Shown here: piece after piece, positions 1 to 64,000 of the stretch | How positions within the stretch are numbered: the stretch's first letter is position 1 | How the letters are laid out: the number at the start of each line of letters is the position of its first letter | NCBI GenBank assembly: GCA_031213475.1 | Contig: JARUPZ010000003.1 | Span: 11,069,127-11,133,126, forward strand | DNA: 64,000 bases | Source: Nereocystis luetkeana | Lineage: Eukaryota > Sar > Phaeophyceae > Laminariales > Laminariaceae | Direction of reading: 5' to 3' | Position numbers and translations under genes: made by a program | Notes under the pieces: generated by a model | Databases searched by the model: none | Told to the model about the DNA's origin: nothing | Seen by the model: the letters and a program-made list of their open reading frames with translations, nothing else

Positions 1-470
1 TGCGCGCACGGGCGTTTTCAATAAAATCCACAGAATGCCAAGTGACTTATCAAATTGATGTTTCCCATCTCTTGCTGGACTGTCTAATAGATTGATATGT
101 AAAGTCGGCAACCCGACAATGGATTAATTGTCCCCGCCCCCGGATTCGTTTAGCTCTGGAAATTCAGTGCCACCGAGTATTTTTTCACCGGCATCTCCAG
201 TTCCATGCTCTCTTGCTGAACTGCTCTTTTTTTGGATTGTTACTCGAGGTTGATGACTATCCAGCGACGAATTAATGATGCCCGCCCCCCAAATAGTATG
301 CCCTGTGACGTTCAGCGCCATTGAGGCACTTTGCAAACCCGGCGGTTCTGGGCGTTATCTTATTTTTTCCTTTGCAGCCGGTAAGAACTCGTTGGAACCC
401 TACAATATATTTGTTTTGTTTTATCTTGTTTGGCCTTATTACCGGTACCATGAGTAAATCAACCCGCGAA
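1..470. other. left-flank sequence without recognisable gene
   Basis: No open frame here shows a recognisable domain, and the short frames on both strands overlap each other in the way chance frames do. No tRNA, microsatellite or inverted repeat of note was seen. Confidence 0.5.
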
Positions 471-518
471 TGTTTGGGGGATAGTAGGGGACTTTTCATC
501 ACATTATCCCCCAAAACA
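471..518. repeat. small foldback with GGGGGATA arms
   Basis: The left arm TGTTTGGGGGATA is matched by TATCCCCCAAAACA on the right, with about 21 nt between, giving a stem of about 13 bp with one bulged T. It resembles in style the 63-bp foldback at 20323-20385 (arms ending in TTTGGGGGACAAA), so both may belong to one family of tiny hairpin elements. That link is inference. Confidence 0.55.
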
Positions 519-1080
519 AACCAGGGGATCTTCAACCTGGGATGTCGCCCTAGGCCTTTGGTGCTACACTAGAAATAAAACATTTGTCACGCAGGCGTCT
601 GTGTAACACCTTGAAAACAGAACATCATGGATATTGTGGGTTTTGGTATCATGCACGCATTGCCATTAAAAAAAGCGGGAACCGTGCTCGCTAGAATTGA
701 AGTTGATAATAACTAGACTCAGGTGCCTACATCCTCGGAGTGAACCACACTTTGATGACGGTCAGAGACAGGCCCGACTAAGAAACGAACCGGGTTCGAA
801 CCGGTAAACGAAAACTTGATAAATAAGTGTGGACAGGGGTTTCCTCTCGCTCTCCGGGAGGCATAAAAAAGAAAAAAAATTGACCCCGCCGTCCTAAAGG
901 CCTCCCACACGAAAACTCATCTCGTTTGATCCTTCAACCGCTTTACATGTATAGGGTTGTTCGGCGTTTATAGATAACAGACAGCCAGCCTCGCGAGAAA
1001 GGAGACGGCCGATACGCGAGGGACAAAACAAAAGTGACGCTCCCTGTGTACTGATCCCGCGACTGAAAGGAAGCCGACAT
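519..1080. other. no recognisable gene; one T-arm-like hairpin
   Basis: Only short chance frames are present. On the minus strand near 788-804 there is ACCGG-TTCGAAC-CCGGT, which looks exactly like a tRNA T-arm, but no matching acceptor, D or anticodon arm can be found around it (see rejected list). Confidence 0.4.
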
Positions 1081-1225
1081 CCAGCCCCTTCCACCACCCC
1101 TTCTCGTCTCCTTTAGTGCCTCTGCCCTCGCCCCCGTTTTTGCCCCCAATACTGTCGCCCCCCTAGTCCCCCTTCTTGTTTCCCATGTTGTCTCCCCCCC
1201 TGTGCACCCCCTCCGCTCTCTCCGC
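1081..1225. repeat. C-rich pyrimidine tract
   Basis: The plus strand carries repeated runs of 4-8 C separated by short T/C-rich stretches. The minus strand is therefore G-run rich and could form G-quadruplexes. No coding interpretation is supported. Confidence 0.6.
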
Positions 1226-1604
1226 AACCACCTGGTCAGTCTCTTTCCTTGCCTCGCATTTCATCTGTGGTTCATATCGCAACGCGGTGAGGGGCGGGAG
1301 ATAAAATTGTTAACATATTCTCGATGTCTGTGTAGAGCAAAAAAACTGCGTAGCGACTAAAGGCAACCTCTTGATCAACGCGACAGGAGGACTGGTCTGC
1401 GCTCCGTGAAGGTCTAAACTACGTCCCTCTTTCCGCGCAGTAAATGAAATTCCTGTGTGTGCGTGTCACGAGGCAGGCGAATACTCATGATTGTTGCGGT
1501 ATGTTTTCGCGTTGAAACCTGGTCATTGCTTTTTTTCGACTCAGTGCTGCAAGCGGTGAAGTAATTTCAGTCCATCGGGTTGATGAAGTACTGCCTACTC
1601 GTAC

Positions 1605-2640
1605 GCGTACTAAAACAGCAGGAGTGTATACACCTTACATCACAATCCACATTTCTTCGGCAACAACAGCCTTTACAGCAGCACGCGTATGTGGCGCTTG
1701 ACAGCACCGTCATCAAATCTACGCGTACAACCATACCAGTAGTAGATACAAGCTCCACACAAGGTTTTGCCTTCAAACACAGCTGTAAGACACACAGGAC
1801 TGGACGGAATTCAAATCTTCGTTTAGTGATCATTCAAATATACCAATGCTCCTTATATTTCCGTCCCCAGCAGTACCGCACTACGGGGGTATCCATCTGA
1901 AAGAACGGTACCAGGTGCCTCGTACACGTTTCTACATCAACATAACTCGCACAGCTGCAAGAGTACGTGCCGCCGACAGCGGCGTCATCGCATGTACGCG
2001 CACAATCACCCCAGTAGTGCATACAGCAGTACGCACCACGCTATGCCTACAAACACTGCTGCAAGACATACAGAACCAGTTTAGTTTGTATTCAAATATA
2101 CAAGTGCTCCATATATTTCCGTTCCCGGCAGTGCCGCACTACGAGGGTGTCCGTCGGAAAGACCTTCACACGTTTCTACTATAGCATAATCGCATCACAG
2201 CTGAAGTACGTGCTGCTGACAGCAGCGTACATTCTATTATAGCATAATCGTATAACAGCTGAAGTACGTGCTGCTGACAGCAGCGTCATCGCTTGTACCA
2301 GGTACGCGTACAACTGCACCATAATATGTACAGCAGTACGCACCACACAGGTTTGTCTGCAATCACAGCAGAAGAACCTGCAAGACATACAGAACTGGAC
2401 GGAAATACAAGGAGCGTTTAGTATGCATTGAAATATATCAATGCCCCTTTTATTTCCGTCCCCTGCAGTACCGCACTACGAGGGTATCTGTCTGCAAGAA
2501 CCATACACGTTCCTACTATAGCATAATCACACAACAGTAGAAGAACGTGCCGATGAAAGCAGCGGCAACGCATGTATGCGTACAACAACACCAGTAGTAC
2601 GTACAACAGCACGCACCACCGAATCAATGGAGAGCGCAGT
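1605..2640. repeat. degenerate satellite, about four units of 260-340 bp
   Basis: A marker block reading TTTCCGTCCC..GCAGTACCGCACTACG recurs near 1858, 2117 and 2453. Each is preceded by a stretch on the theme ATTCAAATATACCAATGCTCC and followed by blocks on the themes CACGTTTCTACTATAGCATAATC, GAAGTACGTGCTGCTGACAG and CAGTAGTACGTACA. A fourth, earlier copy at about 1605-1855 shares the second half. Spacing is 259 and 336 bp. Copies differ at many positions, so this is an old tandem array. None of the short frames in it is preserved between copies. Confidence 0.75.
2178..2293. repeat. 58-bp local tandem duplication inside the satellite
   Basis: ATAGCATAATCG followed by AGCTGAAGTACGTGCTGCTG occurs at 2181 and again at 2239, a spacing of 58 bp with few differences. 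It accounts for part of the longer spacing of the third satellite unit. Confidence 0.75.
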
Positions 2641-3202
2641 ACCCGTCGGGGGGGCATGTCTGGTGTCAAAGCCACCTTGCAACAACGCGGCCTCACCAAT
2701 CGCAGCCAGACCCCATCTCTTGTAAAGTAGCAGCTTCCTGCGCCGTACGACAGCTTCGTGTTCCCACGGGCAGGTGTTTGCGGTGACGGTCCCTGGGTCC
2801 TTCGCGCCGTCCATCGTGTCTCCCTGGCGCCTCCTTGACGCTTTGCGCTTGCGGACTCAGTCCTTGCTTGCTGTGCCTTGGCAAGGAGGTGGATCGAGCC
2901 GCACTCCATCAAGGCAGCACACCACGCGTCGTGGCTCATCGTCATTGGTCAACGCACTCCGAGACTGTCAGATTATGTTGAGGATAGCTATTCTCCGAGC
3001 GATTCCTGGATCCCTAATCGCATTCGAATTGGATACATTTTATCTTCCCTCACAAACTCCAAGTGTAAAAAAAAAATATGGGGACAAAAATTGTCCCCAA
3101 ACGGTCGTCTAGTTCTAAAGGGGTTAAGACCTTCGGGCTTATCAAGTAACAAGTATTGGAATAGGGTTTTATTTTGGGGCAGCTGCTTCAATTGCGCCGC
3201 TT
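2641..3202. other. no recognisable gene; short hairpin
   Basis: At 3080-3098 there is a perfect hairpin, GGGGACAA-AAA-TTGTCCCC, just after a run of ten A. The rest shows no domain or repeat that I recognise. Overlapping frames at 2418-2945 (minus) and 2878-3264 (plus) have no recognisable features. Confidence 0.5.
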
Positions 3203-4024
3203 TTGGAGAAAGAGCCTCGAATACAGAACGCGAGAGGAGTCCGAAGGGAAGCAACAACAGCTAAACATCGCTGGTACAGCAGGGAGGGATGCTATACCAC
3301 CATCGTCGAAACTCTCCGATGGTGGATGCGGGAGCCGGGTGGAGGATCCCGAAGACGATGCGATGCCGTAGAGACGACGTCGCAGCTACTGCTGCTTTCA
3401 ACCTGCAGTAGTAGTAGCAACCACAAGTCCTACGGCGGTGGAAGCAGAACCGTAGGCAGGGAGCAGCAGCAGCATATGTTCTACGTATGGTGGGAGTTTA
3501 ACCATACCCACCTCTGCCGTGTGAAGCGGATAGGAGGAGGGCGTACAGCAGCACCAGCTAAAAGCTCTACGGCGGAAGTACAACCGTTGGGACCTCCGCC
3601 GTGTGTTGCGAGCGGAGGACTTCAAGTCGTACGACATTTATTTGCCGTACTCACTCCACTTCAGAGGTTGTGGAGGCAGCAGATATGGGGTTATCGCTCA
3701 GCGAGGGTACATGTCTGCATGCGAATTCCGCGAGAAGCCGCACGGCCGCCAGCCGTGTGCAACCCTACCGGGGGGTGTTTAGGTGGGGCAAAGTCGCGCG
3801 GCATAATAACCGCGTGCATCCTGCTGCTGTTAAATAGCGGTGGCAGGAAACGGGCGTGGGGTAATCGTGGGCTGTCTGCAGCAGTACCAAATAACGATGG
3901 GGTTTCGTCCGGGTGGCAACAAGCGAGCAGATCTGGGTGTTTCGTCAGCCGGAGCTTTATGCAAGGCCCGGCAACATCGCGGGGCGGAGGGGGGCAAGTC
4001 TGTCATCATGGTGTGATTTCGTAG
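3203..4024 (+). CDS. unassigned open reading frame, 273 codons, coding status doubtful
   Basis: This is the longest frame in the left flank that is not produced by a tandem repeat. The predicted protein is rich in Gly, Arg, Ser, Cys and Trp, has a Ser run near residue 70, and has no signal peptide, repeated motif or family signature that I can see. The underlying DNA contains several dispersed CTACGGCGG/CCGCCGT pieces on both strands, which by itself lowers the number of stop codons. It is absent from the tandem array, so there is no copy to compare. It could be an exon of an unknown protein, but a chance frame in GC-rich DNA is at least as likely. Confidence 0.15.
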   Translation: MEKEPRIQNARGVRREATTAKHRWYSREGCYTTIVETLRWWMREPGGGSRRRCDAVETTSQLLLLSTCSSSSNHKSYGGGSRTVGREQQQHMFYVWWEFNHTHLCRVKRIGGGRTAAPAKSSTAEVQPLGPPPCVASGGLQVVRHLFAVLTPLQRLWRQQIWGYRSARVHVCMRIPREAARPPAVCNPTGGCLGGAKSRGIITACILLLLNSGGRKRAWGNRGLSAAVPNNDGVSSGWQQASRSGCFVSRSFMQGPATSRGGGGQVCHHGVIS

Positions 4025-5249
4025 GAATGAATGGTGAAGTTAATTTTACGATGGATACGCCTGTCGCTCGATTTTTTTTTTCTTTTTGGTCGAACGTGAG
4101 GTCTAGTTATTTGCGGCCAGGGTGGAGAAACCGTAGATAGTAGACGATGTATCATCTGGGATTCGTTCTGGATGGTATACAAAACCTTTTTCGCCTTGGT
4201 AGCTTCGAAATGTATTTTCATGTTCAAATCAAGCAGTCTTTGTAAATCCGAAAAACTTGTAGTGTTTTTCTGGTGTAGACAATACCAGATGGGGCCTGGT
4301 AGAAATGAAATGTATACTATTAGCGGTATGGAGAAATATGGGCACGCTGATACACCAGAGGGAGGTGAGGTGTATTGCTGGTATTTGGCGGTAGCTACTG
4401 ATTTTATTGAATTTTGCGGGTATCTTCTTATTTTTGGCAGTAGTCTACGTGCTGATTGAAAAATAAAGGAGGGTGAGCGTATTCATGGTTGATTGGTTGT
4501 TCTGCCAACAGCAGATCATTTTGCGAATCCTCGTGCGCAACGGAGAAAGGTAGAGCATAAAATATCTCTGCGAATGATCGAATAGTTTTCGTAGCTGGGA
4601 GGGACTAGGCTGTTCGTGTCGACAGTAGCAGCAATTCATTGTTTATTTATTCGATTATTAGGAGCTACTGGGTAGCGACTATTATTTTTCGGGTAACTTT
4701 AGCGCCAGATAAATTCTAAGATACAGCAGTCATGTGAAAAAGGACGTATGCTCTCTCGCTTTACCGTTACGATCTGAGAATTTATGACGGGAGTAGGGGG
4801 CGAAAGGAGACTTTTGTCCGGGGGAACGGGGTTCTCCGCGATCTCTGGCATTGTACCCTTCACCCTAATTTTTGTCACATTTTGGCGTGGATATATTGTA
4901 ATCTCGTGTACAATTGCAATATTTCTCTGTGGGAAGAGCGAGAGGTTTTGCTTGTCGTCGGGATGAGTTTCCTCTTGCCATTACTGTGGTTGATGTAGGT
5001 CATGGAGTTATGTGCTGTTTTTTTTGTTCGTCACTGTTATGTAAAGAGTCAGGGAGGGTGTTCGTTTGATCACTTCAAATGACAATTGCGTAATGGTTGG
5101 TATCGTTGCCCATTGAGGATTATGTGACTCTTGACATCAGAGGTTGTAAGCGGTGATGCACGAGGCTCACTTCTTTTCTGCCCAATAAGACATGACCTGA
5201 AACATCCACCCATAGACTGCCATCCAGTCTGGGCTACCGCTGCCTGAGG
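4025..5249. other. AT-richer stretch without recognisable features
   Basis: The composition shifts towards T and A compared with the preceding block. I see no repeat, RNA gene or domain-bearing frame. The small frames (60-95 codons) lack any recognisable signature. Confidence 0.5.
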
Positions 5250-6205
5250 CTACGAACACGTTGACCTTTCATTTTGGATTATTCCGCTGCGCTCGCTCAC
5301 AAGCAAGAATGGAACGGAAAATATCGTCCAAACAATCGGGAGCAAACAGGCGACTTGTAAATGCCAAGAGCTCCGTGCTCCATCCAGGAAAACGCCCCGG
5401 ACGTCGTATGCGTGTACAAGAGAGGAAGCACAGCACACACAGCACAAGCACGCGGCGCAGCACAGCACAGAAAAAAATGAAAATCGAACCAAAACGAAAA
5501 TTTCAGTATTTAGAACAATCCCTGTTCCCTCTCATGTAATTATTCCCCGTCTGATTGGAGCACCTTGCGCCGGTCAGAAAAAAATCGAACAGCAGAGCTT
5601 TTCTCAACCTCGTACGCTGCCCGCCCCTCTCGCGACCACCTCGCCACCGATTGGGTCCGGGTAAAGCTTTCCTCCCTCTCTGCCCCCTGGTGGACACGTC
5701 GCCCGTCGCCCGCCTTGCGTAAAACCCAGTGCTCACCGTGGCCCTCGATCGCCAGCTCGACAATGTTGGTGCCCAGACGGTGCAGTTCTCTCTCTCTCTA
5801 AAGTTAACTTGAGCTTGTTCGCGAAAAGAAGCACCGCTTGAATGTTCTTCTGCAGACCGGACCGGACCGGACCTTACAGGCTCGTACCTATAATGGTCAA
5901 CCCGATACTGGGAGGCCGGACAGAGCCCATTCATGCTCCCCTCGTGTCTCGATGGAGACGCGACGCCTAGCGACGAAAACAGCGACCGCGCTCCTTCCAA
6001 CCCCCCCTCTACCCGCCAGCGCCCGCCGACACCCGCGATGGCGCCGTGCTCGCCGGCGTTGCCGTGCTCTGAGTACACGCACGCACGCACACAAAACAAG
6101 AAGAGAAAGGGTTCTCGCCAGCTTGAAATAGAAGGAGACCATGTTGGAGTGAGAGCTCTGAGAGGCCAGGGGTGTACCAATCGAGCCCGCTCAGGAAAAA
6201 GACAA
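5250..6205. repeat. dispersed repeat R1, diverged full-length copy (left flank)
   Basis: Landmarks in order: ATTCCGCTGCGCTCGCTCA (near 5281); GGCGACTTG..AATGCCAAGAGCTCC; a GCACAGCACAG stretch; GTTCCCTCTCATGTAATT; CTGATTGGAGCACCTTG; CGCCCGCCCCTCTCGCGACC; TCCGGGTAAAGC; GCCAGCTCGACAA; and the end block GAGCTCTGAGAGGCCAGGG. The same order occurs at 8230, 24898, 33114, 44594 and 61679. This copy is clearly more diverged than those inside the array and keeps the internal 170-bp segment that units 1, 3 and 4 have lost. No terminal inverted repeats or target duplication could be seen, so its class is unknown. Confidence 0.75.
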
Positions 6206-6229
6206 AGATAAATCTATAGGTAGCAGTAA

Positions 6230-6310
6230 TAGGTATCTCTCTAGTAATAAGTAAAGAAATCAGAACAGACCCTGGGGGTACTGATGCCGTTGGGTGGAAG
6301 CAACGGTTTG
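6230..6310. repeat. relic of array-unit end (matches 22985-23055)
   Basis: The block GTACTGATGCCGTTGGGTGG preceded by ACAGACCCTGGG is similar to the block near 23010-23050 (GTACTGATGGCGTTGGGTAG preceded by AAGACACTGGG). It lies just after the R1 copy, as the 23.0-kb block lies after the interrupted R1 in unit 1. This suggests that 5250-6310 is a degraded remnant of an older array unit. Confidence 0.5.
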
Positions 6311-6639
6311 GCGTGAAGACAACACACACTGCTGGTCTCATTCGTTGGTGGTAATATGCGCACTGCTGTCTGCCCGATCCTTCGCTACAATAGCGCTCTA
6401 TCTCTCCGCCGCCAGTCTGCTCTCAGCTCCGCCGCCGAAAGCACACCAACTGCCTGTTGAATCGTCTGCATCAAACTCCCAGCCTATGGAACCATCCCAC
6501 CCCTTAAGTCCCTATCACCTACCATACCAGAGTTGGTCCTATAAAAACTGCTGTCCTCTACGTATTTTACCGCATATTTTCTCCCGGTTGTATAGGCCAA
6601 AAATACCAAGGTGTCAAACAAGCCTGCACATACAAATAT
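6311..6639. other. no recognisable features
   Basis: Only chance frames on both strands; nothing that I can assign. Confidence 0.45.
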
Positions 6640-7056
6640 GTCGTGCATATGAGCCACATTACACAAATGCCGCATCGCGAGTATGTGATAGAGCATGCAG
6701 ATCATACAGATCCCACCCCGCAACCATGTACCAGGTACGCAAGAGCTATATACTGCTGTAGATCGTACGGTTGCTACCCACACAAACGTGTGTGTAAGAT
6801 GAATACCAACAGTAAATCGTATAGACCCCACGTCATAACCATGTGTGTAAGCGCTAGATCATGCAGGTCCCACCCAGGCAGACCTGTGTGTAAGAGCTAG
6901 ATCATACAGACCCCACCGGGTAAACAAACGTGTGCGTAAGAGCTGTATCATACATATTCTACCCTGGCAAGCGTTGTGTGCGAAAGCGATTAATAGACCA
7001 TACAGGTATCACCCGGGTAAACGTGCGTACAAGAATTGTATCATACAGATCCCAAA
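6640..7056. repeat. tandem array of about eight 42-61 bp units at the array border
   Basis: The theme ATCATACAGACCCCACC, then a spacer ending ACGTGTGTGTAAGAGCT, recurs at about 6701, 6762, 6816, 6858, 6901, 6947, 6997 and 7040. Spacing varies from 42 to 61 bp and units are degenerate. The array runs directly into the first base that can be aligned between units 1 and 2 (7051 matches 23795), so it marks the left edge of the macrosatellite. Open frames on the plus strand here follow from the repeat and are not read as genes. Confidence 0.75.
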
Positions 7057-8229
7057 CCCATCCAATCAAATGGTGCTCTTGTTGTTTACATCCCATCGGG
7101 TGCTCCTTCCCACGGTAATATCTCCCAATCTAGTTTTGCCGTACATTCGACCCAACTTTTGCGTGAAGTTACTGCCTGCTCTGAACGGTTTACTGGTCTT
7201 CTCTCGACTTTTCGAACGAGCGAGTACAACCTCAATCGTACTCGCTCTTTCCAGTACGTATCCCCTGACCCAACATGCCCCTTATGTATGGTATATATTT
7301 ACAGTAGATTCAACACCGCTAGACAAATCCCAGATTTCCTTCCTACGCTCAATCTTGCGCATGAAACACAACACAGAGTATACCTGGTACAGAAGAACCC
7401 GGTACAGCATCCAGCTGATAGCACCACACAAACACACATGGTAAGAACACAGTGACATACCGAAATAACGCAAGAACATGTACCAGTACCATATATCGCA
7501 AGAACGCAAGAACATACGGTAAGCACACAAGAACATACCCTGAGAAGACCATGACATGCCTGGTATAATACGATAGAAGATCATCAGCATGAGTATGTAG
7601 AACACAAATAATGAAGGCTAACACAGCAGAACACAAGAACAAAAGCAGACAAGAACATAGGGTCCGTACAGCCCAAACCCCGCGAGCTTCCCCAGCACTG
7701 AGGTGCACGTTTATCAGATTCGGGGGTGTTTGTTCGAGGATCCTCAAATATCGCAAAAACGCTCAACGAAGATACTCGATGCTTTTGATGTTTTGTTTTG
7801 TTCTGTTTTTCCCACACAACGTCTTCCGCCCTGCACCACCGATGCACGCGGAAAAGGTGTTTCGTTCTTCGTGATATGTGCAATTTTCAGAAGACGCGGT
7901 TTAGTACGGTTTTGGACAGCTCTTCCTAACGGCTTGCTATTGTCATACCGGTAGTAGGTGGAGCAGCAGTCCTTTGTTCTTTAGTGCATACCAGGTATAA
8001 GACACTGGGGGGAGATACGATATACGCAGGAAGCCGTAAATGGGACATGATTTGATTCGCTCAACATTATATCATACGGGTAGCGTACCCACCCGTTTCG
8101 AAATACAGCGTGGGAACTGACTGGTTACTATTCTTGTCAACTCACGGATGAAAGTTGTTTTCGCTTTCTATATAGGACAACATTACACCAAAAATGGCAA
8201 ATTATTAGTTAGTATCATAGCTGTATACA
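7051..8229. other. unit 1 entry segment, no recognised gene
   Basis: The segment contains loosely repeated GCAAGAACAT/ACAAGAACAT pieces (7440-7650) that keep minus-strand frames open and make them look membrane-like, plus a plus-strand frame near 7611-7874 that is one base out of register relative to units 2-4. In units 2, 3 and 4 that frame runs 114 codons (24278-24622, 43974-44318, 61059-61403) with no family signature. I do not assign a gene. Confidence 0.5.
7382..7456. repeat. 75-bp block, partner of 22674-22750
   Basis: ACCTGGTACAGAAGAAC through CACACATGGTAA and AATGACAT/AGTGACAT occurs here and, slightly diverged, near the far end of the same unit. Every complete unit carries both copies (24047 and 42281; 43747 and 59367). 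It is a within-unit direct duplication in which both copies lie close to the unit ends. Confidence 0.8.
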
Positions 8230-9180
8230 AGGCGCTTCGCTCCGCGGGCGGCCTACGCCGCCCGCTACGCTCGCTCAGGAAGGAAAAAAGTACATCAAAT
8301 TACGCGAAGCGAACAGAGGTCCACGATTGAGTTTAGTGTTTTCAAGGATCGTAATTGCAAACCGGCGACTTGATAATGCCAAGAGTCCCGCCGCCATGCT
8401 TCAGGAAAAAACAGCTCCGACGTCAGCTTGGATGCCACATATACGCTTCGCGTCGCGGATGTCGTACGTACGTACATACACCCCAGGTAGGGTACTACTG
8501 TCTGTAGTTATTTTCTTCTTTCGATATGCTCTATGCCTGTACTGTATGTTCGAAGAAAGCGAAAGCACAGCACGGCACAGCAGCAAAAACAATGAAAATG
8601 AAACCGAACACTCGGAAAGGAAAAAAAATCCCCGTTCCCTCTCGTGTAATATTTGTTCTGTCTGATTGGAACACCTTACACCCGGTCGAAAAGAAGAAGA
8701 AAAACAAATCGCACAGAAGAGCTTCTCTCAGCCTCGTACGCCGCCCGCCCCTCTCGCGACCACCTCGCTACCGATTCGGTCCGGGTAAAGCTTTTATCAC
8801 TCTCTGCCACAATCAGCCCCGTCGCCCGCCCCGCGTGAAGCCCGGTGCTCACCGTGGCCGTCGTTCGCCAGCTCGATAACGTTGGTGTTCAAACTGCACA
8901 CCTCCCTCTTTCAATTTCAGCGTGGTCGCAAAGATAAGCACCGCTTGAATATTATCTTTCCCTCCCGAACGACCTTTATAAACTCGTACATACTCTATCA
9001 AAAATCATAAATCGAAGCCAGACAAAGCCCGTTCATGCATCCCTCGAGACAAGAAAGAACTGCTGGAAAGGTCCGGCAAGTAATGAAAGAAGGCGGTTTG
9101 GAAGTGGGAGCTCTGAGAGGCCAGGGATGCACCAACCGAGCACGCTCAGGGGTTGTGATCTAAGTATGTAGTTCTATTAT
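8230..9180. repeat. dispersed repeat R1 in unit 1 (internally deleted)
   Basis: It begins with the hairpin GCGGGCGGC-CTAC-GCCGCCCGC at 8244-8265 and ends with GAGCTCTGAGAGGCCAGGG and TAGTTCTATTATACCCC. Compared with the copies at 5250, 24898 and 33114 it lacks about 170 bp between CATCCCTCG and AAGAACTGC. Because the diverged copies keep that stretch, the deletion is the derived state; units 3 and 4 share it. Confidence 0.8.
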
Positions 9181-9345
9181 ACCCCACTGCACCCCACCTC
9201 ACTCCACCGTACCTCAGCTCACCCCACCTCACCTCACCGCACCTCACCCCACCTCACCCCACCCTACCTCACCTCAGCCGACCTCAACCTTCCCCACCCT
9301 ACCTCACCTCAGCCGACCTCAACCTTCCCCACCCTACTCCACGCT
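9181..9345. repeat. CACCTCACCC-type microsatellite, unit 1
   Basis: Imperfect repetition of CCCCACCTCA / CTCCACC / CAGCTCACC. The block CTCAGCCGACCTCAACCTT is itself duplicated here. Confidence 0.85.
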
Positions 9346-9589
9346 CCAGGTATGTGCGCCTCATCGGCATCCTGAGGGCCTAGGACTGCAGTGGCAGCGG
9401 TGGCGGTGTTGATTGACGGCGGAGGCGGTGTCTGCCGCGATGGTGATGACAGTGGACTACGTGTAGAGATGCCTCCGCCGGATACTCCTGTGTGTGTGTG
9501 TTTTTTTGTCATTTGGCATGTGGTGGGAGGGGTAGTGGGGGGGGGAAAGGAGGATGGGGTAGGGGTGGGGTGGACATAATTGTATGCGT
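9346..9589. other. spacer with (GT)n and G-run tract
   Basis: A short TGTGTGTG..TTTTTT run near 9490 is followed by G-rich sequence (about 9521-9575) with many runs of three to nine G that could form a quadruplex on the plus strand. No gene is seen. Confidence 0.55.
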
Positions 9590-10450
9590 GATGAAGGCGA
9601 TGGGTCTCACGCGGTAGCGGCGGTCTGGTCGACCTTTTGTTTTCCTCGCGAGACCTGCTACGTGGTGAGTTCCCCGGTGTTCGTGTTGCTCTCATTGCTC
9701 CCGCCGCCCCACCCCCTGACGACGGTGAGGGGAGAAAGGTAGGGGTGGGTAGGCACACGTGTAGATGTGATAGAGACGATGGATCGCGCGCAGTGGCGGC
9801 GATGTTGTCGACCCTCTTCTTGTCTGGCCGGGTGGCTCTTATATAGAAAAGGCGAGGCCTGTTTCGCAGTGATGTCTCCGGTGTTCGTGTTGCTCTATTT
9901 GCTCCCGCCGCCCCACCCCCTGACGACGGTGAGGGGAGAAAGGTAGGGGTGGGTAGGCACACGTGTAGATGTGATCGAGGCGATGGATCGCGCGCAGTGG
10001 CGGCGATGTTGTCGACCCTCTTCTTGTCTGGCCGGGTGACTCTTGTAAAGAAAACCCTGTTTCGCAGTGATGTCTCCGGTGTTCGTGTTGCTCTCATTGC
10101 TCCCGCCGCCCCACCCCCTGACGACGGTGAGGGGAGAAAGGTGGGGGTGGGTAGGCACACGTGTAGATGTGATCGAGGCGATGGATCGCGCGCAGTGGCG
10201 GCGATGTTGTCGACCCTCTTCTTGTCTGGCCGGGTGACTCTTGTAAAGAAAAACCTGTTTCGCAGTGATGTCTCCGGTGTTCGTGTTGCTCTCATTGCTC
10301 CCGCCGCCCCACCCCCTGACGACGGTGAGGGGAGAAAGGTGGGGGTGGGTAGGCACACGTGTAGATGTGATCGAGGCGATGGATCGCGCGCAGTGGCGGC
10401 GATGTTGTCGACCTTCTTCTTGTCTGGCCGGGCGACTCTTGTAAAGATAA
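9590..10450. repeat. 198-bp tandem array, unit 1 (four copies plus a half copy)
   Basis: CCGGTGTTCGTGTTGCTCT recurs at about 9674, 9878, 10076 and 10274. The period is 198 bp except for the first interval (204 bp), which carries the variant TTATATAGAAAAGGCGAGG. A diverged half copy precedes it at 9590-9660. Because 198 is a multiple of three, several frames stay open through the array on both strands (for example a 481-codon minus-strand frame over 9309-10754). The frames are equally open in different registers and have no known domain, so I treat them as repeat artefacts. Confidence 0.9.
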
Positions 10451-10720
10451 ATGGGGGAAAAAGTATAAAAACCGATGAGGGGAGAAAAAAGGAAAAAAAT
10501 GGCAAACCAACGAAAAAAACAAATGAACAAACAACAACAAAAAAGGAAAAAGGGGAAACAGGAACGCGATTCGGGGGAAGAAGGGACGCGCTCGACGGGG
10601 AAAAGAAGAGATGGTAATAAACAAACGAAACAAACAAAAAATGAGGGGAAAAATAATGATGAAAAATAGGGGCAACAGGTACGCGATTCGGGGGGAGAAC
10701 GGACGCGCTCGACGGGATGG
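10451..10720. repeat. purine-rich tract with internal direct repeat, unit 1
   Basis: A/G-rich plus strand with (A)n and AAACAAAC pieces. The block ACAGG(A/T)ACGCGATTCGGGG..GGACGCGCTCGACGGG occurs twice (about 10557-10600 and 10676-10718), 118 bp apart. Confidence 0.7.
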
Positions 10721-11195
10721 GTAGTCGCGATGCCCCCCCTTCCTCCGTGTGCATTGTGAGAGTGATTTAGTCGATCGGCTAAGGTGGTTTGCTGTTGCTG
10801 ATGTTGTTGTTGGTGCAGTTACACCCCAGTCCGCCACACCCCGGCTGTCGCTATTTCGGGAGCGGCGCTAGGAGAGAGGTGGCTGGCTGGCTGGCTGGGT
10901 GCCTGCTCTCGCCAGATGTTTAGGCGAGGGCAGTGGCGATGGCGATGTCGGTAGGCACACCAGGCAGGCAAGGCACCTTTTAGAGACGAACGCGACGGCC
11001 CCGGTAATGCACCGGGCTCGCGTCCTCTGCGCTTTCAGAGGGATCATGGGGGTTTATTGACTGATGCATGGATGGTTGGATCGATGGATTGCATGTTGGA
11101 TGGGTGAATGGGTGGATGGGTGGGGGGATGGATTGAATGATTGATTGATAGGTGGATGGAAGAGGTATGGATTGATTGATTGATTGATTGATCCA
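10721..11195. repeat. mixed microsatellites (TGGC, GGAT, GATT), unit 1
   Basis: GCTGGCTGGCTGG near 10881, then GGATGGATGG/GGGTGGATGG and (GATT)n at about 11050-11195. A block around 10908-10975 (CGCCAGATGTTTAGGCGAGGG to GGCACACCAGGCAGG) recurs at about 11365-11430. Confidence 0.75.
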
Positions 11196-12690
11196 TTACT
11201 GTTTTGTGTTGGGGGAGACATTGCTCGCCGGTCCTGCTTTTGTTAGGGTACCGTTTTTCATTTTTGGGAGGAAGGATGAGACTCGCCCGTGGTGTTTACC
11301 TATCTGGGAAGGAAGGCTGAGGTGCCACCTCGTATGCGTATGTACGCCTTTTGTCTGCCTGACCCCGCCAGATGTTTAGGCGAGGGTCGTGGTGATGACG
11401 ATGTCGGTAGGCACACCAGGCAGGAAACACGAGCCCTAACGCTTTTGGCCTCAATTCACCGATATTTTTCTGCGCTCAGTGAGATATGGGGCATCCATGC
11501 TTTGTTTCTTGCTTTTTGAAGAGGAAATGGCGTTCGCCCCCGTCGCGCTCTTTTGTTGGGGGAGGAGGGGGTGACAGAACGGCAAATACTACAGCAGACG
11601 CTTCCACGGTTACTGCTGTGCATCTTTCGGAGGCGTATTTGTACCTTGGACGTCTCGTCATCCCTCTTGTCTTCACTTGGTACCCGCTTTTATTGAGACT
11701 TTGAATACTGGTAGGTGCTATTACTACAGTAGTTATATAGCAGCGGGATGGATCTGGCTTTTAACTTTGTTTGTGTTCGCGGAGGAAAAGTGATTCGCTC
11801 ACGTCGTCTTCAGTGTTTTGCATGTTGCTTTTTATCCAGAGAGGTTACATACGATTCTCGCCTGTATAGTACGATGTATGTAGCGCTTCGGATTTGGAAA
11901 CGACGTTGAGTTTGGGAGGTGATAGATGTCGAGGAGGGGATTTCCCGGCCGCAGTGCTGAACCGATAGGAGGGAAGGGAGAGGCGACGAATTCGTGTACG
12001 TACACACTTTTTGAAGAGACAACCTCGACGGTATCTGGGCATCGCGCTGACCCTCTTGTTAGTAGTGGCTATGTTACTCTGGTAATACATATATTATGGG
12101 TAGTTTTTTGTTTTGTTTTTCGTTTTGAAGAGAGAGCCAAAAGCCTCCTCGCCCGTGCAGTTTTGGTTCGGTTCGGGATACGAGAGGAGAGGGTGGGAGA
12201 GAAGAGGAGATGCTATGGCTCTGGCACGTGGTGTTTGCTTGGTTGGGGAGGGAAGGTAGATAGAGGAGTCCCCCACACCACGTGCACTCCTTGCCAAGCC
12301 CAGGCCGACAAGTGAAGGGAAAGGCCGGAACGTTTGGTTGGTTATCCCGCCGACTGACCGCGGGCTGTCTGCACTGTCTCGGGGGTGAATCGATGCATGG
12401 ATGGGTGCAAGGAGGCGCGTTTTTTCGTTGGATTGGGAAGGGACTTACTCGCCCTTCATCTTTGTGAGGGCCATTGGATTGGAGAGGAAGAACAGCTCTC
12501 GTTGTGTGTTTTTCGAGGGGGGTATTTTGGACTGGAGGGGGACTGACTCGCCCGTCATTTTGTTTATGTTAAAGGTTTAGATAGCCATGGCCAGTAGGGT
12601 ATGTACTGGTGCGTGTTGTTTTAGAGATGGAAAGGCCTCTGTGGATATGGCTCGCCCGCCATGGTTTGTATTTGGGGGGATTTATATATT
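11196..12690. other. gene-less stretch with recurring TCGCCCGT motif, unit 1
   Basis: Pieces on the theme GACTCGCCCGTCATTTTGTTT followed by G-rich sequence recur loosely near 11224, 11279, 11530, 11790, 12146, 12443, 12545 and 12650. They look like remains of an old tandem or dispersed repeat. No open frame has a recognisable domain. Confidence 0.45.
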
Positions 12691-12996
12691 AGGTGGAGGT
12701 AGAAGGTAGAGGGCAGTACAGCTAAGGTATTATACTTTTGGCCATCATCAAGGTTCTAGTGAGCAGCGCTATTATCAAGTCCAGTAAGTCTAGTTGTGTC
12801 ATCATGATGTGTCGCTTTATGTAGCACAGTCGTAGTTATTAGTGTTGGTGGTATATAGTCGTAACAGTAAGAAGCCGTCGATTTCATGGGTTCATCATGT
12901 TGATTTTGAGTCCACCTGTTGGGTAATAGGAGAGGGATGGCAGTCGCGCGCCACGCTCTTTCGGGTGGATTGTTTTATAGATACGTCGCATATTGC
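12691..12996. other. no recognisable features
   Basis: Nothing assignable on either strand. Confidence 0.45.
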
Positions 12997-13208
12997 ACAG
13001 GTGACCGAGACACCCCCCCCCCTGCACAATGCAGGCGTAAACAAATCCTTGTAGAAAAGTAGAACAATCTAGCGAACCCCACAAAGTGTCGATAACCTAT
13101 CAATTCGGTATACGACTGTTAATACTGGTGTGCTATATTGTTCGACGTCTCCACAAGGATTATTTTATGCCCACATTGTGCAGGGGGGGAGGGGTCCCAG
13201 CCACCTGT
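12997..13208. mobile_element. 212-bp foldback / MITE-like element, unit 1
   Basis: The left arm starting ACAGGTGACC and running through CCCCCCTGCACAATG, AAATCCTTGT and GAACAAT is matched, inverted, by the right arm ending GCCACCTGT. The arms are about 85 nt with roughly 80% identity, separated by about 45 nt. No transposase is present. Copies at 29902-30113 and 49390-49602 sit at the same place in units 2 and 3. Confidence 0.7.
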
Positions 13209-15467
13209 GTAGCATTGACGGTGCAGGCAAGGGGTCGATCGGGAGGTGTGCTCTCTAGCCTCTCGTCCAGGCCGGTGTGCGCGCTACATCTATTGGTGCA
13301 TTATTTGTACCGTGCCAGGGTGGAGAGCATGTCGCGTGTTGGGGTTAGGGGAGGTAGGGAGGGAGCGTGTCGGGTATTGGGGCAGTCATCGTACAGTGTT
13401 CCTTTTAGTCCAGGCTGTTGTGCTTAGCGTACCGTACATGCGTTAACTACACCGTGCCGGGAGGGAACGTTGTCTGTCATGTCTGGAGACCATTTGAGGC
13501 CCCTCGCCCCTTTTTTGCGATGCTGCTGTTGGAGGCTGGCGCTGCTTGTTTGTCAAGCAGACGCCGTGCGTGCCACATGGGAGCATCGTATCACACCCGG
13601 AACGTATAGGCTCGGTTAAAGTAAACTCCTCCTGGCTGGTGTTAGCAGCAGTGCAGCAGCAGCTGTTGTTTACGCGTTGCACCGTGCCGGACTAATCTCC
13701 TGGCTGGTGTGCGCAGCAGTACAGCTGTGGTTGTACTTGTAGGACGCTTCATTCACCGGACCGGGACTGAGCTTGTTGGGGACTGCCTTTCAACCCCTCC
13801 CCCCACCCCCCTCCCCTGTTCCCCCCACCCCCGGCTCCCCTGCTCCGTTATGCTGTTTGTTGTTGTAGAAATGACTTTGGGGGTGTAGGAAAAGCCTCCT
13901 GCTTCGTGAGAGCTGCATGCATGAAATAGAGCACTACCTCATCAATATGGGGTGGGAAGCCGCGATGTTCGTTGTCGTCTGTGTTCCCGTATTACACGCT
14001 ACCTGGTAGACTACACTCCCACGTATTTCGAAGCTGGTTCTCTCGACAATGGGGAAGGTGCAAACGCCGAGCGATTCTTCTATGGAAATATCTCGATGGG
14101 CCACCATTTTTTGCCCCCCGTGCCTAGAAGAAACTCGGCTTGGAAATTCGTCCTAGGGTGTGTATGTTATCTTGATTGTAGTATACGGTATCTGACGGTG
14201 GGCATAGAGAATAGCGTTTTGAAGTTTGTTTGTGGTTGCTGCAATTCTTGTTGCATCTTGGTCAACTAGTTGTTGCCTTTTGCTCGAAGTATTTGCATCT
14301 TATTGTATATTTTGCTTTCTGCATTTTTTCGGTGTGTTGTTTACGTAGTAGTCGTGCGTTTGCTTTTTGCATCGTGCGTAGATGATACACAGCGCGTATA
14401 GTACAGGGTATTGGGTTTTATAATATTTTTGGCTTTTATGTTTTTGTGTTTTTGCAGAACTTTGCTTGTTTTTTGTGGGTGTTCTGTTTGTGTAGATGGA
14501 TGATACAGATATACCTGGTAGCGCGTAGGAAACTGTGTACCAGGTATGTACTTATGACATCAGGCATATTTCTGTGCTGTATGCTTAGCTGTGCTCGCCG
14601 CCCTGCCATAACCGCGCCCCGGTCGGCTTAACGGAGCAGCACTGGCGCGCACACCAGCAGCAAGCAGCGCTGCCTGGAGTTATTTTGGGGGGGCGTTATG
14701 CATATTTCTCTATTTTGGGGGGCATATCAATCGCTTAAGGCCGGTGCAGGGCGAGCGATGGTGTCGGGTCCGTTGGTGGGCGAGTGGGCGAGTGCAGGCG
14801 GGGGGGCGGAGGTAGGACGAGGAATCGTCGAGGGAGGCGGAGGGAGGAAGGGCGAGGGACGAGGAGCGGTTGGGAGTTTTGAAAAATGGTTGCCTACCTA
14901 TCTATATGTGTGTACTAGGTATCATATAGTTCGAAGTATGCGAGTACCTCTTGTGATTGCTCTTGGGGGGAGAATAGAGAGCTTTTGCCGGCTGCGGGGG
15001 AACTGTATGTGATGCATGTGGTGTATCAGGTGTATGTGATTTGTATGGTCTGGTGTACAATAGGCCGAAGGTGGAGATACTACAATCGTAGTTCTTACTG
15101 TGCAGACACACACACGTGCCGAACTGTTTGCGGCGGTTCGGTAAATAAGCGGAACGATGAAATAATGGATATTGATATTGAGGAGGAAAACATGGCGAGG
15201 AATCGACAATTATTGATGTATGATACCACGTCTTGAGATCAGTCTACTTGAGTATATCGTCGGGGTCATCAACATCACCACGAAAAACCTGTTAGCATCA
15301 CTATGGTGGGAATCAATGATCGTCGTCATCAACAATTGAATTAATGCCATTGTCGCCGCCTATCTATTTGTCACGTGCCTAACGTTTGGAGCATTCAGTC
15401 GCGCACTGGCGATTGTAGTGTTCGATGCGGTTTGTACATTCTTGGTATTTCTTGCAGAAGTAGATGG
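13209..15467. other. no recognised gene; C-rich run and repeated CACCGTGCCGG, unit 1
   Basis: CACCGTGCCGG-like pieces with nearby CTCCTGGCTGGTGT occur several times between 13310 and 13710. A strongly C-rich run lies at about 13788-13850. A 105-codon plus-strand frame at 13952-14269 is present in all three units, but its differences between units are mainly amino-acid-changing, so selection on it is not supported. The rest has no assignable content. Confidence 0.5.
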
Positions 15468-15556
15468 AAGCTTCCATGGAAGCGTAGTCTACTTCCTTCC
15501 ATGTGTGCGGAAGCTTCCACAAGCTTCCATTTTTGAATTTCCATGGAAGCTTCCAC
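15468..15556. repeat. cluster of TTCCATGGAAGC palindromes, unit 1
   Basis: GGAAGCTTCC and TTCCATGGAA palindromes occur repeatedly in 90 bp, so several nested hairpins are possible. The cluster is conserved in units 2 and 3 and extended in unit 2. Confidence 0.75.
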
Positions 15557-16962
15557 GAGCTACGAGTACATATTTATTTCCGCTGGTTTCCGTGAACTTC
15601 CTACAGTAGAGGGCGTGTTAATGTTCTTCCCTTACATCTTTGCATCCCCTTCAACAGGGGCCGCTTTGAATCATTGCATCCCCTCCCCTTGTTCTTCTCT
15701 CCCTCCTTACGCCCCCCTCCCTGCCCCGGTTCCCTCCCCCGCCCCCGTTTCTCCCATCCCTGCGCCCCCAAGCCTGTCCGTTTATCTATTGGGGTTGTCC
15801 GCACAATTGATTTCGGAGACTGCCCACTTATCTATTCGAATTGTCGGATGACTTTGGGTGCTGTCGATAAACTAGGAAAGTCTGGGCAGTAGGGCCAGAT
15901 GGCTGTCTATTCATAGCATTTGCCCCGATAACCGAATTCAAGTCGTGTCTTATCACGCATGCAAGCATAGGCCACAGTAGACAATACCAGGTATATTGCA
16001 ATAGGAACCTATTCATAGGCAGTAGTCCTGGTGTTGTCTTTTGTCCAGGGTGTGATAAACGTTGTATCATCCAATCAGCGCGCGACTACGCTGATTCATA
16101 ACAGGGGCATGTGATCATCAGACAGACGGCCACGATGACATTGATCCAATTGGCAATTGACGATTGGCGATATTGATGATCATTGATGACCATCATATTG
16201 ATGCTACCAGGTTATTTAAGGTGGTATTGATGGCCACAACGCTATACTTGAGTATGCCTGGTATCATATCATATATCGATTGATGGATTTTCCTTAGAAA
16301 CCGATTGTAAAAGGATCAACTCCTCATATCATTCCCCTCGTTGTTCATTCATTATCCCGCGTAGTGTTCCTAATCCTCGAATTGTACTAAATCGTCGTGG
16401 ACAGTTGGACGTGACTCACTCTATCTACTCCAGCAGTGATAACTGCGGAAGTATCTCCTACGTACTGTAGCCTATCATACACCAGATCAAATACGCCAGA
16501 AACACCACCACATACGTTACATACACAACATGACAGCCTGCCCAACGTCCGTGACAGCCCCCTACTCTTCCCCCCAAGGTAAACAAAGAGGTGCTTGTAT
16601 GATACGTAGTACACACGTACAGCTTGCCCAAGGTCCGTAACACCCCCCTCTCTCCCCCACAAGGTAAACCGAAGAGGTGCTCGTATACCAGGGGCGTATG
16701 ATACGGCAGTACGCTTACAAATAGGTCACACTCAATTTCTAACCGCTAGTCGCCCTGTGCTTTTCTTACGTGTGCTGCACTCCGCCGCCAATCCAAGAAA
16801 GCAACAAACGAAACAGTACAGGAGAGTTATTTCCCCTCTGCAGTAATCACAAAAAAAGAAACACGACCGGCGAATAATATCCTTTCGAATCCAGCATCAA
16901 CAAAAAAGTCTATCCATCCTTTTTTCTTTTTTCACCCATCAATCTATCAATCCACCCGCTGT
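15557..16962. other. no recognised gene; C-rich tract at 15690-15775, unit 1
   Basis: The tract has runs of C on the plus strand (G-run rich on the minus strand). Around 16120-16200 there are short overlapping palindromes on the theme GATGATCATTGATGACCATC. TACCAGG heptamer at 15985-15993 (see findings). Confidence 0.5.
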
Positions 16963-17042
16963 CTCAAAAGCGCAGAAACCGGCCAGTCGGCGAGATGGCT
17001 TAGATAGGCACCTCGCCGACTGACCGTTTCTGCACTTTTGAG
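16963..17042. repeat. 80-bp hairpin element, unit 1
   Basis: CTCAAAAGCGCAGAAAC..CAGTCGGCGAG is matched by CTCGCCGACTG..TTTCTGCACTTTTGAG after a 17-nt loop. The stem is about 31 bp with three differences. Outside it, ATCAATC and GATTGAT stretches extend the inverted symmetry to about 16934-17067. The hairpin is conserved in all three units with a few changes, including T-rich substitutions in unit 2. Confidence 0.8.
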
Positions 17043-17712
17043 ATATGGCTGCATTGATTGATTGATGGAGGATGTTCTCTATGTTGGCAATTCCTGCGGG
17101 CTCTTCGCTTATAGGTCTAAGTTCGGTAAGGTGTGCACGTGGCGTGGGTAATACCTCTACCTTCCACACACCTCAAAAAAAGGGCCACATCCTCTCCTCA
17201 TTCCAAAACAATGAAAACAAAAGTGTGCCGGGAGATAAGCCATTTTTATAGCTCTTTCTCCCAGACGAAAACAAAAACATACTGGTATGTATATATCATC
17301 TATAGTGCCTCTAGAGGGTACCCACTGAGAAGGTCCGCGCTATGCTCAGAGACCATCGAAGATGCTTCAGCAAAACGGGTGTATTACACACAGTCCATCA
17401 CCTTTCTACTCTTGCATCCCATCGGTTGGAAACCAAAAATACAGCATGGGGGGCGAGCAACTCCCTCTCCAAAAAACAAAAAGAAAACATTCCTTGTCTC
17501 TCATTGAGTGCAGAAATGACTGCTGCGTGTGGTCGCGGCTGCGGTGGAGTCTTCGACATAGAAGGCGCTTTCTAGCTTCTATGGCCCGAGGCGCTTCCGC
17601 TGCTCCGGATAGTCCAGGTGGTTCATCATCAGGAGGAGACGGTGGTCGCTTGTGCAATTGCCAGTATCGTCCTAGGCCTCCAGGACGTCGGCGAGGCGCG
17701 TATAGCTCGAGC
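17043..17712. other. no recognised gene, unit 1
   Basis: Overlapping plus and minus frames around 17342-17700 are open in all three units, but most unit-to-unit differences change amino acids in each frame, which argues against coding. Confidence 0.45.
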
Positions 17713-17768
17713 GTGGGGTGGGGTGGGGTGAGGTGGGTTAGGGTTAGGGTTAGGGTGAGGTTAGGGTA
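17713..17768 (+). repeat. GGGGT repeats and short telomere-like run, unit 1
   Basis: GGTGGGGTGGGGTGAGG runs into three TTAGGG units, then TGAGGTTAGGG. Unit 2 has two TTAGGG units here and unit 3 has one interrupted by TTATGG. It is an interstitial TTAGGG-like run and too short to be a telomere. Confidence 0.8.
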
Positions 17769-18890
17769 CGGTGTTGTTGTTTATACCAAGTGTATACCAG
17801 GTATGATACTCGTACGGTGTCCCTGGACCACAGCTGTGCTCTTGTACATACATACATACTGCAGGGTCCACAGTAGTATGGCGTTTTCGTAAATATTGCC
17901 CCTTGAAAACGCCGACGCAATAACGCAAGTTCAAGACCTTGACATTGATGATAGTGGTCACAAGTGGGCATTGGAAGGACGTGTAGACAAACAACATGAA
18001 AAAGAGCGAAATGCAACAAAATCAAAGAAAACAAAAAAGCCTATTCGCGAAACAAGGTCAGTTATGTAAAGTATGCACCTCTACAGCAACTATGTTCTAT
18101 TTGCCGGCCCAATAACAGTTATCCTCATGTAAGGGAGGTGCGTCCTCACTGTTGCTGCTGCTGCTTGTGCTGCTTGAACAAATACGGGCGCTGGGTGTCA
18201 AGCCAATACATAACAGTCATGGGGTGTGATGGAATGATCACATACAGAGGGCGTGTCTTAACTCCCACCGAAGAGCATGGGAACGGGCGGAACGGAACGA
18301 GGCTGTTCGTGGTCATTCGTTCCGTTCCTACCTACAAAAACGTGTTTGGGACCATGCAGAATCCTGGGCCTCGCCAGCTGAATCGGCACGAACGGTATAT
18401 TTTGCATATACCAAAGCAAATTGGTGTCAACATCCATCTTCGGATCTTCGGTGGTGTCCATCTACATCAAATAATCTGCTATTTGTTCCCGTTCGGTCGG
18501 GCCGTTCCGTCCTCCCAAACAAGAAAAAGGGGTCCAACACTTCTTCTTCCTCTTCCTAGATACCAGGTATACTGTTTTACTCGGGCTGCACTGAATCTAT
18601 TCGTTTCCGACAACCAATCAACACCAATTCATGCGGCAAATAATAATAATCCATTCGGTTCGTTCAATGCTCTCTGGGGGGGGTTAACACCCCGAGTACC
18701 ATACTTCGTCTTTCGGCACGGCGATCACATGGGTGATCCACAAGTCTTTTAAGTACGCGCGTTTATGTACACAACGTGACGGAAAGGCATTCAAACACTG
18801 GGAGATGTTGGCGGCACAAGCAGACAGGCAGGAAGCCAGACAGACAGAAAGGAAGGCAGCAGGCCAACAGATAGTCACGGCAAATAATAT
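17769..18890. other. unassigned segment with frames on both strands, unit 1
   Basis: A plus frame of 204 codons (18138-18752) overlaps a minus frame of 67 codons (18258-18461). The minus frame has a more protein-like composition and in unit 2 extends to 86 codons (38498-38758). I recognise neither. The plus frame is broken in unit 2 by loss of the 7-base TACCAGG and of a 94-bp segment near 18080-18175. Confidence 0.3.
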
Positions 18891-19312
18891 AGGCAAGGCA
18901 AGGCAGATACGGTGAGCGAGCAAGCACGGCAAGCGAGGCAAGCAAGGCAAGCAAGGCAAGCGAGACAAGCAAGGCAAAGCAAGGCAAGCAAGGCAAGCAA
19001 GGCAAGCAAGGCAAGCAAGGCAAGCAAGACAAGCAAGGCGAGCAAGGCAAGCAAGGCAAGCGAGGCAAGCGAGGCAAGCAAGGCAAGCAAGGCAAGCAAG
19101 GCAAGCAAGGCAAGCAAGGCAAGCAAGGCAAGCAAGGCAAGGCAAGCAAGGCAGGCAAGGCAAGACAAGCGAGGCAAGCAAGGCAAGCAAGGCAAGCAAG
19201 GCAAGCAAGGCAAGCGAGGCAAGCAAGGCAAGCAAGGCAAGCAAGACAAGCGAGGCAGGCAAGGCAAGCCAGGCAAGCCAGGCAAGCAAGGCAAGCAAGG
19301 CAAAGCAAGGAG
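18891..19312. repeat. 9-bp minisatellite (CAAGGCAAG)n, unit 1
   Basis: About 400 bp of CAAGGCAAG with variants (CGAGGCAAG, CAAGACAAG, CAGGCAAGG). The period of nine keeps all frames open, giving Lys-Ala-Ser, Arg-Gln-Ala and Leu-Ala-Cys type repeats that are not genes. It lies immediately downstream of the splice donor of the VPS15-like exon, so it would sit in that gene's first intron. The array is about 735 bp in unit 2 and 690 bp in unit 3. Confidence 0.9.
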
Positions 19313-19380
19313 GCTACGAGTACCAACAAGGAGGTCTCGAGGTCTCACAACAAAGACGATGCTGCACTTTCTCCACTCAC

Positions 19381-19520
19381 TGGTAGCTCTTGATGAATTC
19401 CCCGTTCGCCAGCTTTTTAACGTAGACCACTTTGGACAGGTCGTGCTGAAGTATCACGCGAGCATCGGCGGCCGATGGTTGCGCTCCGCCAGCGTAGGTG
19501 TGGGACGAGGCATTGCCCAT
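19381..19520 (-). CDS. VPS15: VPS15/PIK3R4-like first coding exon, intact (unit 1)
   Basis: The minus-strand reading starts at the ATG at 19520 in the context ACCATGG and encodes 46 codons plus two bases. It ends at CCA followed by GTGAGT, a good splice donor at 19380. The peptide begins MGNASS, an N-myristoylation-type start, and continues to [23 protein letters not shown]15 (the pseudokinase regulatory subunit of the class III PI3-kinase VPS34, on endosomal and autophagic membranes) starts with MGN and has a segment of the type HDL-x-x-x-Y-x-K-x-LGxxRFLK at the same distance from the N-terminus. The match is from memory of the family and is moderate. No further VPS15 exon (kinase-like, HEAT or WD40 part) was recognised downstream on the minus strand, so this may be a captured gene fragment. 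The upstream frame is open for about 40 codons without an ATG. Confidence 0.55.
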
Positions 19521-20322
19521 GGTGTACGCTGCTGCTGTCTTCTCATGATAGGACTTTCGCTCGACGACGGAGGGATGCTGTGTGGAATGATGCTCCCCGA
19601 TCTCAGCACCTGCTCCTAGATCGATGATTTTTCTCCAACAACGTCTTCATCATCTCCCACCCATGGGAATTGCGAGGCGTGTCAGCCATCTAGAGAGATA
19701 CCACAGCAGCAACTAGCAGCACACACGCTGAAAAACAGGTGCCTTTGCAACGTTTGGTTTCCATTTTCCGCCCGACGGAATAAAGCCTCCATATCTATAC
19801 GTGTAAAAAACAATTTTGGATCCTGTGTCCAGTGCACACACTCAGCACACAGAACATCACAGCGCACGTGGGGGTGGGGGCGGGGACGGGGGCGGGGGGC
19901 CGCGGCGGTGGCGCCCACCCCCGAAGGCAGGTGGCGTGAAGGGTCAGAGAGTGTGGAAGGGATTGGAGCAAGGCCCTGCCGAAGCCCCCACCGAAGCCGC
20001 CGTTAGGTGCGGAGTCCTGCAGTCGCCACAACAATGGAGACTACGGCTATTCATAGGTGGGTGATTTATTGTTTATCTAGGGACACGCGGTGGGGGGCGG
20101 GGGCGGGGCATGGTGCAGGTAGGGCTTCTGCCCTTTGCCTGACTCTCAGGTGGGTACGTAGGGCGGATACTTTTCTCGTTCGGGTGTGGGTTTGCTTGCG
20201 ACAATCACGTTGGTTTGGACCGCCTCGCACATGTCGTTCAGAACACGGTCTACCACAGGTGCCACTCCGTATACTTGGTGTACAGCATTACTACGGCTGT
20301 TTGTTAACCCTGGAATAGGACT
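19521..20322. other. presumed 5' region of the VPS15-like exon, unit 1
   Basis: If the exon is expressed, its promoter and leader lie here on the minus strand. I see no convincing TATA box. A G-rich run at 19868-19905 (GGGGGTGGGGGCGGGG type) and another at 20090-20110 could form quadruplexes. No other gene was recognised. Confidence 0.4.
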
Positions 20323-20385
20323 GCAGTCCCGTTTTGGGGACAAATTACTCAGCATTTGAATGGTTTGTCCCCCAAACGGGACTGC
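20323..20385. repeat. 63-bp foldback, unit 1
   Basis: Arms of 22 nt, GCAGTCCCGTTTTGGGGAC and its inverted partner ending GGGACTGC, differ at one position and enclose a 19-nt loop. The copies in units 2 and 3 have the same length. Confidence 0.85.
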
Positions 20386-20639
20386 ACTCCTAAACAGGTT
20401 GGGACTGCTGTACCAACAGCAGTAGATCCTCTACGTACTCCTCTACTGCTGCTGTTGTTGCAGATCCTATTCCGGCACGTAGCCTGCCTCTCCCCTAAGA
20501 TATCTCGTTTTGTTCCCTCTCTCTGTTTTGCCACAAGTCCCAGCTAAGTTCTCTGCGTATTTGGGTTCTCTGGCTTGACTGTTATGTCCTCTGCAAAATG
20601 CGATGTGCCTCTGGTACAATTTACTTGTTCGGCTTGCCT
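20386..20639. other. no recognised gene, unit 1
   Basis: CTG/CAG-rich stretch with TACTGCTG runs; nothing assignable. Confidence 0.45.
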
Positions 20640-20960
20640 TGGCTGTGCTTTCTGTTTTCGTACCAAGCACGTTCGCCTTTCATTTGCGATGATTCCGCTG
20701 CGCTCGCTCACGAGGAAGAATGGAACGAGCGCAAAATATCGTCCAAACGATCGGGAGCAAAGAGGCGACTTGCAAATGCCAAGAGCTCCATGTTCCATCC
20801 AGGAAAACATCCAGGACGCCGTATGCGTGTACGTACAGACATACTAGTACCTGGTACTTATTTTGGGATGCCCGAAAGAAAGAAAGCACAGAACGGCACA
20901 GGCACGCACAACACTGGAAAAAAATGGAAATCGAATGGAAACGAAATATTGGGTATTAAG
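20640..20960. repeat. left part of an R1 copy interrupted by MITEs, unit 1
   Basis: ATTCCGCTGCGCTCGCTCA, AAATATCGTCCAAAC, GGCGACTTGCAAATGCC and AGAGCTCCATG match the R1 copy at 5281-5400 in order. After ACGAAATATTGGGTATTAAG the sequence switches to the MITE. R1 resumes beyond the second MITE at 22521 (GGAACAATCTCCGTGCCTTC, compare GAACAATCCCTGTTCCCTC near 5513), then is lost again at about 22556. Confidence 0.75.
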
Positions 20961-20963
20961 GCT

Positions 20964-21734
20964 GTTTCCTATGCGGTTCGATTTCGAGCTTCAGATTTGT
21001 ATTTTTCGATCTCAAAAACGAATGACCCTGCTTGTGCAGTCGAAATATGCAAAATCTGACCGGAAAATTTTCGATTTGAGAATCCGATGACCCAAGTCGT
21101 CGGATTTTGGCCCAAAATCCGCCGACCTGGGTCATCAGATTTTCAAATCGATAAATGGCATGCTCTCTAAATTCAAGATGTTATCCATGACAGCAAACAG
21201 CAGCAGAACGATCGATGAGTTGGAAGGTGACACAGCTGTATAGCGGCGTCGCTTGGCGCCCGACGCTCGGGCGGCGGGCGGCGCGACCCTCCGTGGCCAG
21301 ACGTCAGTCGCCTGGCGCGGGCTCGGGCCTAGAGACCAAGAGAAGCGCATTCGGCACGCACCTCTCCGTGGGTACGTACGAGTACTTGTACGTACACTGC
21401 TGTACAGCAGCAGCAGCAGTCAGTCACAACATGGAACCCAAAATACCAAGACAGGTGGCTCTAGCGCACTCGCCACGTCTCCTCGCCGCCAGACCAGAGG
21501 CAGCCAGCCTTGGCTCGCACACTTGGGTCCTACGCGCAGTGCAGCGCACCCAGCGCGTCTCTTCGCGGCGCCAAACCACAAAAACAGCAGTTGGTCTCGG
21601 CGTTTGCTCAAATCTCTACACACACAATAAACCTGATTTTTCCGCATAGGAAGGCTGTTTCGATTTGCCAACGTCACATCTGAAAATGCGATCGGGCCAA
21701 AATCTGAAGCTCAAAAATCGAACCGCATAGGAAA
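20964..21734. mobile_element. MITE-like element copy A, unit 1 (771 bp)
   Basis: The ends are inverted repeats of about 34 nt: left GTTTCCTATGCGGTTCG..GAGCTTCAGATTT, right AAATCTGAAGCTC..CGAACCGCATAGGAAAC. Near the left end is an internal palindrome on GATGACCCAAGTCGTCGG. There is no transposase frame, so it would be a non-autonomous DNA element. The superfamily is unknown because no clear target duplication is visible. Confidence 0.8.
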
Positions 21735-21750
21735 CGGTCTAAGGCTGCTT

Positions 21751-22525
21751 GCTTCCTATGCGGTTCGATTTTGAGCGTCAGATTTGTATTTTTTCGATCT
21801 CTCGAAAAATGGATGCCCATGATGATGCAGTCCAAATATGCGAAATCCGAACGAAAAAAATCGATTTTGATAATCAGATGACCCAAGTCGTCGTATTTTG
21901 GGTCATCAGATTTTCAAATCGATAAATGGCATGCTGTCTAAATTCAAGATGTTATCCGCGACAGCAAACAACAGCAGAACGATCGATGAGTCGATGAGTT
22001 GGATGGTGACACAGCTGTATGGCGACGTTGCTTCGCGCCCGACGCGCGGTCGGCGCGCGGCGCGTCTCTCCGTGGCCAGACTACAGTCGGCTGTCGCGGG
22101 CTCGGGCCTAGAGACCAAGAGAAGCGCACTCGGCGCGCACCTCTCCCTGTGGATACGTACTCGTAGACTACACTGCTGTACAGCAGCAGCAGTCACAATC
22201 ACATTGTGAAACACTAAATACTAAGACAGGCTGGCTCTAGCGCACTCCCCACGTGTCTTCGCCGCCAGACCAGAGGCAGTCAACCTTGGCTCGGACGCTT
22301 GGGTCCTACGCGCAGTGCAGCGCAACAATTAGCGCGCCTCTTCGCGGCGCCAGACCACAACAACAGCCGTTGGTCTCGGTTTTTGCTCGAATTTCTGCAC
22401 GCACAATAAATCTGGTTTTTATTTTTCCGCATAGGAGACTACTTTTGATTTGCCAAGTTCACATCTGAAAAAGCGACCGGGTCAAAATCTGAAGCTCAAA
22501 AATCAAAACGCATAGCATAGGGAAC
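21751..22525. mobile_element. MITE-like element copy B, unit 1 (about 775 bp)
   Basis: Same family and orientation as copy A, directly after it with only about 16 bp between. The left end is CTTCCTATGCGGTTCG. The right end is altered (AAAACGCATAGCATAGGGAAC, with a CATAG duplication). The internal hairpin is shorter, GATGACCCAA..TTTGGGTCATC. Copies A and B look roughly 80-85% identical by eye, so they were separate copies before the array expanded. Confidence 0.8.
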
Positions 22526-22559
22526 AATCTCCGTGCCTTCTCATGTAATTGTCTGGGCT

Positions 22560-22673
22560 TTTGACGGGTCAGGTCAAACCTCACGGGTCGGGTCGGGTCA
22601 GCCGACCCGACCGCTGACCCGACCCGACCCGCGAGATTTCAAAACCTCCTGACCTGATCCGACCCGACCCGCC
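22560..22673. repeat. GGGTC pentamer repeats with 19-bp hairpin, unit 1
   Basis: CGGGTCGGGTCGGGTCAGC at 22584-22602 is exactly complementary to the block at 22613-22631, with a 10-nt loop. Further ACCCG pentamers follow. Confidence 0.85.
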
Positions 22674-22750
22674 ACCTGGTACAGAAGAACGCGGTACAGC
22701 ATCCAGCTGATAGCACCACACAAACACACATGGTAATAACTCAATGACAT
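22674..22750. repeat. second copy of the 75-bp block (partner 7382-7456)
   Basis: ACCTGGTACAGAAGAACGC to CACACATGGTAATAACTC matches the entry-segment block with a few differences, placed between the pentamer hairpin and the microsatellite. Confidence 0.8.
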
Positions 22751-22862
22751 ATAGAAGTAACTCACTCTATCTGACCTCACCCCGCTCCACCCCCTCACCC
22801 CACCCTACCTCACCTCACCCCACCCCACCCCACCCAAGCTCACCCCACCCCACCCTACCTCT
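22751..22862. repeat. second CACCTCACCC-type microsatellite, unit 1
   Basis: CCTCACCCCAC/CACCCCACC repeats, as at 9181-9345. Confidence 0.8.
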
Positions 22863-23794
22863 TTTTGGGCTTGTCTGGTGGTGTTTTCGTACCCGGTGCG
22901 TTGGCATTAAATCTGCTCCTACCTCGATTCAGGTGCAAGTCTTTAGGTTTTCTCTGTCTCACCGTTTGTGACCATATCACTGACATGTATCTCGGTGGGA
23001 TGATCAGTTAGGGAAGACACTGGGTGTACTGATGGCGTTGGGTAGAAATGACGACGCACACAACCAGAGCGGACAAACACAAAAAAATACACGAGCACAC
23101 TACGATATTAAAGCGAAAGAACAAGAAGAGAACACAAGGACCCACGAACGTAAAATAGCAGGACAACACCACACGCTAGCTACGTTTACGTGTTCATGAT
23201 TGTGGAGTTATTAGTTGGATATTGACCCTTGGCTTTGCACCCAACCTCACTGCTTATACGAGGTACTACTAGTGTACTGTAGAAATGCACAGCCTGTGTA
23301 ACCTCCTATATACTCGAAATACGCTCTTGGCCTATTTAACCCCCACATCCCTGCCCCATCTCAACAACTTGGTATTTTGTCCTGGCCTTTTTTGCATTCT
23401 GAGTCAATGCTCCAGAGGACACCCTCTCCTCGCCTTCTCTGTTCGCTCCTACACACACCACAAACCACAAATGTGTCACTCTTCTCTCTCCCTTCTCGTT
23501 GGGTCGCCTGAGCGTGTACACCCGACGCTGCCAATCTACTGCTGGTTACCCCTCGCATCCTGCCAGAAATGATATACTGGTAGCGCATACTCTCCCGGTA
23601 TGTCTTATACCAAGCCTTGTCTCCTATCCCAACCAATTCCCTCAGTGCCTTTGTCGCCTGTTCACGAATGATCCCATAACGTTTTCTATTCGCATACAGT
23701 ATGTACGTTGACAATGGTAAGGGTTCTCTCGGCCCAAGTGTTAAAATGATGACTCGACACCAACTCTACAACAGTACAAGCATCCTCTCAAAAA
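22863..23794. other. unit 1 end segment, no recognised gene
   Basis: Short frames only. Units 2 and 3 have an extra stretch of about 120 bp here (C-rich, around 42986-43104 and 60071-60188). Confidence 0.45.
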
Positions 23795-24897
23795 CCCAAA
23801 CTCATCCAATCAAACGGTGATCCTGTTGTTTACATCCTGTCGGGTGCTCCTTTCCACTGTAATATACGTATCCCAATCGAGTTTTGCCGTACGTTCGACC
23901 CAACTTGTGCGTGAAGTTGCTGCCTGCTCTGAACGGTTTACTGGTCTCCTCTCGACTTTTCGTATTTACAGTAGATTCAACACCGCTAGACAAATCCCAG
24001 ATTTCCTTCCTACGTTCAATCTTGCACATGAAACACAACACAGAGTATACCTGGTACAGAAGAACCCGGTACAGCATCCAGCTGATAGCACCACACAAAC
24101 ACACATGGTAAGAACACAGTGACATACCGAAATAACGCAAGAACATGTACCAGTACCATATATCGCAAGAACGCAAGAACATACGGTAAGCACACAAGAA
24201 CATACCCTGAGAAGACCATAACATGCCTGGTATGATACGATAGAAGTTCATCAGCATGAGTATGTAGAATACAAATAATGAAGGCTAACACAGCAGAACA
24301 CAAGAACAAAAGCAGACAAGAACATAGGGTCCGTACAGCCCAAACCCCGCGAGCTTCCCCAGCACTGAGGTGCACGTTTATCATATTCGGGGGGTGTTTG
24401 TTCGAGGATCCTCAAATATCGCAAAAACGCTCAACGAAGATACTCGATGCTTTTGATGTTTTGTTTTGTTCTGTTTTTCCCACACAACGTCTTCCGCCCT
24501 GCACCACCGATGCACGCGGAAAAGGTGTTTCGTTCTTCGTGATATGTGCAATTTTCAGAAGACGCGGTTTTGTACGGTTTTGGACAGCTCTTCCTAACGG
24601 CTTGCTATTGTCATACCGGTAGTAGGTGGAGCAGCAGCCCTTTGTTGTTTAGTGCATACCAGGTATAAGACACTGGGGGGAGATACGATATACGCAGGAA
24701 GCCGTAAATGGGACATGATTTGATTCGCTCAACATTATATCATACGGGTAGCGTACCCACCCGTTTCGAAATACAGCGTGGGAACTGAGTGGTTACTCTT
24801 CTTGTCAACTCACGGATGAAAGTTGTTTTCGTTTTCTATATAGGACAATATTACACCAAAAATGGCAAATTATTAGTTAGTATCATAGCTGTATACA
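23795..24897. other. unit 2 entry segment, no recognised gene
   Basis: Equivalent of 7051-8229 without the 78-bp insertion. The 114-codon plus frame at 24278-24622 is unassigned. Confidence 0.5.
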
Positions 24898-26010
24898 AGG
24901 CGCTTCGCTCCGCGGGCGGCCTACGCCGCCCGCTACGCTCGCTCAGGAAGGAAAAAAGTACATCAAATTACGCGAAGCGAACAGAGGTCCACGATTGAGT
25001 TTAGTGTTTTCAAGGATCGTAATTGCAAACCGGCGACTTGATAATGCCAAGAGTCCCGCCGCCATGCTTCAGGAAAAAACAGCTCCGACGTCAGCTTGGA
25101 TGCCACATATGCGCTTCGCGTCGCGGATGTCGTACGTACGTACATACACCCCAGGTAGGGTACTACTGTCTGTAGTTATTTTCTTCTTTCGATATGCTCT
25201 ATGTCTGTACTGTATGTTCGAAGAAAGCGAAAGCACAGCACGGCACAGCAGCAAAAACAATGAAAATGAAACCGAAAACTCGGAAAGGAAAAAAAATCCC
25301 CGTTCCCTCTCGTGTAATATTTGTTCTGTCTGATTGGAACACCTTACACCCGGTCGAAAAGAAGAAAAAAAACAAATCGCACAGAAGAGCTTCTCTCAGC
25401 CTCGTACGCCGCCCGCCCCTCTCGCGACCACCTCGCTACCGATTCGGTCCGGGTAAAGCTTTTATCACTCTCTGCCACAATCAGCCCCGTCGCCCGCCCC
25501 GCGTGAAGCCCGGTGCTCACCGTGGCCGTCGTTCGCCAGCTCGATAACGTTGGTGTTCAAACTGCACACCTCCCTCTTTCAATTTCAGCGTGGTCGCAAA
25601 GATAAGCACCGCTTGAATATTATCTTTCCCTCCCGAACGACCTTTATAAACTCGTACATACTCTTATCAAAAATCATAAATCGAAGCCAGACAAAGCCCG
25701 TTCATGCATCCCTCGTGTCTCGAGGCACACGCGACGCCTAGGCACGAAAGCGGCGACCGCGCTCCTTGCAACCCCCCCTCTACCCGCTGGCACCCGCGAC
25801 GGTGCCGGGTCCTCCCGCGATGCCGTGCTCGGAGAACACGCACGCACACGAAACAAAAGAAGAAAAAAAGAAGAAAGGACCGCGAAAACAAAGAACTGCT
25901 GGAAAGGTCCGGCAAGTAATGAAAGAAGGCGGTTTGGAAGTGGGAGCTCTGAGAGACCAGGGATGCACCAGCCGAGCACGCTCAGCGGTTGTGATCTAAG
26001 TATGTAGTTC
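24898..26010. repeat. dispersed repeat R1 in unit 2 (full-length)
   Basis: As 8230-9180, but keeps the 170-bp internal segment (GTGTCTCGAGGCACACGCG onwards) also seen in the copies at 5250 and 33114, so it is the least altered array copy. Confidence 0.8.
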
Positions 26011-26225
26011 TATTATACCCCACTGCACTCCACCTCACTCCACCGTACCTCACCCCGCTCCACCCCACCTCACCGCACCTCACCCCACTCTACCTCAGCT
26101 CACCCCAGCTCACCTCACCCCACCCTACCTCACCCCACCCTACCTCACCTCACCTCACCCCACCCCACCCCACCTCACCCCACCCCACCCCACCCCACCT
26201 CAGCCGACCTCAACCTTCCCCACCT
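26011..26225. repeat. CACCTCACCC-type microsatellite, unit 2
   Basis: Longer than in unit 1 (about 215 bp against 165 bp), with CACCCCACCC runs. Confidence 0.85.
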
Positions 26226-26485
26226 CCACGCTCCAGGTATGTGCGCCTCATCGGCATCCTGAGGGCCTAGGACTGCAGTGGCAGCGGTGGCGGTGTTGAT
26301 TGACGGCGGAGGCGGTGTCTGCCGCGATGGCGATGGCAGTGGACTACGTGTAGAGATGCCTCCGCCGGATACTCCTGTGTGTGTGTGTGTTTTTTTTTTG
26401 TCATTTGGCATGTGGTGGGAGGGGTAGTGGGGGGGGGAAAGGAGGATGGGGTAGGGGTGGGGTGGACATAATTGTATGCGTGATG

Positions 26486-27341
26486 AAGGCGATGGGTCTC
26501 ACGCGGTAGCGGCGGTCTGGTCGACCTTTTGTTTTCCTCGCGAGACCTGCCACGTGGTGAGTTCCCCGGTGTTCGTGTTGCTCTCATTGCTCCCGCCACC
26601 CCACCCCCTGACGACGGTGAGGGGAGAAAGGTGGGGGTGGGTAGGCACACGTGTAGATGTGATAGAGGCGATGGATCGCGCGCAGTGGCGGCGATGTTGT
26701 CGACCCTCTTCTTGTCTGGCCGGGTGGCTCTTATATAGAAAAGGCGAGGCCTGTTTCGCAGTGATGTCTCCGGTGTTCGTGTTGCTCTATTTGCTCCCGC
26801 CGCCCCACCCCCTGACGACGGTGAGGGGAGAAAGGTGGGTGTGGGGTAGGCACACGTGTAGATGTGATAGAGGCGATGGATCGCGCGCAGTGGCGGCGAT
26901 GTTGTCGACCTTCTTCTTGTCTGGCCGGGTGACTCTTGTGAAGAAAAACCTGTTTCGCAGTGATGTCTCCGGTGTTCGTGTTGCTCTCATTGCTCCCGCC
27001 GCCCCACCCCCTGACGACGGTGAGGGGAGAAAGGTAGGGGTGGGTAGGCACACGTGTAGATGTGATCGAGGCGATGGATCGCGCGCAGTGGCGGCGATGT
27101 TGTCGACCCTCTTCTTGTCTGGCCGGGTGACTCTTGTAAAGAAAAACCTGTTTCGCAGTGATGCCTCCGGTGTTCGTGTTGCTCTCCTTGCTCCCGCCGC
27201 CCCACCCCCTGACGACGGTGAGGGGAGAAAGGTGGGGGTGGGTAGGCACACGTGTAGATGTGATAGAGGCGATGGATCGCGCGCAGTGGCGGCGATGTTG
27301 TCGACCTTCTTCTTGTCTGGCCGGGCGACTCTTGTAAAGAT
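26486..27341. repeat. 198-bp tandem array, unit 2 (four copies)
   Basis: Four copies plus the leading half copy. One copy has the TTATATAG variant and one the GTGGGTGTGGGGTAGG variant, which adds one base and shifts the frames. Confidence 0.9.
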
Positions 27342-27610
27342 AAATGGGGGGAAAAGTATAAAAACCGATGAGGGGAAAAAAAAGGAAAAAAATGGCAAAC
27401 AAACGAAAAAAACAAATGAACAAACAACAACAAAAAAGGAAAAAGGGGAAACAGGAACGCGATTCGGGGGAAGAAGGGACGCGCTCGACGGGGAAAAGAA
27501 GAGATGGTAATAAACAAACGAAACAAACAAAAAATGAGGGGAAAAATAATGATGAAAAATAGGGGCAACAGGTACGCGATTCGGGGGGAGAACGGACGCG
27601 CTCGACGGGA
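27342..27610. repeat. purine-rich tract, unit 2
   Basis: As 10451-10720. Confidence 0.65.
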
Positions 27611-28085
27611 TGGGTAGTCGCGATGCCCCCCCTTCCTCCGTGTGCATTGTGAGAGTGATTTAGTCGATCGGCTAAGGTGGTTTGCTGTTGCTGATGTTGT
27701 TGTTGGTGCAGTTACACCCCAGTCCGCCACACCCCGGCTGTCGCTATTTCGGGAGCGGCGCTAGGAGAGAGGTGGCTGGCTGGCTGGCTGGCTGGGTGCC
27801 TGCTCTCGCCAGATGTTTAGGCGAGGGCAGTGGCGATGGCGATGCTGGTAGGCACACCAGGCAGGCAAGGCACCTTTTAGAGACTAACGCGACGGCCCCG
27901 GCAATGCACCGGGCTCGCGTCCTCTGCGCTTTCAGAGGGATCATGGGGGTTTATTGACTGATGCATGGATGGTTGGATCGATGGATTGCATGTTGGATGG
28001 GTGAATGGGTGGGGGGATGGATTGGATGATTGATTGATAGGTGGATGGAAGGGGTATGGATTGATTGATTGATTGATTGATTGAC
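27611..28085. repeat. mixed microsatellites (TGGC, GGAT, GATT), unit 2
   Basis: GCTGGCTGGCTGGCTGG is one unit longer than in unit 1. (GATT)n lies near 28060-28085. Confidence 0.7.
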
Positions 28086-29901
28086 CCATTACTGTTTTGT
28101 GTTGGGGGAGACATTGCTCGCCGGTCCTGCTTTTGTTAGGGTACTGCTTTTCATTTTTGGGAGGAAGGATGAGACTCGCCCGTGGTGTTTACTCTTCTGG
28201 GAAGGAAGGCTGAGGTGCCACCTCGTATGCGTATGTACGCCTTTTGTCTGCCTGACCCCGCCAGATGTTTAGGCGAGGGTCGTGGTGATGACGATGTCGG
28301 TAGGCACACCAGGCAGGAAAGACGAGCCCTAACGCTTTTGGCCTCAATTCACCGATATTTTTCTGCGCTCAGTGAGATATGGGGCATCCATGCTTTGTTT
28401 CTTGCTTTTTGAAGAGGAAATGGCGTTCGCCCCCGTCGCGCTCTTTTGTTGGGGGGGGAGGGGGTGACAGAACGGCAAATACTACAGCAGACGCTTCCAC
28501 GGTTACTGCTGTGCATCTTTCGGAGGCGTATTTGTACCTTGGATTTATCGTCATCCCTATTTGTCTTCACTTGGTACCCGCTTTTATTGAGACTTTGAAT
28601 ACTGGTAGGTGCTATTACTACAGTAGTTATATAGCAGCGGGATGGATCTGGCTTTTAACTTTGTTTGTGTTCGCGGAGGAAAAGTGATTCGCTCACGTCG
28701 TCTTCAGTGTTTTGCGTGTTGCTTTTTATTCTGAGAGGTTACATACGATTCTCGCCTGTATAGTACGATGTATGTAGCGCTTCGGATTTGGAAACGACGT
28801 TGAGTTTTGGAGGTGATAGATGTCGAGGAGGGGATTTCCCGGCCGCAGTGCTGTCTTTTTTTGAACCGATAGGAGGGAAGGGAGAGGCGACGAATTCGTG
28901 TACGTACACACTTTTTGAAGAGACAACCTCGACGGTATTTGGGTATCGCGCTGACCCTCTTGTTAGTAGTGGCTATGATCCTCTGGTAATACATATATTA
29001 TGGGTAGTTTTTTGTTTTGTTTCTCGTTTTGAAGAGAGAGCCAAAAGGCTCCTCGCCCGTGCAGTTTTGGTTCGGTTCGGGATACGAGAGGAGAGGGTCG
29101 GAGAGGAGAGGAGAGGCTATGGCTCTGGCACGTGGTGTTTGCTTGGTTGGGGAGGGAAGGTAGATAGAGGTGTCCCCCACACCACGTGCACTCCTTTCCA
29201 AGCCCAGGCCGACAAGTGAAGGGAAAAGCCGGAACGTTTGGTTGGTTATCCCGCCGACTGACCGCGGGCTGTCTGCACTGTCTCGGGGGTGAATTGATGC
29301 ATGGATGGGTGCAAGGAGGCGCGTGTTTTCGTTGGATTGGGAAGGGACTTACTCACCCTTCATCTTTGTGAGGGCCATTGGATTGGAGAGGAAGAACAGC
29401 TCTCGTTGTGTTTTTTTGGGGGGGGATATTTTGGACTGGAGGGGGACTGACTCGCCCGTCATTTCGTTTATGTTAAAGGTTTAGATAGCCATGGCCAGTA
29501 GGGTATGTGCTGGTGCGTGTTGTTTTAGAGATGGAAAGGCCTCTGTGGATATGGCTCGCCCGCCATGGTTTGTATTTGGGGGGAATTCATATATTAGGTG
29601 GAGGTAGAAGGTAGAGGGCAGTACAGCTAAGGTATTATACTTTTGGCCATCATCAAGGTTCTAGTGAGCAGCGCTATTATCAAGTCCAGTAAGTCTAGTT
29701 GTGTCATCATGATGTGTCGCTTTATGTAGCACAGTCGTAGTTATTAGTGTTGGTGGTATATAGTCGTAACAGTAAGAAGCCGTCGATTTCATGGGTTCAT
29801 CATGTTGATTTTGAGTCCACCTGTTGGGTAATAGGAGAGGGATGGCAGTCGCGCGCCACGCTCTTTCGGGTGGATTGTTTTATAGATACGTCGCGTATTG
29901 C
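28086..29901. other. gene-less stretch, unit 2
   Basis: Equivalent of 11196-12996, with small indels. Nothing assignable. Confidence 0.45.
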
Positions 29902-30113
29902 ACAGGTGACCGAGACACCCCCCCCCCTGCACAATGCAGGCGTAAACAAATCCTTGTAGAAAAGTAGAACAATCTAGCGAACCCCACAAAGTGTCGATGA
30001 CCTCTCAATTCGGTATACGACTGTTAATACTGGTGTGCTACATTGTTCGACGTCTCCACTAGGATTATCTTATGCCCACATTGTGCAGGGGGGGAGGGGT
30101 CCCAGCCACCTGT
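29902..30113. mobile_element. 212-bp foldback / MITE-like element, unit 2
   Basis: As 12997-13208, in the same position. Confidence 0.7.
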
Positions 30114-32341
30114 GTAGCGTTGACGGTGCAGGCAAGGGGTCGATCGGGAGGTGTGCTCTCTAGCCTCTCGTCCAGGCCGGTGTGCGCGCTGCATCTACTG
30201 GTGCATTATTTGTACCGTGCCAGGGTGGAGAGCATGTCGCGTGTTGGGGTTTGGGGAGGTAGGGAGGGAGCGTGTCGGGTATTGGGGCAGTCATCGTACA
30301 GTGTTCCTTTTAGTCCAGGCTGTTGTGCTTAGCGTACCGTACATGCGTTAACTACACCGTGCCGGGAGGGAACGTTGTCTGTCATGTCTGGGGACCATTT
30401 GAGCCCCCCCGCCCCTTTTTTGCGATGCTGCTGTTGGAGGCTGGCGCTGCTTGTTTGTTAAGCAGACGCCGTGCGTGCCACATGGGAGCATCGTATCACA
30501 CCCGGAACGTATAGGCTCGGTTAAAGTAAACTCCTCCTGGCTGGTGTTAGCAGCAGTGCAGCAGCAGCTGTTGTATACGCGTTGCACCGTGCCGGACTAA
30601 TCTCCTGGCTGGTGTGCGCAGCAGTACAGCTGTGGTTGTACTTGTAGGACGCTTCATTCACCGGACCGGGACTGAGCTTGTTGGGGACTGCCTTTCAACC
30701 CCTTCCCCCCCACCCCCTCCCCTGTTCCCCCCACCCCCGGCTCCCCTGCTCCGTTATGCTGTTTGTTGTTGTAGAAATGACTTTGGGGGTGTAGGAAAAG
30801 CCTCCTGCTTCGGGAGAGCTGCATGCATGAAATAGAGCACTACCCCATCAATATGGGGTGGGAAGCCGCGATGTTCGTTGTCGTCTGTGTTCCCGTATTA
30901 CACGCTACCTGGTAGACTACACTCCCACGTATTTCGAAGCTGGTTCTCTCGACAATGGGGAAGGTGCAAACGCCGAGCGATTCTTGTATGGAAATATCTC
31001 GATGGGCCACCATTTTTTGCCCCCCTTGCCTAGAAGAAACTCGGCTTGGAAATTCGTCCTAGGGTGTGTATGTTATCTTGATTGTAGTATACGGTATCTG
31101 ACGGTGGGCATAGAGAATAGCGGTTTGAAGTTTGTTTGTGGTTGCTGCAATTCTTGTTGCATCTTGGTCAACTAGTTGTTGCCTTTTGCTCGAAGTATTC
31201 GCATCTTATTGTATATTTTGCTTTCTGCATTTTTTCGGTGTGTTGTTTACGTAGTAGTCGTGCGTTTGCTTTTTGCATCGTGCGTAGATGATACACAGCG
31301 CGTATAGTACAGGGTATTGGGTTTTATAATATTTTTGGCTTTTGTGTTTTTGCAGAAGTTTGCTTGTTTTTTGTGGGTGTTCTGTTTGTGTAGATGGATG
31401 ATACAGATATACCTGGTAGCGCGTAGTAAACAGTGTCTGTACTTACGACATCAGGCATGTCTCTGTGCTGTATGCTTAGCTGTGCTCGCCCCGCGCCCCG
31501 GTCGGCTTAACGGAGCAGCGCTGGCGTGCACACCAGCAGCAAGCAGCGCTGCCTGGAGTTGTATTGGGGGGGGCATTATGCATATTTCTCTATTTTGGGG
31601 GACATATCAATCGCTTAAGGCCGGTGCAGGGCGAGCGATGGTGTCGGGTCCGTTGGTGGGCGAGTGGGCGAGTGCAGGCGGGGGGGCGGAGGTAGGACAA
31701 GGAACCGTCGAGTGAGGTGGAGGGAGGAGAGGCGAGGGACGAGGAGCGGTTGGGAGTTTTGAAAAATGGTTGCCTACCTATCTATATGTGTGTACTAGGT
31801 ATCATATAGTTCGAAGTATGCGAGTAGCTCTTGTGATTGCTCTTGGGGGGAGAATAGAGAGCTTTTGCCGGCTGCGGGGGAACTGTATGTGATGCATGTG
31901 GTGTATCAGGTGTATGTGATTTGTATGGTCTGGTGTACAATAGGCCGAAGGTGGAGATACTACAATCGTAGTTCTTACTGCTGTGCAGACACACACACGT
32001 GCCGAACTGTTTGCGGCGGTTCGGTAAATAAGCGGAACGATGAAATAATGGATATTGATATTGAGGAGGAAAACATGGCGAGGAATCGACAATTGATGCA
32101 TGATACCACGTCTTGAGATCAGTCGACTTGAGTATATCGTTGGGGTCATCAACATCACCACGAAAAAACTGTTAGCATCACTATGGTGGGAATCAATGAT
32201 CGTCGTCATCAACAATTGAATCAATGCCATTGTCGCCGCCTGTCTATTTGTCACGTGCCTAACGTTTGGAGCATTCAGTCGCGCACTGGCGATTGTAGTG
32301 TTCGATGCGGTTTGTACATTCTTGGTATTTCTTGCAGAAGT
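30114..32341. other. gene-less stretch, unit 2
   Basis: Equivalent of 13209-15467, with a C-rich run at about 30701-30747. Lacks the TACCAGG heptamer at about 31434 that units 1 and 3 have. Confidence 0.45.
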
Positions 32342-32432
32342 AGATGGAAGCTTCCATGGAAGCATAGTCCACATCCATGTGTGCGGAAGCTTCCACAAGC
32401 TTCCATTTTTGAATTTCCATGGAAGCTTCCAC
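32342..32432. repeat. cluster of TTCCATGGAAGC palindromes, unit 2
   Basis: As 15468-15556. A second, looser set of CTTCCATGGAAG-type sites follows at about 32880-33060 inside the unit-2-only segment. Confidence 0.75.
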
Positions 32433-33113
32433 GAGCTACGAGTACATATTTATTTCCGCTGGTTTCCGTGAACTTCCACGAGCTTCGGCGAGCTTCTGAT
32501 TTGTGTATCGATACGAGGTACTGTAGAGTGTGAACTCTTCACACCAAGCCGTTCTTTCCACTATAACTACAATATGCAACGGCTTGTTTCTCACCGTAGC
32601 CGTATCCCTACTACCACTTCGAGGCCTCTGCTTGCTTGAAGCAGTAGTTGGGGAACGCTCTTGGGTCGCTGCGCTTGGAAATACGCTCGAAAACTATAGG
32701 TCGCTGTGCTTGAAAGTACTTCAGGTCGCTGAGTGGGCGACAAAATCTCCACAGTAGTAGCAGCAGCAGCAGTAATAGTCGGGTTAGCAGTACCTGGTTT
32801 TTACTATTAGTAACAATAGTAATAGTAGTAGACGTAACCTACTTCTACTGTGCAGCTCCTGCCCTACATACTACAGCTTTCATGGGCTTCCGTTCGGGCT
32901 TCCACCAAAGCTTGCCATGGAAACTTCCATGAAAGTAGCCCATGGAATCTTCCATGTATTTCTTCTTATGTCAGAAGTAGAATTTACTTGCATGGAAGCA
33001 AAAGTTACTTCCATGGAAGAGGAGGCTTACTGCCAAGGAAACTGCCGCGAACTTCCACGTCAAAAACAAAGTGGCATCTGAGACCGTTTTCGATTACAAA
33101 GATATATGACATA

Positions 33114-34255
33114 CAAGGCGCTTGGCACCGCGGGCGGCCTACGCCGCCCGCTACGCTCGCTCAGAAAGGAAAAGTACATCGAATTACTACTTGTATGCGA
33201 AGCGGACAGAGGTTCATGATTGAATACACTGTAGTTTTTTATATGATCATAGTTGTAAACTGGCGACTTGATAATGCCAAGAGTCCCGCCGCCATGCTTC
33301 AGGAAAAAACAGCTCGGACGCCACAGACGCTTCGCGTCGCGGGCGGTTCCGCCCGCTACGCTCGCTCACATGCCGAACGTACGTACATACCCCAGGTCTT
33401 CTTTCGATATGTTGTATGTACGGAAAAAGAGAAAGAATAGTACGGCACAGCAGCACCGCAAAAACAATGTAAAGCGAACAAAAATAAACGGAAAGAAAAG
33501 AACATCCCCGTCCCTCTCGTCATGCAATATTTTTCTGCTTGATTGGAACACCTTGCATCGGTAAAAAAGAGAAAAAACAAACGGACAGCAGTGCTTTTCT
33601 CTCACCCTCATACGCCGCCCGCCTCTCTCGCGACCAGCTCGCCACCGATTCGGTCCGGGTAAAAAGCTTCCCTTCCTCTCTGCCACAGTGAGCCCCGTCG
33701 CCCGCTTCGCGTTAAGCCCCCGGTGCTCACTGTGGCCGTCGTACGCCAGCTCGACAACGTTGCTGCTCAGACTGGGTAGCTCCCTCAGTGATTTTCAGCC
33801 CGGCCGCAAAATAAGAACCGCTTGTATCTTACCTTGCAATCCCGAAAGACCCTTCTATACTCGTACGTACTGAATCGAATTATGCAGATGGAGGCCAGAC
33901 AGAGCCCATTCATGCTTCCCTCGTGTCTGGAGGCACAAGCGACGCCTAGGCACGAAAGCGCCGACCGCGCTCCTTTCGACCTCCCCTCTACTCGCCAGCA
34001 CCCGCTGATACCCGCGACGGCGCTTGGCTCGCCCGCGGTGCCGTGCTCCGAGTACACTCACGCACACGAAGCGAGAGAAGAAAAAAGCAAAAAAATAACC
34101 GAAAATGTAAAGAGAAATGGAGAAAACGAAGAACCGCTGAAAGGCCCCGCAAGTAATCGAATAAGGAGGCGTTGTCCAAGTGGGAGCTCTGAGAGGCCAG
34201 GGATGTACCAACCGAGCACGCTCAGAGAGTGAGATATCTGCAAGTAGTTCTATAC
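33114..34255. repeat. dispersed repeat R1, copy in the unit-2-only segment
   Basis: It begins with the hairpin GCGGGCGGC-CTAC-GCCGCCCGC and carries a second related hairpin at about 33339 (GCGGGCGG-TT-CCGCCCGC). It keeps the 170-bp internal segment and ends with GAGCTCTGAGAGGCCAGGG. It is diverged from the array copies to about the same degree as the left-flank copy. Confidence 0.78.
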
Positions 34256-34930
34256 CCCGGCTAACGTGAATACATCAGGTATGCTGCTGTACATTAGACG
34301 GCAAGTCGAGAGGGGGGATACGCTTTTTTTTCATTCGTTTTTTGACGCGAGAGGGGAAGGGAGGGCCGTCCTCTGCACCTGGGCTGTGGGTTTCAACCTT
34401 TTAGTACCGTACTTTACAGAACCACATGCTTCCTCTGTCCGGTAAGTCTGGTCGGTTATTGGCGATTTTTAGTTTGGGTGGACCGGCGTTGACGATGACC
34501 TTATAGAAAGATACAGCGCAGACGAAGCAGATGCAAGAAAAAAAAGAGAAATTATTTTTCAATACTGAAATCAGGTCAGAATATATTTACCCCATTTTGG
34601 CCATTTTAGAGACATTTGTTTTTTTTTCCCAGCACTTTTTTGCCCCTGGGAAAGGGGCGAAATACGGCCATTTCTCGGCCGACTGATTTTTTCCAGCCGT
34701 CCGGCCGCATGGTTCAACAGCGTTCTGCACAAAAAATATCTATGGTTCTAGCTGAACAAACGGCGAAGAGATCGAAAAAAACATCGAAAACCAGATCGGA
34801 CACCGGTAAGGGCTCGTACAAACACAACCGACCAGACTTATGGGACAGAGGAAGCATTATACTTGTATGTAACCATAATTCCAAGGGATGCGTGTTCGAG
34901 ACGGGAGCGCAGTCCTACAGAGGGTTTAAG
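34256..34930. other. no recognised gene, unit-2-only segment
   Basis: Contains T runs and a GGCCATTTT/CGGCCATTTCTCGGCCG stretch; nothing assignable. Confidence 0.45.
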
Positions 34931-35154
34931 TTAGCTCATATCATGTATTATAGGTAAAAAAGTTCCAGGTGCCAGGTAGGTACTGCAAAAAAATATATAG
35001 ATGGGGACGCTGGCCGTGACTGAAAAACGCTTCTTGCGACTTGTTTCTGATTGCAGATGGCCTCCAAGAGGTAAAGCATTACATGCATGACACACATCGG
35101 GCAGATCGTCGATTCCCGCCTCATGATCGACATTCATCCCTGATCTTGCATGGT

Positions 35155-35418
35155 CTACAGCACAAGCTCAGTTGCCAAATGCGAGCCGTATTCATCTGCA
35201 TGATCTCCAGGTAGCACGAATTTCCTGGGTTGGATCTGAACTATACAGATCTTGCACAGGACGTGACAACGGTGGAGGGCAGAGGATTCGTAGCATCTAC
35301 AGCAGATGATCCAGTACTGCAGTAGATCGCGATCCGACCGACGTGTGAAACATTGTAACTGGTAACTGGTACCTGGTATACGTCGAGGGTACACGATGGA
35401 AGAGATAAACGATACCAC
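35155..35418 (-). CDS. unassigned 87-codon frame with Cys-rich stretch, doubtful
   Basis: In the middle of the peptide, cysteines are spaced as CC-x-C, then C-x3-C-x2-C, preceded by a Trp and followed by a hydrophilic segment. This resembles a small zinc-binding module but fits no family that I can name. The frame has no copy elsewhere in the window to test for selection. Confidence 0.15.
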   Translation of the reverse strand: MVSFISSIVYPRRIPGTSYQLQCFTRRSDRDLLQYWIICCRCYESSALHRCHVLCKICIVQIQPRKFVLPGDHADEYGSHLATELVL

Positions 35419-35661
35419 ACTATTCCTAAACAGGTCAGAGCGAAAAGAAAACCAGCAGGGTTAGATTTCCGCACGAAATTGCATACCTGGCAGACGACAA
35501 CTTTCTGTCCGCGTGTTTTAACTCAGTTCGAGTATGATTCCCCTACTGCCCACTTGAAGACCTCGGGGAAAACAAAGCGCCGTTTCGGATTTCTTTTTCG
35601 TGCACCCTCGCTACTCTGTAACCCCTTTGTATTTCGAGTTTAATTACGATATACAGGTCGG

Positions 35662-35931
35662 TCAGGTCTTGTCGACGTGGATTTTGCTGGGAGGAGGGAA
35701 GAGGGAAGGCAGGTGCTGTGCTTCGAAGATGATCGAGCCTGAATGCGTTTGGTTGTCGAGGAGGAAGGGTTGGGTATGATTTGTTCGTTCCTGGTTAGTG
35801 TGGGCTTCTTCGCTGAAATCAATATTGTTTATTGGCCCTCCATCCGCGCCCCCCCTGCTCATCGCCACCTTGATGCCCTTCAACGTTGTATCGCTTGACT
35901 CCGAAGGGTTGTCATATACCTGGTACCACAT
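35662..35931 (-). CDS. unassigned 89-codon frame, doubtful
   Basis: The predicted peptide has ordinary composition (Asn, Thr, Ser, His and Glu-rich, no low-complexity runs), unlike most frames here. No signature is recognised. It lies at the right end of the unit-2-only segment and could be an exon fragment or chance. Confidence 0.15.
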   Translation of the reverse strand: MWYQVYDNPSESSDTTLKGIKVAMSRGGADGGPINNIDFSEEAHTNQERTNHTQPFLLDNQTHSGSIIFEAQHLPSLFPPPSKIHVDKT

Positions 35932-35933
35932 AA

Positions 35934-37293
35934 TACTGTAGAGGGTGTGTTAATGTTGTTCTTCCCTTACATCTTTGCATGATTCCCTTCAACAGGGGCC
36001 GCTTTGCATCATGGCATCCCCTCCCCTTGTTATTATCTCCCTCCTTACGCCCCCCTCCCTGCCCCGGTTCCCTCCCCCGCCCCCGTTTCTCCCATCCCTG
36101 CGCCCCCAAGCCTGCCCGTTTATCTATTGGGGTTGTCCGCACAATTGATTTCGGAGACTGCCCACTTATCTATTCGAACTGTCGGATGACTTTGGGAGCT
36201 GTCGATAAATTAGAAAAGTCTGGGCAGTAGGGCCAGATGGCTGTCTATTCATAGCATTTTCCCCGATAATAGAGTTCAAGTCGTGTCTTATCACGCATGC
36301 AAGCATAGGCCACAGTAAACAGGCTATTGCAATAGGAACCTATTCATAGGCAGTAGTCCTGGTGTTGTCTTTTGTCCAGGGTGTGATACGCGTTTTATCA
36401 TCCCCTCAGCGCGCGACTACGCTGATTCGTAAGAGGGGCATATGATTATCAGACAGACGGCCACGATGACATTGATCCAATTGGCAATTGACGATTGGCG
36501 ACATTGATGATCATTGATTACCATCATACTGATGCTACCAGGTTATTTAAGATGGTATTGATGGCCACAACGCTATACTTGAGTATGCCTGGTATCATAT
36601 CATCTATCGATTGATGGATTCTCCTTAGAAACCGATTGTAAAAGGATCAACTCCTCATATCATTCCCCTCGTTGTTCATTCATTAACTAGCGTCGTGTTC
36701 CTAATCCTCGAATTGTACTAAATCGTGGTGGGCAGTTGAACGTGACTCATTCTATCTACTCCAGCAGTGAGAACTACGTTAGTATCTCCTACGTACTGTA
36801 GCCTATCATACACCAGATCAGATACGCCAGAAACACCACCACATACGTTACATACACAACATGACAGCCTGCCCAACGCCCGTGACAGCCCCCTACTCTT
36901 CCCCCCAAGGTAAACAAAGAGATGCTTGTATGATACGTAGTACACACATATAGCTTGCCCAAGGTCCTTAACACCCCCCTCTCTCCCCCACAAGGTAAAC
37001 CGAAGAGGTGCTCGTATACCAGGGGCGTATGATACGGCAGTACGCATACAAATAGGTCACACTCAAAATCTAACCGCTAGTCGCCCTGTGCTTTTCTTAC
37101 GTGTGCTGCACTCCGCCGCCAATCCAAGAAAGCAACAAACGAAACAGTACAGGAGAGTTATTTCCCCTCTGCAGTAATCACAAAAAAAGAAACACGACCG
37201 GCGAATAATATGCTTTCGAATCCAGCATCAACAAAAAAGTCCATCCATCCTTTTTTCTTTTTTCACCCATCAATCTATCAATCCACCCGCTGT
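35934..37293. other. gene-less stretch with C-rich tract at 36020-36110, unit 2
   Basis: Equivalent of 15601-16962. Lacks the TACCAGG heptamer seen at 15985 in unit 1. Confidence 0.5.
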
Positions 37294-37374
37294 CTCAAAA
37301 GCGCAGAAACCGGCCAGTCGACGAGATGGCTTAGATGGGCACCTCGCCGACTGACCGCTTTTTGCACTTTTGAG
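37294..37374. repeat. 80-bp hairpin element, unit 2
   Basis: As 16963-17042 with a few extra differences in the right arm. Confidence 0.8.
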
Positions 37375-38045
37375 ATATGGCTGTATTGATTGATTGATGG
37401 AGGATGTTCTCTATGTTGGCAATTCCTGCGGGCTCTTCGCTTATAGGTCTAAGTTCGGAAAGGTGTGCACGTGGCGTGGGTAATACCTCTACCTTCCATA
37501 CACCTCAAAAAAAGAGCCACATCCTCTCCAAAAAGCAAAACAATGAAAACAAAAGTGTGCCGGGAGAGAAGCCATTTTTATAGCTCTTTCTCCCTGACGA
37601 AAACAAAAACATACTGATATGTATGCATCATCTATAGTGCCTCTAGAGGGTACCCACTGAGAAGGTCCGCGCTATGCTCAGAGACCATCGAAGATGCTTC
37701 AGCAAAACGGGTGTATTACACACAGTCCATCACCTCTCTACTCTTGCATCCCATCGGTTGGAAACCAAAAATACAGCATGGGGGGCGAGCAACTCCCTCT
37801 CCAAAAAGCAAAAAGAAAACACTCCTTGTCTCTCATTGAGTGCAGAAATGACTGCTGCGTGTGGTCGCGGCTGCGGTGGAGTCCTCGACATAGAAGGCGC
37901 CTTTTAGCTTCTACGGCCAGAGGCGCTTCCGCTGCTTCGGATAGTCGAGGTGGTTCATCATCAGGAGGAGACGGTGGTCGCTTGTGCAATTGCCAGTATC
38001 GTCCTAGGCCTCCAGGACGTCGGCGAGGCGCGTATAGCTCGAGCG

Positions 38046-38098
38046 TGGGGTGGGGTGGGGTGAGGTGGGGTGGGTTAGGGTTAGGGTGAGGTTAGGGT
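38046..38098 (+). repeat. GGGGT repeats and short telomere-like run, unit 2
   Basis: GGTGGGG repeats leading to two TTAGGG units. Confidence 0.75.
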
Positions 38099-39121
38099 GC
38101 GGTGTTGTTGTTTATACCAAGTATATACCAGGTATGATACTCGTACGGTGTCCCTGGACCACAGCTGTGCTCTTGCACATACACACATACTGCTGGGTCT
38201 ACAGTAGTATGGCGTTTTCGTAAATATTCTCCCCTGAAAACGCCGACTCAATAACGCAAGTTCAAGACCTTGACATTGATGATAGTGGTCGCAAGTGGGC
38301 ATTGGAAGGACGTGTGGACAAACAACATAAAAAAGAGCGAAATGCAACAAAATCAAAGAAAACAAAAAAGCCTATTCGCGAAACAAGGCCAGTTATGTAA
38401 AGTATGCTGCTGCTTGAACAAATACGGGTGCTGGGTGTCAAGCCAATACATAACAGTCATGGGGTGTGATGGAATGACCACATACAGAGGGCGTGTCTTA
38501 ACTCCCACCGAAGAGCATGGGAACGGGCGGAACGGAACGAGGCTGTTCGTGGTCATTCGTTCCGTTCCTACCTACAAAAACGTGTTTGGGACCATGCAGA
38601 ATCCTGGGCCTCGCCAGCTGAATCGGCACGAACGGTATATTTTGCACATACCAAAGCAAATTGGTGTCCACATCCATCTTCGGATCTTCGGTGGTGTCCA
38701 TCTGCTTCAAATAATCTGCTATTTGTTCCTGTTCGGTCGGGCCGTTCGGTCCTCCCAAACAAGAAAAAGGGGTGCAACACTTCTTCTTCCTCTTCCTAGA
38801 TATACTGTTTTACTCGGGCTGCACTGAGTCTATTCGTTTCCGACAGCCAATCAACACCAATTCATGCGGCAAATAATATTCCATTCGGTTCGTTCCAATG
38901 CTCTGTGGGGGGGGTTGAGACACACCCATGAGTACCATACTTCGTCTTTCGGCATGGCGATCACATGGGTGATCCACAAGTCTTTAGTACGCGCGTTTGT
39001 GTACACAACGTGACGGAACGGCCTTCAAACTAGGGGAGATGTTGGCGGCACAAGCAGACAGGCAGGCAGCCAGACAGACAGAAAGGAAGGCAGCAGGCCA
39101 ACAGATAATCACGGCAAATAA
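38099..39121. other. unassigned segment, unit 2
   Basis: Equivalent of 17769-18890 lacking about 94 bp. The minus frame at 38498-38758 (86 codons) is the longest version of the unassigned frame seen in unit 1. Confidence 0.35.
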
Positions 39122-39858
39122 TATAGGCAAGGCAAGGTAGATACGGTGAGCGAGCAAGCACGGCAGAGAAGCAAGGCAGAGAAGCAAGCAGGCAAGCAAG
39201 ACAAGCAAGGCAAAGCAAGGCAAGCAAGGCAAGCAAGGCAAGCAAGGCAAGCAAGGCAAGCAAGGCAAGCAAGGCCAGGCAAAGCAAGCAAGGCGAGCGA
39301 GGCCAGCAAGGCAAGCAAGGCAAGCAAGGCAAGCAAGGCAAGCAAGGCAAGCAAGGCAAGCAAGGCAAGCAAGGCAAGCAAGGCAAGCAAGGCAAGCAAG
39401 GCAAGCAAGGCAAGCAAGGCAAGCAAGGCAAGCAAGGCAAGCAAGGCAAGCAAGGCAAGCAAGGCAAGCAAGGCAAGCAAGGCAAGCAAGGCAAGCAAGG
39501 CAAGCAAGGCAAGCAAGGCAAGCAAGGCAAGCAAGGCAAGCAAGGCAAGCAAGGCAAGCAAGGCAAGCAAGGCAAGCAAGGCAAGCAAGGCAAGCAAGGC
39601 GAGTAAGGCAAGCAAGGGAAGCGAGACAAGCAAGGCAAGCAAGGCAAACAAGGCAAGCAAGGCAAGCAAGGCAAGCAAGGCAGGCAAGGCAAAGCAAGGC
39701 AAGCAAGGCAAGCAAGGCAAGCAAGGCAAGCAAGGCAAGCAAGGCAAGGCGAGCAAGGCAAGACAAGCGAGGCAAGCTAGCCAAACGAGGCAAGCAAGGC
39801 AAGCCAGGCAAGCCAGGCAAGCCAGGCAAGCCAGGCAAGCAAGGCAAAGCAAGGAGGC
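39122..39858. repeat. 9-bp minisatellite (CAAGGCAAG)n, unit 2
   Basis: The longest and most homogeneous version, with an almost perfect run from about 39307 to 39600, which suggests recent expansion. Confidence 0.92.
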
Positions 39859-39921
39859 TACGAGTACCAACAAGGTCTCGAGGTCTCACAACAAAGACGA
39901 TGCTGCACTTTCTCCACTCAC

Positions 39922-40060
39922 TGGTAGCTCTTGATGAATTCCCCGTTCGCCAGCTTTTTCACGTAGACCACTTTGGACAGGTCGTGCTGAAGTATCACGC
40001 GAGCATCGGCGGCCGACGGTGCGCTCCGCCAGCGTAGGTGTGGGACGAGGCATTGCCCAT
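39922..40060 (-). pseudogene. VPS15: VPS15-like first exon, frameshifted copy (unit 2)
   Basis: The ATG at 40060 and the GTGAGT donor at 39921 are both kept, but the exon is 139 nt because one base is missing around 40018-40022, near codon 14. The reading therefore leaves frame before the conserved segment. The VPS15-like residues are still encoded after the shift. Unlike unit 1, this copy cannot encode the N-terminus. Confidence 0.6.
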
Positions 40061-40887
40061 GGTGTACGCTGCTGCTGTCTTCTCATGATAGGACTTTCGC
40101 TCGACGACGGAGGGATGCTGTGTAGAATGGTGCTCGCCGATCTCAGCACCTGCTCCTATGTCGATTATTTTGCTCCAACAGCGTCTTCAGCATCTCCCAC
40201 CCATGGGAATTGCGAGGCGTGTCAGCCACCTAGAGAGATACCACAGCAGCGACTAGCAGCACACACGCTGAAAAACAGGTGCCTTTGCAACGTTTGGTTT
40301 CCATTTTTCGCCCGACGGAATAAAGCCTCCATATCTATACGTGTAAAAAACAATTTTGGATCATGTGTCCACAAGAGTCCTGTGCACACAGCGCACAGAA
40401 CACCACAGCGCACGTGGAGGTGGGGGCGGGGACGGGGGTGGGGGGCCGCGGCGGTGGCACCCACCCCTCAAGGCAGGTGGCGTCAAGGGTCAGAGAGTGT
40501 GGAGGGGATTGGAGACGAAGGCGAAGGTGAAGAAGCCTTGCCCTGCCGAAGCCCCCACCGAAGCCGCCGTTAGGTGCGGAGTCCTGCAGTCGCCACAACA
40601 ATGGAGACTACGACTATTCATAGGTGGGTGATTTATTGTTTATCTAGGGACACGCGGTGGGGGGCGGGGGCGGGGCATAGTGCAGGTAGGGCTTCTGCCC
40701 TTTGCCTGACTCTCAGGTGGGTACGTAGGGCGGATACTTTTCTCGTTCGGGTGTGGGTTTGCTTGCGACAATCACGTTGGTTTGAACCGCCTTGCACATG
40801 TCGTTCAGAACACGGTCTACCACAGGTGCCACTCCCTATACCTGGTACACAGCATTACCTACTGTTTGTTAACCCTGGAATGGGACT

Positions 40888-40950
40888 GCAGTCCCGTTTT
40901 GGGGACAAATTACTCAGCATTTGAATGGTTTGTCCCCCAAACGGGACTGC
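40888..40950. repeat. 63-bp foldback, unit 2
   Basis: As 20323-20385. Confidence 0.85.
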
Positions 40951-41204
40951 ACTCCTAAACAGGTTCGGACTGCTGTACCAACAGCAGTAGATCCTCTACG
41001 TACTCCTCTACTGCTGCTGTTGTTGCAGATCCTATTCCGGCACGTAGCCTGCCTCTCCCCTAAGATATCTCGTTTTGCTCCCTCTCTCTGTTTTGCCACA
41101 AGTCCCAGCTAAGTTCCCTGCGTATTTGGGTTCTCTGGCTTGACTGTTATGTCCTCTGCAAAATGCGATGTGCCTCTGGTACAATTTTCTTGTTCGGCTT
41201 GCTT

Positions 41205-41354
41205 CGGCTGTGCTTTCTGTTTTCGTACCAAGCACGTTGGCCTTTCATTTGCGATGATTCCGCTGCGCTCGCTCACGAGGAAGAATGGAACGAACGCAAA
41301 ATATCGTCCAAACGATCGGGAGCAAAGAGGCGACTTGCAAATGCCAAGAGCTCC
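41205..41354. repeat. R1 left fragment, shortened, unit 2
   Basis: As 20640-20790, but joined at AGAGCTCCATG directly to the left end of MITE copy B. The rest of the R1 fragment and MITE copy A are missing. Confidence 0.75.
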
Positions 41355-42124
41355 ATGCGGTTCGATTTTGAGCGTCAGATTTGTATTTTTTCGATCTCAA
41401 AAATGAATGCCCCTGATGATGCTGTCCAAATATGCAAAAAAATCCGAACGAAAAAAATCGATTTTGATAATCAGATGACCCAAGTCGTCGTATTTTGGGT
41501 CATCAGATTTTCAAATCGGTAAATGGCATGCTCTCTAAATTCAAGATGTTATCCGCGACAGCAAACAGCAGCAGAACGATCGATGAGTCGATGAGTTGGA
41601 TGGTGACACAGCTGTATGGCGACGTTGCTTCGCGCCCGACGCGCGGTCGGCGGGCGGCGCGTCTCTCCGTGGCCAGACTGCAGTCGGCTGTCGCGGGCTC
41701 GGGCCTAGAGACCAAGAGAAGCGCACTCGGCGCGCACCTCTCCCTGTGGATACGTACTCGTAGACTACACTGCTGTACAGCAGCAGCAGTCACAATCACA
41801 TTGTGAAACACTAAATACTAAGACAGGCTGGCTCTAGCGCACTCCCCACGTGTCTTCGCCGCCAGACCAGAGGCAGTCAACCTTGGCTCGGACGCTTGGG
41901 TCCTACGCGCAGTGCAGCGCAACAATTAGCGCGCCTCTTCGCGGCGCCAGACCACAACAACAGCCGTTGGTCTCGGTTTTTGCTCGAATTTCTGCACGCA
42001 CAATAAATCTGGTTTTTATCTTTCCGCATAGGAGACTACTTTTGATTTGCCAAGTTCACATCTGAAAAAGCGACCGGGTCAAAATCTGAAGCTCAAAAAT
42101 CAAAACGCATAGCATAGGGAACAA
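41355..42124. mobile_element. MITE-like element copy B, unit 2
   Basis: Corresponds to 21751-22525, lacking its first few bases because of the deletion junction. The remainder is nearly identical to the unit 3 copy. Confidence 0.8.
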
Positions 42125-42180
42125 TCTCCGTACCCCCTCATGTAATTGTCTGGGCTTTTGACGGGTCAGGTCAAACCTCA

Positions 42181-42280
42181 CGGGTCGGGTCGGGTCGAGT
42201 CGGCTGACCCGACCCGACCGCTGACCCGACCCGACCCGCGAGATTTCAAAACCTCCTGACCTGATCCGACCCGACCCGCC
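42181..42280. repeat. GGGTC pentamer repeats with hairpin, unit 2
   Basis: As 22560-22673 with a GAGTCGGCTGACC variant in the loop region, shared with unit 3. Confidence 0.8.
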
Positions 42281-42357
42281 ACCTGGTACAGAAGAACACG
42301 GTACAGCATCCAGCTGATAGCACCACACAAACACACATGATAATAACTCAATGAAAT
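42281..42357. repeat. second copy of the 75-bp block, unit 2
   Basis: As 22674-22750. Confidence 0.75.
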
Positions 42358-42374
42358 ATAGAAATAACTCACTC

Positions 42375-42472
42375 TATCTGACCTCACCCCGCTCCACCCC
42401 CTCATCCCACCCGACCTCACCTCACCCTACCCCACCCCACCCCAGCTCACCCCACCCCACCCTACCTCTTTT
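42375..42472. repeat. second CACCTCACCC-type microsatellite, unit 2
   Basis: As 22751-22862. Confidence 0.78.
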
Positions 42473-43505
42473 TGGGCTCTTTTGTCTGGTGGTGTTTTCG
42501 TACCCGGTGCGTTGGCATTAAATCTGCTCCTACCTCGATTCAGGTGCAAGTCTTTAGGTTTTCTCTGTCTCACCGTTTGTGACAACATCATTGGTATCTC
42601 GGTAGGATGATCAGTTAGGGAAGACACTGGGTGTACTGATGGCGTTGGGTAGAAATGACGACGCACACAACCAGAGCGGACAAACACAAAGAAATACAAG
42701 AGCACACTACGATATTAAAGCGAAAGAACAAGAAGAGAACACAAGGACCCACGAACGTAAAATAGCAGGACAACACCACACGCTAGCTACGTTTATGTGT
42801 TCATGATTGTGGAGTTATTGGTTGGATATTGACCCTTGGCTTTGCACCCAACCTCACTGCTTATACGAGGTACTACTAGTGTACTGTAGAAATGCACAGC
42901 CTGTGTAACCTCCTATATACTCGAAATACGCTCTTGACCTATTTAACCCCCACATCCCTGCCCCATCTCAACAACTTGGTATTTTGCCCCTTCCTTCAAC
43001 TCTTCCCCCTCCCCGCATACGACTGCGGCCATGCATGACATCGAGTACACCCCCCCCCCCCCTGCCCACCATGCTCCTTCGGCCTGGTTGAATTGAGTAC
43101 CCCCGGCCTTTTTTGCATTCTGAGTCAATGCTCCAGAGGACACCCTCTCCTCGCCTTCTCTGTTCGCTCCCTCACACGCCACAAACCACAAATGTGTCAC
43201 TCTTCCCTCTCCCTTCTCGTTGGGTCGCCTGAGCGTGTACACCCGACGCTGCCAATCTACTGCTGGTTGCCCCTTGCACCCTGCCAGAAATGATATACTG
43301 GTAGCGCATACTCTCCCGGTACGTCTTATACCAAGCCTTGTCTCCTATCCCAACCAATTCCCTCAGTGCCTTTGTCGCCTGTTCACGAATGATCCCATAA
43401 CGTTTTCTATTCGCATACAGTATGTACGTTGACAATGGTAAGGGTTCTCTCGGCCCAAGTGTTAAAATGATGACTCGACACCAACTCTACAACAGTAAAA
43501 GCATC
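42473..43505. other. unit 2 end segment, no recognised gene
   Basis: Equivalent of 22863-23794 with the extra C-rich stretch at about 42986-43104. At the right end a 22-bp loss between two CATCC repeats distinguishes the unit 2/3 and 3/4 joins from the unit 1/2 join. Confidence 0.5.
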
Positions 43506-44593
43506 CTATCAAACGGTGATCCTGTTGTTTACATCCTGTCGGGTGCTCCTTTCCACTGTATTATATCCCAATCGAGTTTTGCCGTACGTTCGACCCAACT
43601 TGTGCGTGAAGTTGCTGCCTGCTCTGAACGGTTTGCTGGTCTCCTCTCGACTTTTCGTATTTACAGTAGATTCAACACCGCTAGACAAATCCCAGACTTC
43701 CTTCCTACATTCAATTTTGCACATGAAACACAACACAGAGTATACCTGGTACAGAAGAACCCGGTACAGCATCCAGCTGATAGCACCACACAAACACACA
43801 TGGTAAGAACACAGTGACATACCGAAATAACGCAAGAACATGTACCAGTACCATATATCGCAAGAACGCAAGAACATACGGTAAGCACACAAGAACATAC
43901 CCTGAGAAGACCATAACATGCCTGGTATGATACGATAGAAGATCATCAGCATGAGTATGTAGAATACAACGAAATGAAGGCTAACACAGCAGAACACAAG
44001 AACAAAAGCAGACAAGAACATAGGGTCCGTACAGCCCAAACCCCGCGAGCTTCCCCAGCACTGAGGTGCACGTTTATCATATTCGGGGGGTGTTTGTTCG
44101 AGGATCCTCAAATATCGCAAAAACGCTCAACGAAGATCCTCGATGCTTTTGATGTTTTGTTTTGTTCTGTTTTTCCCACACAACGTCTTCCGCCCTGCAC
44201 CACCGATGCACGCGGAAAAGGTGTTTCGTTCTTCGTGATATGTGCAATTTTCAGAAGACGCGGTTTTGTACGGTTTTGGACAGCTCTTCCTAACGGCTTG
44301 CTATTGTCATACCGGTAGTAGGTGGAGCAGCAGTCCTTTGTTCTTTAGTGCATACCAGGTATAAGACGCTGGGGGGAGATACGATATACGCAGGAAGCCG
44401 TAAATGGGACATGATTTGATTCGCTCAACATTATATCATACGGGTAGCGTACCCACCCGTTTCGAAATACAGCGTGGGAACTGAGTGGTTACTCTTCTTG
44501 TCAACTCACGGATGAAAGTTGTTTTCGCTTTCTATATAGGACAACATTACACCAAAAATGGCAAATTATTAGTTAGTATCATAGCTGTATACA
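43506..44593. other. unit 3 entry segment, no recognised gene
   Basis: Equivalent of 23795-24897 and almost identical to unit 4 over this part. Confidence 0.5.
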
Positions 44594-45535
44594 AGGCGCT
44601 TCGCTCCGCGGGCGGCCTACGCCGCCCGCTACGCTCGCTCAGGAAGGAAAAAAGTACATCAAATTATGCGAAGTGAACAGAGGTCCACGATTGAGTTTAG
44701 TGTTTTCAAGGATCGTAATTGCAAACCGGCGACTTGATAATGCCAAGAGTCCCGCCGCCATGCTTCAGGAAAAAACAGCTCCGACGTCAGCTTGGATGCC
44801 ACATATGCGCTTCGCGTCGCGGATGTCGTACGTACGTACATACACCCCAGGTAGGGTACTACTGTCTGTACTTATTTTCTTCTTTCGATATGCTCTATGC
44901 CTGTACTGTATGTTCGAAGAAAGCGAAAGCACAGCACGGCACAGCAGCAAAACAATGAAAATGAAACCGAATACTCGGAAAGGAAAAAAAATCCCCGTTC
45001 CCTCTCGTGTAATATTTGTTCTGTCTAATTGGAACACCTTACACCCGGTCGAAAAGAAGAAAAAAAACAAATCGCACAGAAGAGCTTCTCTCAGCCTCGT
45101 ACGCCGCCCGCCCCTCTCGCGACCACCTCGCTACCGATTTGGTCCGGGTAAAGCTTTTATCACTCTCTGCCACAATCAGCCCCGTCGCCCGCCCCGCGTG
45201 AAGCCCGGTGCTCACCGTGGCCGTCGTTCGCCAGCTCGATAACGTTGGTGCTCAAAACTGCACACCTCCCTCTTTCAATTTCAGCGTGGTCGCAAAGATA
45301 AGCACCGCTTGAATATTATCTTTCCCTCCCGAACGACCTTTATAAACTCGTACATACTCTATCAAAAATCATAAATCGAAGCCAGACAAAGCCCGTTCAT
45401 GCATCCCTCGAGACAAGAAAGAACTGCTGGAAAGGTCCGGCAAGTAATGAAAGAAGGCGGTTTGGAAGTGGGAGCTCTGAGAGGCCAGGGATGCACCAAC
45501 CGAGCACGCTCAGGGGTTGTGATCTAAGTATGTAG
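44594..45535. repeat. dispersed repeat R1 in unit 3 (internally deleted)
   Basis: Shares the 170-bp deletion with units 1 and 4. Confidence 0.8.
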
Positions 45536-45539
45536 TTCT

Positions 45540-45705
45540 ATTATACCCCACTGCACTCCACCTCACTCCACCGTACCTCAGCTCACCTCACCTCACCTCA
45601 CCGCACCTCACCCCACCCCACCTCACCGCACCTCACCTCAGCTCACCCCAGCTCACCCCACCCTACCTCACCTCAGCCGACCTCAACCTTCCCCACCCTA
45701 CTCCA
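45540..45705. repeat. CACCTCACCC-type microsatellite, unit 3
   Basis: As 9181-9345. Confidence 0.83.
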
Positions 45706-45959
45706 CGCTCCAGGTATGTGCGCCTCATCGGCATCCTGAGGGCCTAGGACTGCAGTGGCAGCGGTGGCGGTGTTGATTGACGGCGGAGGCGGTGTCTGCC
45801 GCGATGGTGATGACAGTGGACTACGTGTAGAGATGCCTCCGCCGGATACTCCTGTGTGTGTGTGTGTGTTTTTTTTTTGTCATTTGGCATGTGGTGGGAG
45901 GGGTAGGGGGGGGGGGGAAAGGAGGATGGGGTAGGGGTGGGGTGGACATAATTGTATGC

Positions 45960-46830
45960 GTGATGGAGGCGATGGGTCTCACGCGGTAGCGGCGGTCTGG
46001 TCGACCTTTTGTTTTCCTCGCGAGACCTGCTACGTGGTGAGTTCCCCGGTGTTCGTGTTGCTCTCATTGCTCCCGCCACCCCACCCCCTGACGACGGTGA
46101 GGGGAGAAAGGTAGGGGTGGGTAGGCACACGTGTAGATGTGATAGAGGCGATGGATCGCGCGCAGTGGCGGCGATGTTGTCGGCGTTCTTCTTGTCTGGC
46201 CGGGTGGCTCTTATATAGAAAAGGCGAGGCCTGTTTCGCAGTGATGTCTCCGGTGTTCGTGTTGCTCTCATTGCTCCCGCCGCCCCACCCCCTGACGACG
46301 GTGAGGGGAGAAAGGTGGGTGTGGGGTAGGCACACGTGTAGATGTGATAGAGGCGATGGATCGCGCGCAGTGGCGGCGATGTTGTCGACCCTCTTCTTGT
46401 CTGGCCGGGTGACTCTTATATAGAAAAGGCGAGGCCTGTTTCGCAGTGATGTCTCCGGTGTTCGTGTTGCTCTATTTGCTCCCGCCGCCCCACCCCCTGA
46501 CGACGGTGAGGGGAGAAAGGTAGGGGTGGGTAGGCACACGTGTAGATGTGATCGAGGCGATGGATCGCGCGCAGTGGCGGCGATGTTGTCGACCCTCTTC
46601 TTGTCTGGCCGGGTGACTCTTGTAAAGAAAAACCTGTTTCGCAGTGATGTCTCCGGTGTTCGTGTTGCTCTCATTGCTCCCGCCGCCCCACCCCCTGACG
46701 ACGGTGAGGGGAGAAAGGTGGGGGTGGGTAGGCACACGTGTAGATGTGATAGAGGCGATGGATCGCGCGCAGTGGCGGCGATGTTGTCGACCTTCTTCTT
46801 GTCTGGCCGGGCGACTCTTGTAAAGATAAA
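45960..46830. repeat. 198-bp tandem array, unit 3 (four copies)
   Basis: Two copies carry the TTATATAG variant, against one in units 1 and 2 and none in unit 4, so copies have been exchanged within or between arrays. Confidence 0.9.
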
Positions 46831-47572
46831 TGGGGGAAAAAGTATAAAAACCGATGAGGGGAAAAAAAAGGAAAAAAATGGCAAACCAACGAAAAAAACA
46901 AATGAACAAACAACAACAAAAAAGGAAAAAGGGGAAACAGGAACGCAATTCGGGGGAAGAAGGGACGCGCTCGACGGGGAAAAGAAGAGATGGTAATAAA
47001 CAAACGAAACAAACAAAAAATGAGGGGAAAAATAGTGATGAAAAATAGGGGCAACAGGTACGCGATTCGGGGGGAGAACGGACGCGCTCGACGGGATGGG
47101 TAGTCGCGATGCCCCCCCTTCCTCCGTGTGCATTGTGAGAGTGATTTAGTCGATCGGCTAAGGTGGTTTGCTGTTGCTGATGTTGTTGTTGGTGCAGTTA
47201 CACCCCAGTCCGCCACACCCCGGCTGTCGCTATTTCGGGAGCGGCGCTAGGAGAGAGGTGGCTGGCTGGCTGGCTGGGTGCCTGCTCTCGCCAGATGTTT
47301 AGGCGAGGGCAGTGGCGATGGCGATGTCGGTAGGCACACCAGGCAGGCAAGGCACCTTTTAGAGACGAACGCGACGGCCCCGGTAATGCACCGGGCTCGC
47401 GTCCTCTGCGCTTTCAGAGGGATCATGGGGGTTTATTGACTGATGCATGGATGGTTGGATCGATGGATTGCATGTTGGATGGGTGAATGGGTGGATGGGT
47501 GGGGGGATGGATTGAATGATTGATTGATAGGTGGATGGAAGAGGTATGGATTGATTGATTGATTGATTGATC
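46831..47572. repeat. purine-rich tract and mixed microsatellites, unit 3
   Basis: As 10451-11195. Confidence 0.68.
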
Positions 47573-49389
47573 CATTACTGTTTTGTGTTGGGGGAGACAT
47601 TGCTCGCCGGTCCTGCTTCTGTTAGGGTACCGTTTTTCATTTTTGGGAGGAAGGATGAGACTCGCCCGTGGTGTTTACCTATCTGGGAAGGAAGGCTGAG
47701 GTGCCACCTCGTATGCGTATGTACGCCTTTTGTCTGCCTGACCCCGCCAGATGTTTAGGCGAGGGTCGTGGTGATGACGATATCGGTAGGCACACCAGGC
47801 AGGAAAGACGAGCCCTAACGCTTTTGGCCTCAATTCACCGATATTTTTCTGCGCTCAGTGAGATATGGGGCATCCATGCTTTGTTTCTTGCTTTTTGAAG
47901 AGGAAATGGCGTTCGCCCCCGTCGCGCTCTTTTGTTTGGGGGGGGAGGGGGTGACAGAACGGCAAATACTACAGCAGACGCTTCCACGGTTACTGCTGTG
48001 CATCTTTCGGAGGCGTATTTGTACCTTGGATTTATCGTCATCCCTATTTGTCTTCACTTGGTACCCGCTTTTATTGAGACTTTGAATACTGGTAGGTGCT
48101 ATTACTACAGTAGTTATATAGCAGCGGGATGGATCTGGCTTTTAACTTTGTTTGTGTTCGCGGAGGAAAAGTGATTCGCTCACGTCGTCTTCAGTGTTTT
48201 GCATGTTGCTTTTTATCCAGAGAGGTTACATACGATTCTCGCCTGTATAGTACGATGTATGTAGCGCTTCGGATTTGGAAACGACGTTGAGTTTTGGAGG
48301 TGATAGATGTCGAGGAGGGAATTTCCCGGCCGCAGTGCTGTCTTTTTTTGAACCGATAGGAGGGAAGGGATAGGCGACGAATTCGTGTACGTACACACTT
48401 TTTGAAGAGACAACCTCGACGGTATCTGGGTATCGCGCTGACCCTCTTGTTAGTAGTGGCTATGATCCTCTGGTAATACATATATTATGGGTAGTTTTTT
48501 GTTTTGTTTCTCGTTTTGAAGAGAGAGCCAAAAGCCTCCTCGCCCGTGCAGTTTTGGTTTGGTTCGGGATACGAGAGGAGAGGGTCGGAGAGGAGAGGAG
48601 ATGCTATGGCTCTGGCACGTGGTGTTTGCTTGGTTGGGGAGGGAAGGTAGATAGAGGTGTCCCCCACACCACGTGCACTCCTTGCCAAGCCCAGGCCGAC
48701 AAGTGAAGGGACAAGCCGGAACGTTTGGTTGGTTATCCCGCCGACTGACCGCGGGCTGTCTGCACTGTCTCGGGGGTGAATTGATGCATGGATGGGTGCA
48801 AGGAGGCGCGTGTTTTCGTTGGATTGGGAAGGGACTTACTCGCCCTTCATCTTTGTGAGGGCCATTGGATTGGAGAGGAAGAACAGCTCTCGTTGTGGTT
48901 TTTTGGGGGGGGGGATATTTTGGACTGGAGGGGGACTGACTCGCCCGTCATTTTGTTTATGTTAAAGGTTTAGATAGCCATGGCCAGTAGGGTATGTACT
49001 GGTGCGTGTTGTTTTAGAGATGGAAAGGCCTCTGTGGATATGGCTCGCCCGCCATGGTTTGTATTTGGGGGGATTTATATATTAGGTGGAGGTAGAAGGT
49101 AGAGGGCAGTACAGCTAAGGTATTATACTTTTGGCCATCATCAAGGTTCTAGTGAGCAGCACTATTATCAAGTCCAGTAAGTCTAGTTGTGTCATCATGA
49201 TGTGTCGCTTTATGTAGCACAGTCGTAGTTATTAGTGTTGGTGGTATATAGTCGTAACAGTAAGAAGCCGTCGATTTCATGGGTTCATCATGTTGATTTT
49301 GAGTCCACCTGTTGGGTAATAGGAGAGGGATGGCAGTCGCGCGCCACGCTCTTTCGGGTGGATTGTTTTATAGATACGTCACGTATTGC
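47573..49389. other. gene-less stretch, unit 3
   Basis: Equivalent of 11196-12996. Confidence 0.45.
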
Positions 49390-49602
49390 ACAGGTGACCG
49401 AGACACCCCCCCCCCCTGCACAATGCAGGCGTAAACAAATCCTTGTAGAAAAGTAGAGCAATCTAGCGAACCCCACAAAGTGTCGATAACCTCTCAATTC
49501 GGTATACGACTGTTAATACTGGTGTGCTACATTGTTCGACGTCTCCACAAGGATTATTTTATGCCCACATTGTGCAGGGGGGGAGGGGTCCCAGCCACCT
49601 GT
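49390..49602. mobile_element. 212-bp foldback / MITE-like element, unit 3
   Basis: As 12997-13208. Confidence 0.7.
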
Positions 49603-51858
49603 GTAGCATTGACGGTGCAGGCAAGGGGTCGATCGGGAGGTGTGCTCTCTAGCCTCTCGTCCAGGCCGGTGTGCGCGCTACATCTATTGGTGCATTATTT
49701 GTACCGTGCCAGGGTGGAGAGCATGTCGCGTGTTGGGGTTAGGGGAGGTAGGGAGGGAGCGTGTCGGGTATTGGGGCAGTCATCGTACAGTGTTCCTTTT
49801 AGTCCAGGCTGTTGTGCTTAGCGTACCGTACATGCGTTAACTACACCGTGCCGGGAGGGAACGTTGTCTGTCATGTCTGGGGACCATTTGAGGCCCCCCG
49901 CCCCTTTTTTGCGATGCTGCTGTTGGAGGCTGGCGCTGCTTGTTTGTTAAGCAGGCGCCGTGCGTGCCACATGGGAGCATCGTATCACACCCGGAACGTA
50001 TAGGCTCGGTTAAAGTAAACTCCTCCTGGCTGGTGTTCGCAGCAGTGCAGCAGCAGCTGTTGTTTACGCGTTGCACCGTGCCGGACTAATCTCCTGGCTG
50101 GTGTGCGCAGCAGTACAGCTGTGGTTGTACTTGTAGGACGCTTCATTCACCGGACCGGGACTGAGCTTGTTGGGGACTGCCTTTCAACCCCTTCCCCCCC
50201 CCCCTCCCCTGTTCCCCCCACCCCCGGCTCCCCTGCTCCGTTATGCTGTTTGTTGTTGTAGAAATGACTTTGGGGGTGTAGGAAAAGCCTCCTGCTTCGT
50301 GAGAGCTGCATGCATGAAATAGAGCACTACCCCATCAATATGGGGTGGGAAGCCGCGATGTTCGTTGTCGTCTGTGTTCCCGTATTACACGCTACCTGGT
50401 AGACTACACCCCCACGTATTTCGAAGCTGGTTCTCTCGACAATGGGGAAGGTGCAAACGCCGAGCGATTCTTGTATGGAAATATCTCGACGGGCCACCAT
50501 TTTTTGCCCCCCTTGCCTAGAAGAAACTCGGCTTGGAAATTCGTCCTAGGGTGTGTATGTTATCTTGATTGTAGTATACGGTATCTGACGGTGGGCATAG
50601 AGAATAGCGGTTTGAAGTTTGTTTGTGGTTGCTGCAATTCTTGTTGCATCTTGGTCAACTAGTTGTTGCCTTTTGCTCGAAGTATTTGCATCTTGTTGTA
50701 TTTTTTGCTTTCTGCATTTTTTCGGTGTGTTGTTTACGTAGTAGTCGTGCGTTTGCTTTTTGCATCGTGCGTAGATGATACACAGCGCGTATAGTACAGG
50801 GTATTGGGTTTTATAATATTTTTGGCTTTTGTGTTTTTGCAGAAGTTTGCTTGTTTTTTGTGGGTGTTCTGTTTGTGTAGATGGATGATACAGATATACC
50901 TGGTAGCGCGTAGGAAACTGGGTACCAGGTATGTACTTATGACATCAGGCATATTTCGGTGCTGTATGCTTAGCTGTGCTCGCCGCCCTGCCATAACCGC
51001 GCCCCGGTCAGCTTAACGGAGCAGCACTGGCGCGCACACCAGCAGCAAGCAGCGCTGCCTGGAGTTATTTTGGGGGGGCGCTATGCATATTTCTCTATTT
51101 TGGGGGGCATATCAATCGCTTAAGGCCGGTGCAGGGCGAGCGATGGTGTCGGGTCCGTTGGTGGGCGAGTGGGCGAGTGCAGGCGGGGGGGCGGAGGTAG
51201 GACGAGGAATCGTCGAGGGAGGCGGAGGGAGGAAGGGCGAGGGACGAGGAGCGGTTGGGAGTTTTGAAAAATGGTTGCCTACCTATCTATATGTGTGTAC
51301 TAGGTATCATACAGTTCGAAGTATGCGAGTACCTCTTGTGATTGCTCTTGGGGGGAGAATAGAGAGCTTTTGCCGGCTGCGGGGGAACTGTATGTGATGC
51401 ATGTGGTGTATCAGGTGTATGTGATTTGTATGGTCTGGTGTACAATAGGCCGAAGGTGGAGATACTACAATCGTAGTTCTTACTGTGCAGACACACACAC
51501 GTGCCGAACTGTTTTGCGGCGGTTCGGTAAATAAGCGGAACGATGAAATAATGGATATTGATATTGAGGAGGAAAACATGGCGAGGAATCGACAATTAAT
51601 TGGTATATGAAATCACGTCTTGAGATCAGTCTACTTGAGTATATCGTTGGGGTCATCAACATCACCACGAAAAACCTGTTAGCATCACTATGGTGGGAAT
51701 CAATGATCGTCGTCATCAACAATTGAATCAATGCCATTGTCGCCGCCTGTCTGTTTGTCACACATGCACATGCCCAACGTTTAGAGCCTTCAGTCGCGCA
51801 CTGGCGATTGTAGTGTTCGATGCGGTTTGTACATTCTTGGTATTTGTTGCAGAAGTAG
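49603..51858. other. gene-less stretch, unit 3
   Basis: Equivalent of 13209-15467, with a C-rich run at about 50190-50232. It has the TACCAGG heptamer at about 50923. Confidence 0.45.
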
Positions 51859-51949
51859 ATGGAAGCTTCCATGGAAGCATAGTCTACTTCCTTCCATGTG
51901 TGCGGAAGCTTCCACAAGCTTCCATTTTTGAATTTCCATGGAAGCTTCC
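51859..51949. repeat. cluster of TTCCATGGAAGC palindromes, unit 3
   Basis: As 15468-15556. Confidence 0.75.
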
Positions 51950-53350
51950 ACGAGCTACGAGTACATATTTATTTCCGCTGGTTTCCGTGAACTTCCTACA
52001 GTAGAGGGCGTGTTAATGTTCTTCCCTTACATCTTTGCATCCCCTTCAACAGGGGCCGCTTTGAATCATTGCATCCCCTCCCCTTGTTCTTCTCTCCCTC
52101 CTTACGCCCCCCTCCCTGCCCCGGTTCCCTCCCCCGCCCCCGTTTCTCCCATCCCTGCGCCCCCAAGCCTGTCCGTTTATCTATTGGGGTTGTCCGCACA
52201 ATTGATTTCGGAGACTGCCCACTTATCTATTCGAATTGTCGGATAACTTTGGGTGCTGTCGATAAACTAGGAAAGTCTGGGCAGTAGGGCCAGATGGCTG
52301 TCTATTCATAGCATTTGCCCCGATAACCGAATTCAAGTCGTGTTTTATCACGCATGCAAGCATAGGCCACAGTAGACAAGATATTGCAATAGGAACCTAT
52401 TCATAGGCAGTAGTCCTGGTGTTGTCTTTTGTCCAGTTTGTGATAAACGTTGTATCATCCAATCAGCGCGCGACTACGCTGATTCATAACAGCGGCATGT
52501 GATTATCAGACAGACGGCCACGATGACATTGATCCAATTGGCAATTGACGATTGGCGATATTGATGATCATTGATGACCATCATATTGATGCTACCAGGT
52601 TATTTAAGGTGGTATTGATGGCCACAACGCTATACTTGAGTATGCCTGGTATCATATCATCTATCGATTGATGGATTTTCCTTAGAAACCGATTGTAAAA
52701 GGATCAACTCCTCATATCATTCCCCTCGTTGTTCATTCATTATCCCGCGTAGTGTTCCTAATCCTCGAATTGTACTAAATCGTCGTGGACAGTTGGACGT
52801 GACTCACTCTATCTACTCCAGCAGTGATAACTGCGGAAGTATCTCCTACGTACTGTAGCCTATCATACACCAGATCAAATACGCCAGAAACACCACCACA
52901 TACGTTACATACACAACATGACAGCCTGCCCAACGTCCGTGACAGCCCCCTACTCTTCCCCCCAAGGTAAACAAAGAGGTGCTTGTATGATACGTAGTAC
53001 ACACGTACAGCTTGCCCAAGGTCCGTAACACCCCCCTCTCTCCCCCACAAGGTAAACCGAAGAGGTGCTCGTATACCAGGGGCGTATGATACGGCAGTAC
53101 GCTTACAAATAGGTCACACTCAATTTCTAACCGCTAGTCGCCCTGTGCTTTTCTTACGTGTGCTGCACTCCGCCGCCAATCCAAGAAAGCAACAAACGAA
53201 ACAGTACAGGAGAGTTATTTCCCCTCTGCAGTAATCACAAAATCAGAAACACGACCGGCGAATAATATCCTTTCGAATCCAGCATCAACAAAAAAGTCCA
53301 TCCATCCTTTTTTCTTTTTTCACCCATCAATCTATCAATCCACCCGCTGT
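51950..53350. other. gene-less stretch with C-rich tract at 52078-52167, unit 3
   Basis: Equivalent of 15557-16962, without the heptamer at about 52380. Confidence 0.45.
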
Positions 53351-53430
53351 CTCAAAAGCGCAGAAACCGGCCAGTCGGCGAGATGGCTTAGATAGGCACC
53401 TCGCCGACTGACCGTTTCTGCACTTTTGAG
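53351..53430. repeat. 80-bp hairpin element, unit 3
   Basis: As 16963-17042. Confidence 0.8.
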
Positions 53431-54098
53431 ATATGGCTGCATTGATTGATTGATGGAGGATATTCTCTTTGTTGGCAATTCCTGCGGGCTCTTCGCTTAT
53501 AGGTCTAAGTTCGGAAAGGTGTGCGCGTGGCGTGGGTAATACCTCTACCTTCCACACACCTCAAAAAAAGGGCCACATCCTCTCCTCATTCCAAAACAAT
53601 GAAAACAAAAGTGTGCCGGGAGAGAAGCCATTATTATAGCTCTTTCTCCCAGACGAAAACAAAAACATACTGGCATGTATATATCATCTATAGTGCCTCT
53701 AGAGGGTACCCACTGAGAAGGTCCGCGCTATGCTCAGAGACCATCGAAGATGCTTCAGCAAAACGGGTGTATTACACACAGTCCATCACCTCTCTACTCT
53801 TGCATCCCATCGGTTGGAAACCAAAAATACAGCATGGGGGGCGAGCAACTCCCTCTCCAAAAAACAAAAAGAAAACATTCCGTGTCTCTCATTGAGTGCA
53901 GAAATGACTGCTGCGTGTGGTCGCGGCTGCGGTGGAGTCTTCGACGTAGAAGGCGCTTTCTAGCTTCTACGGCCAGAGGCGCTTCCGCTGCTCCGGATAG
54001 TCGAGGTGGTTCATCATCAGGAGGAGACGGTGGTCGCTTGTGCAATTGCCAGTATCGTCCGAGGCCTCCAGGACGTCGGCGAGGCGCGTATAGCTCGA

Positions 54099-54165
54099 GC
54101 GTGGGGTGGGGTGGGGTGAGGTGGGGTGGGTTAGGGTTATGGTTAGGGTGAGGTTAGGGTGCGGT
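54099..54165 (+). repeat. GGGGT repeats and telomere-like run, unit 3
   Basis: TTAGGG followed by TTATGG and TTAGGG; one base different from the unit 1 run. Confidence 0.75.
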
Positions 54166-55283
54166 GTTGTTGTTTATACCAAGTGTATACCAGGTATGAT
54201 ACTCGTACGGTGTCCCTGGACCACAGCTGTGCTCTTGTACATACATACATACTGCTGGGTCTACAGTATTATGGCGTTTTCGTAAATATCGCCCCTTGAA
54301 AACGCCGACGCAATAACGCAAGTTCAAGACCTTGACATTGATGATAGTGGTCGCAAGTGGGCATTGGAAGGACGTGTAGACAAACAACATAAAAAAAGCG
54401 AAATGCAACAAAATCAAAGAAAACAAAAAAGCCTATTCGCGAAACAAGGTCAGTTATGTAAAGTATGCACCTCTACAGCAACTATGTTCTATTTGCCGGC
54501 CCAATAACAGTTATCCTCATGTAAGGGAGGTGCGTCCTCACTGTTGCTGCTGCTGCTTGTGCTGCTTGAACAAATACGGGTGCTGGGTGTCAAGCCAATA
54601 CATAACAGTCATGGGGTGTGATGGAATGATCACATACAGAGGGCGTGTCTTAACTCCCACCGAAGAGCATGGGAACAGGCGGAACGGAACGAGGCTGTTC
54701 GTGGTCATTCGTTCCGTTCCTACCTAAAAAAACGTGTTTGGGACCATGCAGAATCCTGGGCCTCGCCAGCTGAATCGGCACGAACGGTATATTTTGCATA
54801 TACCAAAGCAAATTGGTGTCAACATCCATCTTCGGATCTTCGGTGGTGTCCATCTACATCAAATAATCTGCTATTTGTTCCCGTTCGGTCGGGCCGTTCC
54901 GTCCTCCCAAACAGAAAAAGGGGTCCAACACTTCTTCTTCCTCTTCCTAGATACCAGGTACCAGGTATACTGTTTTACTCGGGCTGCACTGAATCTATTC
55001 GTTTCCGACAACCAATCAACACCAATTCATGCGGCAAATAATAATCCATTCGGTTCGTTCCAATGCTCTCTGGGGGGGGTTAAGATACACCCCGAGTACC
55101 ATACTTCGTCTATCGGCACGGCGATCACATGGGTGATCCACAAGTCTTTAAGTACGCGCGTTTATGTACACAACGTGACGGAAAGGCATTCAAACTATGG
55201 GAGATGTTGGCTGCACAAGCAGACAGGCAGGAAGCCAGACAGACAAAAAGGAAGGCAGCAGGCCAACAGATAATCACGGCAAA
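54166..55283. other. unassigned segment, unit 3
   Basis: Equivalent of 17769-18890. It carries two tandem TACCAGG heptamers at about 54951-54967, where unit 1 has one and unit 2 none. Confidence 0.35.
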
Positions 55284-55972
55284 TAACATAGGCAAGGCAA
55301 GGAAGATACGGTGAGCGAGCAAGCACGGCAGAGAAGCAAGGCAGAGAAGCAAGCAGGCAAGCAAGGCAAGCGAGACGAGCAAGGCAAAGCAAGGCAAGCA
55401 AGGCAAGCAAGGCAAGCAAGGCAAGCAAGGCGAGCAAGGCAAGCAAGGCGAGCAAGGCAAGCAAGGCAAGCAAGGCAAGCAAAGCGAGCAAGGCAAGCAA
55501 GGCAAGCAAGGCAAGCGAGGCAAGCAAGGCAAGCAAGGCAAGCAAGGCAAGCAAGGCAAGCAAAGCAAGCAAGGCAAGCAAGGCAAGCAAGGCAAGCAAG
55601 GCAAGCAAGGCAAGCAAGGCAAGCAAGGCAAGACAAGGCAAGCCAGGCAAGCAAGGCAAGCAAGGCAAGCAAGGCAAGCAAGGCAAGCAAGGCAAGCAAG
55701 GCAAGCAAGGCAAGCAAGGCAAGCAAGGCAAGCAAGGCAAGCAAGGCAAGCAAGGCAAGCAAGGCAAGCAAGGCAAGCAAGGCAAGCAAGGCAAGCAAGG
55801 CAAGCAAGGCAAGCAAGGCAAGACAAGGCAAGCAAGGCAAGACAAGCAAGGCAAGCAAGGCAAGCAAGGCAAGCAAGGCAAGACAAGCGAGGCAAGCAAG
55901 GCGAGGCATGCAAGGCAAGACAAGCGAGGCAAGCAAGGCAAGCCAGGCAAGCCAGGCAAGCAAGGCAAAGCA
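55284..55972. repeat. 9-bp minisatellite (CAAGGCAAG)n, unit 3
   Basis: About 690 bp with more CGAGGCAAG and AAAGCAAG variants than unit 2. Confidence 0.9.
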
Positions 55973-56042
55973 AGGAGGCTACGAGTACCAACAAGGTCTC
56001 GAGGTCTCACAACAAAGACGATGCTGCACTTTCTCCACTCAC

Positions 56043-56182
56043 TGGTAGCTCTTGATGAATTCCCCGTTCGCCAGCTTTTTCACGTAGACCACTTTGGACA
56101 GGTCGTGCTGAAGTATCACGCGAGCATCGGCGGCCGATGGTTGCGCTCCGCCAGCGTAGGTGTGGGACGAGGCATTGCCAAT
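56043..56182 (-). pseudogene. VPS15: VPS15-like first exon without ATG (unit 3)
   Basis: The 140-nt exon keeps its frame and GTGAGT donor (starting at 56042), but the start codon reads ATT in place of ATG. The next codons GGC AAT GCC are unchanged, so the myristoylated MGN start cannot be made by normal initiation. The upstream frame is open but offers no nearby in-frame ATG, judging from the unit 1 reading. Confidence 0.55.
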
Positions 56183-57005
56183 GGTGTACGCTGCTGCTGT
56201 CTTCTCATGATAGGACTTTCGCTCGACGACGGAGGGATACTGTGTGGAATGATGCTCCCCGATCTCAGCACCTGCTCCTATACCGATTATTTTTCTCCAA
56301 CAACGTCTTCAGCATCTCCCACCCATGGGAATTGCGAGGCGTGTCAGCCATCTAGAGAGATACCACAGCAGCAACTAGCAGCACACACGCTGCAAAACAG
56401 GTGCCTTTGCAACGTTTGGTTTCCATTTTCCCCCCGACGGAATAAAGCCTCCATATCTATACGTGTAAAAAACAATTTTGGATCCTGTGTCCTGTGCACA
56501 CACTTAGCACATAGAACATCACAGCGCACGTGGGGGTGGGGGCGGGGACGGGGGCGGGGGGCCGCGGCAGTGGTGCCCACCCCTCAAGGCAGGTGGCGTC
56601 AAGGGTCAGAGAGTGTGGAGGGGATTGGAGACGAAGGCGAAGGTAAAGAAGCCTTGCCCTGCCGAAGCCCCCACCGAAGCCGCCGTTAGGTGCGGAGTCC
56701 TGCAGTCGCCACAACAATGGAGACTACGGCTATTCATAGGTGGGTGATTTATTGTTTATCTAGGGACACGCGGTGGGGGGCGGGGGCGGGGCATGGTGCA
56801 GGTAGGGCTTCTGCCCTTTGCCTGACTCTCGGGTGGGTACGTAGGGCGGATACTTTTCTCGTTCAGGTGTGGGTTTGCTTGCGACAATCACGTTGGTTTG
56901 GACCGCCTCGCACATGTCGTTCAGAACACGGTCTACCACAGGTGCCACTCCGTATACTTGGTGTACAGCATTACTACTGCTGTTTGTTAACCCTGGAATA
57001 GGACT
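56183..57005. other. presumed 5' region of the VPS15-like exon, unit 3
   Basis: Equivalent of 19521-20322, including the G-rich runs. Confidence 0.4.
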
Positions 57006-57068
57006 GCAGTCCCGTTTTGGGGACAAATTACTCAGCATTTGAATGGTTTGTCCCCCAAACGGGACTGC
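57006..57068. repeat. 63-bp foldback, unit 3
   Basis: As 20323-20385. Confidence 0.85.
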
Positions 57069-57319
57069 ACTCCTAAACAGGTTGGGACTGCTGTACCAAC
57101 AGCAGTAGATCCTCTACGTACTCCTCTACTGCTGTTGTTGCAGATCCTATTCCGGCACGTAGCCTGCCTCTCCCCTAAGATATCTCGTTTTGTTCCCTCT
57201 CTCTGTTCTGCCACAAGTCCCAGCTAAGTTCCCTGCGTATTTGGGTTCTCTGGCTTGACTGTTATGTCCTCTGCAAAATGCGATGTGCCTCTGGTACAAT
57301 TTTCTTGTTCGGCTTGCTT

Positions 57320-57640
57320 CGGCTGTGCTTTCTGTTTTCGTACCAAGCACGTTGGCCTTTCATTTGCGATGATTCCGCTGCGCTCGCTCACGAGGAAGAA
57401 TGAAACGAACGCAAAATATCGTCCAAACGATCGGGAGCAAAGAGGCGGCTTGCAAATGCCAAGAGCTCCATGTTCCATCCAGGAAAACGTCCCGGACGCC
57501 GTATGCGTGTACGTACAGACATACTAGTACCTGGTACTTATTTCGGGATGCCCGAAAGAAAGAAAGCACAGAACGGCACAGGCACGCACAACACTGGAAA
57601 AAAATGGAAATCGAATTGAAACGAAATATTGGGTATTAAG
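57320..57640. repeat. left part of an R1 copy interrupted by MITEs, unit 3
   Basis: As 20640-20960. Confidence 0.75.
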
Positions 57641-57643
57641 GCT

Positions 57644-58417
57644 GTTTCCTATGCGGTTCGATTTCGAGGTTAAGATTTGTATTTTTCGATCTCAAAAACG
57701 AATGACCCTGCTTATGCAGTCGAAATATGCAAAATCTGACCGGAAAAATTTCGATTTGATAATCCAATGACCCAAGTCGTCGGATTTTGGCCCAAAATCC
57801 GACGACCTGGGTCATCAGACTTTCAAATCGAAAAATGGCATGCTCTCTAAATTCAAGATGTTATCCATGACAGCAAACAGCAGCAGAACGATCGATGAGT
57901 TGGAAGGTGACACAGCTGTATAGCGGCGTCGCTTGGCGCCCGACGCTCGGGCGGCGGGCGGCGCGACCCTCCGTAGCCAGACGTCAGTCGCCTCGCGCGG
58001 GCTCGGGCCTAGAGACCAAGAGAAGCGCATTCGGCACGTACCTCTCCGTGGATACGTACGAGTACTTGTACGTACACTGCTGTACAGCAGCAGCAGCAGC
58101 AGTCAGTCACAACATGGAACCCAAAAGACCAAGACAGGTGGCTCTAGCGCACTCGCCACGTCTCCTCGCCGCCAGACCAGAGGCAGCCAGCCTTGGCTCG
58201 CACACTTGGGTCCTACGCGCAGTGCAGCGCACCCAGCACGTCTCTTCGCGGCGCCAAACCACAAAAACAGCAGTTGGTCTCGGCGTTTGCTCAAATCTCT
58301 ACACACACAATAAACCTGATTTTTCCGCATAGGAAGGCTGTTTCGATTTGCCAACGTCACATCTGAAAATGCGATCGGGCCAAAATCTGAAGCTCAAAAA
58401 TCGAACCGCCTAGGAAA
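57644..58417. mobile_element. MITE-like element copy A, unit 3
   Basis: As 20964-21734, with the same inverted ends and two changes near the right end. Confidence 0.8.
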
Positions 58418-58433
58418 CGGTCTAAGGCTGCTT

Positions 58434-59208
58434 GCTTCCTATTCGGTTCGATTTTGAGCGTCAGATTTGTATTTTTTCGATCTCTCGAAAAATGGATGCC
58501 CATGATGATGCAGTCCAAATATGCAAAATCCGAACGAAAAAAATTGATTTTGATAATCAGATGACCCAAGTCGTCGTATTTTGGGTCATCAGATTTTCAA
58601 ATCGATAAATGGCATGCTCTCTAAATTCAAGATGTTATCCGCGACAGCAAACAGCAGCAGAACGATCGATGAGTCGATGAGTTGGATGGTGACACAGCTG
58701 TATGGCGACGTTGCTTCGCGCCCGACGCGCGGTCGGCGGGCGGCGCGTCTCTCCGTGGCCAGACTGCAGTCGGCTGTCGCGGGCTCGGGCCTAGAGACCA
58801 AGAGAAGCGCACTCGGCGCGCACCTCTCCCTGTGGATACGTACTCGTAGACTACACTGCTGTACAGCAGCAGCAGTCACAATCACATTGTGAAACACTAA
58901 ATACTAAGACAGGCTGGCTCTAGCGCACTCCCCACGTGTCTTCGCCGCCAGACCAGAGGCAGTCAGCCTTGGCTCGGACGCTTGGGTCCTACGCGCAGTG
59001 CAGCGCAACAATTAGCGCGCCTCTTCGCGGCGCCAGACCACAACAACAGCCGTTGGTCTCGGTTTTTGCTCGAATTTCTGCACGCACAATAAATCTGGTT
59101 TTTATCTTTCCGCATAGGAGACTACTTTTGATTTGCCAAGTTCACATCTGAAAAAGCGACCGGGTCAAAATCTGAAGCTCAAAAATCAAAACGCATAGCA
59201 TAGGGAAC
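58434..59208. mobile_element. MITE-like element copy B, unit 3
   Basis: As 21751-22525; nearly identical to the unit 2 copy at 41355. Confidence 0.8.
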
Positions 59209-59266
59209 AATCTCCGTACCCCCTCATGTAATTGTCTGGGCTTTTGACGGGTCAGGTCAAACCTCA

Positions 59267-59362
59267 CGGGTCGGGTCGGGTCGAGTCGGCTGACCCGACC
59301 CGACCGCTGACCCGACCCGACCCGCGAGATTTCAAAACCTCCTGACCTGATCCGACCCGACC
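59267..59362. repeat. GGGTC pentamer repeats with hairpin, unit 3
   Basis: Same variant as unit 2. Confidence 0.8.
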
Positions 59363-59366
59363 CGCC

Positions 59367-59442
59367 ACCTGGTACAGAAGAACACGGTACAGCATCCAGC
59401 TGATAGCACCACACAAACACACATGATAATAACTCAATGAAA
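59367..59442. repeat. second copy of the 75-bp block, unit 3
   Basis: As 22674-22750. Confidence 0.75.
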
Positions 59443-59459
59443 TATAGAAATAACTCACT

Positions 59460-59552
59460 CTATCTGACCTCACCCCGCTCCACCCCCTCATCCCACCCGA
59501 CCTCACCTCACCCCACCCCACCCCACCCCAGCTCACCCCACCCCACCCTACC
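59460..59552. repeat. second CACCTCACCC-type microsatellite, unit 3
   Basis: As 22751-22862. Confidence 0.78.
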
Positions 59553-60590
59553 TCTTTTTGGGCTCTTTTGTCTGGTGGTGTTTTCGTACCCGGTGCGTTG
59601 GCATTAAATCTGCTCCTACCTCGATTCAGGTGCAAGTCTTTAGGTTTTCTCTGTCTCACCGTTTGTGACAACATCATTGGTATCTCGGTAGGATGATCAG
59701 TTAGGGAAGACACTGGGTGTACTGATGGCGTTGGGTAGAAATGACGACGCACACAACCAGAGCGGACAAACACAAAGAAATACAAGAGCACACTACGATA
59801 TTAAAGCGAAAGAACAAGAAGAGAACACAAGGACCCACGAACGTAAAATAGCAGGACAACACCACACGCTAGCTACGTTTATGTGTTCATGATTGTGGAG
59901 TTATTGGTTGGATATTGACCCTTGGCTTTGCACCCAACCTCACTGCTTATACGAGGTACTACTAGTGTACTGTAGAAATGCACAGCCTGTGTAACCTCCT
60001 ATATACTCGAAATACGCTCTTGACCTATTTAACCCCCACATCCCTGCCCCATCTCAACAACTTGGTATTTTGCCCCTTCCTTCAACTCTTCCCCCTCCCC
60101 GCATACGACTGCGGCCATGCATGACATCGAGTACACCCCCCCCCCCCTGCCCACCATGCTCCTTCGGCCTGGTTGAATTGAGTACCCCCGGCCTTTTTTG
60201 CATTCTGAGTCAATGCTCCAGAGGACACCCTCTCCTCGCCTTCTCTGTTCGCTCCCTCACACGCCACAAACCACAAATGTGTCACTCTTCCCTCTCCCTT
60301 CTCGTTGGGTCGCCTGAGCGTGTACACCCGACGCTGCCAATCTACTGCTGGTTGCCCCTTGCACCCTGCCAGAAATGATATACTGGTAGCGCATACTCTC
60401 CCGGTACGTCTTATACCAAGCCTTGTCTCCTATCCCAACCAATTCCCTCAGTGCCTTTGTCGCCTGTTCACGAATGATCCCATAACGTTTTCTATTCGCA
60501 TACAGTATGTACGTTGACAATGGTAAGGGTTCTCTCGGCCCAAGTGTTAAAATGATGACTCGACACCAACTCTACAACAGTAAAAGCATC
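59553..60590. other. unit 3 end segment, no recognised gene
   Basis: Almost identical to 42473-43505. Confidence 0.5.
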
Positions 60591-61678
60591 CTATCAAACG
60601 GTGATCCTGTTGTTTACATCCTGTCGGGTGCTCCTTTCCACTGTATTATATCCCAATCGAGTTTTGCCGTACGTTCGACCCAACTTGTGCGTGAAGTTGC
60701 TGCCTGCTCTGAACGGTTTGCTGGTCTCCTCTCGACTTTTCGTATTTACAGTAGATTCAACACCGCTAGACAAATCCCAGACTTCCTTCCTACGTTCAAT
60801 TTTGCACATGAAACACAACACAGAGTATACCTGGTACAGAAGAACCCGGTACAGCATCCAGCTGATAGCACCACACAAACACACATGGTAAGAACACAGT
60901 GACATACCGAAATAACGCAAGAACATGTACCAGTACCATATATCGCAAGAACGCAAGAACATACGGTAAGCACACAAGAACATACCCTGAGAAGACCATA
61001 ACATGCCTGGTATGATACGATAGAAGATCATCAGCATGAGTATGTAGAATACAACGAAATGAAGGCTAACACAGCAGAACACAAGAACAAAAGCAGACAA
61101 GAACATAGGGTCCGTACAGCCCAAACCCCGCGAGCTTCCCCAGCACTGAGGTGCACGTTTATCATATTCGGGGGGTGTTTGTTCGAGGATCCTCAAATAT
61201 CGCAAAAACGCTCAACGAAGATCCTCGATGCTTTTGATGTTTTGTTTTGTTCTGTTTTTCCCACACAACGTCTTCCGCCCTGCACCACCGATGCACGCGG
61301 AAAAGGTGTTTCGTTCTTCGTGATATGTGCAATTTTCAGAAGACGCGGTTTTGTACGGTTTTGGACAGCTCTTCCTAACGGCTTGCTATTGTCATACCGG
61401 TAGTAGGTGGAGCAGCAGTCCTTTGTTCTTTAGTGCATACCAGGTATAAGACGCTGGGGGGAGATACGATATACGCAGGAAGCCGTAAATGGGACATGAT
61501 TTGATTCGCTCAACATTATATCATACGGGTAGCGTACCCACCCGTTTCGAAATACAGCGTGGGAACTGAGTGGTTACTCTTCTTGTCAACTCACGGATGA
61601 AAGTTGTTTTCGCTTTCTATATAGGACAACATTACACCAAAAATGGCAAATTATTAGTTAGTATCATAGCTGTATACA
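60591..61678. other. unit 4 entry segment, no recognised gene
   Basis: Nearly identical to 43506-44593. Confidence 0.5.
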
Positions 61679-62620
61679 AGGCGCTTCGCTCCGCGGGCGG
61701 CCTACGCCGCCCGCTACGCTCGCTCAGGAAGGAAAAAAGTACATCAAATTACGCGAAGTGAACAGAGGTCCACGATTGAGTTTAGTGTTTTCAAGGATCG
61801 TAATTGCAAACCGGCGACTTGATAATGCCAAGAGTCCCGCCGCCATGCTTCAGGAAAAAACAGCTCCGACGTCAGCTTGGATGCCACATATACTCTTCGC
61901 GTCGCGGATGTCGTACGTACGTACATACACCCCAGGTAGGGTACTACTGTCTGTACTTATTTTCTTCTTTCGATATGCTCTATGCCTGTACTGCATGTTC
62001 GAAGAAAGCGAAAGCACAGCACGGCACAGCAGCAAAAACAATGAAAATGAAACCGAACACTCGGAAAGGAAAAAAAATCCCCGTTCCCTCTCGTGTAATA
62101 TTTGTTCTGTCTGATTGGAACACCTTACACCCGGTCGAAAAGAAGAAAAAAAACAAATCGCACAGAAGAGCTTCTCTCAGCCTCGTACGCCGCCCGCCCC
62201 TCTCGCGACCACCTCGCTACCGATTCGGTCCGGGTAAAGCTTTTATCACTCTCTGCCACAATCAGCCCCGTCGCCCGCCCCGCGTGAAGCCCGGTGCTCA
62301 CCGTGGCCGTCGTTCGCCAGCTCGATAACGTTGGTGCTCAAACTGCACACCTCCCTCTTTCAATTTCAGCGTGGTCGCAAAGATAAGCACCGCTTGAATA
62401 TTATCTTTCCCTCCCGAACGACCTTTATAAACTCGTACATACTCTATCAAAAATCATAAATCGAAGCCAGACAAAGCCCGTTCATGCATCCCTCGAGACA
62501 AGAAAGAACTGCAGAAAAGGTCCGGCAAGTAATGAAAGAAGGCGGTTTGGAAGTGGGAGCTCTGAGAGGCCAGGGATGCACCAACCGAGCACGCTCAGGG
62601 GTTGTGATCTAAGTATGTAG
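61679..62620. repeat. dispersed repeat R1 in unit 4 (internally deleted)
   Basis: Same deletion as units 1 and 3. Confidence 0.8.
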
Positions 62621-62627
62621 TTCTATT

Positions 62628-62795
62628 ATACCCCACTGCACCCCACCTCACTCCACCGTACCTCAGCTCACCTCACCTCACCTCACCGCACCTCACCCCA
62701 CCCCACCTCACCGCACCTCACCTCAGCTCACCCCAGCTCACCCCACCCTACCTCACCTCAGCCGACCTCAACCTTCCCCACCCTACTCCACGCTC
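62628..62795. repeat. CACCTCACCC-type microsatellite, unit 4
   Basis: As 9181-9345. Confidence 0.83.
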
Positions 62796-63048
62796 CAGGT
62801 ATGTGCGCCTCATCGGCATCCTGAGGGCCTAGGACTGCAGTGGCAGCGGTGGCGGTGTTGATTGACGGCGGAGGCGGTGTCTGCCGCGATGGTGATGACA
62901 GTGGACTACGTGTAGAGATGCCTCCGCCGGATACTCCTGTGTGTGTGTGTGTGTTTTTTTTTTGTCATTTGGCATGTGGTGGGAGGGGTAGTGGGGGGGG
63001 GAAAGGAGGATGGGGTAGGGGTGGGGTGGACATAATTGTATGCGTGAT

Positions 63049-63898
63049 GGAGGCGATGGGTCTCACGCGGTAGCGGCGGTCTGGTCGACCTTTTGTTTTC
63101 CTCGCGAGACCTGCTACGTGGTGAGTTCCCCGGTGTTCGTGTTGCTCTCATTGCTCCCGCCGCCCCACCCCCTGACGACGGTGAGGGGAGAAAGGTAGGG
63201 GTGGGTAGGCACACGTGTAGATGTGATAGAGACGATGGATCGCGCGCAGTGGCGGCGATGTTGTCGACCCTCTTCTTGTCTGGCCGGGTGACTCTTGTAA
63301 AGAAAAACCTGTTTCGCAGTGATGTCTCCGGTGTACGTGTTGCTCTCATTGCTCCCGCCGCCCCACCCCCTGACGACGGTGAGGGGAGAAAGGTGGGGGT
63401 GGGTAGGCACACGTGTAGATGTGATAGAGGCGATGGATCGCGCGCAGTGGCGGCGATGTTGTCGACCCTCTTCTTGTCTGGCCGGGTGACTCTTGTAAAG
63501 AAAAACCTGTTTCGCAGTGATGTCTCCGGTGTACGTGTTGCTCTCATTGCTCCCGCCGCCCCACCCCCTGACGACGGTGAGGGGAGAAAGGTGGGGGTGG
63601 GTAGGCACACGTGTAGATGTGATCGAGGCGATGGATCGCGCGCAGTGGCGGCGATGTTGTCGACCCTCTTCTTGTCTGGCCGGGTGACTCTTGTAAAGAA
63701 AAACCTGTTTCGCAGTGATGTCTCCGGTGTTCGTGTTGCTCTCATTGCTCCCGCCGCCCCACCCCCTGACGACGGTGAGGGGAGAAAGGTGGGTGTGGGG
63801 TAGGCACACGTGTAGATGTGATCGAGGCGATGGATCGCGCGCAGTGGCGGCGATGTTGTCGACCTTCTTCTTGTCTGGCCGGGCGACTCTTGTAAAGA
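63049..63898. repeat. 198-bp tandem array, unit 4 (four copies)
   Basis: No TTATATAG variant. Two copies share a GGTGTACGTGTTG change, pointing to a recent duplication inside the array. Confidence 0.9.
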
Positions 63899-64000
63899 TA
63901 AATGGGGGAAAAAGTATAAAAACCGATGAGGGGAAAAAAAAGGAAAAAAATGGCAAACAAACGAAAAAAACAAATGAACATACAACAACAAAAAAGGAAA
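63899..64000. repeat. purine-rich tract, unit 4 (cut by window end)
   Basis: Start of the tract equivalent to 10451-10720. Confidence 0.6.

What the first reader, a model, noticed from the sequence alone, without database searches (positions are those of the whole stretch)
14538..54970. A TACCAGG heptamer is inserted or absent at identical sites in different units, like a footprint at TA
Three aligned places differ by exactly 7 bases. (1) Unit 2 CTAGATATACTG at about 38800, unit 1 CTAGATACCAGGTATACTG at 18557, and unit 3 with two tandem heptamers at about 54951. (2) Present in unit 1 at 15985; absent in unit 2 (about 36322) and unit 3 (about 52380). (3) Present in units 1 and 3 (14538, 50923); absent in unit 2 (about 31434). 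The result always reads TA-CC(A/T)GG-TA, a near-palindrome with TA on both sides. TACC(A/T)GGTA also occurs about ten times in the first 21 kb at unrelated places, where about 0.16 is expected by chance. Tc1/mariner elements duplicate TA and leave short footprints with an ambiguous centre, for example TAC(A/T)GTA, so these may be scars of an unseen element with CC..GG ends. The similar TAC(A/T)GTA is also frequent here, including at the edge of the unit-2-only segment. A tiny self-duplicating motif is the alternative.
Basis: partly seen in the sequence, partly recalled or inferred. Interest (0 to 1): 0.75.

Follow-up and report, generated by a model that had tools for sequence, protein, structure and literature searches.

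The report
Recurrent seven-base insertions at TA-like sites
The same tiny seven-letter DNA insert has been added again and again at separate places in this non-coding, repeated stretch, most likely as scars left by a jumping element that is not itself in the window, although a self-spreading tiny motif is not ruled out.

Summary
TACCWGGTA occurs 30 times in the window against 0.30 in shuffles; in masked, non-redundant sequence 13 times against 0.30. All three indel sites are real. Among 18 non-tandem indel blocks of 4-30 columns between the three aligned units, 3 are the heptamer, and its words alone recur in three blocks. Two further loci carry it where repeat copies nearby lack it: 2296 (firm) and 6729 (weaker). 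The gain rate from the array roughly predicts the standing density.

The footprint idea is partly supported. The TA context, odd palindrome and flank preferences (R..Y 11 of 13; adjacent TA 8 of 13) fit excision scars of a TA-specific element with a 5-nt stagger. But empty alleles read TA at only two of five loci (others GA/GC, TC, TG), and no matching inverted-repeat element was found in the window. The ambiguous centre proves nothing: one odd palindrome read in both orientations gives it.

The rival is an ultra-short invasive element, as reported in fungal mitochondria. No genome is held, so the genome-wide test was impossible.

The parts
18561..18567 (+). Site 1, u1: one heptamer TACCAGG followed by TA
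   Evidence: empty in u2, two copies in u3
38801..38802 (+). Site 1, u2: empty allele, reads TA
54952..54965 (+). Site 1, u3: two tandem heptamers
15985..15991 (+). Site 2, u1: heptamer present
36323..36324 (+). Site 2, u2: empty allele, reads GC, not TA
52380..52381 (+). Site 2, u3: empty allele, reads GA, not TA
14538..14544 (+). Site 3, u1: heptamer present
50923..50929 (+). Site 3, u3: heptamer present
31436..31437 (+). Site 3, u2: empty allele, reads TC, not TA
2296..2302 (+). Site 4 (new, outside the array): heptamer in one of four repeat copies; the other three read TA at that place (1720, 1995, 2575)
6729..6735 (+). Site 5 (new, outside the array, weaker): heptamer in one repeat copy; two diverged paralogous copies (6844, 6887) are empty and read TG
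   Evidence: (71% over 49 bases, 77% over 47), sequence
1909..1922 (+). 14-bp insert TACCAGG-TGCCTCG before TA, read by eye as two heptamers, the second decayed
   Evidence: sequence, read by eye against the copy at about 2504
16686..16696 (+). 11-bp insert beginning TACCAGG in one copy of an 86-bp tandem repeat (read by eye)
35356..35378 (+). Three tandem heptamers, two TAACTGG and one TACCTGG, then TA; in the u2-only segment
7381..7389 (+). TACCTGGTA, present in u1-u4
7989..7997 (+). TACCAGGTA, present in u1-u4
14000..14008 (+). TACCTGGTA, present in u1-u3
14512..14520 (+). TACCTGGTA, present in u1-u3
17795..17803 (+). TACCAGGTA, present in u1-u3, beside a decayed-looking copy (TACCAAGTG in u1, TACCAAGTA in u2) 11 bp upstream
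20848..20856 (+). TACCTGGTA, present in u1-u3
35917..35925 (+). TACCTGGTA in the u2-only segment

Best explanation
Shown: a 7-bp unit, TACCAGG or its reverse TACCTGG, is present or absent at homologous places, and at 2296 it is clearly a gain; the filled allele reads TACCWGGTA, can hold two or three units, and near-matches show that it decays. Inferred: the gains are excision scars of a TA-specific cut-and-paste DNA transposon whose ends begin CC(A/T)GG. It would enter a TA, duplicate it, and leave with a 5-nt staggered cut whose self-complementary ends rejoin, so that TA becomes TA-CCWGG-TA. A few copies that move often would leave many scars and no element in a 64-kb window.
For: Enrichment 13 against 0.30 in non-redundant sequence. 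The heptamer is 3 of 18 non-tandem indel blocks of 4-30 columns. At 2296, 3 of 4 repeat copies are empty and read TA, which polarises the gain. Site 1 is a clean TA to TA-CCAGG-TA change with matching near flanks. Target-like flanks: R before and Y after in 11 of 13 sites against 38% of all TAs (p 8e-4), an adjacent TA in 8 of 13 against 14% (p 1e-4), and an A/T-rich position 7 bases out (23 of 26; 0.002 of random draws reach it). A TA target in a palindromic AT context is reported for the Tc1/mariner element ZB (PMC7913693, passages), and footprints identical to the overhang for Sleeping Beauty (PMC7827188, passages). Tandem heptamers would fit re-entry at the scar's own TA. Some shortened forms are in excess: TACGTA 18 against 7.5-9.4, TACCAGTA 5 against 0.9-1.9, TACCGGTA 2 against 0.3-0.4. 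Four gains over a tree length of 0.034 predict 21 perfect motifs per 25 kb at balance (95% range 6-54); 13 are seen.
Against: Empty alleles are TA at only 2 of 5 loci; they are GA/GC at site 2, TC at site 3 and TG at 6729. At site 2 the G is shared by u2 and u3, so the change to T falls on the same short u1 branch (about 1%, worked out) as the insertion. A scan that demanded TA and at most 3 mismatches in 24 flanking bases recovered, of the five loci, only site 1 (2296 and 6729 exceed the mismatch limit). No inverted-repeat element with these ends was found in the window. Footprints in the passages I read are 0-4 bp (PMC7913693, PMC9632168), not 5, and are often varied or non-canonical (PMC3770610), whereas the three array sites all have exactly 7 bp or a multiple of it. 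Other shortened forms are not in excess: TACCTGTA 1 against 0.9-1.5, TACCTA 9 against 6.8-9.8, TACCATA 4 against 2.9-3.7.
Confidence: 0.43

Rival explanations
1. An ultra-short invasive element: the 9-base palindrome TACCWGGTA itself is the unit. It is copied into sites of the form R-NN-Y, replacing or co-converting the two central bases, by a break that is repaired with a fixed template (an existing copy or an RNA). No carrier transposon is needed.
For: Explains empty alleles that are not TA at 3 of 5 loci, where two bases are replaced by the 9-mer. Substitutions right beside an insert that go with its presence are reported for the yeast mitochondrial GC42 element and read there as a co-conversion tract (PMC4478555, passages). 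Integral numbers of heptamers (1, 2, 3) and no element in the window. Precedent for size: MUSE1, 11 bp, more than 100 copies in Podospora mtDNA, seen only as cited in PMC7218506.
Against: The precedents I found are in organelles; nothing in this window suggests an organelle (no tRNA, no Rfam match). The mechanism is speculative. The adjacent-TA preference and the TA at sites 18561 and 2296 are better explained by a TA-specific enzyme.
Confidence: 0.32
2. A functional motif (binding site) that selection gains and keeps.
For: Six of the nine u1 sites are present in all three full units.
Against: Selection does not by itself make exact 7-bp insertions, and the standing number fits neutral gain and decay. 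One-mismatch versions are as many as perfect ones in non-redundant sequence (13, of which about 4 are expected by chance; 13 perfect), so the motif decays.
Confidence: 0.08
3. Replication slippage or tandem duplication of the heptamer.
For: One copy against two at 18561/54952 and the triple at 35356.
Against: At the five loci where filled and empty alleles were compared, the empty flanks show no adjacent heptamer to copy.
Confidence: 0.07
4. Assembly or sequencing artefact.
For: The array is repetitive and no reads could be inspected.
Against: The motif and its presence/absence also occur outside the array (2296, 6729), and the near flanks at site 1 are otherwise the same.
Confidence: 0.03

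Closest known systems
Excision footprints of Tc1/mariner transposons (Sleeping Beauty, ZB, Ppmar2)
   Same: Short insert between duplicated TAs; TA target, AT-rich and partly palindromic context for ZB (passages of PMC7827188, PMC7913693, PMC9632168).
   Different: 5 bases between the TAs instead of the 0-4 in those passages; empty allele often not TA; no element seen.
MUSE1, the mitochondrial ultra-short element of Podospora (Koll et al. 1996 is not held; seen only as cited in PMC7218506, PMC1864894 and, without the name, PMC2670323)
   Same: A unit of about ten bases with many copies.
   Different: MUSE1 is mitochondrial and 11 bp; this one adds 7 bp, is an odd palindrome, and lies in DNA without recognisable organelle genes.
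GC42 and other GC clusters of yeast mtDNA (PMC4478555, passages)
   Same: Presence/absence polymorphism, and substitutions right beside the insert that go with its presence.
   Different: 42 bp, AG target, organelle.
Short palindromic repeats of Volvox organelles and nucleus (PMC2670323, passages)
   Same: Palindromic repeats also found in nuclear DNA.
   Different: Average about 50 nt hairpins, and held by the authors to be inert in the nucleus.

Membership tests
Tc1/mariner excision footprint | Filled allele is TA-X-TA with X taken from the transposon tip | tested here: inconclusive
   TA-CCWGG-TA found, but no tip to compare with
Tc1/mariner excision footprint | Empty (never inserted) allele is TA | tested here: not met
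   TA at 18561 and 2296, but GA/GC, TC and TG at 15985, 14538 and 6729
Tc1/mariner excision footprint | Length of X within the reported range (0-4 bases in the passages read) | tested here: not met
   5 bases; range
Tc1/mariner excision footprint | A source element with inverted ends and a DDE transposase | tested here: inconclusive
   None found in the window; the rest of the genome is not held
Ultra-short invasive element (MUSE-like) | Same short word dispersed at many unrelated places far above chance | tested here: met
   13 against 0.30
Ultra-short invasive element (MUSE-like) | Presence/absence at homologous sites | tested here: met
   Three array sites and 2296 firmly, 6729 weakly
Ultra-short invasive element (MUSE-like) | Copying of the unit from an existing copy or RNA | not testable with these tools
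   Needs an experiment or many strains

The most novel reading that the evidence does not exclude
A mobile unit of only 7-9 bp, TACCWGGTA, is spreading by itself in what looks like nuclear DNA: it replaces the two middle bases of R-NN-Y sites and re-enters its own copies. It would be the smallest self-propagating DNA known to me, with no carrier transposon.
Probability: 0.28. Interest if true: 0.9.

Novelty: new variant of a known kind. Interest (0 to 1): 0.58.

Why it matters
If these are scars, the traffic of a cut-and-paste element can be read without seeing the element, at about one perfect scar per 2 kb of non-redundant sequence here (13 in 25 kb), and a 5-nt stagger would exceed the range in the Tc1/mariner passages I read. 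If they are not scars, a 7-bp unit that multiplies in apparently nuclear DNA has no precedent in the searches I made. Either way, the balance of gain and decay gives a countable insertion clock.

Tried and rejected
Source element: TACC...GGTA pairs 40-8000 bp apart with at least 14 of 20 matching end bases gave 4 pairs, two between motif sites and two in CCTCACC-type simple repeats; a generic TA-inverted-end search (7 exact bases, 17 of 24 in all, 60-6000 bp) gave 0. Genes: no Rfam match at gathering score, no tRNA. Of five ORFs, two had a weak Pfam match below the curated cut-off (best E 0.00055, RING-like). Of 105 stop-free frames of 85 aa or more from the non-redundant part (listed), the best was E 0.0021, again RING-like. 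Other words are enriched (GTACGTAC 9 against 0.9, TATSATA 12 against 2.6, TACGAGTA 6 against 0.85), but none was seen as a recurrent indel between the units; one 4-bp TACG insertion at a TA was seen (23865). Public collections: window patterns of 20-34 bases had no match (viral contigs; genome contigs). No locus of the 125 held more than 3 TACCWGGTA, so I take them as chance. Empty-site search: 6 of 25 motif or near-motif sites hit, one of them (14512) only a shifted match to its neighbour 14538. Of 83 control TA-N5-TA sites 8 hit: the two strong ones (c14519, c15978) adjoin motif sites and the other six have E 9e-4 to 0.2. The hit of 6729 (E 1e-4) is only modestly better than the best such control (c2238, 9e-4), so that locus is weaker than the other four. 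A scan of 12 dinucleotides for flank-matched insertions gave many pairs from tandem-like repeats for every dinucleotide; for TA it showed TACCAGG only at site 1. Papers: TACCAGGTA as a whole word, 0 papers; heptanucleotide or ultrashort nuclear elements, nothing close; a search with 'brown alga', a guess at the lineage from recall, listed nothing on the point (listing only).
Full report
Setting. The window is about 50% G+C, with a tandem array of large units: u1 7296-23962, u2 23963-43657, u3 43658-60742 and the start of u4, after 7.3 kb of flank. Pairwise identity of aligned bases among u1-u3 is 97.4-98.3%. There is no Rfam match at gathering score, no tRNA and no credible protein domain in the frames scanned. 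I read it as eukaryotic non-coding DNA (inference); the organism is unknown and no genome is held.

The word. TACCWGGTA occurs 30 times against 0.30 in shuffles. Counting each array position once and masking tandem repeats, it occurs 13 times against 0.30; other Markov orders give 0.23 to 0.70. Among words of the form XY-N(1-10)-XY it ranks second, after CAGCAGCA. TACCCGGTA or its reverse is not seen there (0 against 0.22), so the centre is A or T; which of the two is only a matter of the strand read.

The indels. The three-unit alignment has 68 gap blocks; 28 are 4-30 columns wide, 10 of these are tandem-duplication-like, and 3 of the other 18 are the heptamer. Six-base words of the heptamer are the only ones that recur in three blocks. 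The only other 7-wide block is a TG/T run.

New sites. Outside the array, a repeat with four copies between about 1640 and 2640 carries the heptamer in one copy (2296); the other three read TA at that place (1720, 1995, 2575). This is a gain by parsimony. A second, more diverged repeat carries it at 6729; two paralogous stretches align with the heptamer left out (71% over 49 bases without a gap; 77% over 47 with one 1-base gap) and read TG. That support is modest: E 1e-4, against 9e-4 for the best control that does not adjoin a motif site. At 1909 a 14-bp insert reads as a fresh and a decayed heptamer, and at 16686 an 11-bp insert begins with the heptamer (by eye). At 35356 three heptamers stand in tandem.

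Empty alleles. They read TA at 18561 and 2296, but GA (u3) and GC (u2) at 15985, TC (u2) at 14538, and TG at 6729. The base before is A or G and the base after C or T in every empty allele except one of the three at 2296 (1720, which has C before), as in 11 of the 13 perfect sites. At 15985 the G is shared by u2 and u3, so the T of u1 arose on the same short branch as the insertion (about 1%, worked out). At 14538 u2 differs from u1 at three more bases within 12 of the site, so that patch may simply be older; at 15985 u3 has no other difference that near. These facts weigh against a strict TA target, but conversion from a more distant unit of the array could bring insert and neighbours together.

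Rate. Four gains (two at site 1, one each at sites 2 and 3) over 15.5 kb and a tree length of 0.034 give 0.0076 gains per base per substitution per site; this takes all array differences as gains. If each perfect 9-mer is lost by a hit at any of its nine bases, balance predicts 21 per 25 kb (95% range 6-54), and 13 are seen. One-mismatch forms number 13 in the non-redundant stretches, here not masked for tandem repeats, where about 4 are expected by chance (scaled). Steady gain and decay can therefore explain the density without selection. With a low-copy, very mobile element, no copy need fall in 64 kb, so its absence is weak evidence.

Reading. Excision scars explain the TA context, the palindrome (a self-complementary 5-nt overhang with a mismatched centre), the flank preference and the tandem forms. 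They do not explain the non-TA empty alleles, and 5 nt exceeds the 0-4 in the passages I read (PMC7913693; PMC9632168; three for Sleeping Beauty in PMC7827188; cuts two to three bases inside in PMC2170065). Non-canonical, varied footprints are reported for HSMAR2 (PMC3770610); the array sites here show only 7 bp or twice 7. A self-spreading unit explains the empty alleles and has mitochondrial precedents (PMC7218506; PMC4478555; PMC1864894; PMC2670323; passages only), but I found none active in nuclear DNA. I put the first at 0.43 and the second at 0.32.

Noticed in passing
window 23865: A 4-bp insertion TACG at a TA in u1 only, making TACGTA; u2, u3 and a paralog at about 7115 lack it. It could be a trimmed form of the same scar.
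   Followed up: partly
window 6945, 7038, 8212, 14919, 15219, 16261, 16598, 16697, 17802: TATGATAC/GTATCATA is enriched (9 against 0.88) and at 17802 directly abuts the heptamer motif.
   Followed up: no
window 14902-16622: Nested, imperfect inverted repeats (arms of 25 to 92 nt, 73-88% complementary) around 15.7 kb, where the A/T strand skew also flips.
   Followed up: no
window 32478-35933: 3,456-bp segment only in u2. It ends beside TACTGTA where u1 and u3 read TACAGTA, and holds a 75% copy of 8225-9046.
   Followed up: partly
window 7382-7472 and 22674-22764: A 91-bp dispersed repeat (91% identical) whose left edge falls one base inside the motif at 7381 and inside its one-mismatch form at 22673.
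   Followed up: no
window 22576-22639: A GGGTCGGGTC...GACCCGACCC hairpin that is 10 bp longer in u2 and u3 than in u1.
   Followed up: no
window 17735-17767: Short TTAGGG-like run inside each of the three full units, of slightly different length or sequence per unit.
   Followed up: no
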